Origin: Chimonanthus salicifolius | Lineage: Eukaryota > Streptophyta > Magnoliopsida > Laurales > Calycanthaceae | Direction: 5' to 3' | Assembly: GCA_013350335.1 (NCBI GenBank) | Contig: CM023541.1 | Span: 65,513,999 to 65,577,998 of the forward strand | Length of the DNA: 64,000 bases | In this document: in pieces, positions 1 to 64,000 of the stretch | How the letters are laid out: every line of letters starts with the position of its first letter | Numbering within the stretch: position 1 is the stretch's first letter | Made by a program: the position numbers and the translations under genes | Notes under the pieces: model-generated | Seen by the model: only the letters and a program-made list of their open reading frames with translations | Told to the model about the DNA's origin: nothing | The model's database searches: none

Positions 1-289
1 TGAATCATTAAATTCAGTCGGCTGAATCTCCCAGATTACCCTTGTGTGCTCTGCCAGCACCCTTTCAGTTGACTGAACCCTGAGATTCAGTCGACTAACT
101 TTTTGTCAGTTCTTTTTGTTTGCTTATTTTGTAAAGCCCTTCTCCACGATATCCATCCTTGTCATTCTTAAAACGTGGATTTCATCTTCAACCCTTCACT
201 TAATAAGTTCATCTTACCCACCAGACAAGGTTAAAGTCTTTTCCATTATTCATTCAATTCTTAGTATCATATCATGGATTTGAATATTA
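1..289. other. Unassigned flank at window start
   Basis: No coding region and no LTR hallmark is visible here. Three related short inverted-repeat words occur near the left edge: ATTCAGTCGGCTGAAT at about 12-27, TTCAGTTGACTGAA at about 65-78, and GATTCAGTCGACTAA at about 85-99. All share CAGTYGRCT. The sequence then becomes CT-rich. The junction with the minus-strand LTR remnant is somewhere near 270-300 and is not sharp. It may be an insertion in the LTR, or sequence older than the retrotransposons. Confidence 0.35.
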
Positions 290-742
290 CTTATTTTTGT
301 TTCAATCCCATTACCCTTTCTTGGATGGGTTTCCAACTCCATGGCCTTATAACAATTTAGCCATCCATTCCAACCAATTATGGAACTCATGGGTTCGGCC
401 ATACCATGGCCAAATCTATGGTTTCCTTAGATTCTTTCCTGTGGTGTTAACTCTTAAACATACCTTCTTTCCATCTCCTTCTTTTCTTTTAGTCTGTCTT
501 TTCTTTCTTACTCCTTCTTCTACTTTCTTTGCTCTTCAATTTCTCCAATATAGAAATGTAGATGTGGGAGAGAGAGAAGAGGAGAGGAGAGTCCTTGTGC
601 AAGAGAAAGAATGATCGGCCAAGGGGTGTGGAGTGCCCCTTGGTTGGTGTCTTTTATGTAACAGTCCCATCTTTTCATTTCCTCTCATCATGGCTTGGTT
701 TAATCAACGTGTCCCTTAGCTTAACCAAGGAGACCTTTGGCT
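290..742 (-). mobile_element. Element B 3' LTR remnant, part 1
   Basis: This is minus-strand LTR interior. It holds one hairpin of the GGTTCGGCCAT type at about 391-418 (right arm decayed), followed on the plus strand by the CT-rich then AG-rich block that in intact LTRs forms the leader before the splice donor. The usual donor sequence was not found, so the remnant appears rearranged. It is interrupted exactly at 742/743 by a plus-strand solo LTR and resumes at 4484. Together the parts form the 3' LTR of element B, whose outer boundary is at 4998. Confidence 0.6.
738..742. repeat. Target site duplication TGGCT (left copy)
   Basis: TGGCT directly precedes the LTR start TGTAATACCCC at 743 and is repeated at 4484-4488 directly after the LTR end GACGTTACA. 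A 5-bp duplication is standard for Ty3/gypsy integration, and the pair fixes both LTR boundaries to the base. Confidence 0.93.
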
Positions 743-2094
743 TGTAATACCCCAGATTTTCAGTTTATCAATATTTACGAAAATTGCCATTGAAATGGTG
801 AATTAAAAGGATATGAACCTTAGATGGGTAAATGTTGGGTCAAATACCCAATTAAGACCCGATGGTTATGGAATGAGAGTTCAATGAAGGGTAAATGGGT
901 AAGTTACATTTAAATGGCTCATGATACCTATTTGGGTCAAGAAGTTCAATGGGGACCCAATGGGTCGTGGTTGACCATATTGACCATCAAGTGAGTTCAA
1001 ATTTGATTAGGGTGGGGCTGAATTGAGTTGGAAATGGAATCAAACAATTGAGTTGACTCAAGTGAATTAAATGAGTAGTTGAGCTAAAAGAATAGATTGA
1101 GTTGAATGAGTTAGATTGGAAGCTATGGAGACCTTTATTTCAAGTGAGTCAAGTGAGAAGATGAGGGGTTGAACTTGTTTCAAAGACCCAAGCAAAGACA
1201 CACATGTTGGTTACTTGGGAGTGGAATCCCATGCATGAAACCCCCACATGGGGCATTAATGAGAATCAAAGGGGAGATGGGCGGTCTCATGGGACACAAC
1301 AAAGGTGGCAGCCGATTGGACAAGAGAGATGAAGAGGCATGGGTGTTTCATCATAAGGATGAAACCCCCAAGTAAACCATAAAGGAGGAGATGAAAAGAC
1401 ATGGGGGTTACCAAGGGGTGTCACCAAAGGACACCACCTTTGAGTAACTCTCATTAACCAAGGAAGGTTAGAATTTTACATCACTCTCTCCCTCTCCTTT
1501 CCTTGGCCGTCCCTACCTCACAAGACAAGGAAAATTGTGGTATTCTCATCTCACTCTCTTCCTCTCTTGGCCGGCCAGCAATCTAAGGAAAAGAAGATCA
1601 AACACTTTGAGAATCCTATCTCATTCTCTCTATCTCTCAAGGCCGGTTCTCCTCTCAAAGATCAAAAAGGACTTAGCATGTTTTGATCTCAAGTTTCTCT
1701 CTCAAACCTACCTCCATCTTGACCGAACCAACCCTTGGTGATCTCATCTTGATCAAGCTCATATATTGGCTGAAGATCAAAGAGAAGAGGAAGAAGGAAG
1801 GCTAAGGATCAAAGAAGAGCAAAATGAAATCGGAAGAGCCGCGGAATTGGTAAGTAGTCCTCATCAAGATTTTATTTTTAAAGGAGTTGAAGAGACCTTG
1901 AAAAGTCCATTTTATTGGATTAAATGGTGGCCCAAAATATTATGGGCCATGGATCTAAAATCCATCCAAGAAAGGGGATGGGAAATGGATAAACCCTAAT
2001 GGGTAAGGTAATCTATGAATAATGGAACAACTAAGGACATTATGTATATCTACGGGTTATGAATGCATGCATAGCAAAAGGGGTTCAAAGATCA

Positions 2095-3194
2095 TGGTTT
2101 GGCCATTGCATGGCCAAACCCTAACTGTTATGAAGATGTGGAAAGGACCTCATGTATGTCAAAGATATAGTGAATGATCAAGATGTATGGTTTGGCCTTT
2201 GCATGGCCAAACCCTAGGGTTTCTTGTATGAAAACCATCAAGTAACAAATCATGGAAATATGATTTTTGAAGAATTAATGAACCATAGGGTTCGTCCATG
2301 TTGTATGGCCGAACCCCATGGAAGGATATTAAGTATTTTCCATGGGTTTAAAGGATGAAAACCATGAAATGATTGGTTAATGGTTTTAGGGTTTTTAAAT
2401 GGTTAAATTTTAGTAAATTTTAAAGGGATTAAGTGAGGGAAACCATGGAGAAATGGTGATGATTATTTATGGTCTTAAATATTGCAAATAAAAGTGAGCC
2501 ATGGACCATGGGTTCGGCCATGTTGTATGGCCGAACCCCATGGAGAGATTTTGTGGACTTAGATGTTTTTGGAACCATGGAGATGAAGGGAATGTTGGTA
2601 AGTTTAAAAGGTTTAAAAGTGGTTAATGATGATAACCAAAATGTACGATGGAACCCCCCGTCAAGAAAGGACTTTGTTGTGGATCAAAAATGTGGTAAAT
2701 GATCTAAGAAAAATGAGGAAAATGACATCATGGGTTCGGCCATGTTGTATGGCCGAACCCCATGAGCCATTTTATGAGCTAAGTTTAGGTCTATGCATGT
2801 ACTAAAATGAATGGGTATTAAGTTAAGGAAATGGATGATGTATAATGATTTTTATGTCATGGTTGATGAGTCATTGATGGATCCATGCTTATGGATCAGT
2901 TATGGACATAGATGTGCATGAATGGAAGAAGTGTTTAACCATGGAAGAAGAAGTGGCAAAAAAATGTAAACATGGCCAAAAATGAGGAACCATGGGTTCG
3001 GCCATGGTGTGTGGCCGAACCTCATGGGGGATGGTTGTGGACTTAGGGACTTTTAATGATGACCTTATGTGTTGGATAAATGAACCAAAGGGTGGCTGAT
3101 TTTAGACCCACAAGATTAAATGATCAATGGATCAAATAGGGACCCAAAAACCTAATTAGTGAGGTTCGGCCATGGTGTATGGCCGAACCCCACT
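2095..3194 (+). repeat. Hairpin array, 7 copies, in solo LTR 1
   Basis: Seven imperfect palindromes lie at about 2095-2120, 2189-2213, 2288-2318, 2510-2540, 2731-2765, 2991-3028 and 3159-3194. Arms are GGTTCGGCCAT and ATGGCCGAACC with loops of 3-8 nt, often extended by CATGG/CCATG. The first two have the paired variant GGTTTGGCCA/TGGCCAAACC. Spacers of about 90-250 bp are AT-rich and contain repeated words such as AAACCATGG, which suggests growth by unit duplication. Confidence 0.9.
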
Positions 3195-3632
3195 AAGGCA
3201 TGTATGATGGACTTAGGCATGGTTGAAACATTGGGTTAATGTGTTGATGTGTAATAAGGTAACGGGATCTCACAAGTGGGACGCAATCGTGAGCGGTTGC
3301 CGGATTAAGAAGCAAAGGACACTTGAGTGGTCTTTTGGTAGGATTCCTACATCATTGAACCCATGGATATGTATTATGTATTTATGATGATTTTATTTCA
3401 TGTTTGATAAGTTATTTTGGTATCAAACAATATGTTGCAATTATGGGATTTTCATGCTATGTTTTGTAATATTCTAAAGCATGTTGGCATTTGCATCTCA
3501 TGCATGGCATGGGAGGGATGGAATGTAACTGAAGACCCACGCTTCATCGGGGCGTCCGTAAGTCGTGATGGGTATTTTAACCGGGGACCCACACTCTGTC
3601 GGGTCATCCGTAAAGCACTAGTGGGGGATATC

Positions 3633-3775
3633 TTGATGAGGAGAATTGCATCAAGAGGATACTATGTATGATACCTTGATGATGAGAATCCCATCAAGAG
3701 GATACTATGTATGAAGACCCTAGTGATGAGCATTCCATCAGGGGATACCTTGATGAGGAGAATTCCATCAAGAGG
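3633..3775 (+). repeat. CTTGATG/CATCAAG hairpin cluster
   Basis: Four close units of the form CTTGATGANGAGAAT followed by YCATCAAGAGGAT lie between 3633 and 3775, one of them with the degenerate form AGTGATGAGCATTCCATCAGG. The arms CTTGATG and CATCAAG pair across a loop of 8-9 nt. Equivalent clusters occur on the minus strand at about 7545-7700 and 11205-11315, and on the plus strand at 23760-24080. Confidence 0.8.
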
Positions 3776-4483
3776 ACACTATGAGTTTGTGATGGGTGGG
3801 GCTCATTGCATATGATAGCATGGCATGGCATTGAATCGGCATGATTATGATCTTTATTATCATGCAAGGCTTCTGGTTTTTATCTGTATGATTGGATCTT
3901 TATTATCATACGCTGTTTTGGATATGATGCTTTACGAATATGATATGGTAAATTATATCTGGGTTTTATATAGTAACCCATGTGTTAGCCCTAATTGGAA
4001 TACCTAGTGGGCTCGTTGTTTAACACCCTACTTCTACTCTAGTTGATGATACAGGAAGGGAACGGAACAAGGACGTGATTGGAGCCAAGCTTAGGAGCTT
4101 GGATGATTAAGCTATATGTTGTTTATGTTATTCGGAATTGTAATAACGTAGTTTTATTTGCTATGGATTGGATGATTAATGTTTGGATATTTAAGTTATG
4201 ATAATTATTATTAAGTGTTGGACTACTTTGCTATCTAAATTGGAATAGAATTGTTATTCCATTATTATTCCTCATATATGTTTTATTCCGCAAGTTACCT
4301 TGAGTACGTGTGAACCATTTTAGTGGACTTGGTCCATACACACGTATGGTTGGCCAGTTAAGGGTCGAGCTTTGGAAGCTCAGACTTACCTCACATCATG
4401 ACGTCCCGCTCTCTATCACTTTTTAAAAACGATAGACTCTGATTTTTTTGGATGAAAACGAGTGAAAAAGGGCAGACGTTACA

Positions 4484-4998
4484 TGGCTTAAACCAAAGAG
4501 AACCCTTGACTTCCAACAAGTCCTTTGGTTTCATGTCCTTTGAGATGAAACTATTCGCCTTCCCAAATCAAGCCACAACTTAATTCACTTGAACTCACTT
4601 GTGGTTGACCAAGTCAACCATGACATGGCCGGCCATGCCTCACCACATGGCATTCGGGTCCCACCTTGGCCATGTCAGTCGATGATGTGGCCTCCTTCTC
4701 TACTAGGCTTCCATGTGATGACATGCATGCCACATGGCAATGCCACATCACTCACATACTACCTTACTTGATGAGCTTTATGGGTCTTAATTGGGTAATT
4801 AATCCATTTACTTTAAACTTACCCAATTACTTTAAAATCAAGTTCACCCATGATCCATTGGGTCTTAATTGGGTAATTGACCCATTTCTTGCCCATCTAA
4901 TGTTAATTTCCACTTTTAATTTCAAATTCCATTAAATTGAAATCCGAATGGGCCATTCCAATATATATTATAATCTATGGAAAATCCAGGGTGTTACA
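4484..4998 (-). mobile_element. Element B 3' LTR, 5'-terminal part
   Basis: Continuation of B's minus-strand LTR after solo LTR 1; the first five bases are the duplicated TGGCT. It contains GGTTGACCAAGTCAACC (a palindrome shared with other LTRs) and the words GGGTCTTAATTGGG and GACCC that mark the LTR start block. It ends with GGGTGTTACA at 4998, which on the minus strand is the canonical LTR start TGTAACACCC. Next to it, B's polypurine tract and pol follow in the proper order for a minus-strand element. Confidence 0.85.
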
Positions 4999-5040
4999 AT
5001 ATTACCCTCTTTTTGAAAATTTCATCCTGAAAATAGAGCA
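4999..5040 (-). other. Element B polypurine-tract region
   Basis: Read on the minus strand, this is a GGATGAAATTTTC word followed by AAAAAGAGGGTAATAT directly before the LTR start. The same arrangement (GACGAAAATTT, then AAGAGG) precedes the 3' LTRs at 32733, 40288 and 51770. It is the expected site for plus-strand DNA priming. Confidence 0.75.
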
Positions 5041-5084
5041 AACTAGGGTTTCAAACAAATTATACAAATAGCTCAGGATGAGCT

Positions 5085-6757
5085 ACTCTCATTTCTGATT
5101 CAAGTTCCCAAGTGGCTTCTTCATTACCATGTTGGTCCATACCTCTTTGACGAACGGAATCGCTTTGTTCCGTAACACCCTTTGTGCCGTCTCAATTACT
5201 CGGATAGGCCTCTCGACGTAAGATATGTCGTTTTGCACTTCTATATCTTGCACATTCAGCACGTGCGATGGGTCAGGGTTGTACTTCTTTAGCATAGAAA
5301 CATGGAATACATCATGTAGTTCTGACAACTGTGGAGGGAGTATCAGACGATAGGCCACTTCCCCCACCCTTTCATGGACTGGAAAGGGTCCCACAAATCT
5401 AGGTGACAACTTCCCTTTATTTCCAAATCTCATGTGTCCCTTTCGTGGCGAGACCTTCAAGAACACTAGATCTTCCACTTCAAACTCAATAAATCTTCTC
5501 CTTTTGTCAGTGTAGCTCTTCTGACAACTATGCGCTCTGAGCAGATGCTGTCGTATCACCTTGATCTGTTCCGTGGTTTCTGCAGCCATATCAAGTCCAA
5601 TAAGTGTAGGCTCACTAGCTTCTGTCCAACACACTGGTGATCTACAGGGTCTACCATATAATGCCTCAAATGGAGCCATCTTGAGGCTTGCCTGGTAACT
5701 GTTGTTGTATGAAAAATCAACCAGTGGTAGATGATCTTCCCAACCACCGTTGAAGTCTATCATGCAGGCTCTCAGCATATCTTCCAATGTTTGTATTGTT
5801 CTCTCTAACTGACCGTGAGTCTGTGGATGAAAAGTTGTACTGAATAATAAACTTGTTCCCATAGCTGACTGCATGCTCTACCACACTCTGCCAGTGAATC
5901 TGCCATCTCTGTCGGACACAATAGTCCTGGGAATACCATGTAGCCTGATGATGTCCTTGACGGACACAATAGGCCTGGGAATCCCAAAGTCTCAGATGAG
6001 TCTGTCATCTTGATTGGAAGAAAATGTGTATACTTGGTCAGACGGTCCACCACAACCTAGATTGCATCGTTACCCTTTGAAGACCTTGGCAATCCTGTCA
6101 CAAAGTCCATGGAAATACGTTCCCATTTCCATTCGGGTACAGGTAGAGGTTTGAGCAGTCCTAGCGGCTTCTGATGTTCTGTCTTGACTTGGTGACAAGT
6201 AATGCAGTGAGAGACAAAGTCAGCCACGTCTCTTTTGAGTCCATGCCACCAATAATGTCTTTTCAAATCATGGTACATTTTGGTGCTACCCAGATGAATA
6301 AAGAGTTTTGTTTGATGAGCTTTGATCAACAGCTCTCTTCTGCAGCTTTGAGGCACATATGTCGTGCCTCGGAATGAGAGACCTTGTCCAGGTCATAATT
6401 CCCATTCAGGTATGACCTCTCTAGTCGACATTTTGGCCCATATTTCTGCCACTTCAGGATCTGTCCGCTGTTCTTGTTTAATTTTGGAAACCATATTGGA
6501 CCGTGCCATCGGATTATACATGCTCCCACGATCTTTGATGTACAAATTGAACTCTCAGATGGTCGTCAGCATTTCCCATTCTTTCATAATTAGACTGGCC
6601 ACAGTTGCATGTGACATGCGGCTGAGGGCATCTGCCACTTTGTTCGCCTTGCCAGGATGATATCGTACTGCAAATTCATAATCTTGTAGATATTCCATCC
6701 ATCTGCACTGTCTCAAATTGAGTTCCTTTTGATCGAATAGATATTTTAAGCTTTTAT
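5085..6757 (-). pseudogene. pol: Element B integrase and chromodomain remnant
   Basis: Minus-strand 3' part of a chromovirus polyprotein: the end of RNase H ([13 protein letters not shown] homologue near 6630-6670), the integrase H2C2 zinc region (H...CITCHQV, about 6160-6290), the DDE core with SMDFVTGLP near 6085-6110 and GQLERTIQTLEDM near 5775-5815, the GPY/F module (RFVGPFPV, near 5370-5400) and a chromodomain tail. Breaks: a TAG replaces a Trp codon near 6057; a duplicated segment near 5890-5985 repeats the word around the second catalytic Asp; a frameshift in the chromodomain near 5135-5150 removes the usual EEATWELE ending. It joins 13920 upstream once the intervening solo LTRs are removed. 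Non-functional. Confidence 0.9.
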
Positions 6758-8132
6758 TGTAACGCCCTGCCCTTTTTCACTTGCTTTCCGAAAATCAGAG
6801 TCTATTTTTTTTTAAAGTGATAGAGAGCGGGACGTCTGTAACGCCCCGCCCTTTTTCACTTACTTTCCGAAAATCAGAGTCTATTTTTCTTTTAAATAAA
6901 CAAAAGTGATAAAAAGCGGGACGTCACGACGCGAGTTAAATCCGAGCTTCCAAAGCCCAACCCTTAACTGGCCAACCATACGTGTGCGTGGACCAAGTCC
7001 ACTAAAATGGTTCACACGTACTCAAGATAGCTTGCGGAATAAATCATAAATGCAGAATAACAATAGGATAACAATCCTATTCCATTTTAGATAGCAAAGT
7101 AGTCCAACACTTAATAATAATTATCATAACTTAAATATCCAAACATTAACCATCCAATCTATAGCAAATAAAACTAAGTTATTACAAATCCGAATAACAT
7201 AAACAACATATAGCTTAATCATCCAAGCTTCTAAGCTTGGCTCCAATCATGTCCTCGTTCCGTTCTCTTCCTATGTCATCAACTAGGGTAGAAGTAGGGC
7301 GTTAGACAATGCGCCCAGTAGGTATTCCAATTAGGGCTAACACATGGGTTAGTATATAAAATCCAGATATAATATACCATATCATATTCGTAAAGCATCA
7401 TATCCAAAACAATGTATGATAATAAAAATCCAATCATACAGGTAAAAACCAGAACCTTGCATGATAATAAAGATCATAATCATGCCGATTCAATGTCATG
7501 CCATGCTATCATATACAATGAGTCCCACCCATCACAAACTCATAGTATCCTCTTGATGGAATTCTCCTCATCAAGGTATCCCCTGATGGAATGCTCATCA
7601 CCAGGGTCTTCATACATAGTATCCTCTTAATGGGATTCTCATCATCAAGGTATCATACATAGTATCCTCTTGATGGAATTCTCCTCATCAAGGTATCCCC
7701 CACTAGTGCTTTATGGATGCCCCGACGGAGTGTGGGTCCCCGGTTAAATTACCCCTCACGACTTACGGACGCCCCGATGGAGCGTGGGTCTCTGGTTACA
7801 GTCCATCCCTGCCATGTTATGCATGAGATGCAAATGCCAACATGCTTTAGAATATTACAAAACAAAGCATGAAAATCCCATAATTGCAACATATTGTTTA
7901 ATACCAGAATATCTTATCAAACATGAATTAAAATCATCATAAGTACATAATACATATCCATGGTTTCAATAATGTAGGAATCCTACCAATGACAACTAGT
8001 TTGACCACGTGTTCTTGTCCGAAAACCATTCACGACCATATACTGCTTGTGAGGTCCTGTCACCTTGTTACATAACAACAAGTCAAACTAAATTCCCATT
8101 TGATTTAATGTCCAAAATCATATACACACCTT

Positions 8133-9206
8133 GTGGGGTTCGGCCATACACCATGGCCGGACCTCACTTATTTTGTTTTAGTCCCTCCTTTGGGTTCTTA
8201 AGCCCAATCACACAATTCCATTGATTTATCCATTTAAACATTACTCATCTAACCCACATAATAACCTAAGTCCAAAAACAACAACTTGTGGGGTTCGGCC
8301 ATACACTATGGCCGAACCTCACCTATTTGATTTTATTCTTTCCTTTGATTCATTACTTCCTAATTTCTTAGTTAATCACTTAACAATAAATCATCCACCA
8401 TTGGTAACCACCTAATCCATAAAACCTTGGTCCATGAAAATCCATCTTAGTGGGGTTCGGCCATACAACATGGTAGAACCTCACAATTTTGGTTTTGGCC
8501 CCTTTTTCAAGTCCTTTGATCTTTTCATTCCATATTTACAATATTGCCATTAGCCTAACCCTTGTTTAACCTTTCGTTTACTTTAATCCATCATACATAA
8601 GTCTCCATTTTGATTTGACCAATTATATTACAAGTTGACTACTTCAAAAGAAACTAAGCCCACCAAATAACCATTAGTGGGGTTTGGCCATACTACATGG
8701 CCGAACCTCACCATATTGATTTTTGTCCCTTTTTCTATCATCTATGATGGCTGATAACTTACTTAATACTAAGTCCCAAGATAACCATATGTGATTCCTT
8801 AATCAAAAGCATATAACCATTAATAATTTCCAACCATGATCTTAACTCTAATTAACCCATAAAAATGGTCTATGGGTATGGCCGAACCCTATGGTTTTCT
8901 TGATTCAAACATTCCAATATTTATACATAGTTCATGCTTAGCACTTTAGCCATAATAACATTATGGTTCAGCCATGCAATTGCCGACCCAAAACCCTAAC
9001 CTTATCTCCATTTAAAACATCTTTAAAACCTTCATAACATGGTATGGTTTTTATCTCTCAAAACCCATAAAAATAACCAAGTCTTTTCATGGGGTTCGGC
9101 CATCCAAAGTGGCTGAACCATATGATCCATGTTCTACCCTTTTTAAACATCATTATCCATGATTTAAACCCTTGATAGGTTCGGCCATACAATGGCCGGA
9201 TCATGT
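8133..9206 (-). repeat. Hairpin array in solo LTR 3
   Basis: Eight units, at about 8133-8166, 8287-8322, 8451-8484, 8674-8711, 8869-8893 (left arm lost), 8960-8990 (decayed), 9085-9120 and 9177-9206. The core GGTTCGGCCATACANCATGGCCGA is recognisable in the better copies, and arm mismatches are scattered. The flanking TGTGGGG/CCTCAC and CATGGGG/CATATG extensions also tend to pair. Confidence 0.88.
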
Positions 9207-9499
9207 TTCCTTAACCATTTTATTTAACAAAGGTTTATAGAGCACTTACCAATTCCGCGACTCCTCTGGTTCTTTCACTCTTTCTTGATCTTCTCCTTCC
9301 TTAGTCCTTCCTTCTTGATCTTTTAGCTAAGCCTAACCTTGCTGGAAACCCCTTGGAGTGGTTCAACCAAATGAGGTTTTGATTTGAGAGAGAGAGAGAA
9401 AGTAACTTGGCCTTGGGTGAAAGTGATAAACCTAGAGATGCAACTCCTTTGCTCTAAGTCCACTTTGTCTTGGTGGAACCTTCTCCATGTGTGAACCCA

Positions 9500-9660
9500 T
9501 TTGTAACTCCATTCCTTAATGCCTCCCTTGGGGGTTTCATCCTTGAGATGAAACTCCCAAGGCACCCAACGGCTACAATGCAATGTCTTGTGTAACCTCC
9601 ACAAGCCCCATTCATCTTCCATCTTGGGGGTTTCATCCTTGAGATGAAACTCCCATGAGC
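9500..9660 (-). repeat. TTTCATC/GATGAAA hairpins
   Basis: Two copies of GGGGGTTTCATCCTTG followed by AGATGAAACTCCC lie near 9530-9552 and 9625-9650. The arms GGGTTTCATC and GATGAAACTCCC pair nearly perfectly. The same family appears in solo LTR 2 near 13085-13565 and, as GGTGGTTTCATCTCA forms, near 21230-21320 and 44690-44770. It sits upstream of the splice-donor-like site, so it would lie in the leader part of the transcript. Confidence 0.75.
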
Positions 9661-9886
9661 CTAACGGTGCAATGGTGTGCCTTGGTTTGAAAATATAAAA
9701 CCGTCCCCTCCCATTGGTTCTCCATTTCGGAGTTACATGCATGGGGTAAAACCTCCATGCATTCCAACGTGTACATGGTGTTTGAGTTTGAAACCATCAG
9801 CCCTTCAACTTCACTCTCCATTCTTTTGAATTTGAAACAACTCCCCAACTCTTGTGTAACTCCATAAAACTTCCAACTCCGTTCAT

Positions 9887-10015
9887 TATCTATCTTGGAG
9901 TTTCATGCATGAGATAACCTCCCATGCATTATTTATCTTGGAGTTTCATGCATGAGATAACCTCCCATTCATTATTTATCTTGGAGTTTCATGCATGAGA
10001 TAACCTCCCATGCAT
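9887..10015 (-). repeat. 43-bp tandem repeat, 3 copies
   Basis: The phrase TCTTGGAGTTTCATGCATGA begins at 9893, 9936 and 9979, a strict 43-bp period with near-identical units. It is a local expansion within the TTTCATC-hairpin zone of solo LTR 3 and is absent from solo LTR 2 at the same place. Confidence 0.9.
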
Positions 10016-11199
10016 CTAACGTGTGGACCACCTTGAGCTGATCTTGGTGAAGTGCACCCCTCCAACTTTCCATCAACTCATTTAATTTACCTCATATATT
10101 TAACTCAACTCACCTTTTTAATTTAATTCCTTTAACTCATTTGAATCAACTCAAATATTTGATTCCATTTCCACCTCACATCAGTCCCAAGCTAATTAAG
10201 CTTGAACTCACTTGGTGGTCAACATAGTCAACCATGACCCATTGGGTCCAAATTGGCCATATTGACCCAATTAACAACCTTTGACGCAATTAATACTCTT
10301 GACCCAATTGAACATACCTTACCCATTTATTTTATTTCCAACACATAACCCATGACCGTTGGGTCTAAATTGATCAATTGACCCAATTATTAAGACTTAC
10401 TCATTTACTTCTAACTAGCTCATATATGATCCATTAGGTCCCAATTGGACTTTTGACCCAATTGGCAATCTTGATCCAATTAAATAATTCTTACCCATTT
10501 ACTTCCATTGATTCACATCTACCATCTGTTGGGTCTTATTTGGGCAATTGACCCAACGTTTACCCAACTATGGTTCATATCCATTAATTCACAATTTCAA
10601 TGGCAAAAACCGTAAATATTTATAAACTGAAAATCTGGGGTATTACAACGTCACGATGCGAGTTAAGTCCGGACTTATAAAGTCTGACCCTTAACTGGCC
10701 AACCCTATGTGTGCATGGACTAAGTCCATGACAACGGTTCACACATAGTAACTTATTATCATTGCGGAATATAATATAAACTAAATGCGGATTATAATAG
10801 AACCTAAGACTAGTCCATTTTAAAAAGCAAAGTACTTAGTCATTAACCAAATTAACTTCGATTAAATATCCATACCAAACCTTCACAAACCATAGCAAAT
10901 ATCTAATTATTACATGCCGAAGTCTAATTACTCAAATTACATGTCCTTAAGTAACTTAATAAAAACAATAAAACAATTCAAAGTTCTTATGATTGCTCCA
11001 TTCGCGATCATCATTTCCTTCATTTCCTGTTTCATTCACTTGGGTAGAAGTAGGGCGTTAGAACAACGCGCCCAGTAGGAATCTAAGTATGGCTAATACA
11101 TGGTTAATATAAGACATGCATATAAATAATATAACATCAAAACCTTATAAAATCATGCCATGCCATGTATGCAATGAGTCCCACCCATTACAATCAAAC

Positions 11200-11365
11200 A
11201 TATCCTCTTGATGGGATTCTCATCATCAAGGTACCCCCACATAGGTCTTTCGGACGCCCCGACGGAGTGTGGCCCCTCCGGTTAACTCTTGATGGGATTC
11301 TCATCATCAAGGTTCCCCCACATAGGTTATTCGGACGCCCCGACGGAGTGTGGTCCCTCCGGTCC
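11200..11365 (-). repeat. Two-unit repeat with CGACGGAGTGTGG word
   Basis: Units with CTTGATGGGATTCTCATCATCAAG (a hairpin read on either strand) followed by CCCCACATAGGT, TTCGGACGCCCCGACGGAG and TGTGG occur at about 11211-11283 and 11286-11362. The same composite repeat appears in the LARD-like LTRs at 36715-36870 and 43725-43880, on the opposite strand. Confidence 0.82.
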
Positions 11366-11691
11366 CATAACCTTCACCCCATGCCATGCATGAGATGCTA
11401 ATGTATTCCATTCTATTTTATATGATAAATCTAGCATCAAATCCTCATATTTGCAACATATTATTTTAAAACATAACTCACAAAAATTAGATAAACCAAC
11501 ATACATAACCATGGTTTCAAATAAGGTAGAATCCTACCAAGACCACTAAGTGTCCTTGCTTCTTAAACCGTCGACCGCTCACGATCGCGTCCCACTTGTA
11601 AGGTCACGTTACCTTATTTACACAACAATCAATCAAACAAACAATCCATTTGATTCACATCAATGTCTAAGTCCAAAACTCAACCTTGTGG

Positions 11692-12682
11692 GGTTCGGCC
11701 ACATACCATCGCCGAACCTCACCCTTTTAATTTGGTCCCTTTTATTTAACCGATCTCATCAAAGTGACCCATTTAAAAACCCCCAATCGACCAAATACAC
11801 CTTGGTGAGGTTCGGCCATACAACATGGCCGAACTTCATCATCTTGGTTTTTGTCCTTTCTTTTCAACCTTTTGATCTTTCAAATCCAATCCTTGCCATT
11901 CTTGATTCATAAAACCCAACACTTTTAAATCAGCCATTCAACCTTATCAACACTTCAAATATATAAAACATTTCCCATGGGGTTCGGCCATACAACATGG
12001 CCGAACCCTTGGTTCATTATTTTCATTTATTTACCATCTTGCCATTGATCCAATTCTTAGTTTCCATTTCATTCATATGTCCATAAAATAAACCATAGTG
12101 GGGTTCGGCCATACTCCATGGCCGAACCTCACTCATTTAACTTGGGTCTCTTTTTAATCCATGATCTATTATTTCCACCCATTAACTCTATTAAAACAGT
12201 CCATAAAATTCAATAACCAAGCAACTTTAAATCCATACATGTTATTTGGTGGGGTTCGACCATGCACCATGGCCGAACCTCATCTCTTATTTTGATCCAA
12301 GCAATCATTAAAACCTTTCTAAAGTACCAACCATCTTCCATCAATTAAACATAAGAGCATACTATCCACCATTGTCTCTCCACGGGGTTCGGCCATATGC
12401 ATAGCCGAACCCTATGGTTCATTAGTTCTGTTAAAACTTATTATACATCTATGATTGATTCTCATACTTCCATCCGTTTAAATCCTTTTAAAACTTTAAC
12501 AAAATCAAACACATACAATTATGATTTCCTTTCTTCAAATCCAATAAAATTAAACCAATATCTTTTCATGGGGTTCGGCCATACAAGGTGGCCAAACCCC
12601 AGGGTCCATGTTTTTCCCTTTTTAAACATCATTAGCCATGATTTTAACCCTTGATAGGTTCGGCCATACAATGGCCGAATCA
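11692..12682 (-). repeat. Hairpin array in solo LTR 2
   Basis: Eight units at about 11692-11722, 11805-11836, 11980-12010, 12102-12132, 12247-12282, 12383-12410, 12569-12600 and 12654-12682. The typical form is GGGGTTCGGCCATACAACAT followed by GGCCGAACCTCA. Spacing is 80-190 bp. The last unit lies just before the inverted splice-donor-like CACTTACCAATCCCG at about 12721. Confidence 0.9.
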
Positions 12683-13084
12683 TGTTTCCTTGACCATCTT
12701 ATTTAACAAGAGTTTATTGAGCACTTACCAATCCCGCTACTCCTCCGATTCTTTCACTCCTTCTTGATCTTTAGCCAAGGCTAACCTTGCTGGAAACCCC
12801 TTGGAGTGGTTCGGCCAAAAGGGATAGTTTGAGAGAGAAACTTGAGATCAAACCATGCTAAGTCCTTTTTAATCTTTGAGAGGAGAATCGGCCTTGAGAG
12901 AGAGGGAGAGAATGAGATAGAATTCTCAAAGTGTTTGGTCTTCTTTCCTTAGAGTGCTGGTCGGCTAAGAGAGGGAGAGTACAATGCAATTCCAATTTGT
13001 TTTGTTCCAATTGGATGATCGGCCAAGGTGTTGGTTTTGGTGCAGCCCATGTGTAACTCCCATTTCCATTTACCTTCTCCTTAA

Positions 13085-13570
13085 TACTTCACTTGAGGGT
13101 TTCATCCATGAAATTAATCTCCCAAAGGCTACAACGGCTAAGCCTTGGTTTTCCTTATGTAACCGCCACTTCTCCTTTTAACTCCCCATGTGGGAGTTTC
13201 ATCCATGAGATGAAACTCCCAAAGGTTACAACGGCTAAGCCTTGGTTTGCCTTGTGTAACCGCCACTTCTCCTTTTAATTCCACATGTGGGAGTTTCATC
13301 CATGAGATGAAACTCTTTGTGCCCAACGGTTTGTCTTCTTTGGCTTGAGTAGCACCTTAAACCGTCCTCCTCCTTTTGGTGTTCCATTGGAGGTTTGAAT
13401 TTTGAAATAAGAAACTCCTCACCTATCCATTTAATTCCTAGTTGGGAGTTTCATCCATGGGGTGAAACTCCCATGTAGCCAATGGTCTTGACTTAGCTTG
13501 GACCACAAAACCGTCACCTCTCTTTAATGATTCAAATGGAAGTTTCATGCATGAGGTAAAACTCCCCATG
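13085..13570 (-). repeat. Cluster of GGGAGTTTCATC hairpins
   Basis: Inverted-repeat units near 13098-13122, 13190-13220, 13289-13313, 13444-13470 and 13540-13566 have the form GGGAGTTTCATCCATGAG then ATGAAACTCCC. The best copies have 11-bp perfect arms. Units are joined by repeated flanks (ACAACGGCTAAGCCTTGG, GTAACCGCCACTTCTCC), so the cluster grew by roughly 100-bp duplications. Confidence 0.8.
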
Positions 13571-13919
13571 CATCCAACGTGTAGTGTTGTTTGAATTTTG
13601 AAACCACCCAAACACCTTTCATCTACACACTTCACTCACTTAAAAATAAATATTCCATCCAACTCAACCATTTAATTCAACTCAACTATTTGATTCCATT
13701 TCCAACTCAAATCAGCCCCAACCAAGTTAAGATTGGACTCACTTGGTGGTCAGCCAAGTCAACCAAGACCCATTGGGTCCCAATTGGGCCTTTTGACCCA
13801 AATAACAATCTTGACCCAATGAAACACATCTTACCCATATAAGGTCCATGTCCATTAATTTATAATTTAAATAGACAAAATTCATGTAAATTGATATCTT
13901 GAAAATCCGGGGTGTTACA

Positions 13920-14979
13920 TTTATGGTCTGAAAATACTTCAAATTCTCACCATATAAATAGTGTCTCCAACTTTTGAGGGCGAAGACCACTGCAGCTAAT
14001 TCCAGATCATGAGTGGGATAGTTAGATTCATGGATTTTCAGTTGCCATGAAACATATGCCACCACATGATGACTTGGAGTGAGAGAGCACCCAAGTCCTT
14101 GTCCTGAAGCCTCATAGTATACTTCATATCCTTGCATCTTTCCGGCAAAATCAGGATGGGAGCAGTCGTAAGCTTCTGTTTCAAATCTTCAAATCTTCGA
14201 TTGCACACGTCCGACCATTCAAATTTGACTCCTTTTTGAGTTAATCAGGTGAGTAGAGCCGCAATCTTGGAGAAATCAATAATAAATTTCCGATAGTAGC
14301 TAGCCAATCCCAAAAAGCTGTTGATTATGTTCACATTCTTCGGAGCTTTCCACTCTCTAACCGCTACCACTTTAGCCGGGTCCACAGCTATTCCTTCTAC
14401 TGATATGAAATGTCCCAAGAAGTTGACCTCAGATAGCCAGAACTCGCACTTGCTTGCTTTGACATATAACTGATTCTTCTTCAGAGTGTCCAGGACAATC
14501 CTCAGTTGGTCAGCATGCTCCTCCTTACTGGTGGAATAAATCACAATATCGTCAATGAAGACTATCACGAACTTATCGAAATAAGGTCGGAATATTCTGT
14601 TCATCAGATCCATGAACACATATTCATACAATCCATACCGAGTTCTAAAAGCAGTCTTTTCTATGTCCTCATCCCTGACACGGATTTGATGATAGCCTGA
14701 CATAAGATCAATCTTACAGAAATGACTTGAGCCTCTGAGTTGATCGAACAGATCATCGATTCTGGGTAACGGGTACTTGTTCCTGACAATCAGCGGATTC
14801 AACTTCTTGTAATCCATACACATCTGATGAGTACCATCTTTCTTCTTTACGAACAATACTAGTGCTCCCCAGGATGAGGTGTTGTGCCACATGCATCCTA
14901 GTCTGAGCAACTCATCAATTTGTTTTGAATCACTGAATGATCCACTGTCTCTAGAGGAGGAACCAAAGTATATAGCCAT
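13920..14979 (-). pseudogene. pol: Element B reverse transcriptase / RNase H remnant
   Basis: Minus-strand chromovirus pol. The RT fingers and palm are readable from about 14900 down ([40 protein letters not shown]), with the catalytic FIDDIVIYS near 14520-14560, followed by the connection and [18 protein letters not shown]. RNase H starts near 14130 ([13 protein letters not shown]), where the usual catalytic Asp codon is changed to Glu. There is an in-frame loss of about 12 residues just before FMDLMNR, which removes the conserved MPFG motif, and a frame break near 14140-14245. The protease is missing: RT follows gag sequence directly, so a deletion joins them. Non-functional. Confidence 0.88.
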
Positions 14980-16036
14980 CCAGATCCTGTTGGAATGGGT
15001 GCCCGTCCTGTCTGGTTATGTGCTCTGAATGCTTGTGATTGAGCTGGTCGAGCTGGTGAACGGAAAAAACCCTTGAAGTGTGAAGGTCTATTGTTCTGCG
15101 GACACTCCCTCTTGAAATGGCCCTGCTGGCCACACTGATAACAGGTGTTAACACCTCGAGGAGCCTGAGAGACTGGTCCTGATGTGGATGGCTGATTGGG
15201 ACGAAAACCTCCAGTGGAAATAGTAGAAGTTGAGGTCTCCCAAAGTTGGGTCTGAATCTCTTGTGAGGGCGGAAAGTTCTTCCCCCACTCTGACCTCGTC
15301 GGTTATCCACAAATCTGGTTGTCTCTGTCAGCGCTTATTCAACTATGCTAGCCCGACTGACCACTTCTGCCAAAGTAGTTGACTTGAAAATAGTGACTTT
15401 GGCTCTTATGCTAGGTCGCAGGCCTCGTTCAAACTTTTGGGCCTTCTTGTATTCCGTGTTCACCATGTATAGAGCATAACATGATATACAGAGGAATTCT
15501 TGATACTAATCCACAACAGTCATGGTGCCCTGGACCAAAGATATGAACGTCTGTGCCTGACGCTCTTTCTTCCTCTGGAAAGTAATGATCCAGAAACATC
15601 CCAGCGAACTGGTCCCAAGTCATCTTTTTCCTATCCTCCGCTGGAGTTTGCGCTTGTTGACGTTCTGTTACTTTCCACCATTGCCGGCATCATCTACCAA
15701 TTGTGAAGTAGCCAGTCGTATTCTATCCTCATCACTAACGATCTTAAGTAGTTTCAAGATCTTTGTGATGTTTTCAATCCAATTTTTTGCTCCCTCGGGT
15801 CCCTCTTTCCCTTTGAAATAAGGGGGACGCTACTGTTGGAAATCTCTGACCATGTTTCGGTCCTGCGATTCATTGGAGGTTGTACCTCCATTACCGTTCT
15901 GATGTTGCTGTAAAACGGAGGTGACTACTACTTATACTAGGCTCTGCAGCTCGGGAGGTACCTCAGGAATATTTACACTATCTTGTTCCTCTTCTTGACG
16001 TGGGTTCTGTCTGGTATTTATTCTTCTTGGTGGCAT
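14980..16036 (-). pseudogene. gag: Element B gag remnant with CCHC knuckle
   Basis: On the minus strand an ATG at 16036 opens MPPRRINTRQNPRQEEEQD, a start typical of plant chromovirus gag. The frame then holds a capsid-like segment (YFKGKEGPEGAKNWIENI, near 15750-15810; MTWDQFAGMFLDHYFPEE, near 15565-15623) and a zinc knuckle CYQCGQQGHFKREC (CX2CX4HX4C) at about 15095-15150. At least two in-frame stops occur in the first 80 codons and several frameshifts follow. The 3' end is fused to RT by a deletion that removed protease. Gag would coat the element RNA in virus-like particles; this copy cannot. Confidence 0.85.
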
Positions 16037-16306
16037 TTTCCTAAGTCATTGAAACAATGATTGACTTAGTTTTCTCATAAGATTCTTATGTTCACATACT
16101 TGGGGAAATTGCCTAATCATCATCTTGTATTTCTTGTTTTGGGAAGTTTTCTATATATCATATAATGTTTCTCATTTTGGGGAAATCATGATGTTTTTTG
16201 TTTGAGGAGATACGTCCTATTTCTCTATGTTTGATAAATCCACAATTTATAATGATTGTCCTTCCCTTACTGTTGTTTTTTCTCATCAACTGCTGTTCTC
16301 AGATTG
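16037..16306 (-). other. Element B untranslated leader, 3' part
   Basis: Noncoding minus-strand sequence between the gag start and an inserted LTR. It contains CTTGGGGAAATT and TTTGGGGAAATC words that match the CCCCAA-rich tandem repeats of the leaders at 25000-25590 and 37730-38030. It ends with CAATCTGAGAAC read on the minus strand, which matches the leader of element A at about 24902. Confidence 0.75.
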
Positions 16307-19300
16307 TGTAACGGCCCGCCCTTTTCCAGCCTTCCGAAAATCAGAGTCTAATTTTTTTTTTTTTATATAAATACGTAAAGTGGAAGAGAGCGGGGAGCGT
16401 CACGACGCGATCTAAGTTCGAACTTCTAAAGTCCGACCCTTAACTGGCCACCCATGTGTTCATGGACTAAGTCCATTAAAACCAATCCACACATGGTACT
16501 AAATAAAAAAACTTGCGGAATAATATAAACTGATTGCGGAACTAAACTATTTAGATAGCAAAGTACAAGTCATCTAACCAAAATCACTTAAATCCGATAA
16601 CCATCATCAAAACTATTCACAAACCATAATAATGTTACTAAGTTATTACATGACCATATAAAAGTATCCAAATGTCAATAAATAATTCCATTCCATATCC
16701 AAGCTCCTATGCTTGGCTTCCTTCGCGATCCTCGACCTTTCCTTTTCCCTTTCCTGCGTCATCCACTAAGGATAGAAATAGGGCGTTAGATCAACGCGCC
16801 CAGTATGTCTTCCGATTAGGGTTACCACAAGGTTAGTATAAAACATGCATATATCGTAATAATACATGATCAAAAAAACTTACAAAAACAATGCTATGTA
16901 TGTATGCAAATGTAATGAGTCCCACCCATCACAATTAGACATAGCCATCACTTGACGGGATTCTCATCGTCAAGGTAACCTGTAGTGTTCTTTCGTTTCC
17001 ACTTGATGGGATTCTCATCATCAAGGTATTCCTCCTGGTGGGAGTCTCATCACCTAAGGAGGCCCCACAGTTGCATCACGGACATTCCGACGGAGTGTGG
17101 GCTCCGGTTTTCATATTCATCACCCCATGCCAAGCATGAGATGTCAATGAGTACATGCCATTTGTAAATAAATCTTAACATTCAAATCCCATTTGAAACA
17201 TAATACTTTAACACAAATAACTCATCAAAATCCACATAAAAACAGCAAGTATAATATGTGGTTACAAAGAGGTAGGAAACCTACAGAAAAGTTACTTAAA
17301 CCGTCCGCTCTTCTTAACCCGTCACCCGTTCAGGATTTGAGCACCGTTCAAAAAATCCCGTTACCTTATTTCATGTCAATAAGTCAATACATATACGATT
17401 TGATTTCTAACTAAGTCCAAAACCAAACACAAAACCTTGTGGGGTTCGACCATACCCCATGGCCGAACCTCACCCACTTTGAATTTGATCTTTCTTTGTT
17501 TTTGATCAATACCATCCAGTTAGCTTATTTAAAAACTTCAATCTACAATTATACCTTGGTAGGGTTCAGCCATACAACATGGCCGAACCTTACCACTTTG
17601 GTTTTGACCCCTCTTTCAAGTCCTTTGCTCTTTTCATTCATATTTACAATAATGCCACTAAACTAACCTTTACTTAATATTGCTAATAACCAATGTCCAT
17701 AATAAATCCTCCTTAGTGGGGTTCGGCCATACAACATGGCCGAACCGCACCAACATAATTATGATCCTTTTTAATTAAATCCAAATGCCATTCCAATCAT
17801 CTAATTACTCATACACACATAACATCATAAGTCCATAAAATTGATTAGTGGGGTTCGGCCATACACCATGGCCGAACCTCACTCCCTTGATTTCATGTTT
17901 CAACCCTTTGATCTTCAAGTTAGACACAAGATCATGTCCTTCCATAACCTGATATCCATTATCGTTTTCCATAAAACAAAACCTAATGGGGTTCGGCCAT
18001 ACCCCTTTGCCAAACCTCATTCATTTAACTTGGTTCCTCTTTTAATCCTTAGTTTATTATTTCCACCCATTACTATATTAAAACAGTCCATTAAATCTAA
18101 TATCTGAACAACGTTAAGTCCAAAGATAAACGTATGTGATTCCTTAATCATAAGCCTATAACCATTTATAATTTCCAACCATGTTCTTGAATCCAAATAC
18201 CCATAAAATGGTCCATGGGGTTCGGCCATACACATGGCCTAACCCTATGGTTCTCTTGACTCAATTATTCCATCATTTGTATATGGTTTATGCTCAATAC
18301 TTTAGCCATAACAATAATATGGTTCAACCATCCAATGGCTGACCCAAAACATCAATCTTAACTCCAATTAAAATAACTAAAAACCTCCATAACATTGCAT
18401 GGTTTTTAACTCTCAAAAACCGTCAAAATAACCAAATCATTTCATGGGGTTCAGCCATCCAAAGTGGCCGAACCCTATGATCCATGTGGTCTACCCTTTT
18501 TAAACATCATCTTCCATGGTTTAAACCTTTGATAGATTCGGCCATACAATGGCCGAATCATGCTCCCTTATCCATTTTATTTAATCAAAGATTATGATAT
18601 ACTTACCAATCTCCTTAGCCTCTCTTCTTTCCTTTGATCATTCCTTCCTCCCTTCTTGCTCCTTTAGTCTTTAGCCGATTGTGAGCTTTCATCAATGATG
18701 AAATCACCAAGGGCTGGTTCGGCCAAGGAGGAGGTAGGTTTTGAGAGAGGGAGAGAGATGAAAATCTCTAAGCTTCTTGAGATGAAAATTCGGCCAAAGG
18801 GGTAGTGTACCCCTTTTGTTAATCAGCCCCCCAAATCTTCTCATTTACCCTCATCAATATTGATCTAACCAAGGAGTCCCATGGCTTAACTATGGGACAC
18901 TTGGCTTAAGCTCATGCAACCCCTCCATCTCCCAACGTTGGTGCTTGGGTCTCAATTATGAGATGGAAACCCTCCAAGTTCCCAATGTAATCCTATCTCA
19001 TTCCATTGAATTTTATGTATGGGATACCACTCCCATTCCACCAACGTGTGGGGATTTGCTTTGGGGTCTTTAAAATCAACACAACTCCTCATCTTCCCAC
19101 TTGACTCACTTGAGTTAAAGGTCTCCATGACTTCCAATCCAACTCATTCAACTCATTAGCTCAACTCACTCATTTAATTCCACTCATTTAATTCACATGA
19201 GTCAACTCAATTATTTGATTCCTTTCCAACACAATTCAGCCCCAACTCAACATAATTTAACTCAACCTTTTAGCTCACTTGATGGTCCACATGGTCAACA

Positions 19301-19898
19301 TGGTCAAGCTCGACCCATTGGGTCCCCATTTAACTTCATGGTCCAATTAGGCGCCGTGACCCATTTAAATGACAATTATCCATTTAAATGTGGTTTACCC
19401 AATTGTACAAGGCTTACCCATTTACCCTTCATTGAACTCCCATTCAATTCAGCCTAACCCAATTAAACTTGAGCTCACCCAATGGTCAAACAAGTCCACT
19501 GCAACCCATTGGGTCCCAATTGGGTAGTTGACCCATTTAATCACACATGCCCAATTATTTCCAACCCGAATTCTATCCTTGATCCATTGGATCATAATTG
19601 GGCTATTGACCCAATTCCTAGCCGTTTATTTCCATTGATCCACATCTACCATCCGTTGGGCAATTGACCCAACATTTATCAAGCCTTACCCATTTACTTC
19701 TAACTAACTCATAAATGATCCATTGGGTCCCAATTGGACTTTTGACCCAATTGGCAATCTTAAATAAGTCTTACCCATTTATTTCCATTGATCCACATCT
19801 ACCTTCCGTTGGGCAATTAACCCAACATTTACCCATCTAAGGTTCATATCTTTTCAATTCACCATTTCAATGGCATTTTCGTGAATATTGATTCTCAA
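16307..19898 (-). mobile_element. LTR 4, minus strand, 5' end deleted
   Basis: The LTR 3' end, TGTAACGGCCCGCCC, is at 16307. The full plan follows: palindrome GGGCGTTAGATCAACGCGCCC (16781-16801), CATCAAG hairpins (16950-17040), hairpin array (17440-18560), inverted donor (ATACTTACCAAT near 18600), leader, and GACCCATTGGGTC-rich start block (19300-19830). The other end does not reach the expected GGGTATTACA: it stops at about 19898 against leader sequence. Comparison with element A shows that about 25 bp of LTR and about 20 bp of leader are missing at the joint, so one small deletion removed the 5' junction. No target duplication can be checked. Confidence 0.85.
17440..18560 (-). repeat. Hairpin array in LTR 4
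   Basis: About nine units, near 17440-17470, 17562-17593, 17718-17748, 17846-17882, 17988-18017, 18217-18247, 18320-18347 (decayed), 18446-18475 and 18533-18559. The unit at 17851 has perfect 11-bp arms GGTTCGGCCAT/ATGGCCGAACC; others carry one to three arm mismatches. Confidence 0.88.
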
Positions 19899-20036
19899 CA
19901 AAGTAAATTAATCCGGCCCCCGTGCAGCAGACTCCGAAAAGTCGGTTAGTTGGCATTCTTATTGTCAGTGAGACATGATACCATATTAATCTTACTTTAT
20001 GAGATTCAACACTTCCGGTTTCGCTCTAATACCAAC
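19899..20036 (-). other. Element B leader start and primer binding site
   Basis: Read on the minus strand from the LTR, TTGGTATTAGAGC (about 20023-20035) is the initiator tRNA-Met primer site with one C-to-T change. The conserved leader follows, including GACTTTTCGGAGTC (a hairpin with a UUCG loop) and CCGGATTAATTTACTT. The same leader occurs in element A at 24745-24880 and in the LARD-like element at 37501-37640. Confidence 0.88.
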
Positions 20037-20519
20037 TGTAACGCTCCGCCCTTTTTCACTCGCCACAAATCAGAGTATATATATTTTTTTTAAATGAATG
20101 ACAGAGGATGGAACGCCACGACGCGAGTTATGTCCGAGTTTCCAAAACCCGACCCTCAACTGACCACCTTTACGTGTGCGTGGACTAAGTCCACTAAAAC
20201 ATTTCACATGCTTTTCTGAATACTTGCAGAAGTAATATATGAATAAGATGTCATCCATATTCATGTCATCATTAAGCAAGAATAGCCAATCACCATATAA
20301 CTTCAAATAAAACAAAAAGATAATCAAACCATAACAAATAGTTTCTAAGTTATTACAATCCAAAATATCAATCCTCTCAATACATCACAAACATCAAAAC
20401 CAAGTAAATTAAACTTCATTCATTCCAAGCTCCTACGCTTGGTTCCCTTCATGTCTCATGTCCGTTTTCTTGTCATTCTCTGTTCCATCAACTATAGGGT
20501 TGAAGTATGGCATCGGTCA
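20037..20519 (-). mobile_element. Element B 5' LTR stump
   Basis: Minus-strand LTR terminus starting TGTAACGCTCCGCCC at 20037, with the terminal inverted-repeat words (GTTATGTCCGAG, ACCCTCAACTGACC, ACGTGTGCGTGG) and the CCAAGCTCCTACGCTTGG hairpin near 20426-20443. It breaks off at 20519, inside the area that normally holds GGGCGTTAGAC, where element A starts. The rest of this LTR should lie beyond A's other end but was not found in the window, so later rearrangement removed it. Confidence 0.85.
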
Positions 20520-22111
20520 TGTAATAGCCCGGAAATTTTAAATCAATATATATGTGGCTATTATTTATTTTAATGATGGAAATTGGGAATTTTGATGGAA
20601 TAAATGTTAAGTGGATCAAAAATTGGGCCAAGGATGGTCAAGTTGGGCCCAATACCCATTTGAGACCCAATGGGTCAAGATGGTTAAACTCTAAGGTAAA
20701 TGGTTAGGAAATAAATTTAATTGGGCCATGGGCCCAATGGTGACCCAATTGGTTGGAATGGATTGAATTGGAATTAAATCACCTAAGTTAGTGATGAAAT
20801 GATCAAGATACATAACCAAGTAGGGCCCACCTCCACCTCATCAAGTGAGGTGGCGTGTGGACCAAGGTATAGGTGGGGCCGACCATCATGGTTGACTTGG
20901 TCAACCATGGATAATTCAAAGGGAATTAAAGAGGATCAAAGTGAATTAATGTGATTTAATTAATGTGAATCATCTAAGTTAGTATTTAATTAAACCTAGG
21001 TGACATGGCCGAATGGGGCCCACCTCCACCTCATCAAGTGAGGTGGCGGGTAGGTAAGGAGTTAGTGGGGCCATTAACCATGGTTGACTTGGTCAACCAT
21101 GGGTGGATTAATGGAGAAGAATCAAGGAGATTAAAGGAGTTAATTGAGAATTAATTAACCTAAGTTAAGGATCCAATTAATTAATTAATTAAGTTAATCA
21201 AATGGGGAGTCAAAGAGATAAGTCAATGGGTGGTTTCATCTCATTGAAACCACCCAAACCACTCAAAGAAAACACAACTAAACCATGGGCTTAGGGTGGT
21301 GGTTTCATCTCAACCACCACCACCCAAAGCATGATGACCCATACCCCTCCATGATGATGGTCAAATAGTCAAGATGGAAGACCAAACCACTCCATCTCAA
21401 GTCACCAAAACCGTTGGCTTGGTGGTGGTTTTGTCCCAACCACCATCACTAAGGCATGTAAGCCCATGCTTGGTGGGTGGAGGGAAATGATGGTGGAGTG
21501 TAGCTTAGTCAACCAAGATGAGATGGGTTTCATCTCATTTCTCCATTCCATTTCCATCTCCCTCTCTCCCTCCCTCTCCAAAACCGTCCCCACTCTAACA
21601 AGAACAAAGAAGAAGAGACTTAGAAGAAAAGAAGGAAAGTTCAAGCTTGGCCGACCACGAGCACTTCAAGATCAAGACTTGGGATATTTTCCTATCCTCT
21701 CCTCCCCTTCCTCTCTCAAACCCACTCCATCATTGGCCGACCCAAACCTTGATGATCTCATTTTGATCAAGCACATCTTGGCCGAAAATCAAGGAGAAGA
21801 AGAAAGGAGAAAGACTAAGGATCCAAGAGGAGAAAGAAAAACTGGGGGAGCCGTCGGATTGGTAAGTATCTCTAAACAAGATGTTAGTTGTTTTTTTTAA
21901 GGTTTAAAAATGCAGTCCATTTCTTAGATTAAATGGTGGCAAAAAATGTTATGGGCCATGGATCTAAGATCCATCCAAGGAAGGGATGAGAAATGGACAA
22001 AATGGGTAAGATAGGTTAAGAAAAGAAAAATAAAGGAATGATAAGGACACTATGTATTTAAGGTTTTCTTAAGCATGGAAGTATGGATTTTTGAAGGAAT
22101 CATAGGCCATG

Positions 22112-23371
22112 GGGTTCGGCCATGTAGTATGGCCGAACCCCATGGCAGGTAATTAAGTAATTTTAATGAGGTTTTTAGGATTAAAAACCATGGAAGGATG
22201 ATTTATGATTTTAAGGTCTTAATGATTAAATGTTAATGATTTTTTTTAAAGGGATTTTAAATGAAGAAAACCATGGAGAGATTTTTATGGATGGAATATT
22301 TTTTGAACCATGGGTTCGGCCATGGTGTATGGCCGAACCCTATGGTGATGTATTTGGAATTTTAATGGGTGTAAAATATGAAAAAAATAATGGAGAACAT
22401 TGGTAGCCTTGATGGACCAAAATGTATCTAATGATGATTAAGGAATGATGATTTAAATGTATGATTTAAATTCCCTCATGGTGGAACTTATGGTGGAGCT
22501 AAATAATGTAAATGGGTCCAAGAAAAAAAAATAAGAAAAAGACATCATGGGTTCGGCCTTGGTGTATGGCCGAACCCATGACCCATTTGAGAGCCATTTT
22601 ATGGGCTAAGGTTAAGTCCATGCATGTGTCTAGATGATTGGGGATTTGATTAAGTTATGGCTGTTTTTAATGTTTTCATGTCATGGTGGATGGATCATTA
22701 GTGGATCCAAGTTTTATGGATCAGTTATGAGTCTAAGGATGGAAAATAAAATGAGAACTTAACCATAGAAGAAGAGTGGCAAAATGGTAAATATAGGCCA
22801 AAATCAAGAACCATGGGTTCGGCCATGGTACATGGCCGAACCCCATGGAGGATGATCATGGACTTAGGTGTGTTTAAAGATGACCTTATGTATGGATAAA
22901 TGAAGCATAGGTTGCTGGATTTTAAACCCATGACCCAATTGTGAACCAATTGATGGGCTAAGATTAAGGTCTATGTATATGCTTTAATTAATGGGAATTA
23001 GGTTAAGTTAATGGCTGATTTTTAAAAGGCTGTATCTCATGTTTGGTGAGTCATTAATGGATCCAAGATTATGGATCAATTATGGGCCTAAGAATGGAAA
23101 AGTAAAATGAGAACTTAACCATGGAAGAAGTAGTGGCAAAATGGTAAATATGGGCCAAAATGAAGAATCATGGGTTCGGCCATGGTGTATGGCCGAACCC
23201 CATGGGGGATGTTTGTGGACTTTAGGGCTATAAGTAATAGTCTTAATTGCTGATTTATGGAGTCTAAGGTTGCTGATTTTTAGACTCACTAATTGGAATA
23301 TTTAATGGGTTAAGATGGGACCCACAAACCTAGATAGTGAGGTTCTACCATGGTATATGGCCGAACCCCAC
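22112..23371 (+). repeat. Hairpin array in element A 5' LTR
   Basis: Six units at about 22112-22145, 22311-22346, 22546-22580, 22811-22848, 23167-23204 and 23338-23371. The form is CATGGGTTCGGCCATG, loop GTGTA or similar, then TGGCCGAACCCCATGG; the outer CATGG/CCATG extends the stem. The spacers share CATGGTGGATGGATCATTA-type words, so pairs of units look duplicated. Confidence 0.9.
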
Positions 23372-23759
23372 TAAGGCATGTATTAGGTACTTAACCATGG
23401 ATAAAACTTGGGCTGATTATTGATATGTAGTAAGGTATCGGACATCGCAAGCGGTGCGTGATCGGTGACCGGATTTGTGGACGGAAAACGTAAAGGAACG
23501 ATTAGTCGGCATTCGGTAGGATTCCTACCTTTTTGTAAGCCATGGATTATGTGTTATGTGATGGTTTTCCTTTGATTTATTTTAGTAATCATGTGATTGT
23601 TTTAAGATGGTTTTATGACTATGATTTATATATACTACGTGGCATATGGCATCTACATCTCATGCATGACATGGGAGGGATATGGCATGGGAAGGATGAA
23701 ATGAAACCGGAGTCCATGCTCCGTCGGGGCGACCGACAAACAAATATGGGGATATTTTG

Positions 23760-24080
23760 ATGTGCTTCATCCATCAGGAAGGTTACTATAGGTTTTATGA
23801 TATGTTGATAAGGTTATTCAAACAAGAATGTTACTATGTGTTTATTAATACCTTGATGATGGTTTTTCCATCAAGGGGGATATTCGTATTTATTATTATA
23901 CCTTGAGGAGGCTTTGTCATCAAGGGGGATACTTTGTGTAATTTGATCTTGATGAGGCTTTTCCATCAAGGGGGATATTTATATTTGTTACTATACCTTG
24001 ATGAGGCTTTGCCATCAAGGGGGACACTTGTGTTGATTTATCTTGATGAGGCTTTTCCATCAAGGGGGGACATTATGTAT
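23760..24080 (+). repeat. CTTGATGAGG...CCATCAAGGGGG hairpin array
   Basis: Five well-formed units lie between 23860 and 24070, each CTTGATGAGGCTTTTCCATC followed by AAGGGGG, with a weaker copy upstream near 23767-23790. Arms CTTGATG and CATCAAG are constant while the 7-9 nt loops vary (GCTTTT, GTTTTT, GCTTTG). Period is about 50-57 bp. Confidence 0.88.
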
Positions 24081-24744
24081 GGTTGAAAAAGGGACACTGT
24101 ATAATGATGATGAGCTTGTTGGGTGGGATTCATGACATCGGACACCCATTGCATGACATTGCACCTAATTGCATGGTTTTGATATAATATTATCTATGCG
24201 TTTTGTTATCACTAATCCATGTGTTGGCCCTACTCGGAGTACCTACTGGGCGCGTTGTCTAACGCCCTACTTCTACCTTAGATGAAGACACGGGAAACGG
24301 AGGACGTGACGGGAGCCAAGTGTAGGAGCTTGGGGAAGCGGGCTAGATGATTTACTTAAATTTACTTTGGAATGTAATTTGAGTAACTTAGTTCGTCGGA
24401 TTGTAATAATTTAGATTACTTGCAATGGTTTGGATTTTATTTTGGACATTATGATTTTGAGATATTCTAGCAATTTAAGTGACATACGTCCTTGCTATCT
24501 AAAATTGGTAGGATAGACTCTATTATAATTCTGCATTAAGTGATATTTCCGCAAGCTTACTTTCTACGTGTGAACCGTTCTCGTGGACTTAGTTCCACGC
24601 ACACGTAGGGTTGGCCAGTTAAGGGCCGGGCTTTAGAAGCTCGGACTTAACTCGCGTCGTGACGTCCCGCGCCTTTGTCACTCTTTATTTTGACCAAAAA
24701 AAAAATATAGACTCTGATTTTAGTGAAAAGGGGTGGGCGTTACA

Positions 24745-24900
24745 ATTGGTATCAGAGCGAATTCGGAAGAATGAATCTTTCGAAGTAAGATTAAGATGGT
24801 TTCACGTCTCACTGACGGATAAGTATCCCAACTAACCGACTCTTCGGAGTCCGCTGCACGGGGGCCGGATTAATTTACTTCGTTAGACTCAGACTGAAGC
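24745..24900 (+). other. Element A primer binding site and conserved leader
   Basis: TTGGTATCAGAGCG at 24746-24759 matches the 3' end complement of initiator tRNA-Met, the usual minus-strand primer for chromoviruses. The next 130 bp are conserved with the leaders of B and the LARD-like element. They contain AATCTTTCGAAGTAAGATT (arms AATCTT/AAGATT) and GACTC-TTCG-GAGTC at 24838-24851, a hairpin with a C(UUCG)G loop. Such leader hairpins are candidates for RNA packaging or dimerisation. Confidence 0.9.
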
Positions 24901-24989
24901 ATTCAATCTGAGAGCAACATTTGACGAAAAGGAATGATAGCAAGGGAATGACAATCACTATAAGATGGAATTTATCAAACATAGCATGG

Positions 24990-25590
24990 TAGGGTTTACT
25001 TCCCCAAAAAGATGAGGAACAACATTTGATATATAGGAAAAATTTCCCAAAATGAGAAATAATGATGGATTTATCAAATGTAGCACATAGAAGATATTTC
25101 CCCGTTTTCCCCAAAACTAAGTATGCTTATTTGGAAAATTTTCCCCAAATTGAAGAAAAAAATTTGATACTTATGATGTTTTCCCAAAACTAAGGGTGTT
25201 ATTTGGCAATTCTCGAAACAAGAGACATTATGTGATACTTGGGAAGTTTTCCCCAAAAATATAAGAGTGCTTATTTGGCAATTTCCCCAAGTTGAAAAAG
25301 AACACTTGATACATAGGCAAAACAAGAGACATTATGTGATACTTGGGAAGTTTTCCCCAAAAATATAAGAGTACTTATTTGGCAATTTCCCCAAGTTGAG
25401 AAAGAACACTTGATACATAGGCAAAACAAGAGACATCATGTGATACTTGGAAAGTTTTTCCCCAAAACTAAGGGTGCTTATTTGGCAATTCCCCCAAGAG
25501 AGAGACATTATGTGATACATAGAAAAAAAAAAACTTCCCAAAACAAAGAATGCAACATGATGATTAGGTAATTTCCCCAAGTATGTGAAC
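24990..25590 (+). repeat. CCCCAA-rich leader repeats, 104-bp period
   Basis: The phrase CAAGAGACATTATGTGATAC begins at 25219, 25323 and (one change) 25427, an exact 104-bp period; partial units extend on both sides. Each unit holds TTTCCCCAAAA and ATTTGGCAATTTCCCCAAG. There is no open frame of note. The LARD-like leader (37730-38030) and B's leader have related but shorter tracts. Confidence 0.9.
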
Positions 25591-26290
25591 GTAGATGTTG
25601 ATGAGAAACTAAGTCGATCAATGTGTCGATGATGACAATTGGTGGGTATACCGATCCCCCGATAGATACAGTTGATCCATGGTAAAAGTGACAGTTCTAT
25701 GGATAGATACTATTTTCCCATGGATGAGGGTTTCCACGGTGATTTGGATTAATGCCGGATATTGGCACTATGGTAGACGCATTGGTAGTGTGAAGGCAGT
25801 TTGGTCCCATAAGTTGACATATTGGTTTTATGATAGACATTTTGATTCCATAGTACACGCATTGGTCGTATGTTAGACCTGTTAGCCCTATGATAGACAT
25901 ATTAGTCCTACGAAGGTATTAGTTATTTCCATAAATGGATTATACCCATATGTGGGTTTTATTCATGGATGATTATTAAACAGGGATAGATGATATTTTA
26001 CTAGGGGTGGATGAGAATAACCGTGGATGATGGTTCCCATGGTGGATTGGATTGAGGTCAGATATCAGGTACCATGGAAGACATGTTGATAGTATGATGG
26101 ACCTGTTGGTCTCATAAATAACGTATTGACCTAATGATTGGGACATGTTTCGATTCACATCCCACGTTTTAAGGAAAAGATGCTGGTCGTATTACGACTT
26201 ATATCACAAGAAAGTTGGTATTGAGAGATACTCAACATCGTAGAAGTTTTGAACAAAAGGTGTTAGTGACATAGTGAAGTATGTGCAAAG
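25591..26290 (+). other. Noncoding internal region shared with the LARD-like element
   Basis: Repetitive noncoding sequence with GGATAGATGATA, CCATGGATGAGG, GATTTGGATTAATGCCGG and ATTGGTAGTATG-type words. Its last part (AACAAAAGGTGTTAGTGACAT then TATGTGCAAAG) matches the noncoding internal region of the LARD-like element near 39716-39760. It is joined directly to RT codons at 26291, so gag, protease and the N-terminal half of RT are absent. This makes element A a chimera of a non-autonomous 5' half and an autonomous 3' half. Confidence 0.7.
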
Positions 26291-27234
26291 GAAGATATAG
26301 AGAAGACAGCGTTCAGGACGCGGTATGGACTATACGAGTTTGTAGTCATGCCGTTTGGACTTACAAATGCACCTGCGGTGTTCATGGATTTAATGAACAA
26401 GATCTTCCGTCCGCATTTGGACCAATTCATTAGTGTGTTCATTGATGATATCCTGATCTATTCTAAAAGTCAGGAGGAACATGATGAACACCTTAAAATA
26501 GTTCTGGACACCTTGAGAAAGAATAAGTTGTATCCCAAAGCAAGTAAATGCGAATTTTGGCTATCGGAGGTAAATTTCTTGGGGCATGTTATATCTGAAG
26601 GAGGTATAGCCGTGGATCCGGCTAAGGTGAAGGCAGTGAAAGATTGGAAGGCGCCAAAGAATGAAACCGAAATCCGTAGTTTCTTGTGATTGGCTGGTTA
26701 CTTTCTCCAAGATAGCATCTCCACTAACTCGACTCAGTCAAAAAGGGGTCAAATATGAGTGGACAAATCTGTGCAATCAAAGGTTTGAAGAGCCGAAGAT
26801 AAGACTTACCACTGCCCCTGTTTTAGTTTTGCCGGTGAGTGGCAAGTATTACGAGGTATACTGTGATACTTCAAGAGAGGGACTGGGGTGTACACTCAGT
26901 CAAAGTAATCATGTGGTGGCATACGGTTCAAGACAATTGAAGATACATGAACGTCTCTACCCCACGCATGACTCGGAGTTAGCTGTAGTGGTCTTCGCTC
27001 TCAAAAGCTGGAGACACTATTTATACGGCGAGAAGTTTGAGGTGTTCTCAGATCACAAGAGCTTGAAGTACTTATTTGATCAGAAGGAACTCAACTTGAG
27101 GCAGCGCATATGGATGGAATATCTGGCGGATTATGAATTAGCGCTTCAATATCACCCTGGCAAAGCAAACAAGGTGGCAGATGCCCTCAGCCGCATGTCA
27201 CATACGACAGTAGCCAATTTGATCAGGACGGAAT
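26291..27234 (+). pseudogene. pol: Element A RT (C-terminal half) and RNase H remnant
   Basis: Starts in the middle of RT at [17 protein letters not shown]. The palm motifs [17 protein letters not shown] and the catalytic [11 protein letters not shown] (near 26440-26470) are intact. A TGA at 26687 and a deletion of about 20 bp break the frame after EIRSFL; the frame resumes in [12 protein letters not shown]. RNase H shows [32 protein letters not shown] and [15 protein letters not shown]. It is cut at RTE by a solo LTR inserted at 27235 and continues at 31158. RT and RNase H would copy the element RNA into DNA; this copy cannot act alone. Confidence 0.92.
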
Positions 27235-28439
27235 TGTAATACCCCAATTTCTCAATGAAGTGGAAAATTACCAAAATGCCCCTGAGTTGTTAAATTAATT
27301 ATTTTGTGATGTTAAGTAAGGAAATAGTGGGGCCCATTGCTCAAAATAAAATCATATGAGCACATTATGAATGTTAAGTTTTATTGGTTGGGTAATTTTC
27401 ATCATTTGGGTCAAAAATGGCTAAATGGGTCAAAGGGCCCAAATGGGGCCCATCGGGTCTTGCTGGGTTATTTGACCGTTTTGTGATTTTAAATTAAAAG
27501 GGGTTAAGCCTATTTGATTGGAAATCAAGTGGAGGAAAAATGGGTAGGCTTGATCCATATGTAAAAACCAATTGGAAATGATCAAAATACCATAAATGGG
27601 TCATGTTGTCAAAACGGGTCAAGGAGCTAAAAGTGGACCCAACGGGTCGAGTTGACTATTGTTGACCGTGTGAACCCTCAAGGGAGCTCAAACACGATTC
27701 AAATCAGTTGAGTGGGATGGAGGTGAGTTGGAATTAAATCAAAAAGTGAGTTAACTCATATGCATTAAATGAAATGCATTAAATGTGATGAGTTGGGTTG
27801 GAATAAAAAATACCTTGAGTTGAGTGAGTCAAAATGGAAACTCAAGGGGCTATAAATTCAGTGAGTCCAAGGGGAATTGGAGGAGTTTAGCTGGTCTCAA
27901 ATCAGCCAAAACAAGTCCCACACGTTGGGGACTTGTTTTGGTGAGTTCCATGGTACAAATTAAATACAAGTGCATGGGTTTGAGGTGGGTTACTTGGGGA
28001 TGTGAATGGCTGCATTGGTAGCTGCCAAGGGGTGCCTTGGATGGCACCCAATGCCCACCGTTTTGAGCAAGAAGTTATGAGGAATTGAGAGGTTTTTGGG
28101 GGCTGAAAATGCAAAGGCAAACAACACCATGCTTGGCCGAATTTCTTGTGCAAAAGTTTTAGAATTCATCTCTCTCTCCCTCACTCAAAAACACACTCTC
28201 TTGGCCGAGTTTACCTTGGTGTTTTATCACCATTAGATCAAGCACAAGACAGTAGAAGAAAGGAAGGAACAAGAGGGAAGAAGGCAAGGAGCAAGAGGCA
28301 AAGGAAATTGGTAAGAATTCCTTACATTGTTATTTAATAAGTTAGATTAAGTGGAACATGAATTGGCCATGGAATGGCTGATTTTATCAAGGACCTAAGC
28401 CTTGGTTAAAGGTTGTCTTAAGTGGTAAACAAATCACAT

Positions 28440-30012
28440 TGGGTTCGGCCAGTTTGGATGGCCGAACCCCATGACATTTGTTTGGGTATTTTGATGGTTT
28501 TTGGAGGCTAAAAACCATGCAAAAATGATGAACAATTGTATGTGTTTAGATGCAAGATAAAGGATTTTAAATCTTGGATTTGGATGGCATAATTCAGCCT
28601 TGGAATAGCCAAATGCATCAAGAGTCTAAACCATGGAAGAAGGTGTCAAAAGAAATGAAATGAACCATTGGGTTTGGCCACTTTGGGTGGCCAAACCCCA
28701 TGAAAAGAGTTGGTTAATGGTTATGGTTTTTGAAATTTAAAACCATCCATTTGGGGACTGTTTTTATATATTTTATTAAGATTTAAAATACATGCTTAAA
28801 GAGGGTTAAAACATGGGTTTGGATATCAGAAAAGGCTGAAGATATGTGGTCTAATCAGTGGAGTAAAATTGGAGAAGATGGACCATGGGGATCGGCCATC
28901 TTGGATGGCCGAATCCCATGATATCATGTTGGTTTTTGGATGATTTCTTTGAGAGTTAAAACTTGATATTAGTATACTGTTTATGCATGTTTATATGAGG
29001 TTCAAAAACAGCAAACATAGCATTGGGTTCGGCCACCATGGAGGGCCGAACCCCATGCAAATGATGGTTGGTTTTAAGGTGTTTGAAACATGGAAACCAT
29101 GAACTTTCAAGGACTGTTTTTTTGGATGAATTTAATTAGATGGTTACTAAGAGGTATGAAGGCAGCAATATGATATTGATATTGCATGTTTAGATAAGGC
29201 CTAAAGCATGTTTGAAAGATCATAACATGGGCATAGGGTTCGGCCACATTGGATGGCCGAACCCCATAAAAGTGTGTGATAAATTGTTATGGTTTTTGGA
29301 GAGATAAAACCATACCAATTGTGGAGTTTTTTTTTTAAGAGATAAGGTTACTGTTTTGGTTTGGCCATAGGATGGCTGAACCATGTGGTTAACATGGCAA
29401 AAGGGTGGTATTCAATTGGTATATGAAATAAGGGAATCATTGAGCAAAAGAACTCCATGGACTGTTTTATGGTTATATGGAGTAAGAACATAGTGGAGAT
29501 TTTGAATGAATCCGTGCCTTTGATTCAAGAATTATGTATGTATAATAGGTACTTAATATCAGTAAACAACCAAGCATGATAGATAAGGGAATATGGGATG
29601 AAAATACATAGGGTGTGGTTCGGCCATGTAGTATGGCCGAACCCCACCAAAGATTATTTGATGGACTTTGTACTAATTCATAATGAATGGGAGATGTATG
29701 TATGAATGATGTAAATGAACCAAGTAATTTGAATGGTCATGGAATGTGATTGGAATGGATTAAGAGATTCAAATGGGAAAGGTGAGGTTCGGCCAAGTAG
29801 TATGGCCGAACCCCACCAAGGTAGTTTTGTTATGAACCATGGTTTATCAAGAAAAATTAAACAAGGCTTGGCCTAACGGCAAAGCTGTAAATACAAGTGA
29901 TATTTAGTGGTTTGAAGTGTTAATAAATCATTTGGGTGGTGTTAATCCAAAACCAAAGAGATCAAGTTAAAGTGGGTAAGGTTCGGCCCTGGGTATGGCC
30001 GAACCCCACAAG
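28440..30012 (+). repeat. Hairpin array in solo LTR 5
   Basis: Nine units at about 28440-28472, 28670-28700, 28884-28920, 29024-29057, 29236-29270, 29352-29382, 29618-29648, 29783-29815 and 29980-30010. Notable paired variants: GGGTTTGGCCA/TGGCCAAACCC at 28670, and GGGATCGGCCAT with ATGGCCGAATCCC at 28884. The GGATCG type also occurs in the LARD-like LTRs, so it is an inherited unit type. Confidence 0.9.
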
Positions 30013-30314
30013 ATGTTTGGGTCTTATATGTGAATGGATATTTAAATATTAGAATGATTTACTTATTGTTACATCACAAGGTGACGAGAGTTGAAGGAAG
30101 TGCGAGCCGTGACCGAGTGAAGCTCAAAAAAAGGAACGGACACTTAATCAAAGTTTAAGTGGGTTTCCTACCTACTTGTAACCACGGTTTTTTACCCAGT
30201 TTTACTTATGATACTCTTGTTTAATATATGTGTTCCAAATGATATCTTGTGCACTAACAAATGGCATACAGGCATTGGCATCTCATGCATAGTCATGGGA
30301 TAATGAATGAAGTT

Positions 30315-30590
30315 CTACAGTGATGGCTACAAATGTACATGATGGGGGTTGCTCATTGCATGTACATAGAAGAGATGAATGTTGTTGTAATTTACCTTGC
30401 CGGTGCATGGCACGTCAAGTGATGGCTACGATGGTACATGATGGGGGTTGCTCATTACATGTACATCGCTTATAGAAGAGATGAAGGTGTGTTGTAATTT
30501 ACCTTGCCGGTGCAAGGCACGTCAAGTGATGGCTATGAAAGTACATGATGGGGGATGCTCATTGCATGTGCATATTTCATAGCATTGTTT
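30315..30590 (+). repeat. Three-unit repeat, GATGGGGGTTGCTCATT
   Basis: The phrase TGATGGCTAC, then TGTACATGATGGGGGTTGCT and CATTGCATGTACAT, is repeated near 30320, 30420 and 30530, separated by GTAATTTACCTTGCCGGTGCA. TGTACAT and ATGTACA are inverted repeats around the GATGGGGG centre, forming stems. It occupies the place of the CATCAAG hairpin clusters of the other LTRs. Confidence 0.82.
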
Positions 30591-31157
30591 TACCTGTTTT
30601 GATGATCATGTATTATGATATGTATATGCATGTTTTATATACTAACATGTGGTAGCCCTGATTCGGGAACCTACTGGGCGCGTTGATCTAACGCCCTAAT
30701 TCTATCCTCAGAGGAGATTGCAGGTACAAGCAAGGGGAAAGGGAAGGTCATTGACCAAGAGGGGAGCTGAGCCTAAGTGCTTAAATAATGGATTTGGATT
30801 ACGTTTTATTACTGTCATTTGAATACTATTGTTGGACATGTAATAATTCGTTATTTGCTATGGTTTGTTTAGGATCATAACTTGTGGATGGTTGATCTAT
30901 GTTATTTAATATTTAAGACTGTTACTTGCTATCTCGTCTTTCTATTCCGCAATTATCTAGATTATTCCGCATGTTGATGTTAGTTCCATGTGTGATTCAC
31001 TATCATGGTCTATTCCATGTACACATGGGTGGCCAGTTAAGGTTCAGACTTGGGTAGTCTGAACTTAACTCGCGTCGTGACGCCGCCCGCTCTCTTCCGA
31101 TGTTTATTTAAAAAAAAAATTAGACTCTGAAATTCTCGGAGAGGGCGGGGCGTTACA

Positions 31158-32674
31158 GGAATGGGAGGTGTTGACTACCATTAGAGAGTTTAAACTCGAC
31201 CTCAACAGCCATGGGACCATTTATAGTCTGATTATCCGATCCAACATGGTCTCCGAGATTGAACGGGAGCAACGGATAGATCCAGAGGTGGAGGAGATAT
31301 GGGCTAAGATGTCTACCAGTGAGGTTGTACCGGAGTGGGAACTACGACCAAGACAAGGTCTTGTGTTCCGAGGCAGGACATATGTGCCCGAGAGATGCAG
31401 AAGAGAGCTGTCGATTGAGGCGCATCGGACCAAACTCTCTATTCATTCAGGTAGCACCAAGATGTATCATGATCTTAAGAGGCACTATTAGTGGCATGGA
31501 CTCAAGAGAGATGTGGCAGAGTTTGTTGCTCACTGCCTAACTTGTCAGTGGGTTAAGACGAAACATCAGAAGCCACCGGGTTCACTCAAACCCTTGCCAG
31601 TGCCGGAGTGGAAATGGGAACACATCTCCATGGATTATGTGACAGGGTTACCAAGGTCATCAAAGGGCAACGATGCGATATGGGTCGTGGTGGACCGATT
31701 GGCCAAGTCTGCGTACTTCCTTCCCATCAAGATGACAGATTCATCTGAAACCTTGGGTCGATGGTACATTCAAGATATTATCAGATTACATGGTATTCCC
31801 CGGACTATTGTGTCCGACAAAGATGGCCGATTCACTGGCAGAGTGTGGCAGAGCATGCAGTCGGCTATGGGGACCAACATATTGACTAGCATCGCATTCC
31901 ACCCCAGACTGATGGACAGTCGGAGAGGACGATACAGACGTTGGAGGATATGTTGAGAGCATGGATGCTAGACTTCAAGGGTGGATGGGAGGATCATTTG
32001 CCACTAGTGGAGTTCTCTTACAATAACAGTTACCAGGCAAGCCTCCAGATGGCTCCATTTGAGGCCTTGAATGGTAGGCCATGTAGATCACCAGTGTGCT
32101 GGACAGAGGCCAGTGAGCCTGCACTGATTAGACCCGAGTTAGTTGTGGAGACTACAGCGCAAATCAAATTGATACAGAAACACCTACTCACTGCTCAGAG
32201 CCGTCAGGAGAGCTACGCCGACAAGAGGAGAAGGTTCATCGAGTTTGAGGTGGGAGACTTGGTGTTCTTAAAAGTCTCACCACGGAAGGGACACATGAGA
32301 TTCGGGAAGAAGGGGAAACTGTCGCCTAGATTTGTGGGACCGTTTCCAATCCTGAAGAGGGTGGGGGGGGGGGGGTAGCTTATCAGTTGGCACTCCCTCC
32401 ACAGTTATCATCTTTACATGATGTGTTCCATGTGTCCATGTTGAGGAAGTACAACCCCGATCCTTCACATGTCCTGAGCGTGCAAGAAGTCGATGTGCAA
32501 AACGACGTGACGTATGTGGAGAACCCGATCAGAGTGATTTGGAGAGATCAAAGAGTGCTGCGGAACCGCGCTATTCAGTTGGTCAAGGTGGTATGGGAAC
32601 GACATGGCAATGAGGAAGCCACCTGGGAACTTGAATCAGAAATGAGAGCCGCTCATCCGGATCTTTTTGTATGA
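31158..32674 (+). pseudogene. pol: Element A integrase and chromodomain remnant
   Basis: Continuation of pol after solo LTR 5: linker (EWEVLTTIREFKLDL), integrase zinc region ([15 protein letters not shown], then CLTCQWVK), DDE core (SMDYVTGLP near 31630; [13 protein letters not shown] near 31815), GPY/F module (RFVGPFPIL near 32330), then chromodomain ending EEATWELESEM near 32615-32645. Breaks: TAG in place of a Trp codon at 31489; a frameshift near 31903 before the catalytic Glu segment; a run of 13 G at 32363-32375 that shifts the frame between GPY/F and chromodomain. The chromodomain is thought to direct integration into heterochromatin in this clade. Non-functional as a whole. Confidence 0.92.
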
Positions 32675-32699
32675 GTTGTTTGAACCCCTACTTCGCTCG

Positions 32700-32732
32700 A
32701 ATTTTCAGGACGAAAATTTCATAAGAGGATTG
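32700..32732 (+). other. Element A polypurine-tract region
   Basis: TTTTCAGGACGAAAATTTCATAAGAGG precedes the 3' LTR start in the same arrangement as at 40240-40287 and 51735-51769. The LTR start itself is slightly altered here (TGTTATAATAGCCC instead of TGTAATAGCCC), so the boundary is good to 2-3 bases. Confidence 0.75.
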
Positions 32733-33274
32733 TGTTATAATAGCCCAGAAATTTTAAATCAATATATATGTGGCTATTATTTATTTTAATGATGGAAATT
32801 GGGAATGGAATAAATGTTAAGTGGATCAAAAATTGGGCCAAGGATGGTCAAGTTGGGCCCAATACCCATTTGGGACCCAATGGGTCAAGATGGTTAAACT
32901 CTAAGGTAAATGGTTAGGAAATAAATTTAATTGGGCCATGGGCCCAATGGTGACCCAATTGGTTGGAATGGATTGAATTGGAATTAAATCACCTAAGTTA
33001 GTGATGAAATGATCAAGATGGCATAACCAAGTGGGGCCCACCTCCACCTCATCAAGTGAGGTGGCGTGTGGACCAAGGCATAGGTGGGGCCGACCATCAT
33101 GGTTGACTTGGTCAACCATGGATAAGTCAAAGGGAATTAAAGAGGATCAAAGTGAATTAATGTGATTTAATTAATGTGAATCATCTAAGTTAGTATTTAA
33201 TTAAACCTAGGTGACATGGCCGAATGGGGCTCACCTCCACCTCATCAAGTGAGGTGGCGGGTAGGCAAGGAGTT
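32733..33274 (+). mobile_element. Element A 3' LTR, first part
   Basis: Nearly the same sequence as 20520-21062 of A's 5' LTR: AATAGCCCAGAAATTTTAAA, the GACCC words, and the CCACCTCATCAAGTGAGGTGG hairpin twice. It is interrupted at GAGTT (33270-33274) by the LARD-like element and resumes at 44513. Differences from the 5' LTR include small indels (a GTTTTGATGG-region loss near 32805), so A is clearly older than the LARD-like insertion. Confidence 0.92.
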
Positions 33275-33283
33275 TGTAACACC

Positions 33284-33800
33284 CCGATTTCTCAATAAGA
33301 TGAATATTTACGAAAATGCCCCTGGATTGGTAAATTTATTAATTATGATGTTAAATGAGAAAATAGTGGGGCCCATTGTTCAAATTAAGATCCTATGAAC
33401 ATATTATAAGGGTCAAATTATAACGGATGAATAATGTACATCAAATTAGGTCAAAATGGTTAATTGGGTCAAAGAATTCTCAACGGTTGGAATAATTACG
33501 AAAATGCCCCTGGATTGGTGAATTCAATAAATGTGATTGTAAATAAGGAAATAGTGGGGCCCATTGCTCAAATTAAGATCATATGAGCACATTATGAATG
33601 TCAAGTTTGATTGGATGGGTAATTTCTCAATGAAGTGGATAAATTACGAAAATGCCCCTGATGTGTTAAATTAATTATTTTGTGATGTTAAGTAAGGAAA
33701 TGGTATGGCCCATTGCTCAAATTAAGATCATATGAGCACATTATGAATGTCAAGTTTGATTGGATGGGTAATTTACATCAATTGGGTCGAAAATGGCTAA
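33284..33800 (+). repeat. Tandem copies of the LTR 5' terminus (3 units)
   Basis: The unit TTTCTCAAT...TTACGAAAATGCCCCTG...GGGGCCCATTG...CATATGAGCACATTATGAA starts at about 33288, 33476 and 33623. Units are 150-190 bp and moderately diverged. The same triplet is at 40301-40815, two units occur in LTR fragment C (46546 and 46697), and one unit in solo LTR 5 (27252). Copy number of this terminal block therefore varies between subfamilies. Confidence 0.88.
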
Positions 33801-34740
33801 ATGGGTCAAAGGGCCCAAATGGGACCCATCGGGTCTTACTGGATTATTTGACCGCTTTGTGATTTTAAATTAAATGGGGTTAAGTCTATTTGATTGGAAA
33901 TCAAGTGGAGAAAAAATGGGTAGGCTTGATCCATATGTAAAAACCAACTAGAAATGACCAAAATACCATAATTGGGTCATGGAGTCAAAAACGGGTCAAG
34001 GAGCTAAAAGTGGACCCAACGGGTCGAGTTGACTATGGTTGACCGTGTGGACCCTCTAGGGAGCTAAAACACGAGTTAAATCAGTTGAGTGGGACTGAAG
34101 TGAGTTGGAATTAAATCAAGGGTTGAGTTAACTCATGTGCATTGAATGAAATGCATTAATTATGGTGAGTTGGACATTGAGTTGAGTGAGTCAAAAAAAT
34201 GGAAGTCAAATGGGCTGAAAATTCAGTGAGTTAAGTGGAATATGAGGAGGTGTGGTGATCTCAAACAAACCAAAACAAGTCCCACACGTTGGGGACTTGT
34301 TATGGAGAGTTTCATGCAAAACATTAAATGGAATATGGGGGGTTTCTATTCCATTTGGAAACCCCAAGCCTTCAATGTTGGAATGCCAATGGGTGCATTT
34401 GTTGGCAGCAAGTGTCCCATTGGTTTAGGCAAGAATTGATGAGGAAGTGGAGGGGTTTTGAGGGCTGAATTATTAAAGGAAACAAACACCATCTTGGCCA
34501 TTTTTCACCATTGAAAAGCCAAGATTCTCCATCTCTCTCCCTCTCTCCAATTCATTTGCTTAAGTGGAACAGCACAGGTTTTTAGCATCAATTATTCAAG
34601 CTTAAACCAGCAAGGAATTAAGAAAGAAGGAAGGAAATAAGAAGGAAAGGAAGCAAGGATCAAAAGGCAAGACAAGAGCTTGGAATTTGGTAAGTGTTTC
34701 ATGGACTTTTGGATTAATAAAGTGGGGTATGTATTGGGCC

Positions 34741-36212
34741 ATGGTCATGGCCGAATACACCAGTGTTTAACCTTGATTATGAAGGATTTAAAATGGTAAA
34801 AAAATAACCATTGGGTTCGGCCACCATGGAGGGCCGAACCCCATGTAAGAGATGGCTTGGTTTTCATGTTTTGAAACATGAAAACCATGGATTTTGTGGA
34901 CTGTTTTTGGGTTTTGATTTAAGATTTAAATACATGTTTTAGAATGGTTAAAAAACATGGATCTGATTGACATAGGGACTGAAGTTTATATGGTCTAAAA
35001 TCAGTGGATTAAAAGATGGAAATGGACCATTGGGTTTGGCCACTTAGCATGGCCGAACCCCATGAAAACAAGTGGCTAGTTTTGATGGTTTTTAGAAGTT
35101 AAAACCATATAAGTTGGGACTGATGTTAGATGTTTGTAATAGATTTAAAATACATGTTTTAAAGAGGGTTAAAACATGGGTTTGGATATCAGAAAAGGTG
35201 GAAGTTATGTGGTCTAAATCAGTGGATTAAAATTGGAAAAAATGGACCATGGGGATCGGCCATCTTGGATGGCCGAATCCCATGGAGTTGTGTTGATTTT
35301 GGATGTTTGTTTGAAAGGTAAAACCTGATTTTTTATTTACTGTTATTACATGATTATCTGAGGTTTAAAAACAGTAAACATAACCATTGGGTTCGGACAC
35401 CATGGAGGGCCGAACCCCATGTAAAAGAATCTTGGTTTTCATGTTGGGAAACATGGAAACCATGGACTTTTATGGACTGTTTGGATGAATTTAATTAGAG
35501 GGTTTCTAAGAGATATAAGGGCAGCAAAAGGGTACTGATATTGCATGATTTAAATAACACCTAATGCATGTTTGAAGGATCAATTCATGGACATAGGGTT
35601 CGGCCAACTTGAATGGCCGAACCCCATGAAAGAGATTGATGATTGTTGTGAAATCAAAGAGTTAGAAACCATGCAATACCATGGGGTTTCTATAGGAGTT
35701 TAAATAGGATTAGGTTTGCTGTTTTTATGCCTAAGATACAGGATAAATGATGAAAGATTATTAGAAGAATTGAATCCCAAAGAGCCATGAGGTTCGGCCA
35801 TGTGAATGGCCGAACCCCATGGGTTGCTTTATGGTTTTTATTTTGTTTAGTTAGGGTTATGGTTACTGATTTGGGTCAGCCTTTGGATGGCTGAACCATG
35901 TATTGATCATGGTTGAATTAGCATGATTAAACCATGAGTGATCATGGTGATAATCAGATCAAGAGAACCATTGGGTTCGGCCATGTGCATGGCCAAACCC
36001 CATGGGGCTAGCTTTGGGATGAATGGACCAAGATTTATGGGTTTTCCTATGTATGTTAAATGAAATAAGCTTGCTGTTTTGGGTTGGCCATGGGATAGCT
36101 GAACCTTGTAGTTAATATGGCTAAATGGTAGAGCCTAACTTGTAAACAAATGATGGGATCATTGTGTAGGAGGATCATAGGGTTCGGCCATATGAATGGG
36201 CGAACCCCATAG
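34741..36212 (+). repeat. Hairpin array in LARD-like 5' LTR (11 units)
   Basis: Units at about 34738-34762, 34813-34845, 35026-35062, 35250-35284, 35386-35420, 35596-35627, 35790-35822, 35871-35899, 35970-36003, 36084-36108 and 36178-36210. This is the longest array in the window. It includes the GGGATCGGCC/GGCCGAATCCC and GGGTCAGCC/GGCTGAACC paired variants. The same array is copied in the 3' LTR at 41750-43220. Confidence 0.92.
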
Positions 36213-36714
36213 ATTGTTTTGTTGGAGATTATGACTTGGTTGTATGAGTTGGATTAAGTAAACATATGGATTTATCTTTGGACTTAGTGATAAGTAAATA
36301 ACCAGCCACTAAGGTAGATTACTTTTATGAACTTTGATTATGAGCAAGATTAGACATTGGTTATACCAATGGCAAATCTGTGAATACAAGTCAAACGAAG
36401 GGATTGATCAAAGGACTCACATGATGTAGTTGGGTCTTAGATATGAATGAACAAGTAAGTGATAGTATGATTTATTGATTGTTATATGGATAAGGTACCG
36501 GAAGTTGAACGACGTGCGAGTCGTGACCGGGTGACGCGAAAGAAAGATCAAGTACTGAAGTGAATCTTCAGTAGGTTTCCTACCTTTATTGTAACCACTA
36601 TTTAATATGCTGTTTTATGTTGATTTCGATAACTTATATGATTGTAAAGTTATGTTTCTAAATGACATGTTAGCATAGACATCTCATGCATGGCATGGGA
36701 TGATGGTGTTGTAA

Positions 36715-36870
36715 CCGGAGGCCACACTCCGTCGGGGCGTCCGAAAGACCACTGTGGAGTACCCTGATGATGAGAATCCCATCAGGAGGAATCTGGAGGC
36801 CACACTCCGTCGGGGCGTCCGAAAGACCACTGTGGGTTACCTTGACGATGAGAATCCCGTCAAGTGATGG
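36715..36870 (+). repeat. Two-unit repeat with CCGTCGGGGCGTCCGAAAG
   Basis: Units GGAGGCCACACTCCGTCGGG, GCGTCCGAAAGACCACTGTG, then CCTGATGATGAGAATCCCAT at about 36717-36786 and 36793-36865. GATGATGAGAATCCCATC and GACGATGAGAATCCCGTC form short stems; the second unit has a paired T-to-C and A-to-G change (CTTGACG/CGTCAAG). Confidence 0.85.
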
Positions 36871-37500
36871 CTATGTTGAATGGTGATGGGTGGGACTCAT
36901 TACATGTTCATTTCATACATAGCATGTTTTTATGGAATTTTGTCTCACATGTATTATTATTATGTATATGCATGTTTTATATGCTAACGTGTGGTAGCCC
37001 TGATTCAGGAACCTACTGGGCGCGTTGATCTAACGCCCTAATTCTATCCTCAGAGGAGATTGCAGGTACAAGCAAGGGGAAAGGAAAGGTCATTGACCAG
37101 GAGGGGAGCTGAGCCTAAGTGCTTTAATGATAGATTTGGATTACGTTATATTACTGTCATTTGAATACTATTGTTGGACATGTAATAATTCGTTATTTGC
37201 TATGGTTTGATTAGGATAATAACCTGTGGATGGTTGATCTATGTTATTTAATATTTAAGACTGTTACTTGCTATCTCGTCTTTCTATTCCGCAATTATCT
37301 AGATTATTCCACATGTTGATGTTAGTTCCATGTGTGATTCACTATCATGGTCTATTCCATGTATACATGGGTGGCCAGTTAAGGTTCAGACTTGGGTAGT
37401 CTGAACTTAACTCGCGTCGTGACGCCGCCCGCTCTCTTCCGATGTTTATTTTAAAAAAAAAAATAGACTCTGAAATTCTCGGAAAGGGCGGGGTGTTACA

Positions 37501-37640
37501 GTTGGTATCAGAGCGAAACGGGAAGTTGAATCTTCCGAAGTAAGATTAAGACGGTTTCATGTCTCACTGGCGGATAAGAATCCCAACTGACCGACTCTTC
37601 GGAGTCCGCTGAATGAGGGTCGGATTAATTTACTTCGTAG
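37501..37640 (+). other. LARD-like element primer binding site and leader
   Basis: TTGGTATCAGAGCG at 37502-37515 is the tRNA-Met primer site. The leader retains AATCTTCCGAAGTAAGATT and GACTC-TTCG-GAGTC (37593-37606), as in A. Retention of this leader in an element that codes for no gag-pol supports a cis function such as packaging. Confidence 0.92.
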
Positions 37641-37729
37641 ACTCAGACTGAACAATCAATCTGAGAACAACAATGATAGCAAAGGAAGTAAAGTCAACAT
37701 AAATGGATATACCAAACATAGCAACATAG

Positions 37730-38040
37730 GAAACACTTCCCCGATATCCCCAAATGGAGAAACAAACACATGATACTTAGGGAGGTTTTCCCCGAGAACA
37801 AGAGAACATAACGACTTCCCCAAATTGAGAAATGATACTTGATACTTAGGAAGTTTCCCCAAAAAACAAAGAAATACAAAGAGTGCTTATTTGGCAATTT
37901 TCCCCAAGGACAAGAAACACAAGATGTTTATTTGGTAAAATTCCCCAAACACGTGACATTATATGATACATAGGAAGAATCCCCAAATAAGAAGTACAAG
38001 ATGTTGATTAGGGAAAAATCCCCAAAACAATGATTTGTTT
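37730..38040 (+). repeat. CCCCAA-rich leader tract
   Basis: Repeated words TTTCCCCAAA, GATACTTAGGAAG and TTATTTGGCAATTTTCCCC at intervals of roughly 50-60 bp. They are related to, but shorter than, the 104-bp repeats at 24990-25590. No open frame. The tract leads to a pyrimidine-rich AG (GTTGCTGTTATACAG) just before the coding region. Confidence 0.8.
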
Positions 38041-38089
38041 GATTTGATTTATGGTTGTTATTGATATGTTTTGTTGCTGTTATACAGAT

Positions 38090-38560
38090 ATGACGAGCAA
38101 CATAGAGTACACCGAGTTGTGGGACAGAGGGACACCTAGCTGTCCGATAGACCTAGTTTCTTCTTTCGACGATGCTAGCATACCAAACTTCATCAATGAA
38201 GTTGAAAACAGTCAGGACATGGAGGTAAGATCGCCCGAGTACAATGTTGGGGCCTTTGTACCCGAAGAGGATGAGGAATATGTCCCAAACATAAGAGAAT
38301 TTGTAGGGGAGATAGAGCCTGGGTATATGTGCGAGTTGTGCAATCAGGAGGGGCACAATTCTACTTACTGCCCCTACCTCCTTGAGGTCATTTGCCCTGT
38401 TTGTGGACTGCACGGGCACGGGAAGGAGAGGACTAATTGTCCTTACATTGGAGGACCGGGAATAATACCCTGTTTGACGTGCTGAGTGTTGGGGCACGTG
38501 TCGATGACATGCCCTGACAATTTCTTTGACGATGATGCAGGGTCTTCTACGGAAGACTAG
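38090..38560 (+). CDS. Small acidic zinc-knuckle protein (one internal TGA)
   Basis: ATG at 38090 follows TTATACAG, which looks like a 3' splice site. The frame gives 131 residues to a TGA at 38483-38485; the same frame continues to TAG at 38558-38560 (156 codons). Residues 1-80 are acidic (FVPEEDEEYVPNIREF) with no match I recognise. The C-terminal part holds two zinc-knuckle-like motifs, CELCNQEGHNSTYC (CX2CX4HX4C) and CPVCGLHGHGKERTNC (CX2CX4HX6C). A third (CLTC, then GHVSMTC) spans the TGA, so the stop is probably a recent mutation. It is not gag-like in its N-terminus. It could be a captured host gene piece or a divergent nucleic-acid chaperone. An upstream in-frame ATG at 38051 is possible. 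Confidence 0.6.
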
Positions 38561-38682
38561 GTTAAGAGGTAGAAAGAAAGGTTAGGGAAATGGAAATATT
38601 TTGTAAGGGTGTATTTTGTGATTCTAAGGGTTTGTTTTACCCTATCAACCCTTGTATGGTGATGGAAGTTTAAATGATTTTC

Positions 38683-38688
38683 AATAAA
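38683..38688 (+). promoter_or_regulatory. AATAAA, possible polyadenylation signal
   Basis: AATAAA lies about 125 bp after the end of the zinc-knuckle frame in a T-rich 3'-UTR-like stretch (ATTTTGTAAGGGTGTATTTT nearby). Its position suits the small gene rather than the retrotransposon, whose own 3' end should form in the 3' LTR. A six-base signal can occur by chance. Confidence 0.35.
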
Positions 38689-38699
38689 GTATGCAACTT

Positions 38700-39180
38700 T
38701 AGGAGTTCATGAGGACTTTGACACTGAGATGTATGTGAATAATTATTGGAGTATATTGAGATGTGGTATGGGTGCGTCCCTCACGTGATATTGATGATTG
38801 AGACTGTGGGAAACTCGATACGAATTACGGAGACTTGGTTCCGTAGGGTTACCATTGAGGAGTGGGTCCCTCGCATGCTACGCGCTGGAGGGCACTCTCA
38901 CGACTGTTTGGCACACTAGATGTGCTAGAATGCGCAGAGCTAGGTACTATTTTACCTGGTGGGGCTGGTACTAGCTTCGTCAGACGCGGAGTGACCATCT
39001 TAGAGCTTGACTGAATCACCTATGAGGTGAAGGGATGCAAGGCGAGGTAGACAGGATCACGTTGGACGTGGGTCTTCTGCTTGGTAAGTCATGAGCCCTA
39101 AGTCTTGCAAGGGGTCAGGATATAATTGTGATTTGATATGGTTACCACAGTCTTATAGTGATTCATTTGAATGTTGTTCT
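38700..39180 (+). other. Noncoding LARD-like interior, unrecognised
   Basis: About 480 bp without a sustained frame and without similarity I can name. It contains GCGGAGTGACCATCTTAGAG and GACAGGATCACGTTGGACGT type segments with higher GC than the surroundings. It could be a decayed gag-pol or captured segment. Confidence 0.5.
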
Positions 39181-39620
39181 TACGGATATTAAATCATGGA
39201 TAGATGATACTCATGGACAGAGTGATACCAAGGATGGATGGTTTCCATGAATGGATTATACCCATAAGTGGGTTATTTCATGGATAGTTATTAATCATAC
39301 ATAAATGATACTCATGGACAGAGTGATACCAAAGATGGATGGTTTCCATGAATGGATTATACCCATAGGTGGGTTATTTAATGGATAGTTATTAATCATA
39401 CATAAATGATACTCATGGACAGAGTGATACCAAGGATGGATCGTTTCCATGAATGAATTATACCCATAGGTGGGTTATATTCATGGATGGTTAGTAACTG
39501 CGTTTAGATGATGCTCCTGGACAGAGTAATACCAAGGATGGATTGTTACCATGAATGGATTATACCCATAGGGGTTATATTCATGGATGATTATAAAACA
39601 GGGATAGATGATATTTACTG
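39181..39620 (+). repeat. 101-bp tandem repeat, 4 copies
   Basis: TCATGGACAGAGTGATACCA begins at 39211, 39312 and 39413, with a variant (TCCTGGACAGAGTAATACCA) at 39515. The period is 101-102 bp. Each unit contains ATGGATTATACCCATA and GGGTTAT. Element A has a single, decayed version near 25920-26040, so the array expanded in the LARD-like lineage. Confidence 0.92.
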
Positions 39621-40100
39621 AAAGCGAAACACCAGGGATGGATGTATTTAACCATGGGTGATTATTCCCATGGTGGTTTGGATTGATGCCGGGAATTGGT
39701 ATCGTGGAAGTTGGAACAAAAGTTGTTAGTCACATAGAGACTTATGTGCAAAGAAAGATGTGTTTAAATTTGGAGATATACTCAACGGAAAAGATAGGTG
39801 TCTGGTGAAACTTGAATGGGAAACTATGGACGACTGCCGAGTTAGACTGATCACCTGGCTCTGTAGTTAGCTAATGGAATTCCAGGAGAATGTAACTAGA
39901 AACCTAGTTAAAATGGAATCAGAAAAAGCTTTGAGCATAGGCTCGTGTTGACAGACTACCTCACACGGAGAGTAGATGAAAGAACATATTGAGCAGGTAC
40001 GTATGGAAAATACTATGAGAACAGGTCAAGTGAAACAAAGTAGATTGATCTATGTGAGATCACAAATGGCTCACGAGAAAAAGATATAACATGAGACAAA
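39621..40100 (+). other. Noncoding LARD-like interior, 3' part
   Basis: Stretch with no sustained frame. Its start (GGTTTGGATTGATGCCGG, AACAAAAGTTGTTAGTCACAT, TATGTGCAAAG) aligns by eye with element A at about 26040-26290. The rest (GAGCAGGTACGTATGG and similar) is unrecognised. Confidence 0.6.
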
Positions 40101-40235
40101 ACAAAAGGTGTTACGGAACCAAGCGATTCAATTTGTCAAAGTGGTGTGGATCGACATGGTAATGAAGAAGTCACTTGGGAAATTGAAATCGGAAATAAGA
40201 ATAGCACACTCTGAGATATTTATGGAATCGTTTAG
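40101..40235 (+). pseudogene. Chromodomain scrap of an ancestral pol
   Basis: GTGTTACGGAACCAAGCGAT reads VLRNQAIQFVKVVW, the first half of the chromovirus chromodomain seen at 32550 and 51590. A one-base shift near 40148 moves the second half (HGNEEVTWEIE-type) to another frame. It shows that the LARD-like element descends from an autonomous chromovirus by internal deletion that kept the extreme 3' end of pol next to the polypurine tract. Confidence 0.82.
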
Positions 40236-40287
40236 AACCCTACTTCGCTCGATTTTCGGGACGAAAATTTTAAAAAGAGGGTTATAT
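40236..40287 (+). other. LARD-like polypurine-tract region
   Basis: TTCGGGACGAAAATTTTAAA, then AAGAGGGTTATAT, directly precedes the 3' LTR. The layout is identical to the autonomous relatives, so plus-strand priming signals are kept. Confidence 0.8.
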
Positions 40288-43200
40288 TGTAACACCCCGA
40301 TTTCTCAATAAGATGAATATTTACGAAAATGCCCCTGGATTGGTAAATTTATTAATTATGATGTTAAATGAGAAAATAGTGGGGCCCATTGTTCAAATTA
40401 AGATCCTATGAACATATTATAAGGGTCAAATTATAACGGATGAATAATGTACATCAAATTAGGTCAAAATGGTTAATTGGGTCAAAGAATTCTCAACGGT
40501 TGGAATAATTACGAAAATGCCCCTGGATTGGTGAATTCAATAAATGTGATTGTAAATAAGGAAATAGTGGGGCCCATTGCTCAAATTAAGATCATATGAG
40601 CACATTATGAATGTCAAGTTTGATTGGATGGGTAATTTCTCAATGAAGTGGATAAATTACGAAAATGCCCCTGATGTGTTAAATTAATTATTTTGTGATG
40701 TTAAGTAAGGAAATGGTATGGCCCATTGCTCAAATTAAGATCATATGAGCACATTATGAATGTCAAGTTTGATTGGATGGGTAATTTACATCAATTGGGT
40801 CGAAAATGGCTAAATGGGTCAAAGGGCCCAAATGGGACCCATCGGGTCTTACTGGATTATTTGACCGCTTTGTGATTTTAAATTAAATGGGGTTAAGCCT
40901 ATTTGATTGGAAATCAAGTGGAGAAAAAATGGGTAGGCTTGATCCATATGTAAAAACCAATTAGAAATGACCAAAATACCATAATTGGGTCATGGAGTCA
41001 AAAACGGGTCAAGGAGCTAAAAGTGGACCCAACGGGTCGAGTTGACTATGGTTGACCGTGTGGACCCTCTAGGGAGCTAAAACACGAGTTAAATCAGTTG
41101 AGTGCGACTGAAGTGAGTTGGAATTAAATCAAGGGTTGAGTTAACTCATGTGCATTGAATGAAATGCATTAATTATGGTGAGTTGGACATTGAGTTGAGT
41201 GAGTCAAAAAATGGAAGTCAAATGGGCTGAAAATTCAGTGAGTTAAGTGGAATATGAGGAGGTGTGGTGATCTCAAACAAACCAAAACAAGTCCCACACG
41301 TTGGGGACTTGTTATGGAGAGTTTCATGCAAAACATTAAATGGAATATGGGGGGTTTCTATTCCATTTGGAAACCCCAAGCCTTCAATGTTGGAATGCCA
41401 ATGGGTGCATTTGTTGGCAGCAAGTGTCCCATTGGTTTAGGCAAAAATTGATGAGGAAGTGGAGGGGTTTTGAGGGCTGAATTATTAAAGGAAACAAACA
41501 CCATCTTGGCCATTTTTCACCATTGAAAAGCCAAGATTCTCCATCTCTCTCCCTCTCTCCAATTCATTTGCTTAAGTGGAACAGCAGAGGTTTTTAGCAT
41601 CAATTATTCAAGCTTAAACCAGCAAGGAATTAAGAAAGAAGGAAGGAAATAAGAAGGAAAGGAAGCAAGGATCAAAAGGCAAGACAAGCGCTTGGAATTT
41701 GGTAAGTGTTTCATGGACTTTTGGATTAATAAAGTGGGGTATGCATTGGGCCATGGTCATGGCCGAATACACCAGTGTTTAACCTTGATTATGAAGGATT
41801 TAAAATGGTAAAAAAATAACCATTGGGTTCGGCCACCATGGAGGGCCGAACCCCATGTAAGAGATGGCTTGGTTTTCATGTTTTGAAACATGAAAACCAT
41901 GGATTTTGTGGACTGTTTTTGGGTTTTGATTTAAGATTTAAATACATGTTTTAGAATGGTTAAAAAACATGGATCTGATTGACATAGGGACTGAAGTTTA
42001 TATGGTCTAAAATCAGTGGATTAAAAGATGGAAATGGACCATTGGGTTTGGCCACTTAGCATGGCCGAACCCCATGAAAACAAGTGGCTAGTTTTGATGG
42101 TTTTTAGAAGTTAAAACCATATAAGTTGGGACTGATGTTAGATGTTTGTAATAGATTTAAAATACATGTTTTAAAGAGGGTTAAAACATGGGTTTGGATA
42201 TCAGAAAAGGTGGAAGTTATGTGGTCTAAATCAGTGGATTAAAATTGGAAAAAATGGACCATGGGGATCGGCCATCTTGGATGGCCGAATCCCATGGAGT
42301 TGTGTTGATTTTGGATGTTTGTTTGAAAGGTAAAACCTGATTTTTTATTTACTGTTATTACATGATTATCTGAGGTTTAAAAACAGTAAACATAACCATT
42401 GGGTTCGGACACCATGGAGGGCCGAACCCCATGTAAAAGAATCTTGGTTTTCATGTTGGGAAACATGGAAACCATGGACTTTTATGGACTGTTTGGATGA
42501 ATTTAATTAGAGGGTTTCTAAGAGATATAAGGGCAGCAAAAGGGTACTGATATTGCATGATTTAAATAACACCTAATGCATGTTTGAAGGATCAATTCAT
42601 GGACATAGGGTTCGGCCAACTTGAATGGCCGAACCCCATGAAAGAGATTGATGATTGTTGTGAAATCAAAGAGTTAGAAACCATGCAATACCATGGGGTT
42701 TCTATAGGAGTTTAAATAGAATTAGGTTTGCTGTTTTTATGCCTAAGATACAGGATAAATGATGAAAGATTATTAGAAGAATTGAATCCCAAAGAGCCAT
42801 GAGGTTCGGCCATGTGAATGGCCGAACCCCATGGGTTGCTTTATGGTTTTTATTTTGTTTAGTTAGGGTTATGGTTACTGATTTGGGTCAGCCTTTGGAT
42901 GGCTGAACCATGTATTGATCATGGTTGAATTAGCATGATTAAACCATGAGTGATCATGGTAATAATCAGATCAAGAGAACCATTGGGTTCGGCCATGTGC
43001 ATGGCCAAACCCCATGGGGCTAGCTTTGGGATGAATGGACCAAGATTTATGGGTTTTCCTATGTATGTTAAATGAAATAAGCTTGCTGTTTTGGGTTGGC
43101 CATGGGATAGCTGAACCTTGTAGTTAATATGGCTAAATGGTAGAGCCTAACTTGTAAACAAATGATGGGATCATTGTGTAGGAGGATCATAGGGTTCGGC

Positions 43201-44512
43201 CATATGAATGGCCGAACCCCATAGATTGTTTTGTTGGAGATTATGACTTGGTTGTATGAGTTGGATTAAGTAAACATATGGATTTATCTTTGGACTTAGT
43301 GATAAGTAAATAACCAGCCACTAAGGTAGATTACTTTTATGAACTTTGATTATGAGCAAGATTAGACATTGGTTATACCAATGGCAAATCTGTGAATACA
43401 AGTCAAACGAAGGGATTGATCAAAGGACTCACATGATGTAGTTGGGTCTTAGATATGAATGAACAAGTAAGTGATAGTATGATTTATTGATTGTTATATG
43501 GATAAGGTACCGGAAGTTGAACGACGTGCGAGTCGTGACCGGGTGACGCGAAAGAAAGATCAAGTACTGAAGTGAATCTTCAGTAGGTTTCCTACCTTTA
43601 TTGTAACCACTATTTAATATGCTGTTTTATGTTGATTTCGATAACTTATATGATTGTAAAGTTATGTTTCTAAATGACATGTTAGCATAGACATCTCATG
43701 CATGGCATGGGATGATGGTGTTGTAACCGGAGGCCACACTCCGTCGGGGCGTCCGAAAGACCACTGTGGGGTACCCTGATGATGAGAATCCCATCAGGAG
43801 GAATCTGGAGGCCACACTCCGTCGGGGCGTCCGAAAGACCACTGTGGGTTACCTTGACGATGAGAATCCCGTCAAGTGATGGCTATGTTGAATGGTGATG
43901 GGTGGGACTCATTACATGTTCATTTCATACATAGCATGTTTTTATGGAATTTTGTCTCACATGTATTATTATTATGTATATGCATGTTTTATATGCTAAC
44001 GTGTGGTAGCCCTGATTCGGGAACCTACTGGGCGCGTTGATCTAACGCCCTAATTCTATCCTCAGAGGAGATTGCAGGTACAAGCAAGGGGAAAGGAAAG
44101 GTCATTGACCAGGAGGGGAGCTGAGCCTAAGTGCTTTAATGATAGATTTGGATTACGTTATATTACTGTCATTTGAATACTATTGTTGGACATGTAATAA
44201 TTCGTTATTTGCTATGGTTTGATTAGGATAATAACCTGTGGATGGTTGATCTATGTTATTTAATATTTAAGACTGTTACTTGCTATCTCGTCTTTCTATT
44301 CCGCAATTATCTAGATTATTCCGCATGTTGATGTTAGTTCCATGTGTGATTCACTATCATGGTCTATTCCATGTATACATGGGTGGCCAGTTAAGGTTCA
44401 GACTTGGGTAGTCTGAACTTAACTCGCGTCGTGACGCCGCCCGCTCTCTTCCGATGTTTATTTTAAAAAAAAAATTAGACTCTGAAATTCTCGGAAAGGG
44501 CGGGGTGTTACA
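40288..44512 (+). mobile_element. LARD-like element 3' LTR (4,225 bp)
   Basis: Nearly identical to 33275-37500. Examples of differences: GTGGGACTGAAG against GTGCGACTGAAG, CAGCACAGG against CAGCAGAGG, GAGCTTGG against GCGCTTGG, ATTCAGGAAC against ATTCGGGAAC. The hairpin array (about 41750-43220), putative intron (41701-44065), two-unit CCGTCGGGG repeat (43730-43880) and GGGCGCGTTGATCTAACGCCC (44030-44050) are all present. It is followed by the duplication GAGTT at 44513-44517. Confidence 0.95.
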
Positions 44513-46533
44513 GAGTTAGTGGGGCCGGCAACCATGGTTGACTTGGTCAACCATGGGTGGATTAATGGAGAAGAATCAAGGAGATTAAAGGAGTTAATTG
44601 AGAATTAATTAACCTAAGTTAAGCATTTAATTAATTAATTAATTAAGTTAGTCAAATGGGGAGTCAAAGAGATAAGTCAATGGGTGGTTTCATCTCATTG
44701 AAACCACCCAAACCACTCAAAGAAAACACAACTAAACCATGGGCTTAGGGTGGTGGTTTCATCTCAACCACCACCACCCAAAGCATGATGACCTATACCC
44801 CTCCATGATGATGGTCAAATAGTCAAGATGGAAGACCAAACCACTCCATCTCAAGTCACCAAAACCGTTGGCTTGGTGGTGGTTTTGTCCCAACCACCAC
44901 CACTAAGGCATGTAAGCCCATGCTTGGTGGGTGGAGGGAAATGATGGTGGAATGTAGCTTAGTCAACCAAGATGAGATGGGTTTCATCTCATTTCTCCAT
45001 TCCATTTCCATCTCCCTCTCTCCCTCCCTCTCTAAAACCGTCCCCACTCTCACAAGACCAAAGAAGAAGAGACTTAGAAGAAAATAAGGAAAGTTCAAGC
45101 TTGGCCGACCACCAGCACTTCAAGATCAAGACTTGGGATATTTTCCCATCCTCCCCTCCCCTTCCTCTCTCAAACCCACTCCATCATTGGCCGACCCAAA
45201 CCTTGATGATCTCATTTTGATCAAACACATCTTGGCCGAAAATCAAGGAGAAGAAGAAAGGAGAAAGACTAAGGATCCAAGAGGAGAAAGAAAAGCCGAG
45301 GGAGCCGTCGGATTGGTAAGTATCTCTAAAAGATGTTATTTTTTTTTTTTTAAGGTTTAAAAATGGAGTCCATTTCTTAGATTAAATGGTGGCCAAAAAT
45401 GTTATGGGCCATGGATCTAAGATCCATCCAAGGAAGGGATGAGAAATGGACAAAATGGGTAAGATAGGTTAAGAAAAGAAAAATAAAGGAATGATAAGGA
45501 CACTATGTATTTAAGGTTTTCTTAAGCATGGAAGTATGGATTTTTGAAGGAATCATAGACCATAGGGTTCGGCCATGTAGTATGGCCGAACCCCATGGTA
45601 GGTAATTAAGTAATTTTAATAAGGTTTTTAGGATTAAAAACCATGGAAGGATGATTTATGTTTTTAAGGTCTTAATGATTCAATGTTAATGATTTTTTTT
45701 AAAGGGATTTTAAATGAAGAAACCATGGAGAGATTTTTTTGGATGGAATATTTTTGAACCATGGGTTCGGCCATGGTGTATGGCCGAACCCTATGGTGAT
45801 GTATTTGGAATTTTAATGGGTGTAAAATATGAAAAAAATAATGGAGAATATTGGTAGCCTTGATGGACCAAAATGTTTCTAATGATGATTAAGGAATGAT
45901 GATTTAAATTCCCTCATGGTGGAACTTATGGTGGAGCTAAATGATGTAAATGGGTCCAAGAAAAAAAAAATAAGAAAAAGACATCATGGGTTCGGCCATG
46001 GTGTATCGCCGAACCCATGACACATTTGAGAGCCATTTTATGGGCTAAGGTTAAGTCCATGCATGTGTCTAGATGATTGGGGATTTGATTTAGTTAATGG
46101 CTGTTTTTAATGTTTTCATGTCATGGTGGATGGATCATTAATGGATCCAAGTTTTATGGATCAGTTATGAGTCTAAGGATGGAAAATAAAATGAGAACTT
46201 AACCATGGAAGAAGAGTGGCAAAATGGTAAATATAGGCCCAAATCAAGAACCAGGGGTTCGGCCATGGTACATGGCCGAACCCCATGGAGGATGATCATG
46301 GACTTAGGTGTGTTTAAAGATGACCTTATGTATGGATAAATGAAGCATAGGTTGCTGGATTTTAAACCCATGACCCAATTGTGAACCAATTGATGGGCTA
46401 AGATTAAGGTCTATGTATATGCTTTAATTAATGGGAATTAGGTTAAGTTAATGGCTGATTTTTAAATGGTTGTATCTCATGATTGGTGAGTCATTAATGG
46501 ATCCAAGATTATGGACCAATTATGGGCCTAAGA
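44513..46533 (+). mobile_element. Element A 3' LTR, second part (3' end lost)
   Basis: Resumes A's 3' LTR after the LARD-like element and follows 21063-23090 of the 5' LTR: GGTTGACTTGGTCAACC, TTTCATC hairpins, CT/AG leader, donor GATTG|GTAAGT (45316), then hairpins at about 45566-45595, 45760-45795, 45986-46018 and 46252-46288. It stops at CCTAAGA where LTR fragment C begins; the last 1.65 kb of A's LTR are not found downstream. Confidence 0.9.
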
Positions 46534-48525
46534 TGTAACACCCTGATTTCTCAATGATGTGGATAATTACGAAAATGCCCTTCGATTTGGTAAATTTAAT
46601 AATTATGATGTTAATTGAGAAAATGGTGGGGGCCCATTGCTCAAACTAAGATCCTATGAACATATTATAAGGGTCAAATTATATTGGATGGGTAATTTCT
46701 CAATGAAGCGGAAAATTACGAAAATGCCCCTGAGTTAGTAAATTAATTATTTTGTGATGATAAATAAGGAAATGGTGGGGCCCATTGCTCAAATTAAAAT
46801 CATATGAGCACATTATGAATGTTAAGTTTGATTGGTTGGGTAATTTTCATCATTTGGGTCAAAAATGGCTAAATGGGTCAAAGGGCCCAAATGGGACCCA
46901 TAGGGTCAAAATGGATGATTTGACCGTTTTGTGAATTTAAATTAAATGGGGTTAAGATTATTTGATTGTAAATCAAGTGTAGAAGAAATGGGTAGGCTTG
47001 ATCCATATGCAAAAACCGATTACAAATGACCAAAATACCCATAATTGGGTCATGGAGTCAAAAAAAGGGGTCAAGGAGCTAAAGGTGGACCCAACGGGTC
47101 GGGTTGACTAGTTTGACCACGGATGACCGTGTGGGCCCTCAATGGAACTCAAGTGTGAGATAATTCAGCTTGAGTTGGACTGATTTGGAGTGAGTCTAAA
47201 TTAAGAAAAGAGTTGACTCAAAGATGAAGCATTAAATGTGATGAGTTGCGTTGGAATAAAAATATCTTGAGTTGGGTGAGTCAAAAATGGAAATCCAAGG
47301 GACTGTAAATCAGTGAGTTTAATGGTAATTTGAAGAGGTTGACTGGTCTCAAACCAACCAAAACAAGTCCCACACGTTGGGGACTTGTTTTGGTGAGTTC
47401 AATGGTGTATGATTAATGGAAAAACATGGGTTTTGAGATGAGTTGCTTGGGGATCTGAATGGCTGTATGGGTAGCTGCCAAGGGGTGCCTTGGAGGGCAC
47501 CCAATACCCATGTTTTGTGCATGGATTGATGAGGAAGTGGAGGGGTTATGGTGGCTGAAATACAAAACCAATGAACACCATCACTTGGCCGATTTATCAT
47601 GGCAAAGCCTAAGATTTTCCTCATCTCTCTCTCCCTCTCTCCTCTCTCCAATTCGTTGTTCTTCCTAGCTGGAACATCAGAGGATTTTACACTAGTAGAT
47701 CAAGCACAAAACAGCAAAAGAAAAGAAGAAATAAAAGGGAGAAAACAAGGATCAAAGACAAGGAGGAAGTTTGGAAAATTTGGTACGTATCTTTATGATA
47801 TTTTGGTTTAAAAACATAAAACAAGTAGGGTATGTATTTGGCCATGGTGATGGCCGAATACACCAATGTTTAACCTTGATTATGGAGGATTTAAAATGGT
47901 GAAAATAACCATTGGGTTCGGCCACCATGGAGGGCCGAACCCCATGTAAAAGATTGCATGGTTTTCATGTTTTGGAAACATGAAAACCATGGGTTTTATG
48001 GACTGATTTTTGGGTCATTTTGTGGCCGAAATAAGTAAGGTTTTAAAGTGTGATGATAAGGTTTAAAGGATGGAAATTGAGAACATGGAGTTCGGCCACT
48101 TTGGATGGCCGAACCCCATGGAAACAATTGGTTGATTTGGATGGTTTTTGGAATTTAAAGCCATACAAGTATAGGACTGTTTTTAAGATGTTTTATTGAA
48201 CATAAAATGTATGTTTTAAAAAGGTTAAAACATGGACTTGAAGGTCATCAAGGACTGAAGTTTATATGGTCTAAACAAGTGGATTAAAAGATGGAAATGG
48301 ACCATTGGGTTCAGCCACTTTGCATGGCCGAACCCCATGGAAACAAGTGGATGATGGTGATGGTTTTTGGAAATTAAAACCATATAAAATGATGAACTGT
48401 TATGGGTGTTTAAATCATGAAATTGGATGTCATGTTTGGGCCATGGAATGGCCGAATACTTCAAGAAAATAAAACCTTGGATTAAGTTGATTAAAATGGT
48501 GTAAGTGTATCATTGGGTTCGGCCA
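46534..48525 (+). mobile_element. LTR fragment C (5' 2 kb), fused to element D pol
   Basis: Begins TGTAACACCCTGATTTCTC, two tandem copies of the LTR start unit (46546, 46697), GGGTC words, AG-rich leader, a donor-like GGTACGTA at about 47782-47789 (GTACGT in place of GTAAGT), then hairpins near 47837, 47912-47944, 48090-48120 and 48302-48340. In the middle of the next hairpin's left arm (GGGTTCGGCCAC) it changes without a gap into protease codons. It belongs to the LARD-like/solo LTR 5 subfamily, not to D's LTR type, so the junction is an illegitimate join. Confidence 0.87.
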
Positions 48526-51500
48526 CACGGAACTCGCGGGATTCAGATTCGAGTTCGATTATTTAGTGATCGATATGGCGGAATATGATGTCATTTTTGG
48601 CATGGACTGGTTGACTACGTATCAGGCCCATATTGATTGCCATCTTCGTAGGGTAACATTTTGGTCACCCGAAGGAAAGCGGTACATGGTGCACGCTGAC
48701 AGGCAGGGTATCCCTAGAAGACTGCAGGAAGAACTGAACCATCTTGCCTTGAACAACCTCAGATTAGATAAGGCACCAACGGTTGAACTTCCGGCGGTAG
48801 TAGCAGATTTTGCCGAGGTATTCCCAATAGAACTCCCTGGTTTGCCACCCAAAAGGGAGATAGACTTTGAAATAAAATTATACCCCGGCGCCGCTCCACT
48901 ATCATTACCCATTATAGGATGGCACCAGTTGAGATGACCGAGCTGAAGAAGCAAATTGACGAACTGCTCAGACTAGGCTTCATTCAGAACAATACATCCG
49001 CATGGGGAGCTCCAGTATTATTTGTGAAAAAGAAAGACGGTACCCTACGAATGTGTGTGGACTATAGGAAGTTAAATCAGCTGACTGTCAGGAACAAGTA
49101 TCCCCTACCCCGGATTGATGATCTGTTTGATCAACTTAGGGGTTCCTCTCATTTCTCCAAGATTGACCTGATGTCTGGATACCATCAAATTCGGGTTAGA
49201 GAGGAGGACATAGAGAAGACTGCCTTCAGGACACGGTATGGATTATATGAGTATGTAGTCATGCCGTTTGGGCTTACTAATGCACCGGCAGTGTTCATGG
49301 ACCTGATGAATAGGATATTCCGTCCATACTTAGATCAGTTTGTGATCGTATTCATCGATGATATTCTGATCTACTCCAAAAGTCAGAACGAACATGCCGA
49401 GCAGCTACGGATAGTCCTAGACACCTTGCGGAAGAACCAATTGTATGCCAAAGCCAGCAAGTGTGAATTTTGGCTATCTGAAGTCAACTTCTTGGGGCAC
49501 ATCATATCAGAGGAAGGTATAGCCGTGGACCCGGCTAAGGTAGCAGCAGTCAGGGAATGGAAAGCGCCGACAAATGTGACCGAGATCTGCAGTTTTCGGG
49601 GATTGGCCTGTTACTATCGGAAATTCATCATGGACTTCTCCAAGATTGCAGCTCCACTTACCCGACTCACTCAGAAAGGAGTCAAGTTTGAGTGGTCCAA
49701 TCTGTGCAATCAGAGATTTGAGGAGTTAAAGGAGAGGCTTACGACCGCTCCTATTCTGATCTTGCCGGAAAGAGGCAGAAATTATGAGGTGTACTGCGAT
49801 GCCTCCGGTGAGGGACTGGGGTGCACACTCAGTCAAGGTAATCGTGCGGTGGCGTACGGATCGAGACAGTTGAAAATTCATGCACGCCATTATCCCACAC
49901 ATGATCTAGAACTAGCAGCGGTGGTCTTCGCTCTCAAAAGCTGGAGACACTACCTCTATGGTGAAAAGTTTGAGGTGTTCTCGGGTCACAAAAGTTTGAA
50001 GTACTTATTTGATCAGAAAGAACTCAATATGAGACAGCGTAGATGGATGGAATATCTGGCGGATTATGAGTTCGCACTTCGGTACCATCCTGGCAAGGCG
50101 AACAAAGTGGTGGATGCTCTCAGCCGTTTGTCACATGCGACAATAGCCAGCATGATCAGGACGGAATGGGAGGTACTGAATACCATCAGAGAGTTTAAAC
50201 TCTACCTCAATAATCATGGGACCATATATAATCTGATCATACGATCCCACATGGTCTTCGAGATTGAACGGGAGCAACGGACAGACCCAGAAGTGGAGGA
50301 GATTTGGGCTAAAATGTCTACCGGTGAGGTTGTACCGGAGTGGGAATTACGACCAGGACAGGGTCTTATGTTCCGAGGTAGGACATACGTATCTAAGAAT
50401 TGTAGAAGAGAGTTGCTGATTGAAGCACACCAAACCAAACTCTCTATCCACCCGGGCAGCACGAAGATGTACCATGATCTTAAGAGGCACTATTGGTGGC
50501 ATGGACTTAAGAAAGACTTGGCAGAGTTTGTTGCTCGTTGCTTAACATGTCAACAGGTTAAGGCAGAACATCGGAAACTGCCAGGCTTACTCGCACCCTT
50601 ACCAGTACCAGAATGGAAATGGGAACACATATCCATGGACTTTGTAACAGGGTTGCCAAGGTCATCCAAGGGCAACGATGCAATATGGGTCATAGTGGAC
50701 CGATTGACCAAGTCTGCACATTTCCTTCCCATCAAGATGACAGATTCATCAGAGACTTTGGGTCAACGGTACATCCGGGATATCATCAGGTTACATGGTA
50801 TTCCCCAGTCTATTGTATCTGACAGGGACGGCCGATTCACCGGCAGAGTATGGCAATGCTTGCAGTCGGCTATGGGGATCAACGTATTAACTAGCACGGC
50901 GTTTCACCCACAGACTGATGGGCAGTCAGAAAGAACGATATAGACATTGGAGGATATGCTGAGAGCATGCATGCTAGACTTCAAAGGCGGATGGGAGGAT
51001 CATCTACCACTGCTGGAGTTCTCTTACAATAACAGTTACCACTGGTGGAGTTCTCTTACAATAACAGTTGCCAGGCAAGCCTTCAAATGGCTCCATTTGA
51101 GGCCTTGTATGGTAGACCGTGTAGATCGCCAGTATGTTGGACAGAAGCCGGTGAGCCTGCGTTGATTGGGCCAGATTTGGTTGCAGAGACTACAGCACAG
51201 ATTAAGCTGATACGGCAACATTTACTCAGTGCACAGAGCCGTCAGAAAAACTATGCCGACAAGAGGAGAAGGTTCCTCGAGTTTGAGGTGGGAGACTTGG
51301 TATTTCTGAAAGTCTCACCATGGAAGGGGCACATGAGATTCGGAAAGAAAGGGAAACTGTCACCTAGATTTGTGGGGCCGTTTCCAATACTGAAGAGGGT
51401 GGGAGGGGTAGCTTATCAGTTAGCGCTCCCTCCACAGCTGTCATCTCTACATGATGTGTTTCATGTGTCCATGCTGAGAAAGTACAATCCTGACCCTTCG

Positions 51501-51708
51501 CATGTGATAAATGTTCAAGACATCGATGTACAAAGCGATGTGACATATGTGGAGAAGCCAGTCAGAATTATTGGAAGTGAACAAAGGGTGTTGCGGAACC
51601 GCGCCATTCAGTTCGTCAAGGTGGTATGGGAATGACATGGCAGTGAAGAAACCACCTGGGAACTTGAGTCGGAGATGAAGACCGCTTATCCGGAGCTCTT
51701 CGCATGAG
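48526..51708 (+). pseudogene. pol: Element D pol remnant: protease end, RT, RNase H, integrase, chromodomain
   Basis: The best-preserved pol here. It opens inside the protease (TELAGFRFEF, then DMAEYDVIFGMDWL); the catalytic Asp triad is lost upstream. RT follows: [47 protein letters not shown] (near 49350). RNase [16 protein letters not shown] (near 49790). Integrase: H2C2 (CLTCQQVK), [22 protein letters not shown] and DGQSERT. Then GPY/F (RFVGPFPIL) and a chromodomain ending TTWELESEMK near 51680. Breaks: one-base loss near 48910 before RT; CAG-to-TAG at 50941, just after the catalytic Glu; a 32-bp tandem duplication near 51014-51077; CGA-to-TGA at 51633 inside the chromodomain. An open frame of 674 codons (48919-50943) survives. 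Confidence 0.95.
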
Positions 51709-51769
51709 TTGTTTTGGACCCCTACTTCCCTCGAATTTTCGGGACGAAAATTTCAAAAGAGGATTCTAT
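51709..51769 (+). other. Element D polypurine-tract region
   Basis: TTTTCGGGACGAAAATTTCA, then AAAGAGGATTCTAT, directly before TGTAATAACCC. It matches the position and wording at the other 3' LTRs of this window. Confidence 0.82.
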
Positions 51770-53233
51770 TGTAATAACCCGAATTTTTGATAAATATATA
51801 TATTGGCATTTATTCATTTTAAATTGAAGTTTGATGTAATAAAATGCCAAATGGACCAAATTTTGGGACAAGGGTCCAAGTATGGTCCAATGGGCCATGG
51901 ATTGGATGAAATCCATTTAATGAGTCAATGAGGACCAAACGGGTCAATGATGGTGAAAGGGGGCCCGATAGCCATGTGGGGCCCAATTAATCAAAATAAT
52001 CGGTTCCAACCCTAAAGTAAGTGGGCAAAGAGGGAATCTAATTGGGCCATGGGCCCAATGATTACCCAATAGACCATGAATTAGAATTAATTCATTTAAT
52101 TGGTCAATGGTAAGTAATTGGGTCAAGATAGTCAATTTGGGTCAAAGGGCCATAGGGGACCCAATGGGCCAAAGTAGATAAGCCCTAAGATAAATGGGTA
52201 AGACAAGAATATAATTGGGTCATGGACCCAATGGTAATCCAATTAAAATAAATTAAATGGATTAGATAATTATAAAATTATCTAAGTTAAGATGTATCAA
52301 GATTAAATGGTATGACGAAATGGGGCCCACCTCCACCTCACCCATGGAGGTGGCGTGTGGACCCAAGGATAGTGGGGCCGACCACCATGGTTGACCATGG
52401 GTGGATCTTATAGAGGGAAATCAATGGAATTAGATTAGATAGGAATTAATTAACTTAACCTAATAATCAAATTAATTAAGTTAATTAATCTAATCCAAGG
52501 ATTGGTCAAAAGGGAGTCAAAAGTCAAAACCACTCCAACAAACACAAACCACTCCTAAGAAACACAAAAATAAAACCATGGGCTTGAATGATGGTTTTAT
52601 CCCAACCGCCACCATTAATGCAATGGTGGTTGGTGGGGGAATTAATGTGGAGCATGACCTAGACTAACCAAAAGATGATATCTCATCTCATTCCACTATC
52701 TCCATTGTCTCCACTCTCAAGAAACGTCCCATGCACTAAGGAAAAGAAAACAAAACTTAGAAGAGAAAACTTAGAAAGAGAAGAGAAGAAAAGAGAAGAG
52801 AAGGCAAGCTTTGGGCCACCAAGACCTTTGAAAATCTCTCCCTCATCTCCATACTCTCTTTATCTCTTAACCTAACCCCATTTACCTTAGCCGATCAAAA
52901 CGTATTCCACCATTGATCAAGCACATCTAGCCGTTCAAACAAGGAGAGGAAGAAGAAAGGAGGCCAAGGAAGCCGACGGGAGCGACAAAGACCGAAGGAG
53001 TCGTCGGATAGTAAGTATGTTCTAAACAAGAAATTTATTATTTAAGGTTTTTAATTTTGAAATCCATCCTTGCCATATGATGGTGGCCAAATTATTTTAG
53101 GCTATGGAATGGATCTAAAATCCATCAAATGGAAGGCAAAGAAATGGAAGAGATGGTCTAAAAAAAAAAAATGAATGAAATGAATGGATTAAGTATGGAA
53201 AAGATGGAAGTTTTAATGGATTGAATGGACCTT

Positions 53234-54568
53234 AGGGTTCGGCCATGTAGCATGGCCGAACCCCATGGCCAATGTGGATGATTTTTAATTAGGGTTTGAA
53301 GGTTTAAAAGTATGGAGAATGATCAATGGTTTTATGAGGATTTCAAGATGTTAAAATGATTAAAAGTTGATAAATTTTAAGAGGTTTTGAATAAGGAAAT
53401 TTCATGAAAATATGGGTGATCTTTCATGGCCTTGAAAGGCATAGAATGGAATGAATGGATGACCATAGGGTTCGGCCATGTAGCATGGCCGAACCCCATG
53501 GTGAATAATGAGTGATTTATTAAGGTTATTAGGTTTAAAGATAATGAAGAAAAATGATAAATGTAAATGGACTTATTGAGTATGGAATGTGAGGTTTAGA
53601 TGGAATGAAAATGGTGATGATTTAGTGATTTGAAAATAGATTATTTTGGGACAAAATTAATGATTTTCATGAAGATCTTAAAGTTGGTAATAGATGGTAT
53701 TTTGTTGATGGAAATGAGGAAATGATTGGTGGTAGAAGTGGAATTTAAATGTAATTAAAAATCCAAGATAAAAATAAGGGAAAGACATCATGGGTTCGGC
53801 CATGGTGTATGGCCGAACCCATGACCCATGTTTTAGGTCATTCATGGGCTAAGTATGGTTTATATATGTGCTTAAATGAATGGAAATTAAGTTAAGTTAA
53901 TGATGAAATTTAAATGGATGTTACAAGTATGATATGTGATGTTTAAATGGAATAAAGATAGTGATTGAAATGGATGATTGAACTTTTATTGGAGGTATGT
54001 TTAAATGGGTAATTGAAACCAAGAAGGATGGGGAAAGAAACATCATGGGTTCGGCCATGATGTATGGCCGAACCCATGACCCAAATTTTGATCAATTTTA
54101 GGCTAAGGTTAATGCATGTATCAATGCCTAGGAGGTTGTTTTAAAGGGCCAAAATGAATGAAGATTTGTGATTTTTGAAATGGATTATTTTTGGGACAAA
54201 ATATGAGTCTTTGAAAATGGCACCAATAAAAGTGAACCATGAACCAAGAAATTAGGAAATGGACATCATGGGTTCGGCCATGGTGTATGGCCGAACCCAT
54301 GACCCCTTTGGGAGCCATATTATGTGCTAGGTATGGAATTAATTATGGGATTAAATATTTACAAATTTAATTAAACTAGAGGGCTGATTTTATGATGTTA
54401 TGTCATGATTAAGAAATTATAAATGGGTCCAAGTTTATAGGTCAAATATGGACTTAAATATGCATGGATAAAAGGGGTAACTTAACCATGGAAGAGGAGT
54501 GGCAAAACCGTAATTTGTGGCCACATTGAAGGACCATGGGTTCGACCATGGTGCATGGCCGAACCCTG
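53234..54568 (+). repeat. Hairpin array in element D 3' LTR
   Basis: Six units at about 53234-53268, 53467-53500, 53788-53822, 54045-54080, 54266-54302 and 54535-54568. The third to fifth are flanked by GACATCATGGG and CCCATGACCC, extending the stem to ATGGGTTCGGCCAT/ATGGCCGAACCCAT. Near-perfect arms are retained although spacers are diverged. Confidence 0.92.
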
Positions 54569-55123
54569 TGTGGGTTGGACATGAAAATGGAAATATTATG
54601 AATGAATAAAGGAAGCGGATAGTTGCTGCATTTTAGGCTCGCAAATCAGAATTTTAAATTTGGCCAAAATTGGATTTATGTATGAGTCTAAAACCAATGG
54701 ATAATGGGCTAAGTTAGGGACTTAATCATGGATAATGTATGGACTAATTCGGTAAATGTAATAAGGTATCGGGCGTCGCAAACGGTACGCGATCGGCGAC
54801 CGGATTATCGAACGGGAAGCGTAACGGAACGCGACACGGTATTCGGTAGGATTCCTACCTTTTTGTAAGCGATGGATATGTGATGGTGTTTTAAATTATT
54901 TTGACTTGGCTTACTATGGATTTATGATTTTAATTTATGATTTATGGGACTTGCACTATGATGGGTTTTAACTTATGAATTACATGATAGTATCATGGAT
55001 TATATTTTAATATTATGCATCATATGACTATGTATGGTATATTGAATATGGTCTATCTATATACTACATAGCATAATGCACCTACATCTCATGCATGGCA
55101 TGGGCAGAAAAAAAATAAACAAA

Positions 55124-55312
55124 CCGGAGTCCATGCTCCGTCGGGGAGTCCGAGAATCAGACATGGGGATTGCCTGAGGGCTATAACCGGAGTCCATGCT
55201 CCGTCGGGGCGACCGAGAATCAGACATGGGGATAGCCTGAGGGCTATAACCGGAGTCCATGCTCCGTCGGGGCGACCGAGAAGCAAACATGGGGAACAGG
55301 ATATTGTATGGT
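55124..55312 (+). repeat. 63-bp tandem repeat, 3 copies
   Basis: CCGGAGTCCATGCTCCGTCG begins at 55124, 55187 and 55250, an exact 63-bp period. Each unit contains GGAGTCCATGCTCC (arms GGAG/CTCC) and GGGGCGACCGAGAA. LTR G carries the same three-unit, 63-bp array inverted at 62525-62713. Single or double forms with the shared core CTCCGTCGGGGCG occur in the other LTRs. Confidence 0.93.
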
Positions 55313-55986
55313 CATACGGATAATGGGTGGGACATATGACATAAGCACCCATAGCATAACATTCATCACATGATTATGTTGTTGTATTTTATTGTATCGG
55401 TATGTGTGCATCACTAATCCATGTGTTAGCCCTACTCGAAGTCCTACTGGGCGCGTTGACTAACGCCCTACTTCTACCCTAGCTGATGACGCAGGAGAGG
55501 TAGGAAGCGGTGGACATACCGGAGGCCAAGCTTAGGAACTTGGAAAGCGTAGTCCTAGTTTATATTATGTTTACATTTTGGAGATGTAATTTTAAAGTAA
55601 CTTAGCTTGTCGGGTTCTATAAATTTACTTTTCTTGCGATGGTTTGGATGTTACTTATGGACGATACATTTTGTGATGTAATCATGAACATAAGGGCATT
55701 TTGGTAAATTTAATGTTGTATCTTCCCTTCTATCTAAAAACCGGTAGGATAGACTCAATTATCATGTTCCGCAATAATTATAATCCGCAAGCTTACTTCT
55801 TACGCGTGAACCATTCTCGTGGACTTAGCTCCGCGCATGCGTGGGGTTGGCCAGTTAAGGGTCGGGCTTTAGAAGCTCGGACTTAACTCGCGTCATGGCG
55901 TCCGCGCCCTCTCTCACTCTTCTATTTTAAAAAAAAAAATAGACTCTGATTTTCGGAAAACGGGTGAAAAAGGGCTGGGCGTTACA

Positions 55987-58900
55987 AATATCATCCATAG
56001 CATTAAAATATAATCCATAGCATTTAAAATATCATCCATAAAATAAACCATATAATTACCGAAATAAAATACGGAAATCATCACATACACATAATCCACG
56101 GCTTACAAAAAGGTAGGAATCCTACCGAATACCGCTTAGCGTCCCTTTACTTTTTCGTTCGATAATCCGGTCGCCGATCGCGTACTGTTTGCGACGTCCC
56201 GATACCTTATTATACATTTAATAAATTAGTCCATATTTTATCCATGATTAAGTCCCTAATTGATCACAACCTTAGATCCATTAATGATCCCTAATCATGT
56301 TACAAGATTATCATAATTCAGCCTTTAACTTAACCTCATTTCCATTGATTTAAATACATGCATAATTCCAAGTTCTAGCCCATTAAACATTCTCATTTTT
56401 GAGTCTAAAACGCAGCAACCCTAAGTTTCATTTAATCACTCATAATGTCATCTTAATGTACTCAAGTTCATGTCCAACCTACATGGGGTTCGGCCATGTA
56501 CCATGGCCGAACCCATGGTTCCTCAATTGTGGCCAATAATTACTATTTTGCCACTAGACTTCCATGGTTTAATATTCCCTCCATTCATGTATATTTTTGT
56601 CCATAATTCATCCACATACTTAGTCCCATTAATGATTTAATGACCATGACATAACATCCCTAAAATCAGCCACTTAATTTAATTAAATTTGCAATCATTT
56701 AATCCCATACATAATCTAATATTTAGCCCATAATATGATGACCTACAAATGGGTCATGGGTTCGGCCATACACCATGGCCGAACCCATGATGCCTATTTT
56801 CCATTTTTCTTGGGTCCATTCTACCTCATTTGTCCTACCATAAATAAATTTAAATCATACATTTAAATCACCCTTTCATAACCATCATGAGATTTACTTT
56901 GGTCCATTTAATTTAACCATCATTCCATTTTATTTTCCATGGTTCCAAGACCCCATATTTTCCTCAAAGTCTCCTCATGAGGTTCGGCCATGTACCATGG
57001 CCGAACCCATGGTCCATAATTTATTTTAAAAGCCTCATTTCCACTCATTTAAAACCTTGTTTAAAATACCTTTAAAAAAAATCCACTTAATTACCATTAA
57101 CCTTCTTCATTAATTTCCACACTTCCATAACCATTTAACTCATCATTTCATCACCATAGGGTTCGGCCATACACCATGGCCGAACCCATGGTTCATGATT
57201 CTCCATTTTCCCATGCCTCTTGAGGCCACAAAATCATTCATATACTCCATGATTTTTCCTCATTTAAACCTCTTTAAATTTTTCCAACATTTAACCCTAA
57301 AAATCATAATCATTCTCCATGGTTTTAAACTTTAAAACCATAATTAAAATCATCACCCATTTACCATGGGGTTCGGCCACACTACATGGCCGAGCCCTAT
57401 GGTCCATCAATCCATTCAAAAACCCATGCTTCATGCTTAATCCATTTAATTCCATAACCTCCTTAATCATTTTATTTTTCTTAATCTATCTCTCCCATTT
57501 CATCCATTTCCCATCTTATTATTGGATGGATCTTATATCTAAGGCCCATAACTTCTGTGGCCACCATCCATTCTAAGAAATGGGTTCTATAAATACATCT
57601 TAACCTTTTAAAAAATATAAATTCTTGTTTAAGAATTTCTTACCACACCGACGACTCCTCCGGTCTTTCTTTGCTCCCGTCGGACTCCTTGGCCTCCTTC
57701 CTCCTTCCTTTTGATCTTTGGTCGGCCAAGATGCTTGATCAATGGTGAACCCCTCCATACTTAGGATCGGCCAAGGTAGGGTTTGCTTGAGAGAGGGAAG
57801 AGAGGAGATGATATGAAGAACTACCCAAGGTCTTGAGTGATGGACTTATGCTTGCACTTCCTTCTCTTTTCTTCTCTTCTTCTTCTAAGTTTTTTCTTCT
57901 CCTTTTCCTTAGAGATGAGGGACGGTGGTGAGAGGGTGGAGGAGAGAAATGAGAGTGTAGCTTGGGTGGTAAGGTGAAAGCTATCCAATCCTTTGGTTCC
58001 TTAGCCTACACACTTCCATGATGGTTCTCACCCACCAAGCATGGTTCCCTTGTCCTTGGTGGTGGTGGTTGAGGCCAAACCACCACCAAGCCAACGGTTT
58101 GGTGTGTGTTTGAATGAGTGGTTTAGTCTTCCTCCCCTTTGACCACTTGACCATATGATGAGAGGTATGGGTCCCCATACCTTGAGTGGTGGTGGTTGAG
58201 ATGAAACCACCACCCTAAGTCCATGGTATTTTTGTGTTTCTTTGGGTGGTTTCAATGGGATGAAACCACCATTTGACTTACCCCTTTGACTTATCCATTT
58301 GACCCTAATTAGACCAACCTAATTAATTAAATTAAATCCTTACTTAGGTTAATTAATTCCTATTTTATTTAATTCCATTAACTTCTCTTTCTAAGAAATC
58401 CACCCATGGTTGACCAAGTCAACCATGGTGGACGGCCCCCACCAACACCTACCCTACCCGCCACCTCACTTGATGAGGTGGAGGTGGGCCCCATTCGGCC
58501 ATGTCACTTAAACCCCATTATTCTTAACTTAGGTGATTTAAAATAATTTAATTAACTTAATCCACTTTAATTGTCCTTAGTCCCCTTAACCTATCCATGG
58601 TTGACCAAGTCAACCATGATGGTCGGCCCCACCTTTTCCCTGGTCAACACGCCACCTCACTTGGTTATGCTAGCTTAATCATCTCATCATTAACTTACGG
58701 GGGTTTAATTCCAATTCAACCCATTCCAATCAATTGGGTCACCATTGGGCCCATGGCCCAATTAAATTATTTTCTACCATTTACCTTAGAGTTTGAATCA
58801 TTTTGATCCATTGGGTCCCACATGGTTATCGGGCCCGCTTTGACCATTATTGACCCTTTAAATGGATTCCATCCAATCCATGGTCCATTGGACCATACTT

Positions 58901-59018
58901 GGGCCTTTGCCCCAAAATTTGATCTATTTAACATCCATAATATCAAAATTCCAATTTTTCCATTATTAAAATAAATAAATGCCATATATATGTTGATTTA
59001 AAAATTCGGGCTATTACA
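55987..59018 (-). mobile_element. LTR fragment E, minus strand (3' third missing)
   Basis: Ends at 59018 with CGGGCTATTACA, the minus-strand LTR start TGTAATAGCCCG. Reading leftwards it has the GACCC words, GGTTGACCAAGTCAACC, CCACCTCACTTGATGAGGTGG (58461-58481), TTTCATC hairpins, leader, donor (inverted CTTACCAC, 57639-57646), five hairpins (about 56484-56516, 56755-56790, 56979-57012, 57158-57190, 57366-57400), then GGTAGGAATCCTACC (56112-56126) and the CGGTCGCCGATCGCGTAC block. It is cut at 55987 against the end of D's LTR, so the 63-bp array and terminal hairpins are missing. The subfamily is close to D and G. Confidence 0.9.
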
Positions 59019-59227
59019 ACTGCTACTGGTACTCTAGTTCAAAGATTAGCCAAAACACTCACAATTGTGTCCCCTATTGGAGATTCGACACTAGGACTTA
59101 TATGCACGGCGGTTAACACTGAATTAGCTGCACTTAGATTTGACTTCAATTATCTGGTGCTTGACATGTCTGAGTATGATATAATATTCGGCATGGATTG
59201 GTTGGCTAAGTTTCATGCCAACACTTA
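59019..59227 (+). pseudogene. Element F protease scrap
   Basis: Plus-strand codons read TLVQRLAKTLTIVSPIGDS, NTELAALRFDFNYLVLDM and SEYDIIFGMDWLAKFHAN, the C-terminal part of a chromovirus aspartic protease domain homologous to the start of D's pol. The catalytic Asp lies upstream and is absent. It is bounded on the left by the end of LTR E and on the right by an abrupt join to LTR interior at about 59227. Confidence 0.85.
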
Positions 59228-61832
59228 ATCAAACCCATCCCAGCCGTTGAGAGTAAAGAGGTTCCTTGGCAAAGCCAAGGGACACCAAGGTTGGGCGGCA
59301 TCATGCATCTCATGAGATGCATGTGTCAAATATGAAGAGATGCAACGTTTGGGTGAAAGGGTGTCTTGGATGACAAATAATATCCCATCGTTTTTGGCAA
59401 AATTTAATGAGGGAAAATGAATGGAAGATGGGGCTGAAATTACAGAAGGGAAAGACCACCATTGTTGGCCGATTTTCATTTTGAAAATCCAAAGAATTCC
59501 CATCTCTCTCTCCCTCTCTCCAAACTCATTTTCTTGGCTGAAATAGCAGAGCTGTTTGCATAGCTAGTCAAGCAAAAAACAGCAAAGGAAGGAAGGTAAA
59601 GAAGGATTGGAAGTAAAGATTAAAAACAAGGAAGTTTGGTAAGTGTTTAGTTGTTATTTTGGTTTAATAAAATGGAACAAATGGAGCATGTAATGGGCCA
59701 TGGTTATGGCCGAATGCATCAAGGTTTTAACCTTGGATTAGATGGCTTAAAAGGATAAGAAAATATGCCATTGGGTTCGGCCATCTTGGTTGGCCGAACT
59801 CCATGAAAAATATGGATTGGATTTGATGTTCTTAAAGGTCAAAAACCATGCCAAGCCATGCTGATTTATGCACATGTTAATTGGGTCATTTTGTGCCCGA
59901 ATTAAGTAAGGTTGTAAAGTGTGTTTATAAGGTTTAAAGAATGGAAATTTAGAACATGGAATTCGGCCACTTGGGATGGCCGAACCCCATGGAAATAATT
60001 GGTTGATTTGGATGGTTTTTGGAATTTAAAACCATACAAGTATGGGATTGTTTTTAGATGTTTTATTAGACTTAAAGTCCATGTTTTAAAAAGGTTAAAA
60101 CATGGACTTGAAGGTACCATGGATATAAATTGATAAATAGACCATTGGGCTCGGCCATCTTGGATGGCCGAACCTCATGAAGTGTTATGGTCATTTGGAT
60201 TGTGTTTTCATAAAGTGAAAACCATGCAAAGTAATGGACTGATTTGGAGGGTTTTGAGAGGTAAAAACCCGGTATTTTTTTACTGATTGTTACATGTTTA
60301 AATGAGACTTAAAACATGTTTATGAGGACCAAGACATGGACATAGGGTTCGGCCACTTTGGATGGCCGAACCCCATGAAAGTATTTGGTGATTTTGGTGA
60401 GTTAAAAAACATATAAGATTATGGTGTTTTATGTGATTTGATGAAGATTAATTTGCTGTTGTTGGTTGGCCAATATATGGCTGAACCATGTCAATGTTAG
60501 GGTTAAATTACTGATTCAAATCATGGATAGATGATGGACCAATTAAATCAAGAGAACCATTGGGTTCGGCCTTGTGCATGGCCCAACCCCATGGGCTGTT
60601 TTTGGGTGGAAAGATTGGATTGAATTCCATTGGTAACTGTGATGTGTTTATGTATTGATTTAAAGAATGATTTAAAGGAGCAAATAAAGATGTGAGGTTC
60701 GGCCTTGGGTATGGCCGAACCCCACCAAGGTGGTTTGGTCATAGTCAAGGATGTTTAAGGAAAAGGTTGGTCTCAATGGCATAATAGTAGTTTTGGGAGA
60801 AATGATCAAAGGAAGAATGATCATAGGTATCGTTGTATGGACCCAAAACAAAGGGGTATGGTTCGGCCATGCTGTATGGCCGAACCCTACCAAGGTGTTT
60901 TTGTAGAATTTGATGCTTAATAGAGATTAAACGAATGAGAAACCAAATGATAAATAGGTGAGGATCGGCCATGGGTATGAAAATAAGGTATCGAGACTTT
61001 CGAGAACGGCGTACGAGTCGTGAACGGCTGACGACTAAGAAAGATCAAACACTGAAGAGAATCTTCAGTAGGTTTCCTACCTACTTGTAACCACATTTAC
61101 ACTTATTTTCATGATGTTTTTTATGAGATATTGTCATACTAGTACTTATCATATTTTGAATGATGAGTTATGCATTTACAAATGACATACAAAGCATTGG
61201 CATCTCATGCATGGACATGGGATGATGACTGAGGATATGCTGTGTTGCAATTATGAGTTACCGTCCTCCTTAGGCGATGAGAGTCCCACCAGGAGGAGTA
61301 ACATGATGATAAGAGTCACATTGGTCTCCTTAGGCGATGAGAGTCCCGCCAGGAGGACTAATATGTGATATGAAACAACTCAATGATGAAGTATCTTTCC
61401 ACAGGTAACGAGGATTACTGTGGATTACCTTATCATGTGAGTCCCAAGTGGAAGTGTATTGTGATTTACCTTGATGGTGAGAGTCCCGTCAAGTGATGGC
61501 TATGTATGTGTGATGGGGTGGGGCTCATTACATTTGCATACATACATAGCATGGTTTTATATGTTTTTTTTTATAATCATGTACTATGATATATATGCAT
61601 GTTTTATATGCTAACCATGTGGTAGCTATGATCGGGAACCTACTGGGCGCGTTGATCTAACGCCCTAATTCTATCCTTAGAGGATAATGCAGGAACAAGG
61701 AAAGAGAAGGTCGATGACCGGGAGGGGAGCCAAGCCTGGGCGCTTGAATGTTGAACTAGACTTCTTTATTATTGTCTTTTGAATTATAGTTTGTGGACAT
61801 GTAATAAGTTAATACTTTGCTATGGTTTGATT
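59228..61832 (+). mobile_element. LTR fragment F (5' part missing)
   Basis: Starts inside an LTR of the LARD-like/solo LTR 5 subfamily, at the part before the CT-rich leader (CATCTCTCTCTCCCTCTC near 59501). Donor TTTG|GTAAGTG is at 59639. Hairpins lie at about 59698-59712, 59773-59803, 59960-59992, 60143-60178, 60343-60378, 60463-60487, 60560-60592, 60693-60724 and 60858-60890. Then follow the conserved block (60985-61080), repeats CTCCTTAGGCGATGAGAGTC (61264, 61323), GGGCGCGTTGATCTAACGCCC (61645-61665) and acceptor CTATCCTTAG ending at 61680. It is cut at 61832 within GGTTTGATT by LTR G. Confidence 0.88.
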
Positions 61833-64000
61833 TGTAACGCCCCGCCCTTTATCACCCGTTTTCCGAAAATCAGAGTCTATTTTTTTTTTTTTTAAATAGA
61901 AGAGTGAGAGAGGGCGCGGACGCCACGACGCGAGTTAAGTCCGAGCTTCTAAAGCCCGGCCCTTAACTGGCCAACCCCACGCGTGCGCGGAGCTAAGTCC
62001 ACGAGAATGGTTCACGCGTAGGAAGTAAGCTCGTGGATTATGATTATTGCGGAACATGATAATAAAGTCTATCCTACCTGTTTTTAAATAGAAGGGAAGA
62101 TACAACATTGAATTACCAAAATACCCCTATGTTCATATTTGTATCACAAAATATAATCGTCCATATGTAACGTCCAAACCATCGCAAGAAATGTAAACTT
62201 ATACAACCCGACAAGCTAAGTTACTTTAAAATTACATCTCCAAAATGTAAACGTAAAGAAACTAAGACTGCGCTACCCAAGCTCCAAAGCTTGGCTCATG
62301 TCATGTCCACCGCTTCCGCCATCCCCTGCGTCATCAGCTAGGGTAGAAGTAGGGCGTTAGTCAACGCGCCCAGTAGGACTCCGAGTAGGGCTAGCACATG
62401 GATTAGTGGTAACACACATACCGATAAAGTAACATATAACAAAATAAGAATGTAATGAATGTTATGCCATGGGTGCTTATGTCATGTGTCCCACCCATCA
62501 TCCGTATGATCATACAATGTATTATCCCCATGTCTGCTTCTCGGTCGCCCCGACGGAGCATGGACTCCGGTTATAGCATAAGAGCTATCCCCATGTCTGA
62601 TTCTCGGTCGCCCCGACGGAGCATGGACTCCGGTTATGACCCCTCAGCTATCCCCATGTTTGCTTCTCGGTCGCCCCGACGGAGCATGGACTCCGGTTTG
62701 TTTATTTTTTTCTGCCCATGCCATGCATGAAATGTACGTACATTATGCTATGTAGTATATAAATAAACCATAATTTGATATCCCATACATAGTCATATAA
62801 TGCATACTATTAAAATATAATCCATATGATTCCTGACTTAAAACTCATCATAAGATAAATCATAATCATAAATCTATCATAAACCAAATCAAAATAATTT
62901 AAAACACCATCACATATCCATCGCTTACAAAGAGATAGGAATCCTACCGAATACCGTGTCGCATTCCGTTACGCTTCTCGTTCGATAATCCGGTCGCCGA
63001 TCGCGTACCGTTTGCGACGTCCGATACCTTATTACATTTACCGAATTAGTCCCTACGTTATCCATGATTAAGTTCATAATTGATCCATCTACTTAGACTC
63101 ATTAATGGTCATTAGTTATGTTACAAATTTATCGAAAATCAGCCCTTTAACTTAGCCTCATTTTTCGTGGTTTAAAACACATACATAAACCCGATTTTTG
63201 GCCAATTTAGATAATTCCAATTTGCGGCCTAAAACGCAGCAACTAATCGCTTCACTTAACCATTCACAAAATATCCGATTTTTGTGTCTAATCCCTATAG
63301 GGTTCGGCCATGTACCATGGCCGAACCCATGGTTCTTCAATGTGGCCACTTATTACGGTTTTGCCACTCTTCTTCCATGGTAAATCATCCATTCATTTAT
63401 GTGCATTCTAAGTCCAAGATTCATTCATACTTAGGTCCATTCAATCATGACCTAGCATCATAAAATCAGCCACCTAATATTTAATTTTGAAAAACATTTA
63501 CTCCCACACCTAATTCCACATTTTGGCCTAAGGTGTGGCCCACATATCATGGCCTCCAAATGGGTCATGGGTTCGGCCATACCATGGCCGAACCCATGTG
63601 CCTACTTTCCATTCCCTTGGGTCCATTTTACTCCCTTTAATCCAATCTCAAATGAATTTAATCTATCCATTCAAGTCCCCATTTTCACTCCATTTAAAAC
63701 CTCACATATCATTTTTTATAAATCCATTAAAATCTAGCATTCTTCTACATCATTTTCCATTTATTAAAAATCCACTAATCACTACCCTAAGGTTCACCAT
63801 TTTCAAAGACTAGGTTTTGTCCCAAAATAATCCAATTTTAAATCACAAATCTTCATTCTTTTTGGCCCTTTAAAACAAACTCCTAGGCATTGATACATGC
63901 ATTAACCTTAGCCTAAAATTGATCAAAATTTGGGTCATGGGTTCGGCCATACACCATGGCCGAACCCATGATGTTTCTTTCCCCATTTTTCTTGGTTTCA
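61833..64000 (-). mobile_element. LTR G, minus strand, runs off the window
   Basis: Starts TGTAACGCCCCGCCC at 61833, the minus-strand LTR 3' end. It contains terminal hairpins (ACGCGTGCGCGG), CCAAGCTCCAAAGCTTGG (62278-62295), GGGCGTTAGTCAACGCGCCC (62352-62371), the inverted three-unit 63-bp array, GATAGGAATCCTACC (62934-62948), the CGGTCGCCGATCGCGTACC block, and hairpins at about 63297-63330, 63565-63598 and 63936-63970. It has the same type as D's LTR. The left target-duplication candidate is TGATT (61828-61832); the partner is outside the window. Whether it is a solo LTR or the edge of a full element is unknown. Confidence 0.92.
62525..62713 (-). repeat. 63-bp tandem repeat, 3 copies, in LTR G
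   Basis: TCCCCATGTCTGCTTCTCGG begins at 62525, with relatives at 62588 and 62651, a strict 63-bp period. It is the reverse complement of the array at 55124-55312 and has the same copy number, which suggests the three-unit state is fixed in this subfamily. Confidence 0.92.

Follow-up and report, generated by a model that had tools for sequence, protein, structure and literature searches.

Palindromic repeated motifs, the majority built on a CGG-CCG core, are arrayed in the LTRs of Sireviruses, a genus of Ty1/copia elements (PMC2829016). They are 10-20 bp long, number 3-14 per 3' LTR and in most cases crowd into 300-500 bp of the LTR's upper half, ahead of the TATA box (PMC2829016). The palindromes of maize Sireviruses are small-RNA hotspots (PMC5311732; PMC10760457) with strong predicted secondary structure, and one maize survey describes Ty3 elements as generally devoid of such a palindrome peak (PMC10760457). 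Splicing has been considered in two other plant LTR retrotransposons. BARE generates a spliced Gag-only RNA plus a separate replication RNA (PMC3735527), and for the soybean Ty3/gypsy element Diaspora, splice donors were predicted in the LTR with acceptors at the gag start codon, a prediction of unknown relevance according to its authors, to whom no intron preceding gag was known (PMC1142308).

Within the window analysed here, a 64,000-nucleotide stretch of a Chimonanthus salicifolius contig (CM023541.1), an arm-pair search identified 101 hairpins of the form GGTTCGGCCAT-(2-5 nt)-ATGGCCGAACC, in keeping with the at least 70 palindrome copies reported in a first-pass annotation. The search accepted two 11-base arms with at most six mismatches in total, no more than four of them in the plus-strand left arm, and a loop of 2-7 nt; it returned 102 start positions in the real window, and each of 40 dinucleotide-shuffled versions yielded 0-3. 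With element A (see below) counted through its 5' LTR alone, which drops 11 hairpins, 90 remain, of which 30 match exactly in both arms and 76 have two or fewer mismatches; loops in the 90 measure 5 nt in 65 cases, 3 nt in 13, 4 nt in 11 and 2 nt in one. Searches of viral and prokaryote contig collections for the exact palindrome with a 5 nt loop gave no match, which says little on plants, and the window held no match to known structured RNA families in Rfam at gathering score.

As in Sirevirus RM boxes, many copies of one CpG-containing palindrome cluster in the LTR, and mostly stay well conserved inside an element (PMC2829016). The core found here, TTCGGCCAT..ATGGCCGAA, holds the CGG-CCG signature present in all but one Table 3 element of that study, the Osr9 motif TTTTCGGACWTRTCCGAAAA being close; a high-copy LTR palindrome with this core, as seen here, is one mark of an RM box (PMC2829016). 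The earlier view that the palindrome lacks a named LTR counterpart was therefore partly wrong, and the hairpin/small-RNA regions of maize LTRs are likewise hairpin clusters inside LTRs (PMC10760457). Unlike the Ty1/copia Sireviruses, the carriers here are Ty3/gypsy, the stems span 11 to about 17 bp and close on loops of 2-5 nt, and the units are spread wider, 80-370 bp apart in arrays of 0.6-1.6 kb. A splice-donor-like site also precedes the arrays, companion hairpins occur in some of them, and the placement of the arrays is probably different, being downstream of a predicted leader. The shared CGG-CCG signature speaks for control at the DNA level, in which a host or element protein would bind the CpG-containing palindromes as a dimer, making the array an enhancer, insulator or anti-silencing platform and a counterpart of the Sirevirus motifs, with transcription starting downstream near the conserved GGGCG...CGCCC block. 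We rate this reading as possible but rather doubtful, on evidence given below.

The hairpins occupy stretches that are LTRs, or resemble them, in plant Ty3/gypsy elements. This assignment draws on features spread over different elements, namely TG...CA LTRs, a PBS beside the 5' LTR, and a pol order of RT, RNase H and then integrase in a single frame. Membership of the Sirevirus genus was rejected on the same order, since Ty1/copia elements need integrase before reverse transcriptase. Among the 120 pol matches listed of 7977, identity was mostly about 55-66%, names came from many flowering plants, proteins named Ty3-gypsy and Ty3-I were among them, and some relatives carried PF00385. A Tekay/Del-like chromovirus, considered as the carrier's type, would have a chromodomain after integrase; a 114 aa piece scored 15.6 bits against Pfam Chromo (E 0.015), below the cut-off of 25.1, and the domain was not found in two other pieces searched. 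Element A (33275-44512), flanked by the target duplication GAGTT, looks non-autonomous, and a protein search with its reading frame gave one match, to an unnamed protein. Its 4.2 kb 5' LTR (33275..37500, plus strand) runs from TG to CA, shares 99.6% identity with the 3' LTR (40288..44512, plus strand), and is followed by a PBS (37503..37514, plus strand), presumably matching initiator tRNA-Met.

The largest array, with 11 hairpins, lies in the 5' LTR of element A (34732..36206, plus strand) and is copied at 41744-43218 in its 3' LTR. Element B1 carries six hairpins in its 5' LTR (22113..23367, plus strand) and four in its probable 3' LTR, split by the nested element A (45566..46282, plus strand), while a probable type A solo LTR (about 27240-31157) contains nine (28442..30005, plus strand). 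Further arrays comprise E (2096..3189, plus strand, seven hairpins), F (8137..9202, minus strand, seven), D (11692..12681, minus strand, eight) and C (17443..18559, minus strand, nine). Type B arrays were located at 53236..54565 (plus strand, six), 56487..57396 (minus strand, five) and 63301..63966 (minus strand, three, cut by the window end), and type A arrays at 59691..60886 (plus strand, nine with overlapping matches merged) and, truncated, at 47835..48458 (plus strand, five, with a donor-like GTACGT upstream). A single hairpin at 392..416 (minus strand), probably the first of a shortened array, is assigned to an LTR fragment solely by the leader and GTATGT adjoining it. Both orientations are thus represented, as first described. 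Confinement to LTRs held in so far as the arrays align among themselves and to the LTRs of A and B1, the only elements with identified LTR pairs, and show no overlap with the pol frames listed for the window; elsewhere, the stretches are LTR-like by similarity.

Over 34 one-direction LTR alignments, identity averaged 92.4% in arms, 75.2% in loops and 70.7% in spacers, and arms exceeded spacers in all 34. This bears out, for the window, the earlier contention that arms are better kept than spacers and that simple decay is inadequate. An old tandem duplication decaying evenly, of which the related units of about 220 bp in type A arrays could be a remnant, is rejected within the window on these 34 alignments, with loops near spacer level, and we regard it as scarcely credible. 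Between the two LTRs of one element no protection of the arms was seen, with few changes available, and selection therefore probably acts on replicating elements. Retention of the stems amid changing intervening DNA, shortly downstream of a conserved splice-site-like signal, suggests that the hairpins act for the element's RNA or its control.

The stem continues past the arms with paired changes. In the extended stem, 64 cells had changed on both sides vs 24.7 ± 4.1 in shuffles, and covariation was 0.157 vs 0.075 in shuffles and 0.028-0.078 in slid controls, a statistic in which related sequences are counted repeatedly and a handful of outer-stem types supply most of the signal. Further pair types were no more numerous than in shuffles in this test, nor were pairs altered on the two sides. 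For the outer flanks, pairing with their own partner was beaten by re-pairing in none of 2000 trials overall and none of 2000 within LTRs. The arms themselves show 12 compensating changes vs 2.6 expected, as would also arise if quasi-palindrome correction or template switching in reverse transcription matched the arms without any function. Consistent with such mutational upkeep, the window is also rich in hairpins of numerous other sequences. It holds 168 perfect stems of at least 8 bp (loop 3-12), where ten sequences from a first-order Markov model held 5-22; 106 of the 168 have a motif other than that of the arrays, which corrects the first-pass annotation. Correction of this kind does not, however, explain why a single arm sequence stays uniform among LTRs whose spacers are about 70% identical, nor does it fit the persistence of arm CpGs beside spacers nearly without CpG, and we consider it distinctly improbable.

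Companion hairpins, absent from the first-pass annotation, accompany part of the arrays. One example of this second hairpin, H2, is ATGGTTTT...AAAACCAT (35085..35108, plus strand), 25 nt after a main hairpin. The window contains 53 H2-like matches vs 0-27 with scrambled-arm controls, and 21 of the 53 follow a main hairpin at a distance of 23-28 nt, with examples in types A-F, of which the D one is weak. H2 follows some main hairpins only and was dropped as part of every unit; GGACTTAG, present in 6 of 76 spacers, was similarly dropped as a general spacer motif. Downstream of the main hairpins, the excess in folding energy is small and differs little between strands.

CpGs within the arrays are concentrated in the arms, with 162 there vs 19 in spacers (O/E 0.83 vs 0.067), and 103 of 104 exact arms belong to a paired hairpin, the lone unpaired one lying at 8878. 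Both observations favour protein binding to DNA. Against it, loops of 2-5 nt break a fixed dimer spacing and suit a stem-loop better than a dimer site; the outer stem is maintained through differing sequences; and constraint is unequal between the arms, with 41 changes in the 3' arm vs 82 in the 5' arm and fewer in the 3' arm in 7 of 7 LTR groups. Spacers are also C-poor on the sense strand, with 9% C and 23.5% G in the 13 arrays examined; this, like their near freedom from CpG, had not been described earlier.

Three array pieces had fold z-scores of -6.3 to -8.9 on both strands; three pieces from elsewhere in the LTRs scored -1.4 to -3.7, and one pol piece -0.3 and -1.0. Antisense folding was as significant as sense, which we count against a folded-RNA reading and in favour of control at the DNA level. 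Mismatches among the 90 hairpins showed no strand bias, with 24 G-T vs 32 A-C cells, or 21 vs 19 when the loop-closing pair is omitted, and G-U wobble was consequently abandoned as proof of RNA selection. The absent G-T excess counts against the folded-RNA reading, because RNA selection should favour G-U, and it sits well with control at the DNA level. Plant Dicer products measure 21-24 bp, more than the 11 to about 17 bp of these stems, which speaks against the hairpins being diced into small RNAs that guide silencing, as proposed for the maize Sirevirus palindromes. The hotspots at those palindromes lend this idea some support; selection for a silencing trigger in replicating elements would nevertheless be hard to explain, making small RNAs a side effect, and we judge the idea very improbable.

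A conserved 5' splice-site-like signal lies 40-250 nt upstream of every array with a visible 5' edge. All 14 visible edges possess a donor-like GT, with GTAAG at 12, GTACGT and GTATGT at the others, and TTGGTAAGT at nine. In the 5' LTR of element A, GGTAAGT (34689..34695, plus strand) precedes the array, and it recurs at the same place before other arrays at 1849, 21861, 41701, 45315 and 59638 (plus strand) and at 9244, 12723 and 18601 (minus strand); GTAAG precedes arrays at 28311 and 53011 (plus strand) and 57639 (minus strand). The donor-like signal ends a CT/GA-rich leader, ATG-poor in the 10 LTRs counted, and ATG density jumps there. The predicted leader exon of LTR A (34532..34689, plus strand) is CT-rich, then GA-rich, and ATG-free. 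Across these 10 LTRs, ATG occurred 8 times in 2000 nt upstream of the donor vs 28.7 expected, and 46 times in the next 1000 nt downstream vs 23.8 expected. In the 100 nt upstream, the other permutations numbered 4 (GTA), 10 (TAG), 11 (AGT), 13 (TGA) and 22 (GAT), with 18.8 expected for each; since all except GAT are also below expectation, the scarcity of ATG is partly compositional. The splice-site-like signal upstream of each array is a new observation here, and neither it nor the leader was part of the earlier description. Control at the DNA level leaves unexplained the ATG-poor stretch ending at a donor-like site.

The best conserved LTR block, CTACTGGGCGCGTTG(a)TCTAACGCCCTA.TTCTAyCCT.AG (37013..37053, plus strand), is possibly a branch point and 3' splice site, or the start of R. 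A TATA-like stretch precedes it, after the array, in types A, C and D, in favour of control at the DNA level, and is missing in type B, contrary to that account. ATG is not depleted downstream of the block, which was therefore rejected as the acceptor of an ATG-free second exon; under DNA-level control this sequence need not be an mRNA leader exon. A gag start was found solely in element C, where another possible acceptor, ACTTAG at 16046-16041 (within 16034..16060, minus strand), stands 4 nt upstream of the probable gag ATG (16036-16034).

Judged from sequence, the array may be a selected cis-acting retrotransposon element working as folded RNA, a reading that we favour tentatively and hold at somewhat below an even chance. 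Transcription would start upstream of the leader, and splicing of the gag mRNA would join the leader exon to a site beyond the array, perhaps one immediately ahead of the gag ATG, thereby removing the ATG-rich array. The array may thus lie in a predicted intron of the gag mRNA and be kept only in unspliced RNA, where the retained row of stem-loops could mark genomic RNA for packaging, dimerisation or export, or alternatively restrain splicing and translation. In favour of this reading stand the conservation of arms over loops and spacers, the paired outer stem, the varying loop length, the fold scores of the array pieces, the unequal constraint on the two arms, the C-poor spacers, and the donor-like sites closing ATG-poor leaders. 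Counted against the folded-RNA reading are that ATG is not scarce after the best conserved block, that the donor ranks 2-7 among the GTs of its own LTR and is never the best-scoring (12 ranked), that the gag-proximal acceptor comes from one element, and that a long R region would be unusual.

Retroviral packaging signals consist of stem-loops between the major splice donor and gag. The arrays resemble them in possessing stem-loops and, as far as position is compared, in their placement relative to splice donor and gag; they differ in lying within the LTR itself and in repeating almost the same hairpin in a row. BARE has a 104 nt intron whose junction falls shortly beyond the gag coding domain (PMC3735527), whereas the intron predicted here begins in the LTR leader. 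Diaspora likewise has splice donors predicted in a Ty3/gypsy LTR, and its passages on these donors make no mention of a hairpin array (PMC1142308). That an LTR-leader 5' splice site with up to 11 stem-loops unique to unspliced RNA would form a multi-copy packaging or RNA-fate signal, independent of Sireviruses, is a more specific proposal that we regard as unlikely. A conserved array of this kind in Ty3/gypsy LTRs would imply that the design evolved more than once, or has an earlier origin than supposed. Together with the splice-site-like signal, it makes testable how plant retrotransposons separate translated from packaged RNA.

The imperfect palindrome that recurs in the long terminal repeats (LTRs) of this window, two 11-base arms (GGTTCGGCCAT ... 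ATGGCCGAACC) around a short loop, was found as 101 paired hairpins; against 102 real matches, 40 dinucleotide-shuffled windows gave 0-3 per run, and the repeated feature described in the first-pass annotation is thus real. Nearly all exact arms (103 of 104) lie inside a hairpin. Setting aside the hairpins repeated in the 3' LTR of element A, a non-autonomous looking element at 33275-44512 (+), leaves a set of 90, in which both arms are exact in 30 and carry at most two mismatches in 76. The predicted RNA energy of hairpin plus 8 nt flanks averages -23.4 kcal/mol, and is -10 or lower in 89 of the 90.

That the arms are better kept than the spacers, as had also been proposed, was borne out within the window by all 34 one-direction alignments compared (at least 250 columns and no more than 99% identical, the 3' LTR of A excluded), which share sequences and are hence non-independent. 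Identity over these alignments was 92.4% in arms, 89.3% in five-base flanks, 75.2% in loops and 70.7% in spacers. Hairpins were picked on one sequence per alignment, which left its partner without preselection; once alignments in both directions and every copy were included, arms exceeded spacers in 86 of 87. Between the 5' and 3' LTRs of single elements, protection of arms after insertion was not seen in the small numbers from A (2 of 242 arm and 2 of 1086 spacer letters changed, gaps uncounted) and from B1, a second Ty3/gypsy element (2 of 88 and 17 of 838). The constraint therefore more likely acted while the elements were replicating.

Covariation was assessed in those 65 of the 90 hairpins whose loop is 5 nt long, which gave 60 distinct rows. 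Across a 17-pair stem, 83.7% of cells are paired, 64 cells are changed on both sides versus 24.7 ± 4.1 in shuffles, and the covariation score is 0.157 versus 0.075 shuffled and at most 0.078 in slid controls; the counts of both-side-changed pairs and of further pair types were not above shuffles. Support for pairing is located in the outer stem, where CCAT/ATGG, GGTG/CACC and TCATG/CATGA types match their own partners and pairing often continues beyond one mismatch or bulge. Outer pairs gained number two or fewer in 19 of the 90 hairpins, and the mean outer pairing of 3.69 was never reached by random flank re-pairing, overall or within an LTR (2000 trials each). On these sequence comparisons, we conclude that the hairpin array is real, structural and under selection at the level of the element.

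As to how the array acts, our tentative first choice is action at the RNA level, in unspliced RNA; a DNA-level, Sirevirus-like control element, which we consider somewhat improbable, stands close behind. Two observations count specifically against RNA-level action: arm mismatches showed no preference for G-U, and antisense folding is as good relative to shuffles as sense folding. Counting for polarity, 5' arm changes exceed 3' arm changes in 7 of 7 LTR groups (82 versus 41 in total), with 49 and 23 distinct arm variants, respectively; the sense strand was set by primer binding site (PBS) and pol direction, and the remaining LTR-like pieces took their orientation from alignments with A and B.

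Pooled over 13 arrays, the sense strand of the spacers has little C (9.2%, with 23.5% G) and almost no CpG (22 in 11.7 kb), and ATG is abundant there (60 per kb versus 26 expected). For CpG, the observed/expected ratio is 0.067 in spacers and 0.83 in arms. A companion hairpin, ATGGTTTT...AAAACCAT, gave 53 matches versus 0-27 with scrambled arms, 39 of them in array spacers or flanks and 21 lying 23-28 nt past a main hairpin; extra folding after main hairpins is modest and alike on both strands. Further strong U3 hairpins (e.g. CCATGGTTGACTTGGTCAACCATGG, TGGGTGGTTTCATCTCATTGAAACCACCCA) occur at 21078, 21227, 21294, 33098, 44532 and 58055-58428 and recur among type B copies, and tandem repeats containing CTCCGTCGGGGCG, in either orientation, occupy the later LTR part (36717-36862, 43729-43874, 55122-55295, 62523-62698).

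Some 40-250 nt 5' of each array with a visible 5' edge, a CT-rich and then GA-rich stretch leads to a donor-like site (34689-34695 (+) in LTR A). The 14 array edges, at most 12 insertions because A and B1 are counted twice with two LTRs each, carry TTGGTAAGT in 9 and GTAAG in 12, with GTACGT and GTATGT at the remaining two. The splice score of the site is good and not the top of its LTR (rank 2-7 in the 12 ranked). Across 10 LTRs, ATG numbers 50 at 450-300 nt before the donor (28.0 expected), 18 at 300-200 (18.0), 5 at 200-100 (9.9) and 3 in the last 100 (18.8), whereas past the donor there are 46 within 100 nt (23.8) and 112 over the 200 nt that follow (50.0). Part of the lack is compositional, because counts of other A/T/G permutations immediately upstream of the donor are low as well (GTA 4, TAG 10, AGT 11, TGA 13; GAT 22). 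No other permutation moves as far as ATG, which goes from above expectation to below it and above it again; an intron behind a translated leader would produce such a profile.

The first acceptor candidate, CTACTGGGCGCGTTG.CTAACGCCCTACTTCTACCCTAG (37013-37053 and homologues; GGGCG...CGCCC), near the LTR 3' part, is the block in which LTR conservation is highest, recognisable in 11 aligned LTR ends and 10 scanned; it contains a branch-like CTAAC along with a pyrimidine-rich AG, and ATG depletion downstream of it was not seen. Alternatively, R may begin at this block; the array would then belong to U3, like that of Sireviruses. The second candidate, a single case, is an ACTTAG in element C, 4 bases upstream of the probable gag start; with splicing to this site, the gag ATG would be the first past the junction. 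Splice donors were predicted in the LTRs of soybean Diaspora in 2005, when an intron upstream of gag was stated to have been reported for no LTR element (PMC1142308); that paper was the sole match of one search of the available literature for LTR introns, and work elsewhere may exist.

The pol order, reverse transcriptase, RNase H, integrase, identifies the array carriers as plant Ty3/gypsy elements, and the pol relatives, mostly 55-66% identical, are from plants wherever named among the best 120 of 7977. The integrase tail, which we take to resemble a Tekay/Del chromodomain, scored 15.6 bits for a chromodomain in Pfam, below the cut-off of 25.1. Nesting is heavy in the window: from LTR alignments, element A (LTRs 33275-37500 and 40288-44512, 99.6% identical; target duplication GAGTT) appears to sit within the 3' LTR of B1, and 27240-31157 is probably a solo type A LTR within the pol of B1. 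An initiator tRNA-Met-like PBS follows the 5' LTR of A and also the B1 LTR end at ~24743. Element A also holds a reading frame at 38048-38485 (+) whose zinc-knuckle match is weak (20.5 bits, cut-off 27) and whose one database relative is an unnamed 178 aa protein (47% identity), together with a ~101 bp tandem repeat at 39187-39643; repeated units with TTTCCCCAA or TTCCCCAAG lie past the PBS in internal regions (25216-25498, 37869-37948).

The closest known feature is the RM box, the repeated palindromic motif of Ty1/copia Sirevirus LTRs (PMC2829016). RM boxes number 8-32 palindromic copies per element, sit for the most part in the LTR's upper half, have a CGG-CCG core in all but Tnd-1, and were termed Sirevirus-specific relative to classic retrotransposons (PMC2829016). 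The hairpin motif here shares the CGG-CCG core and is carried by an unrelated pol lineage.
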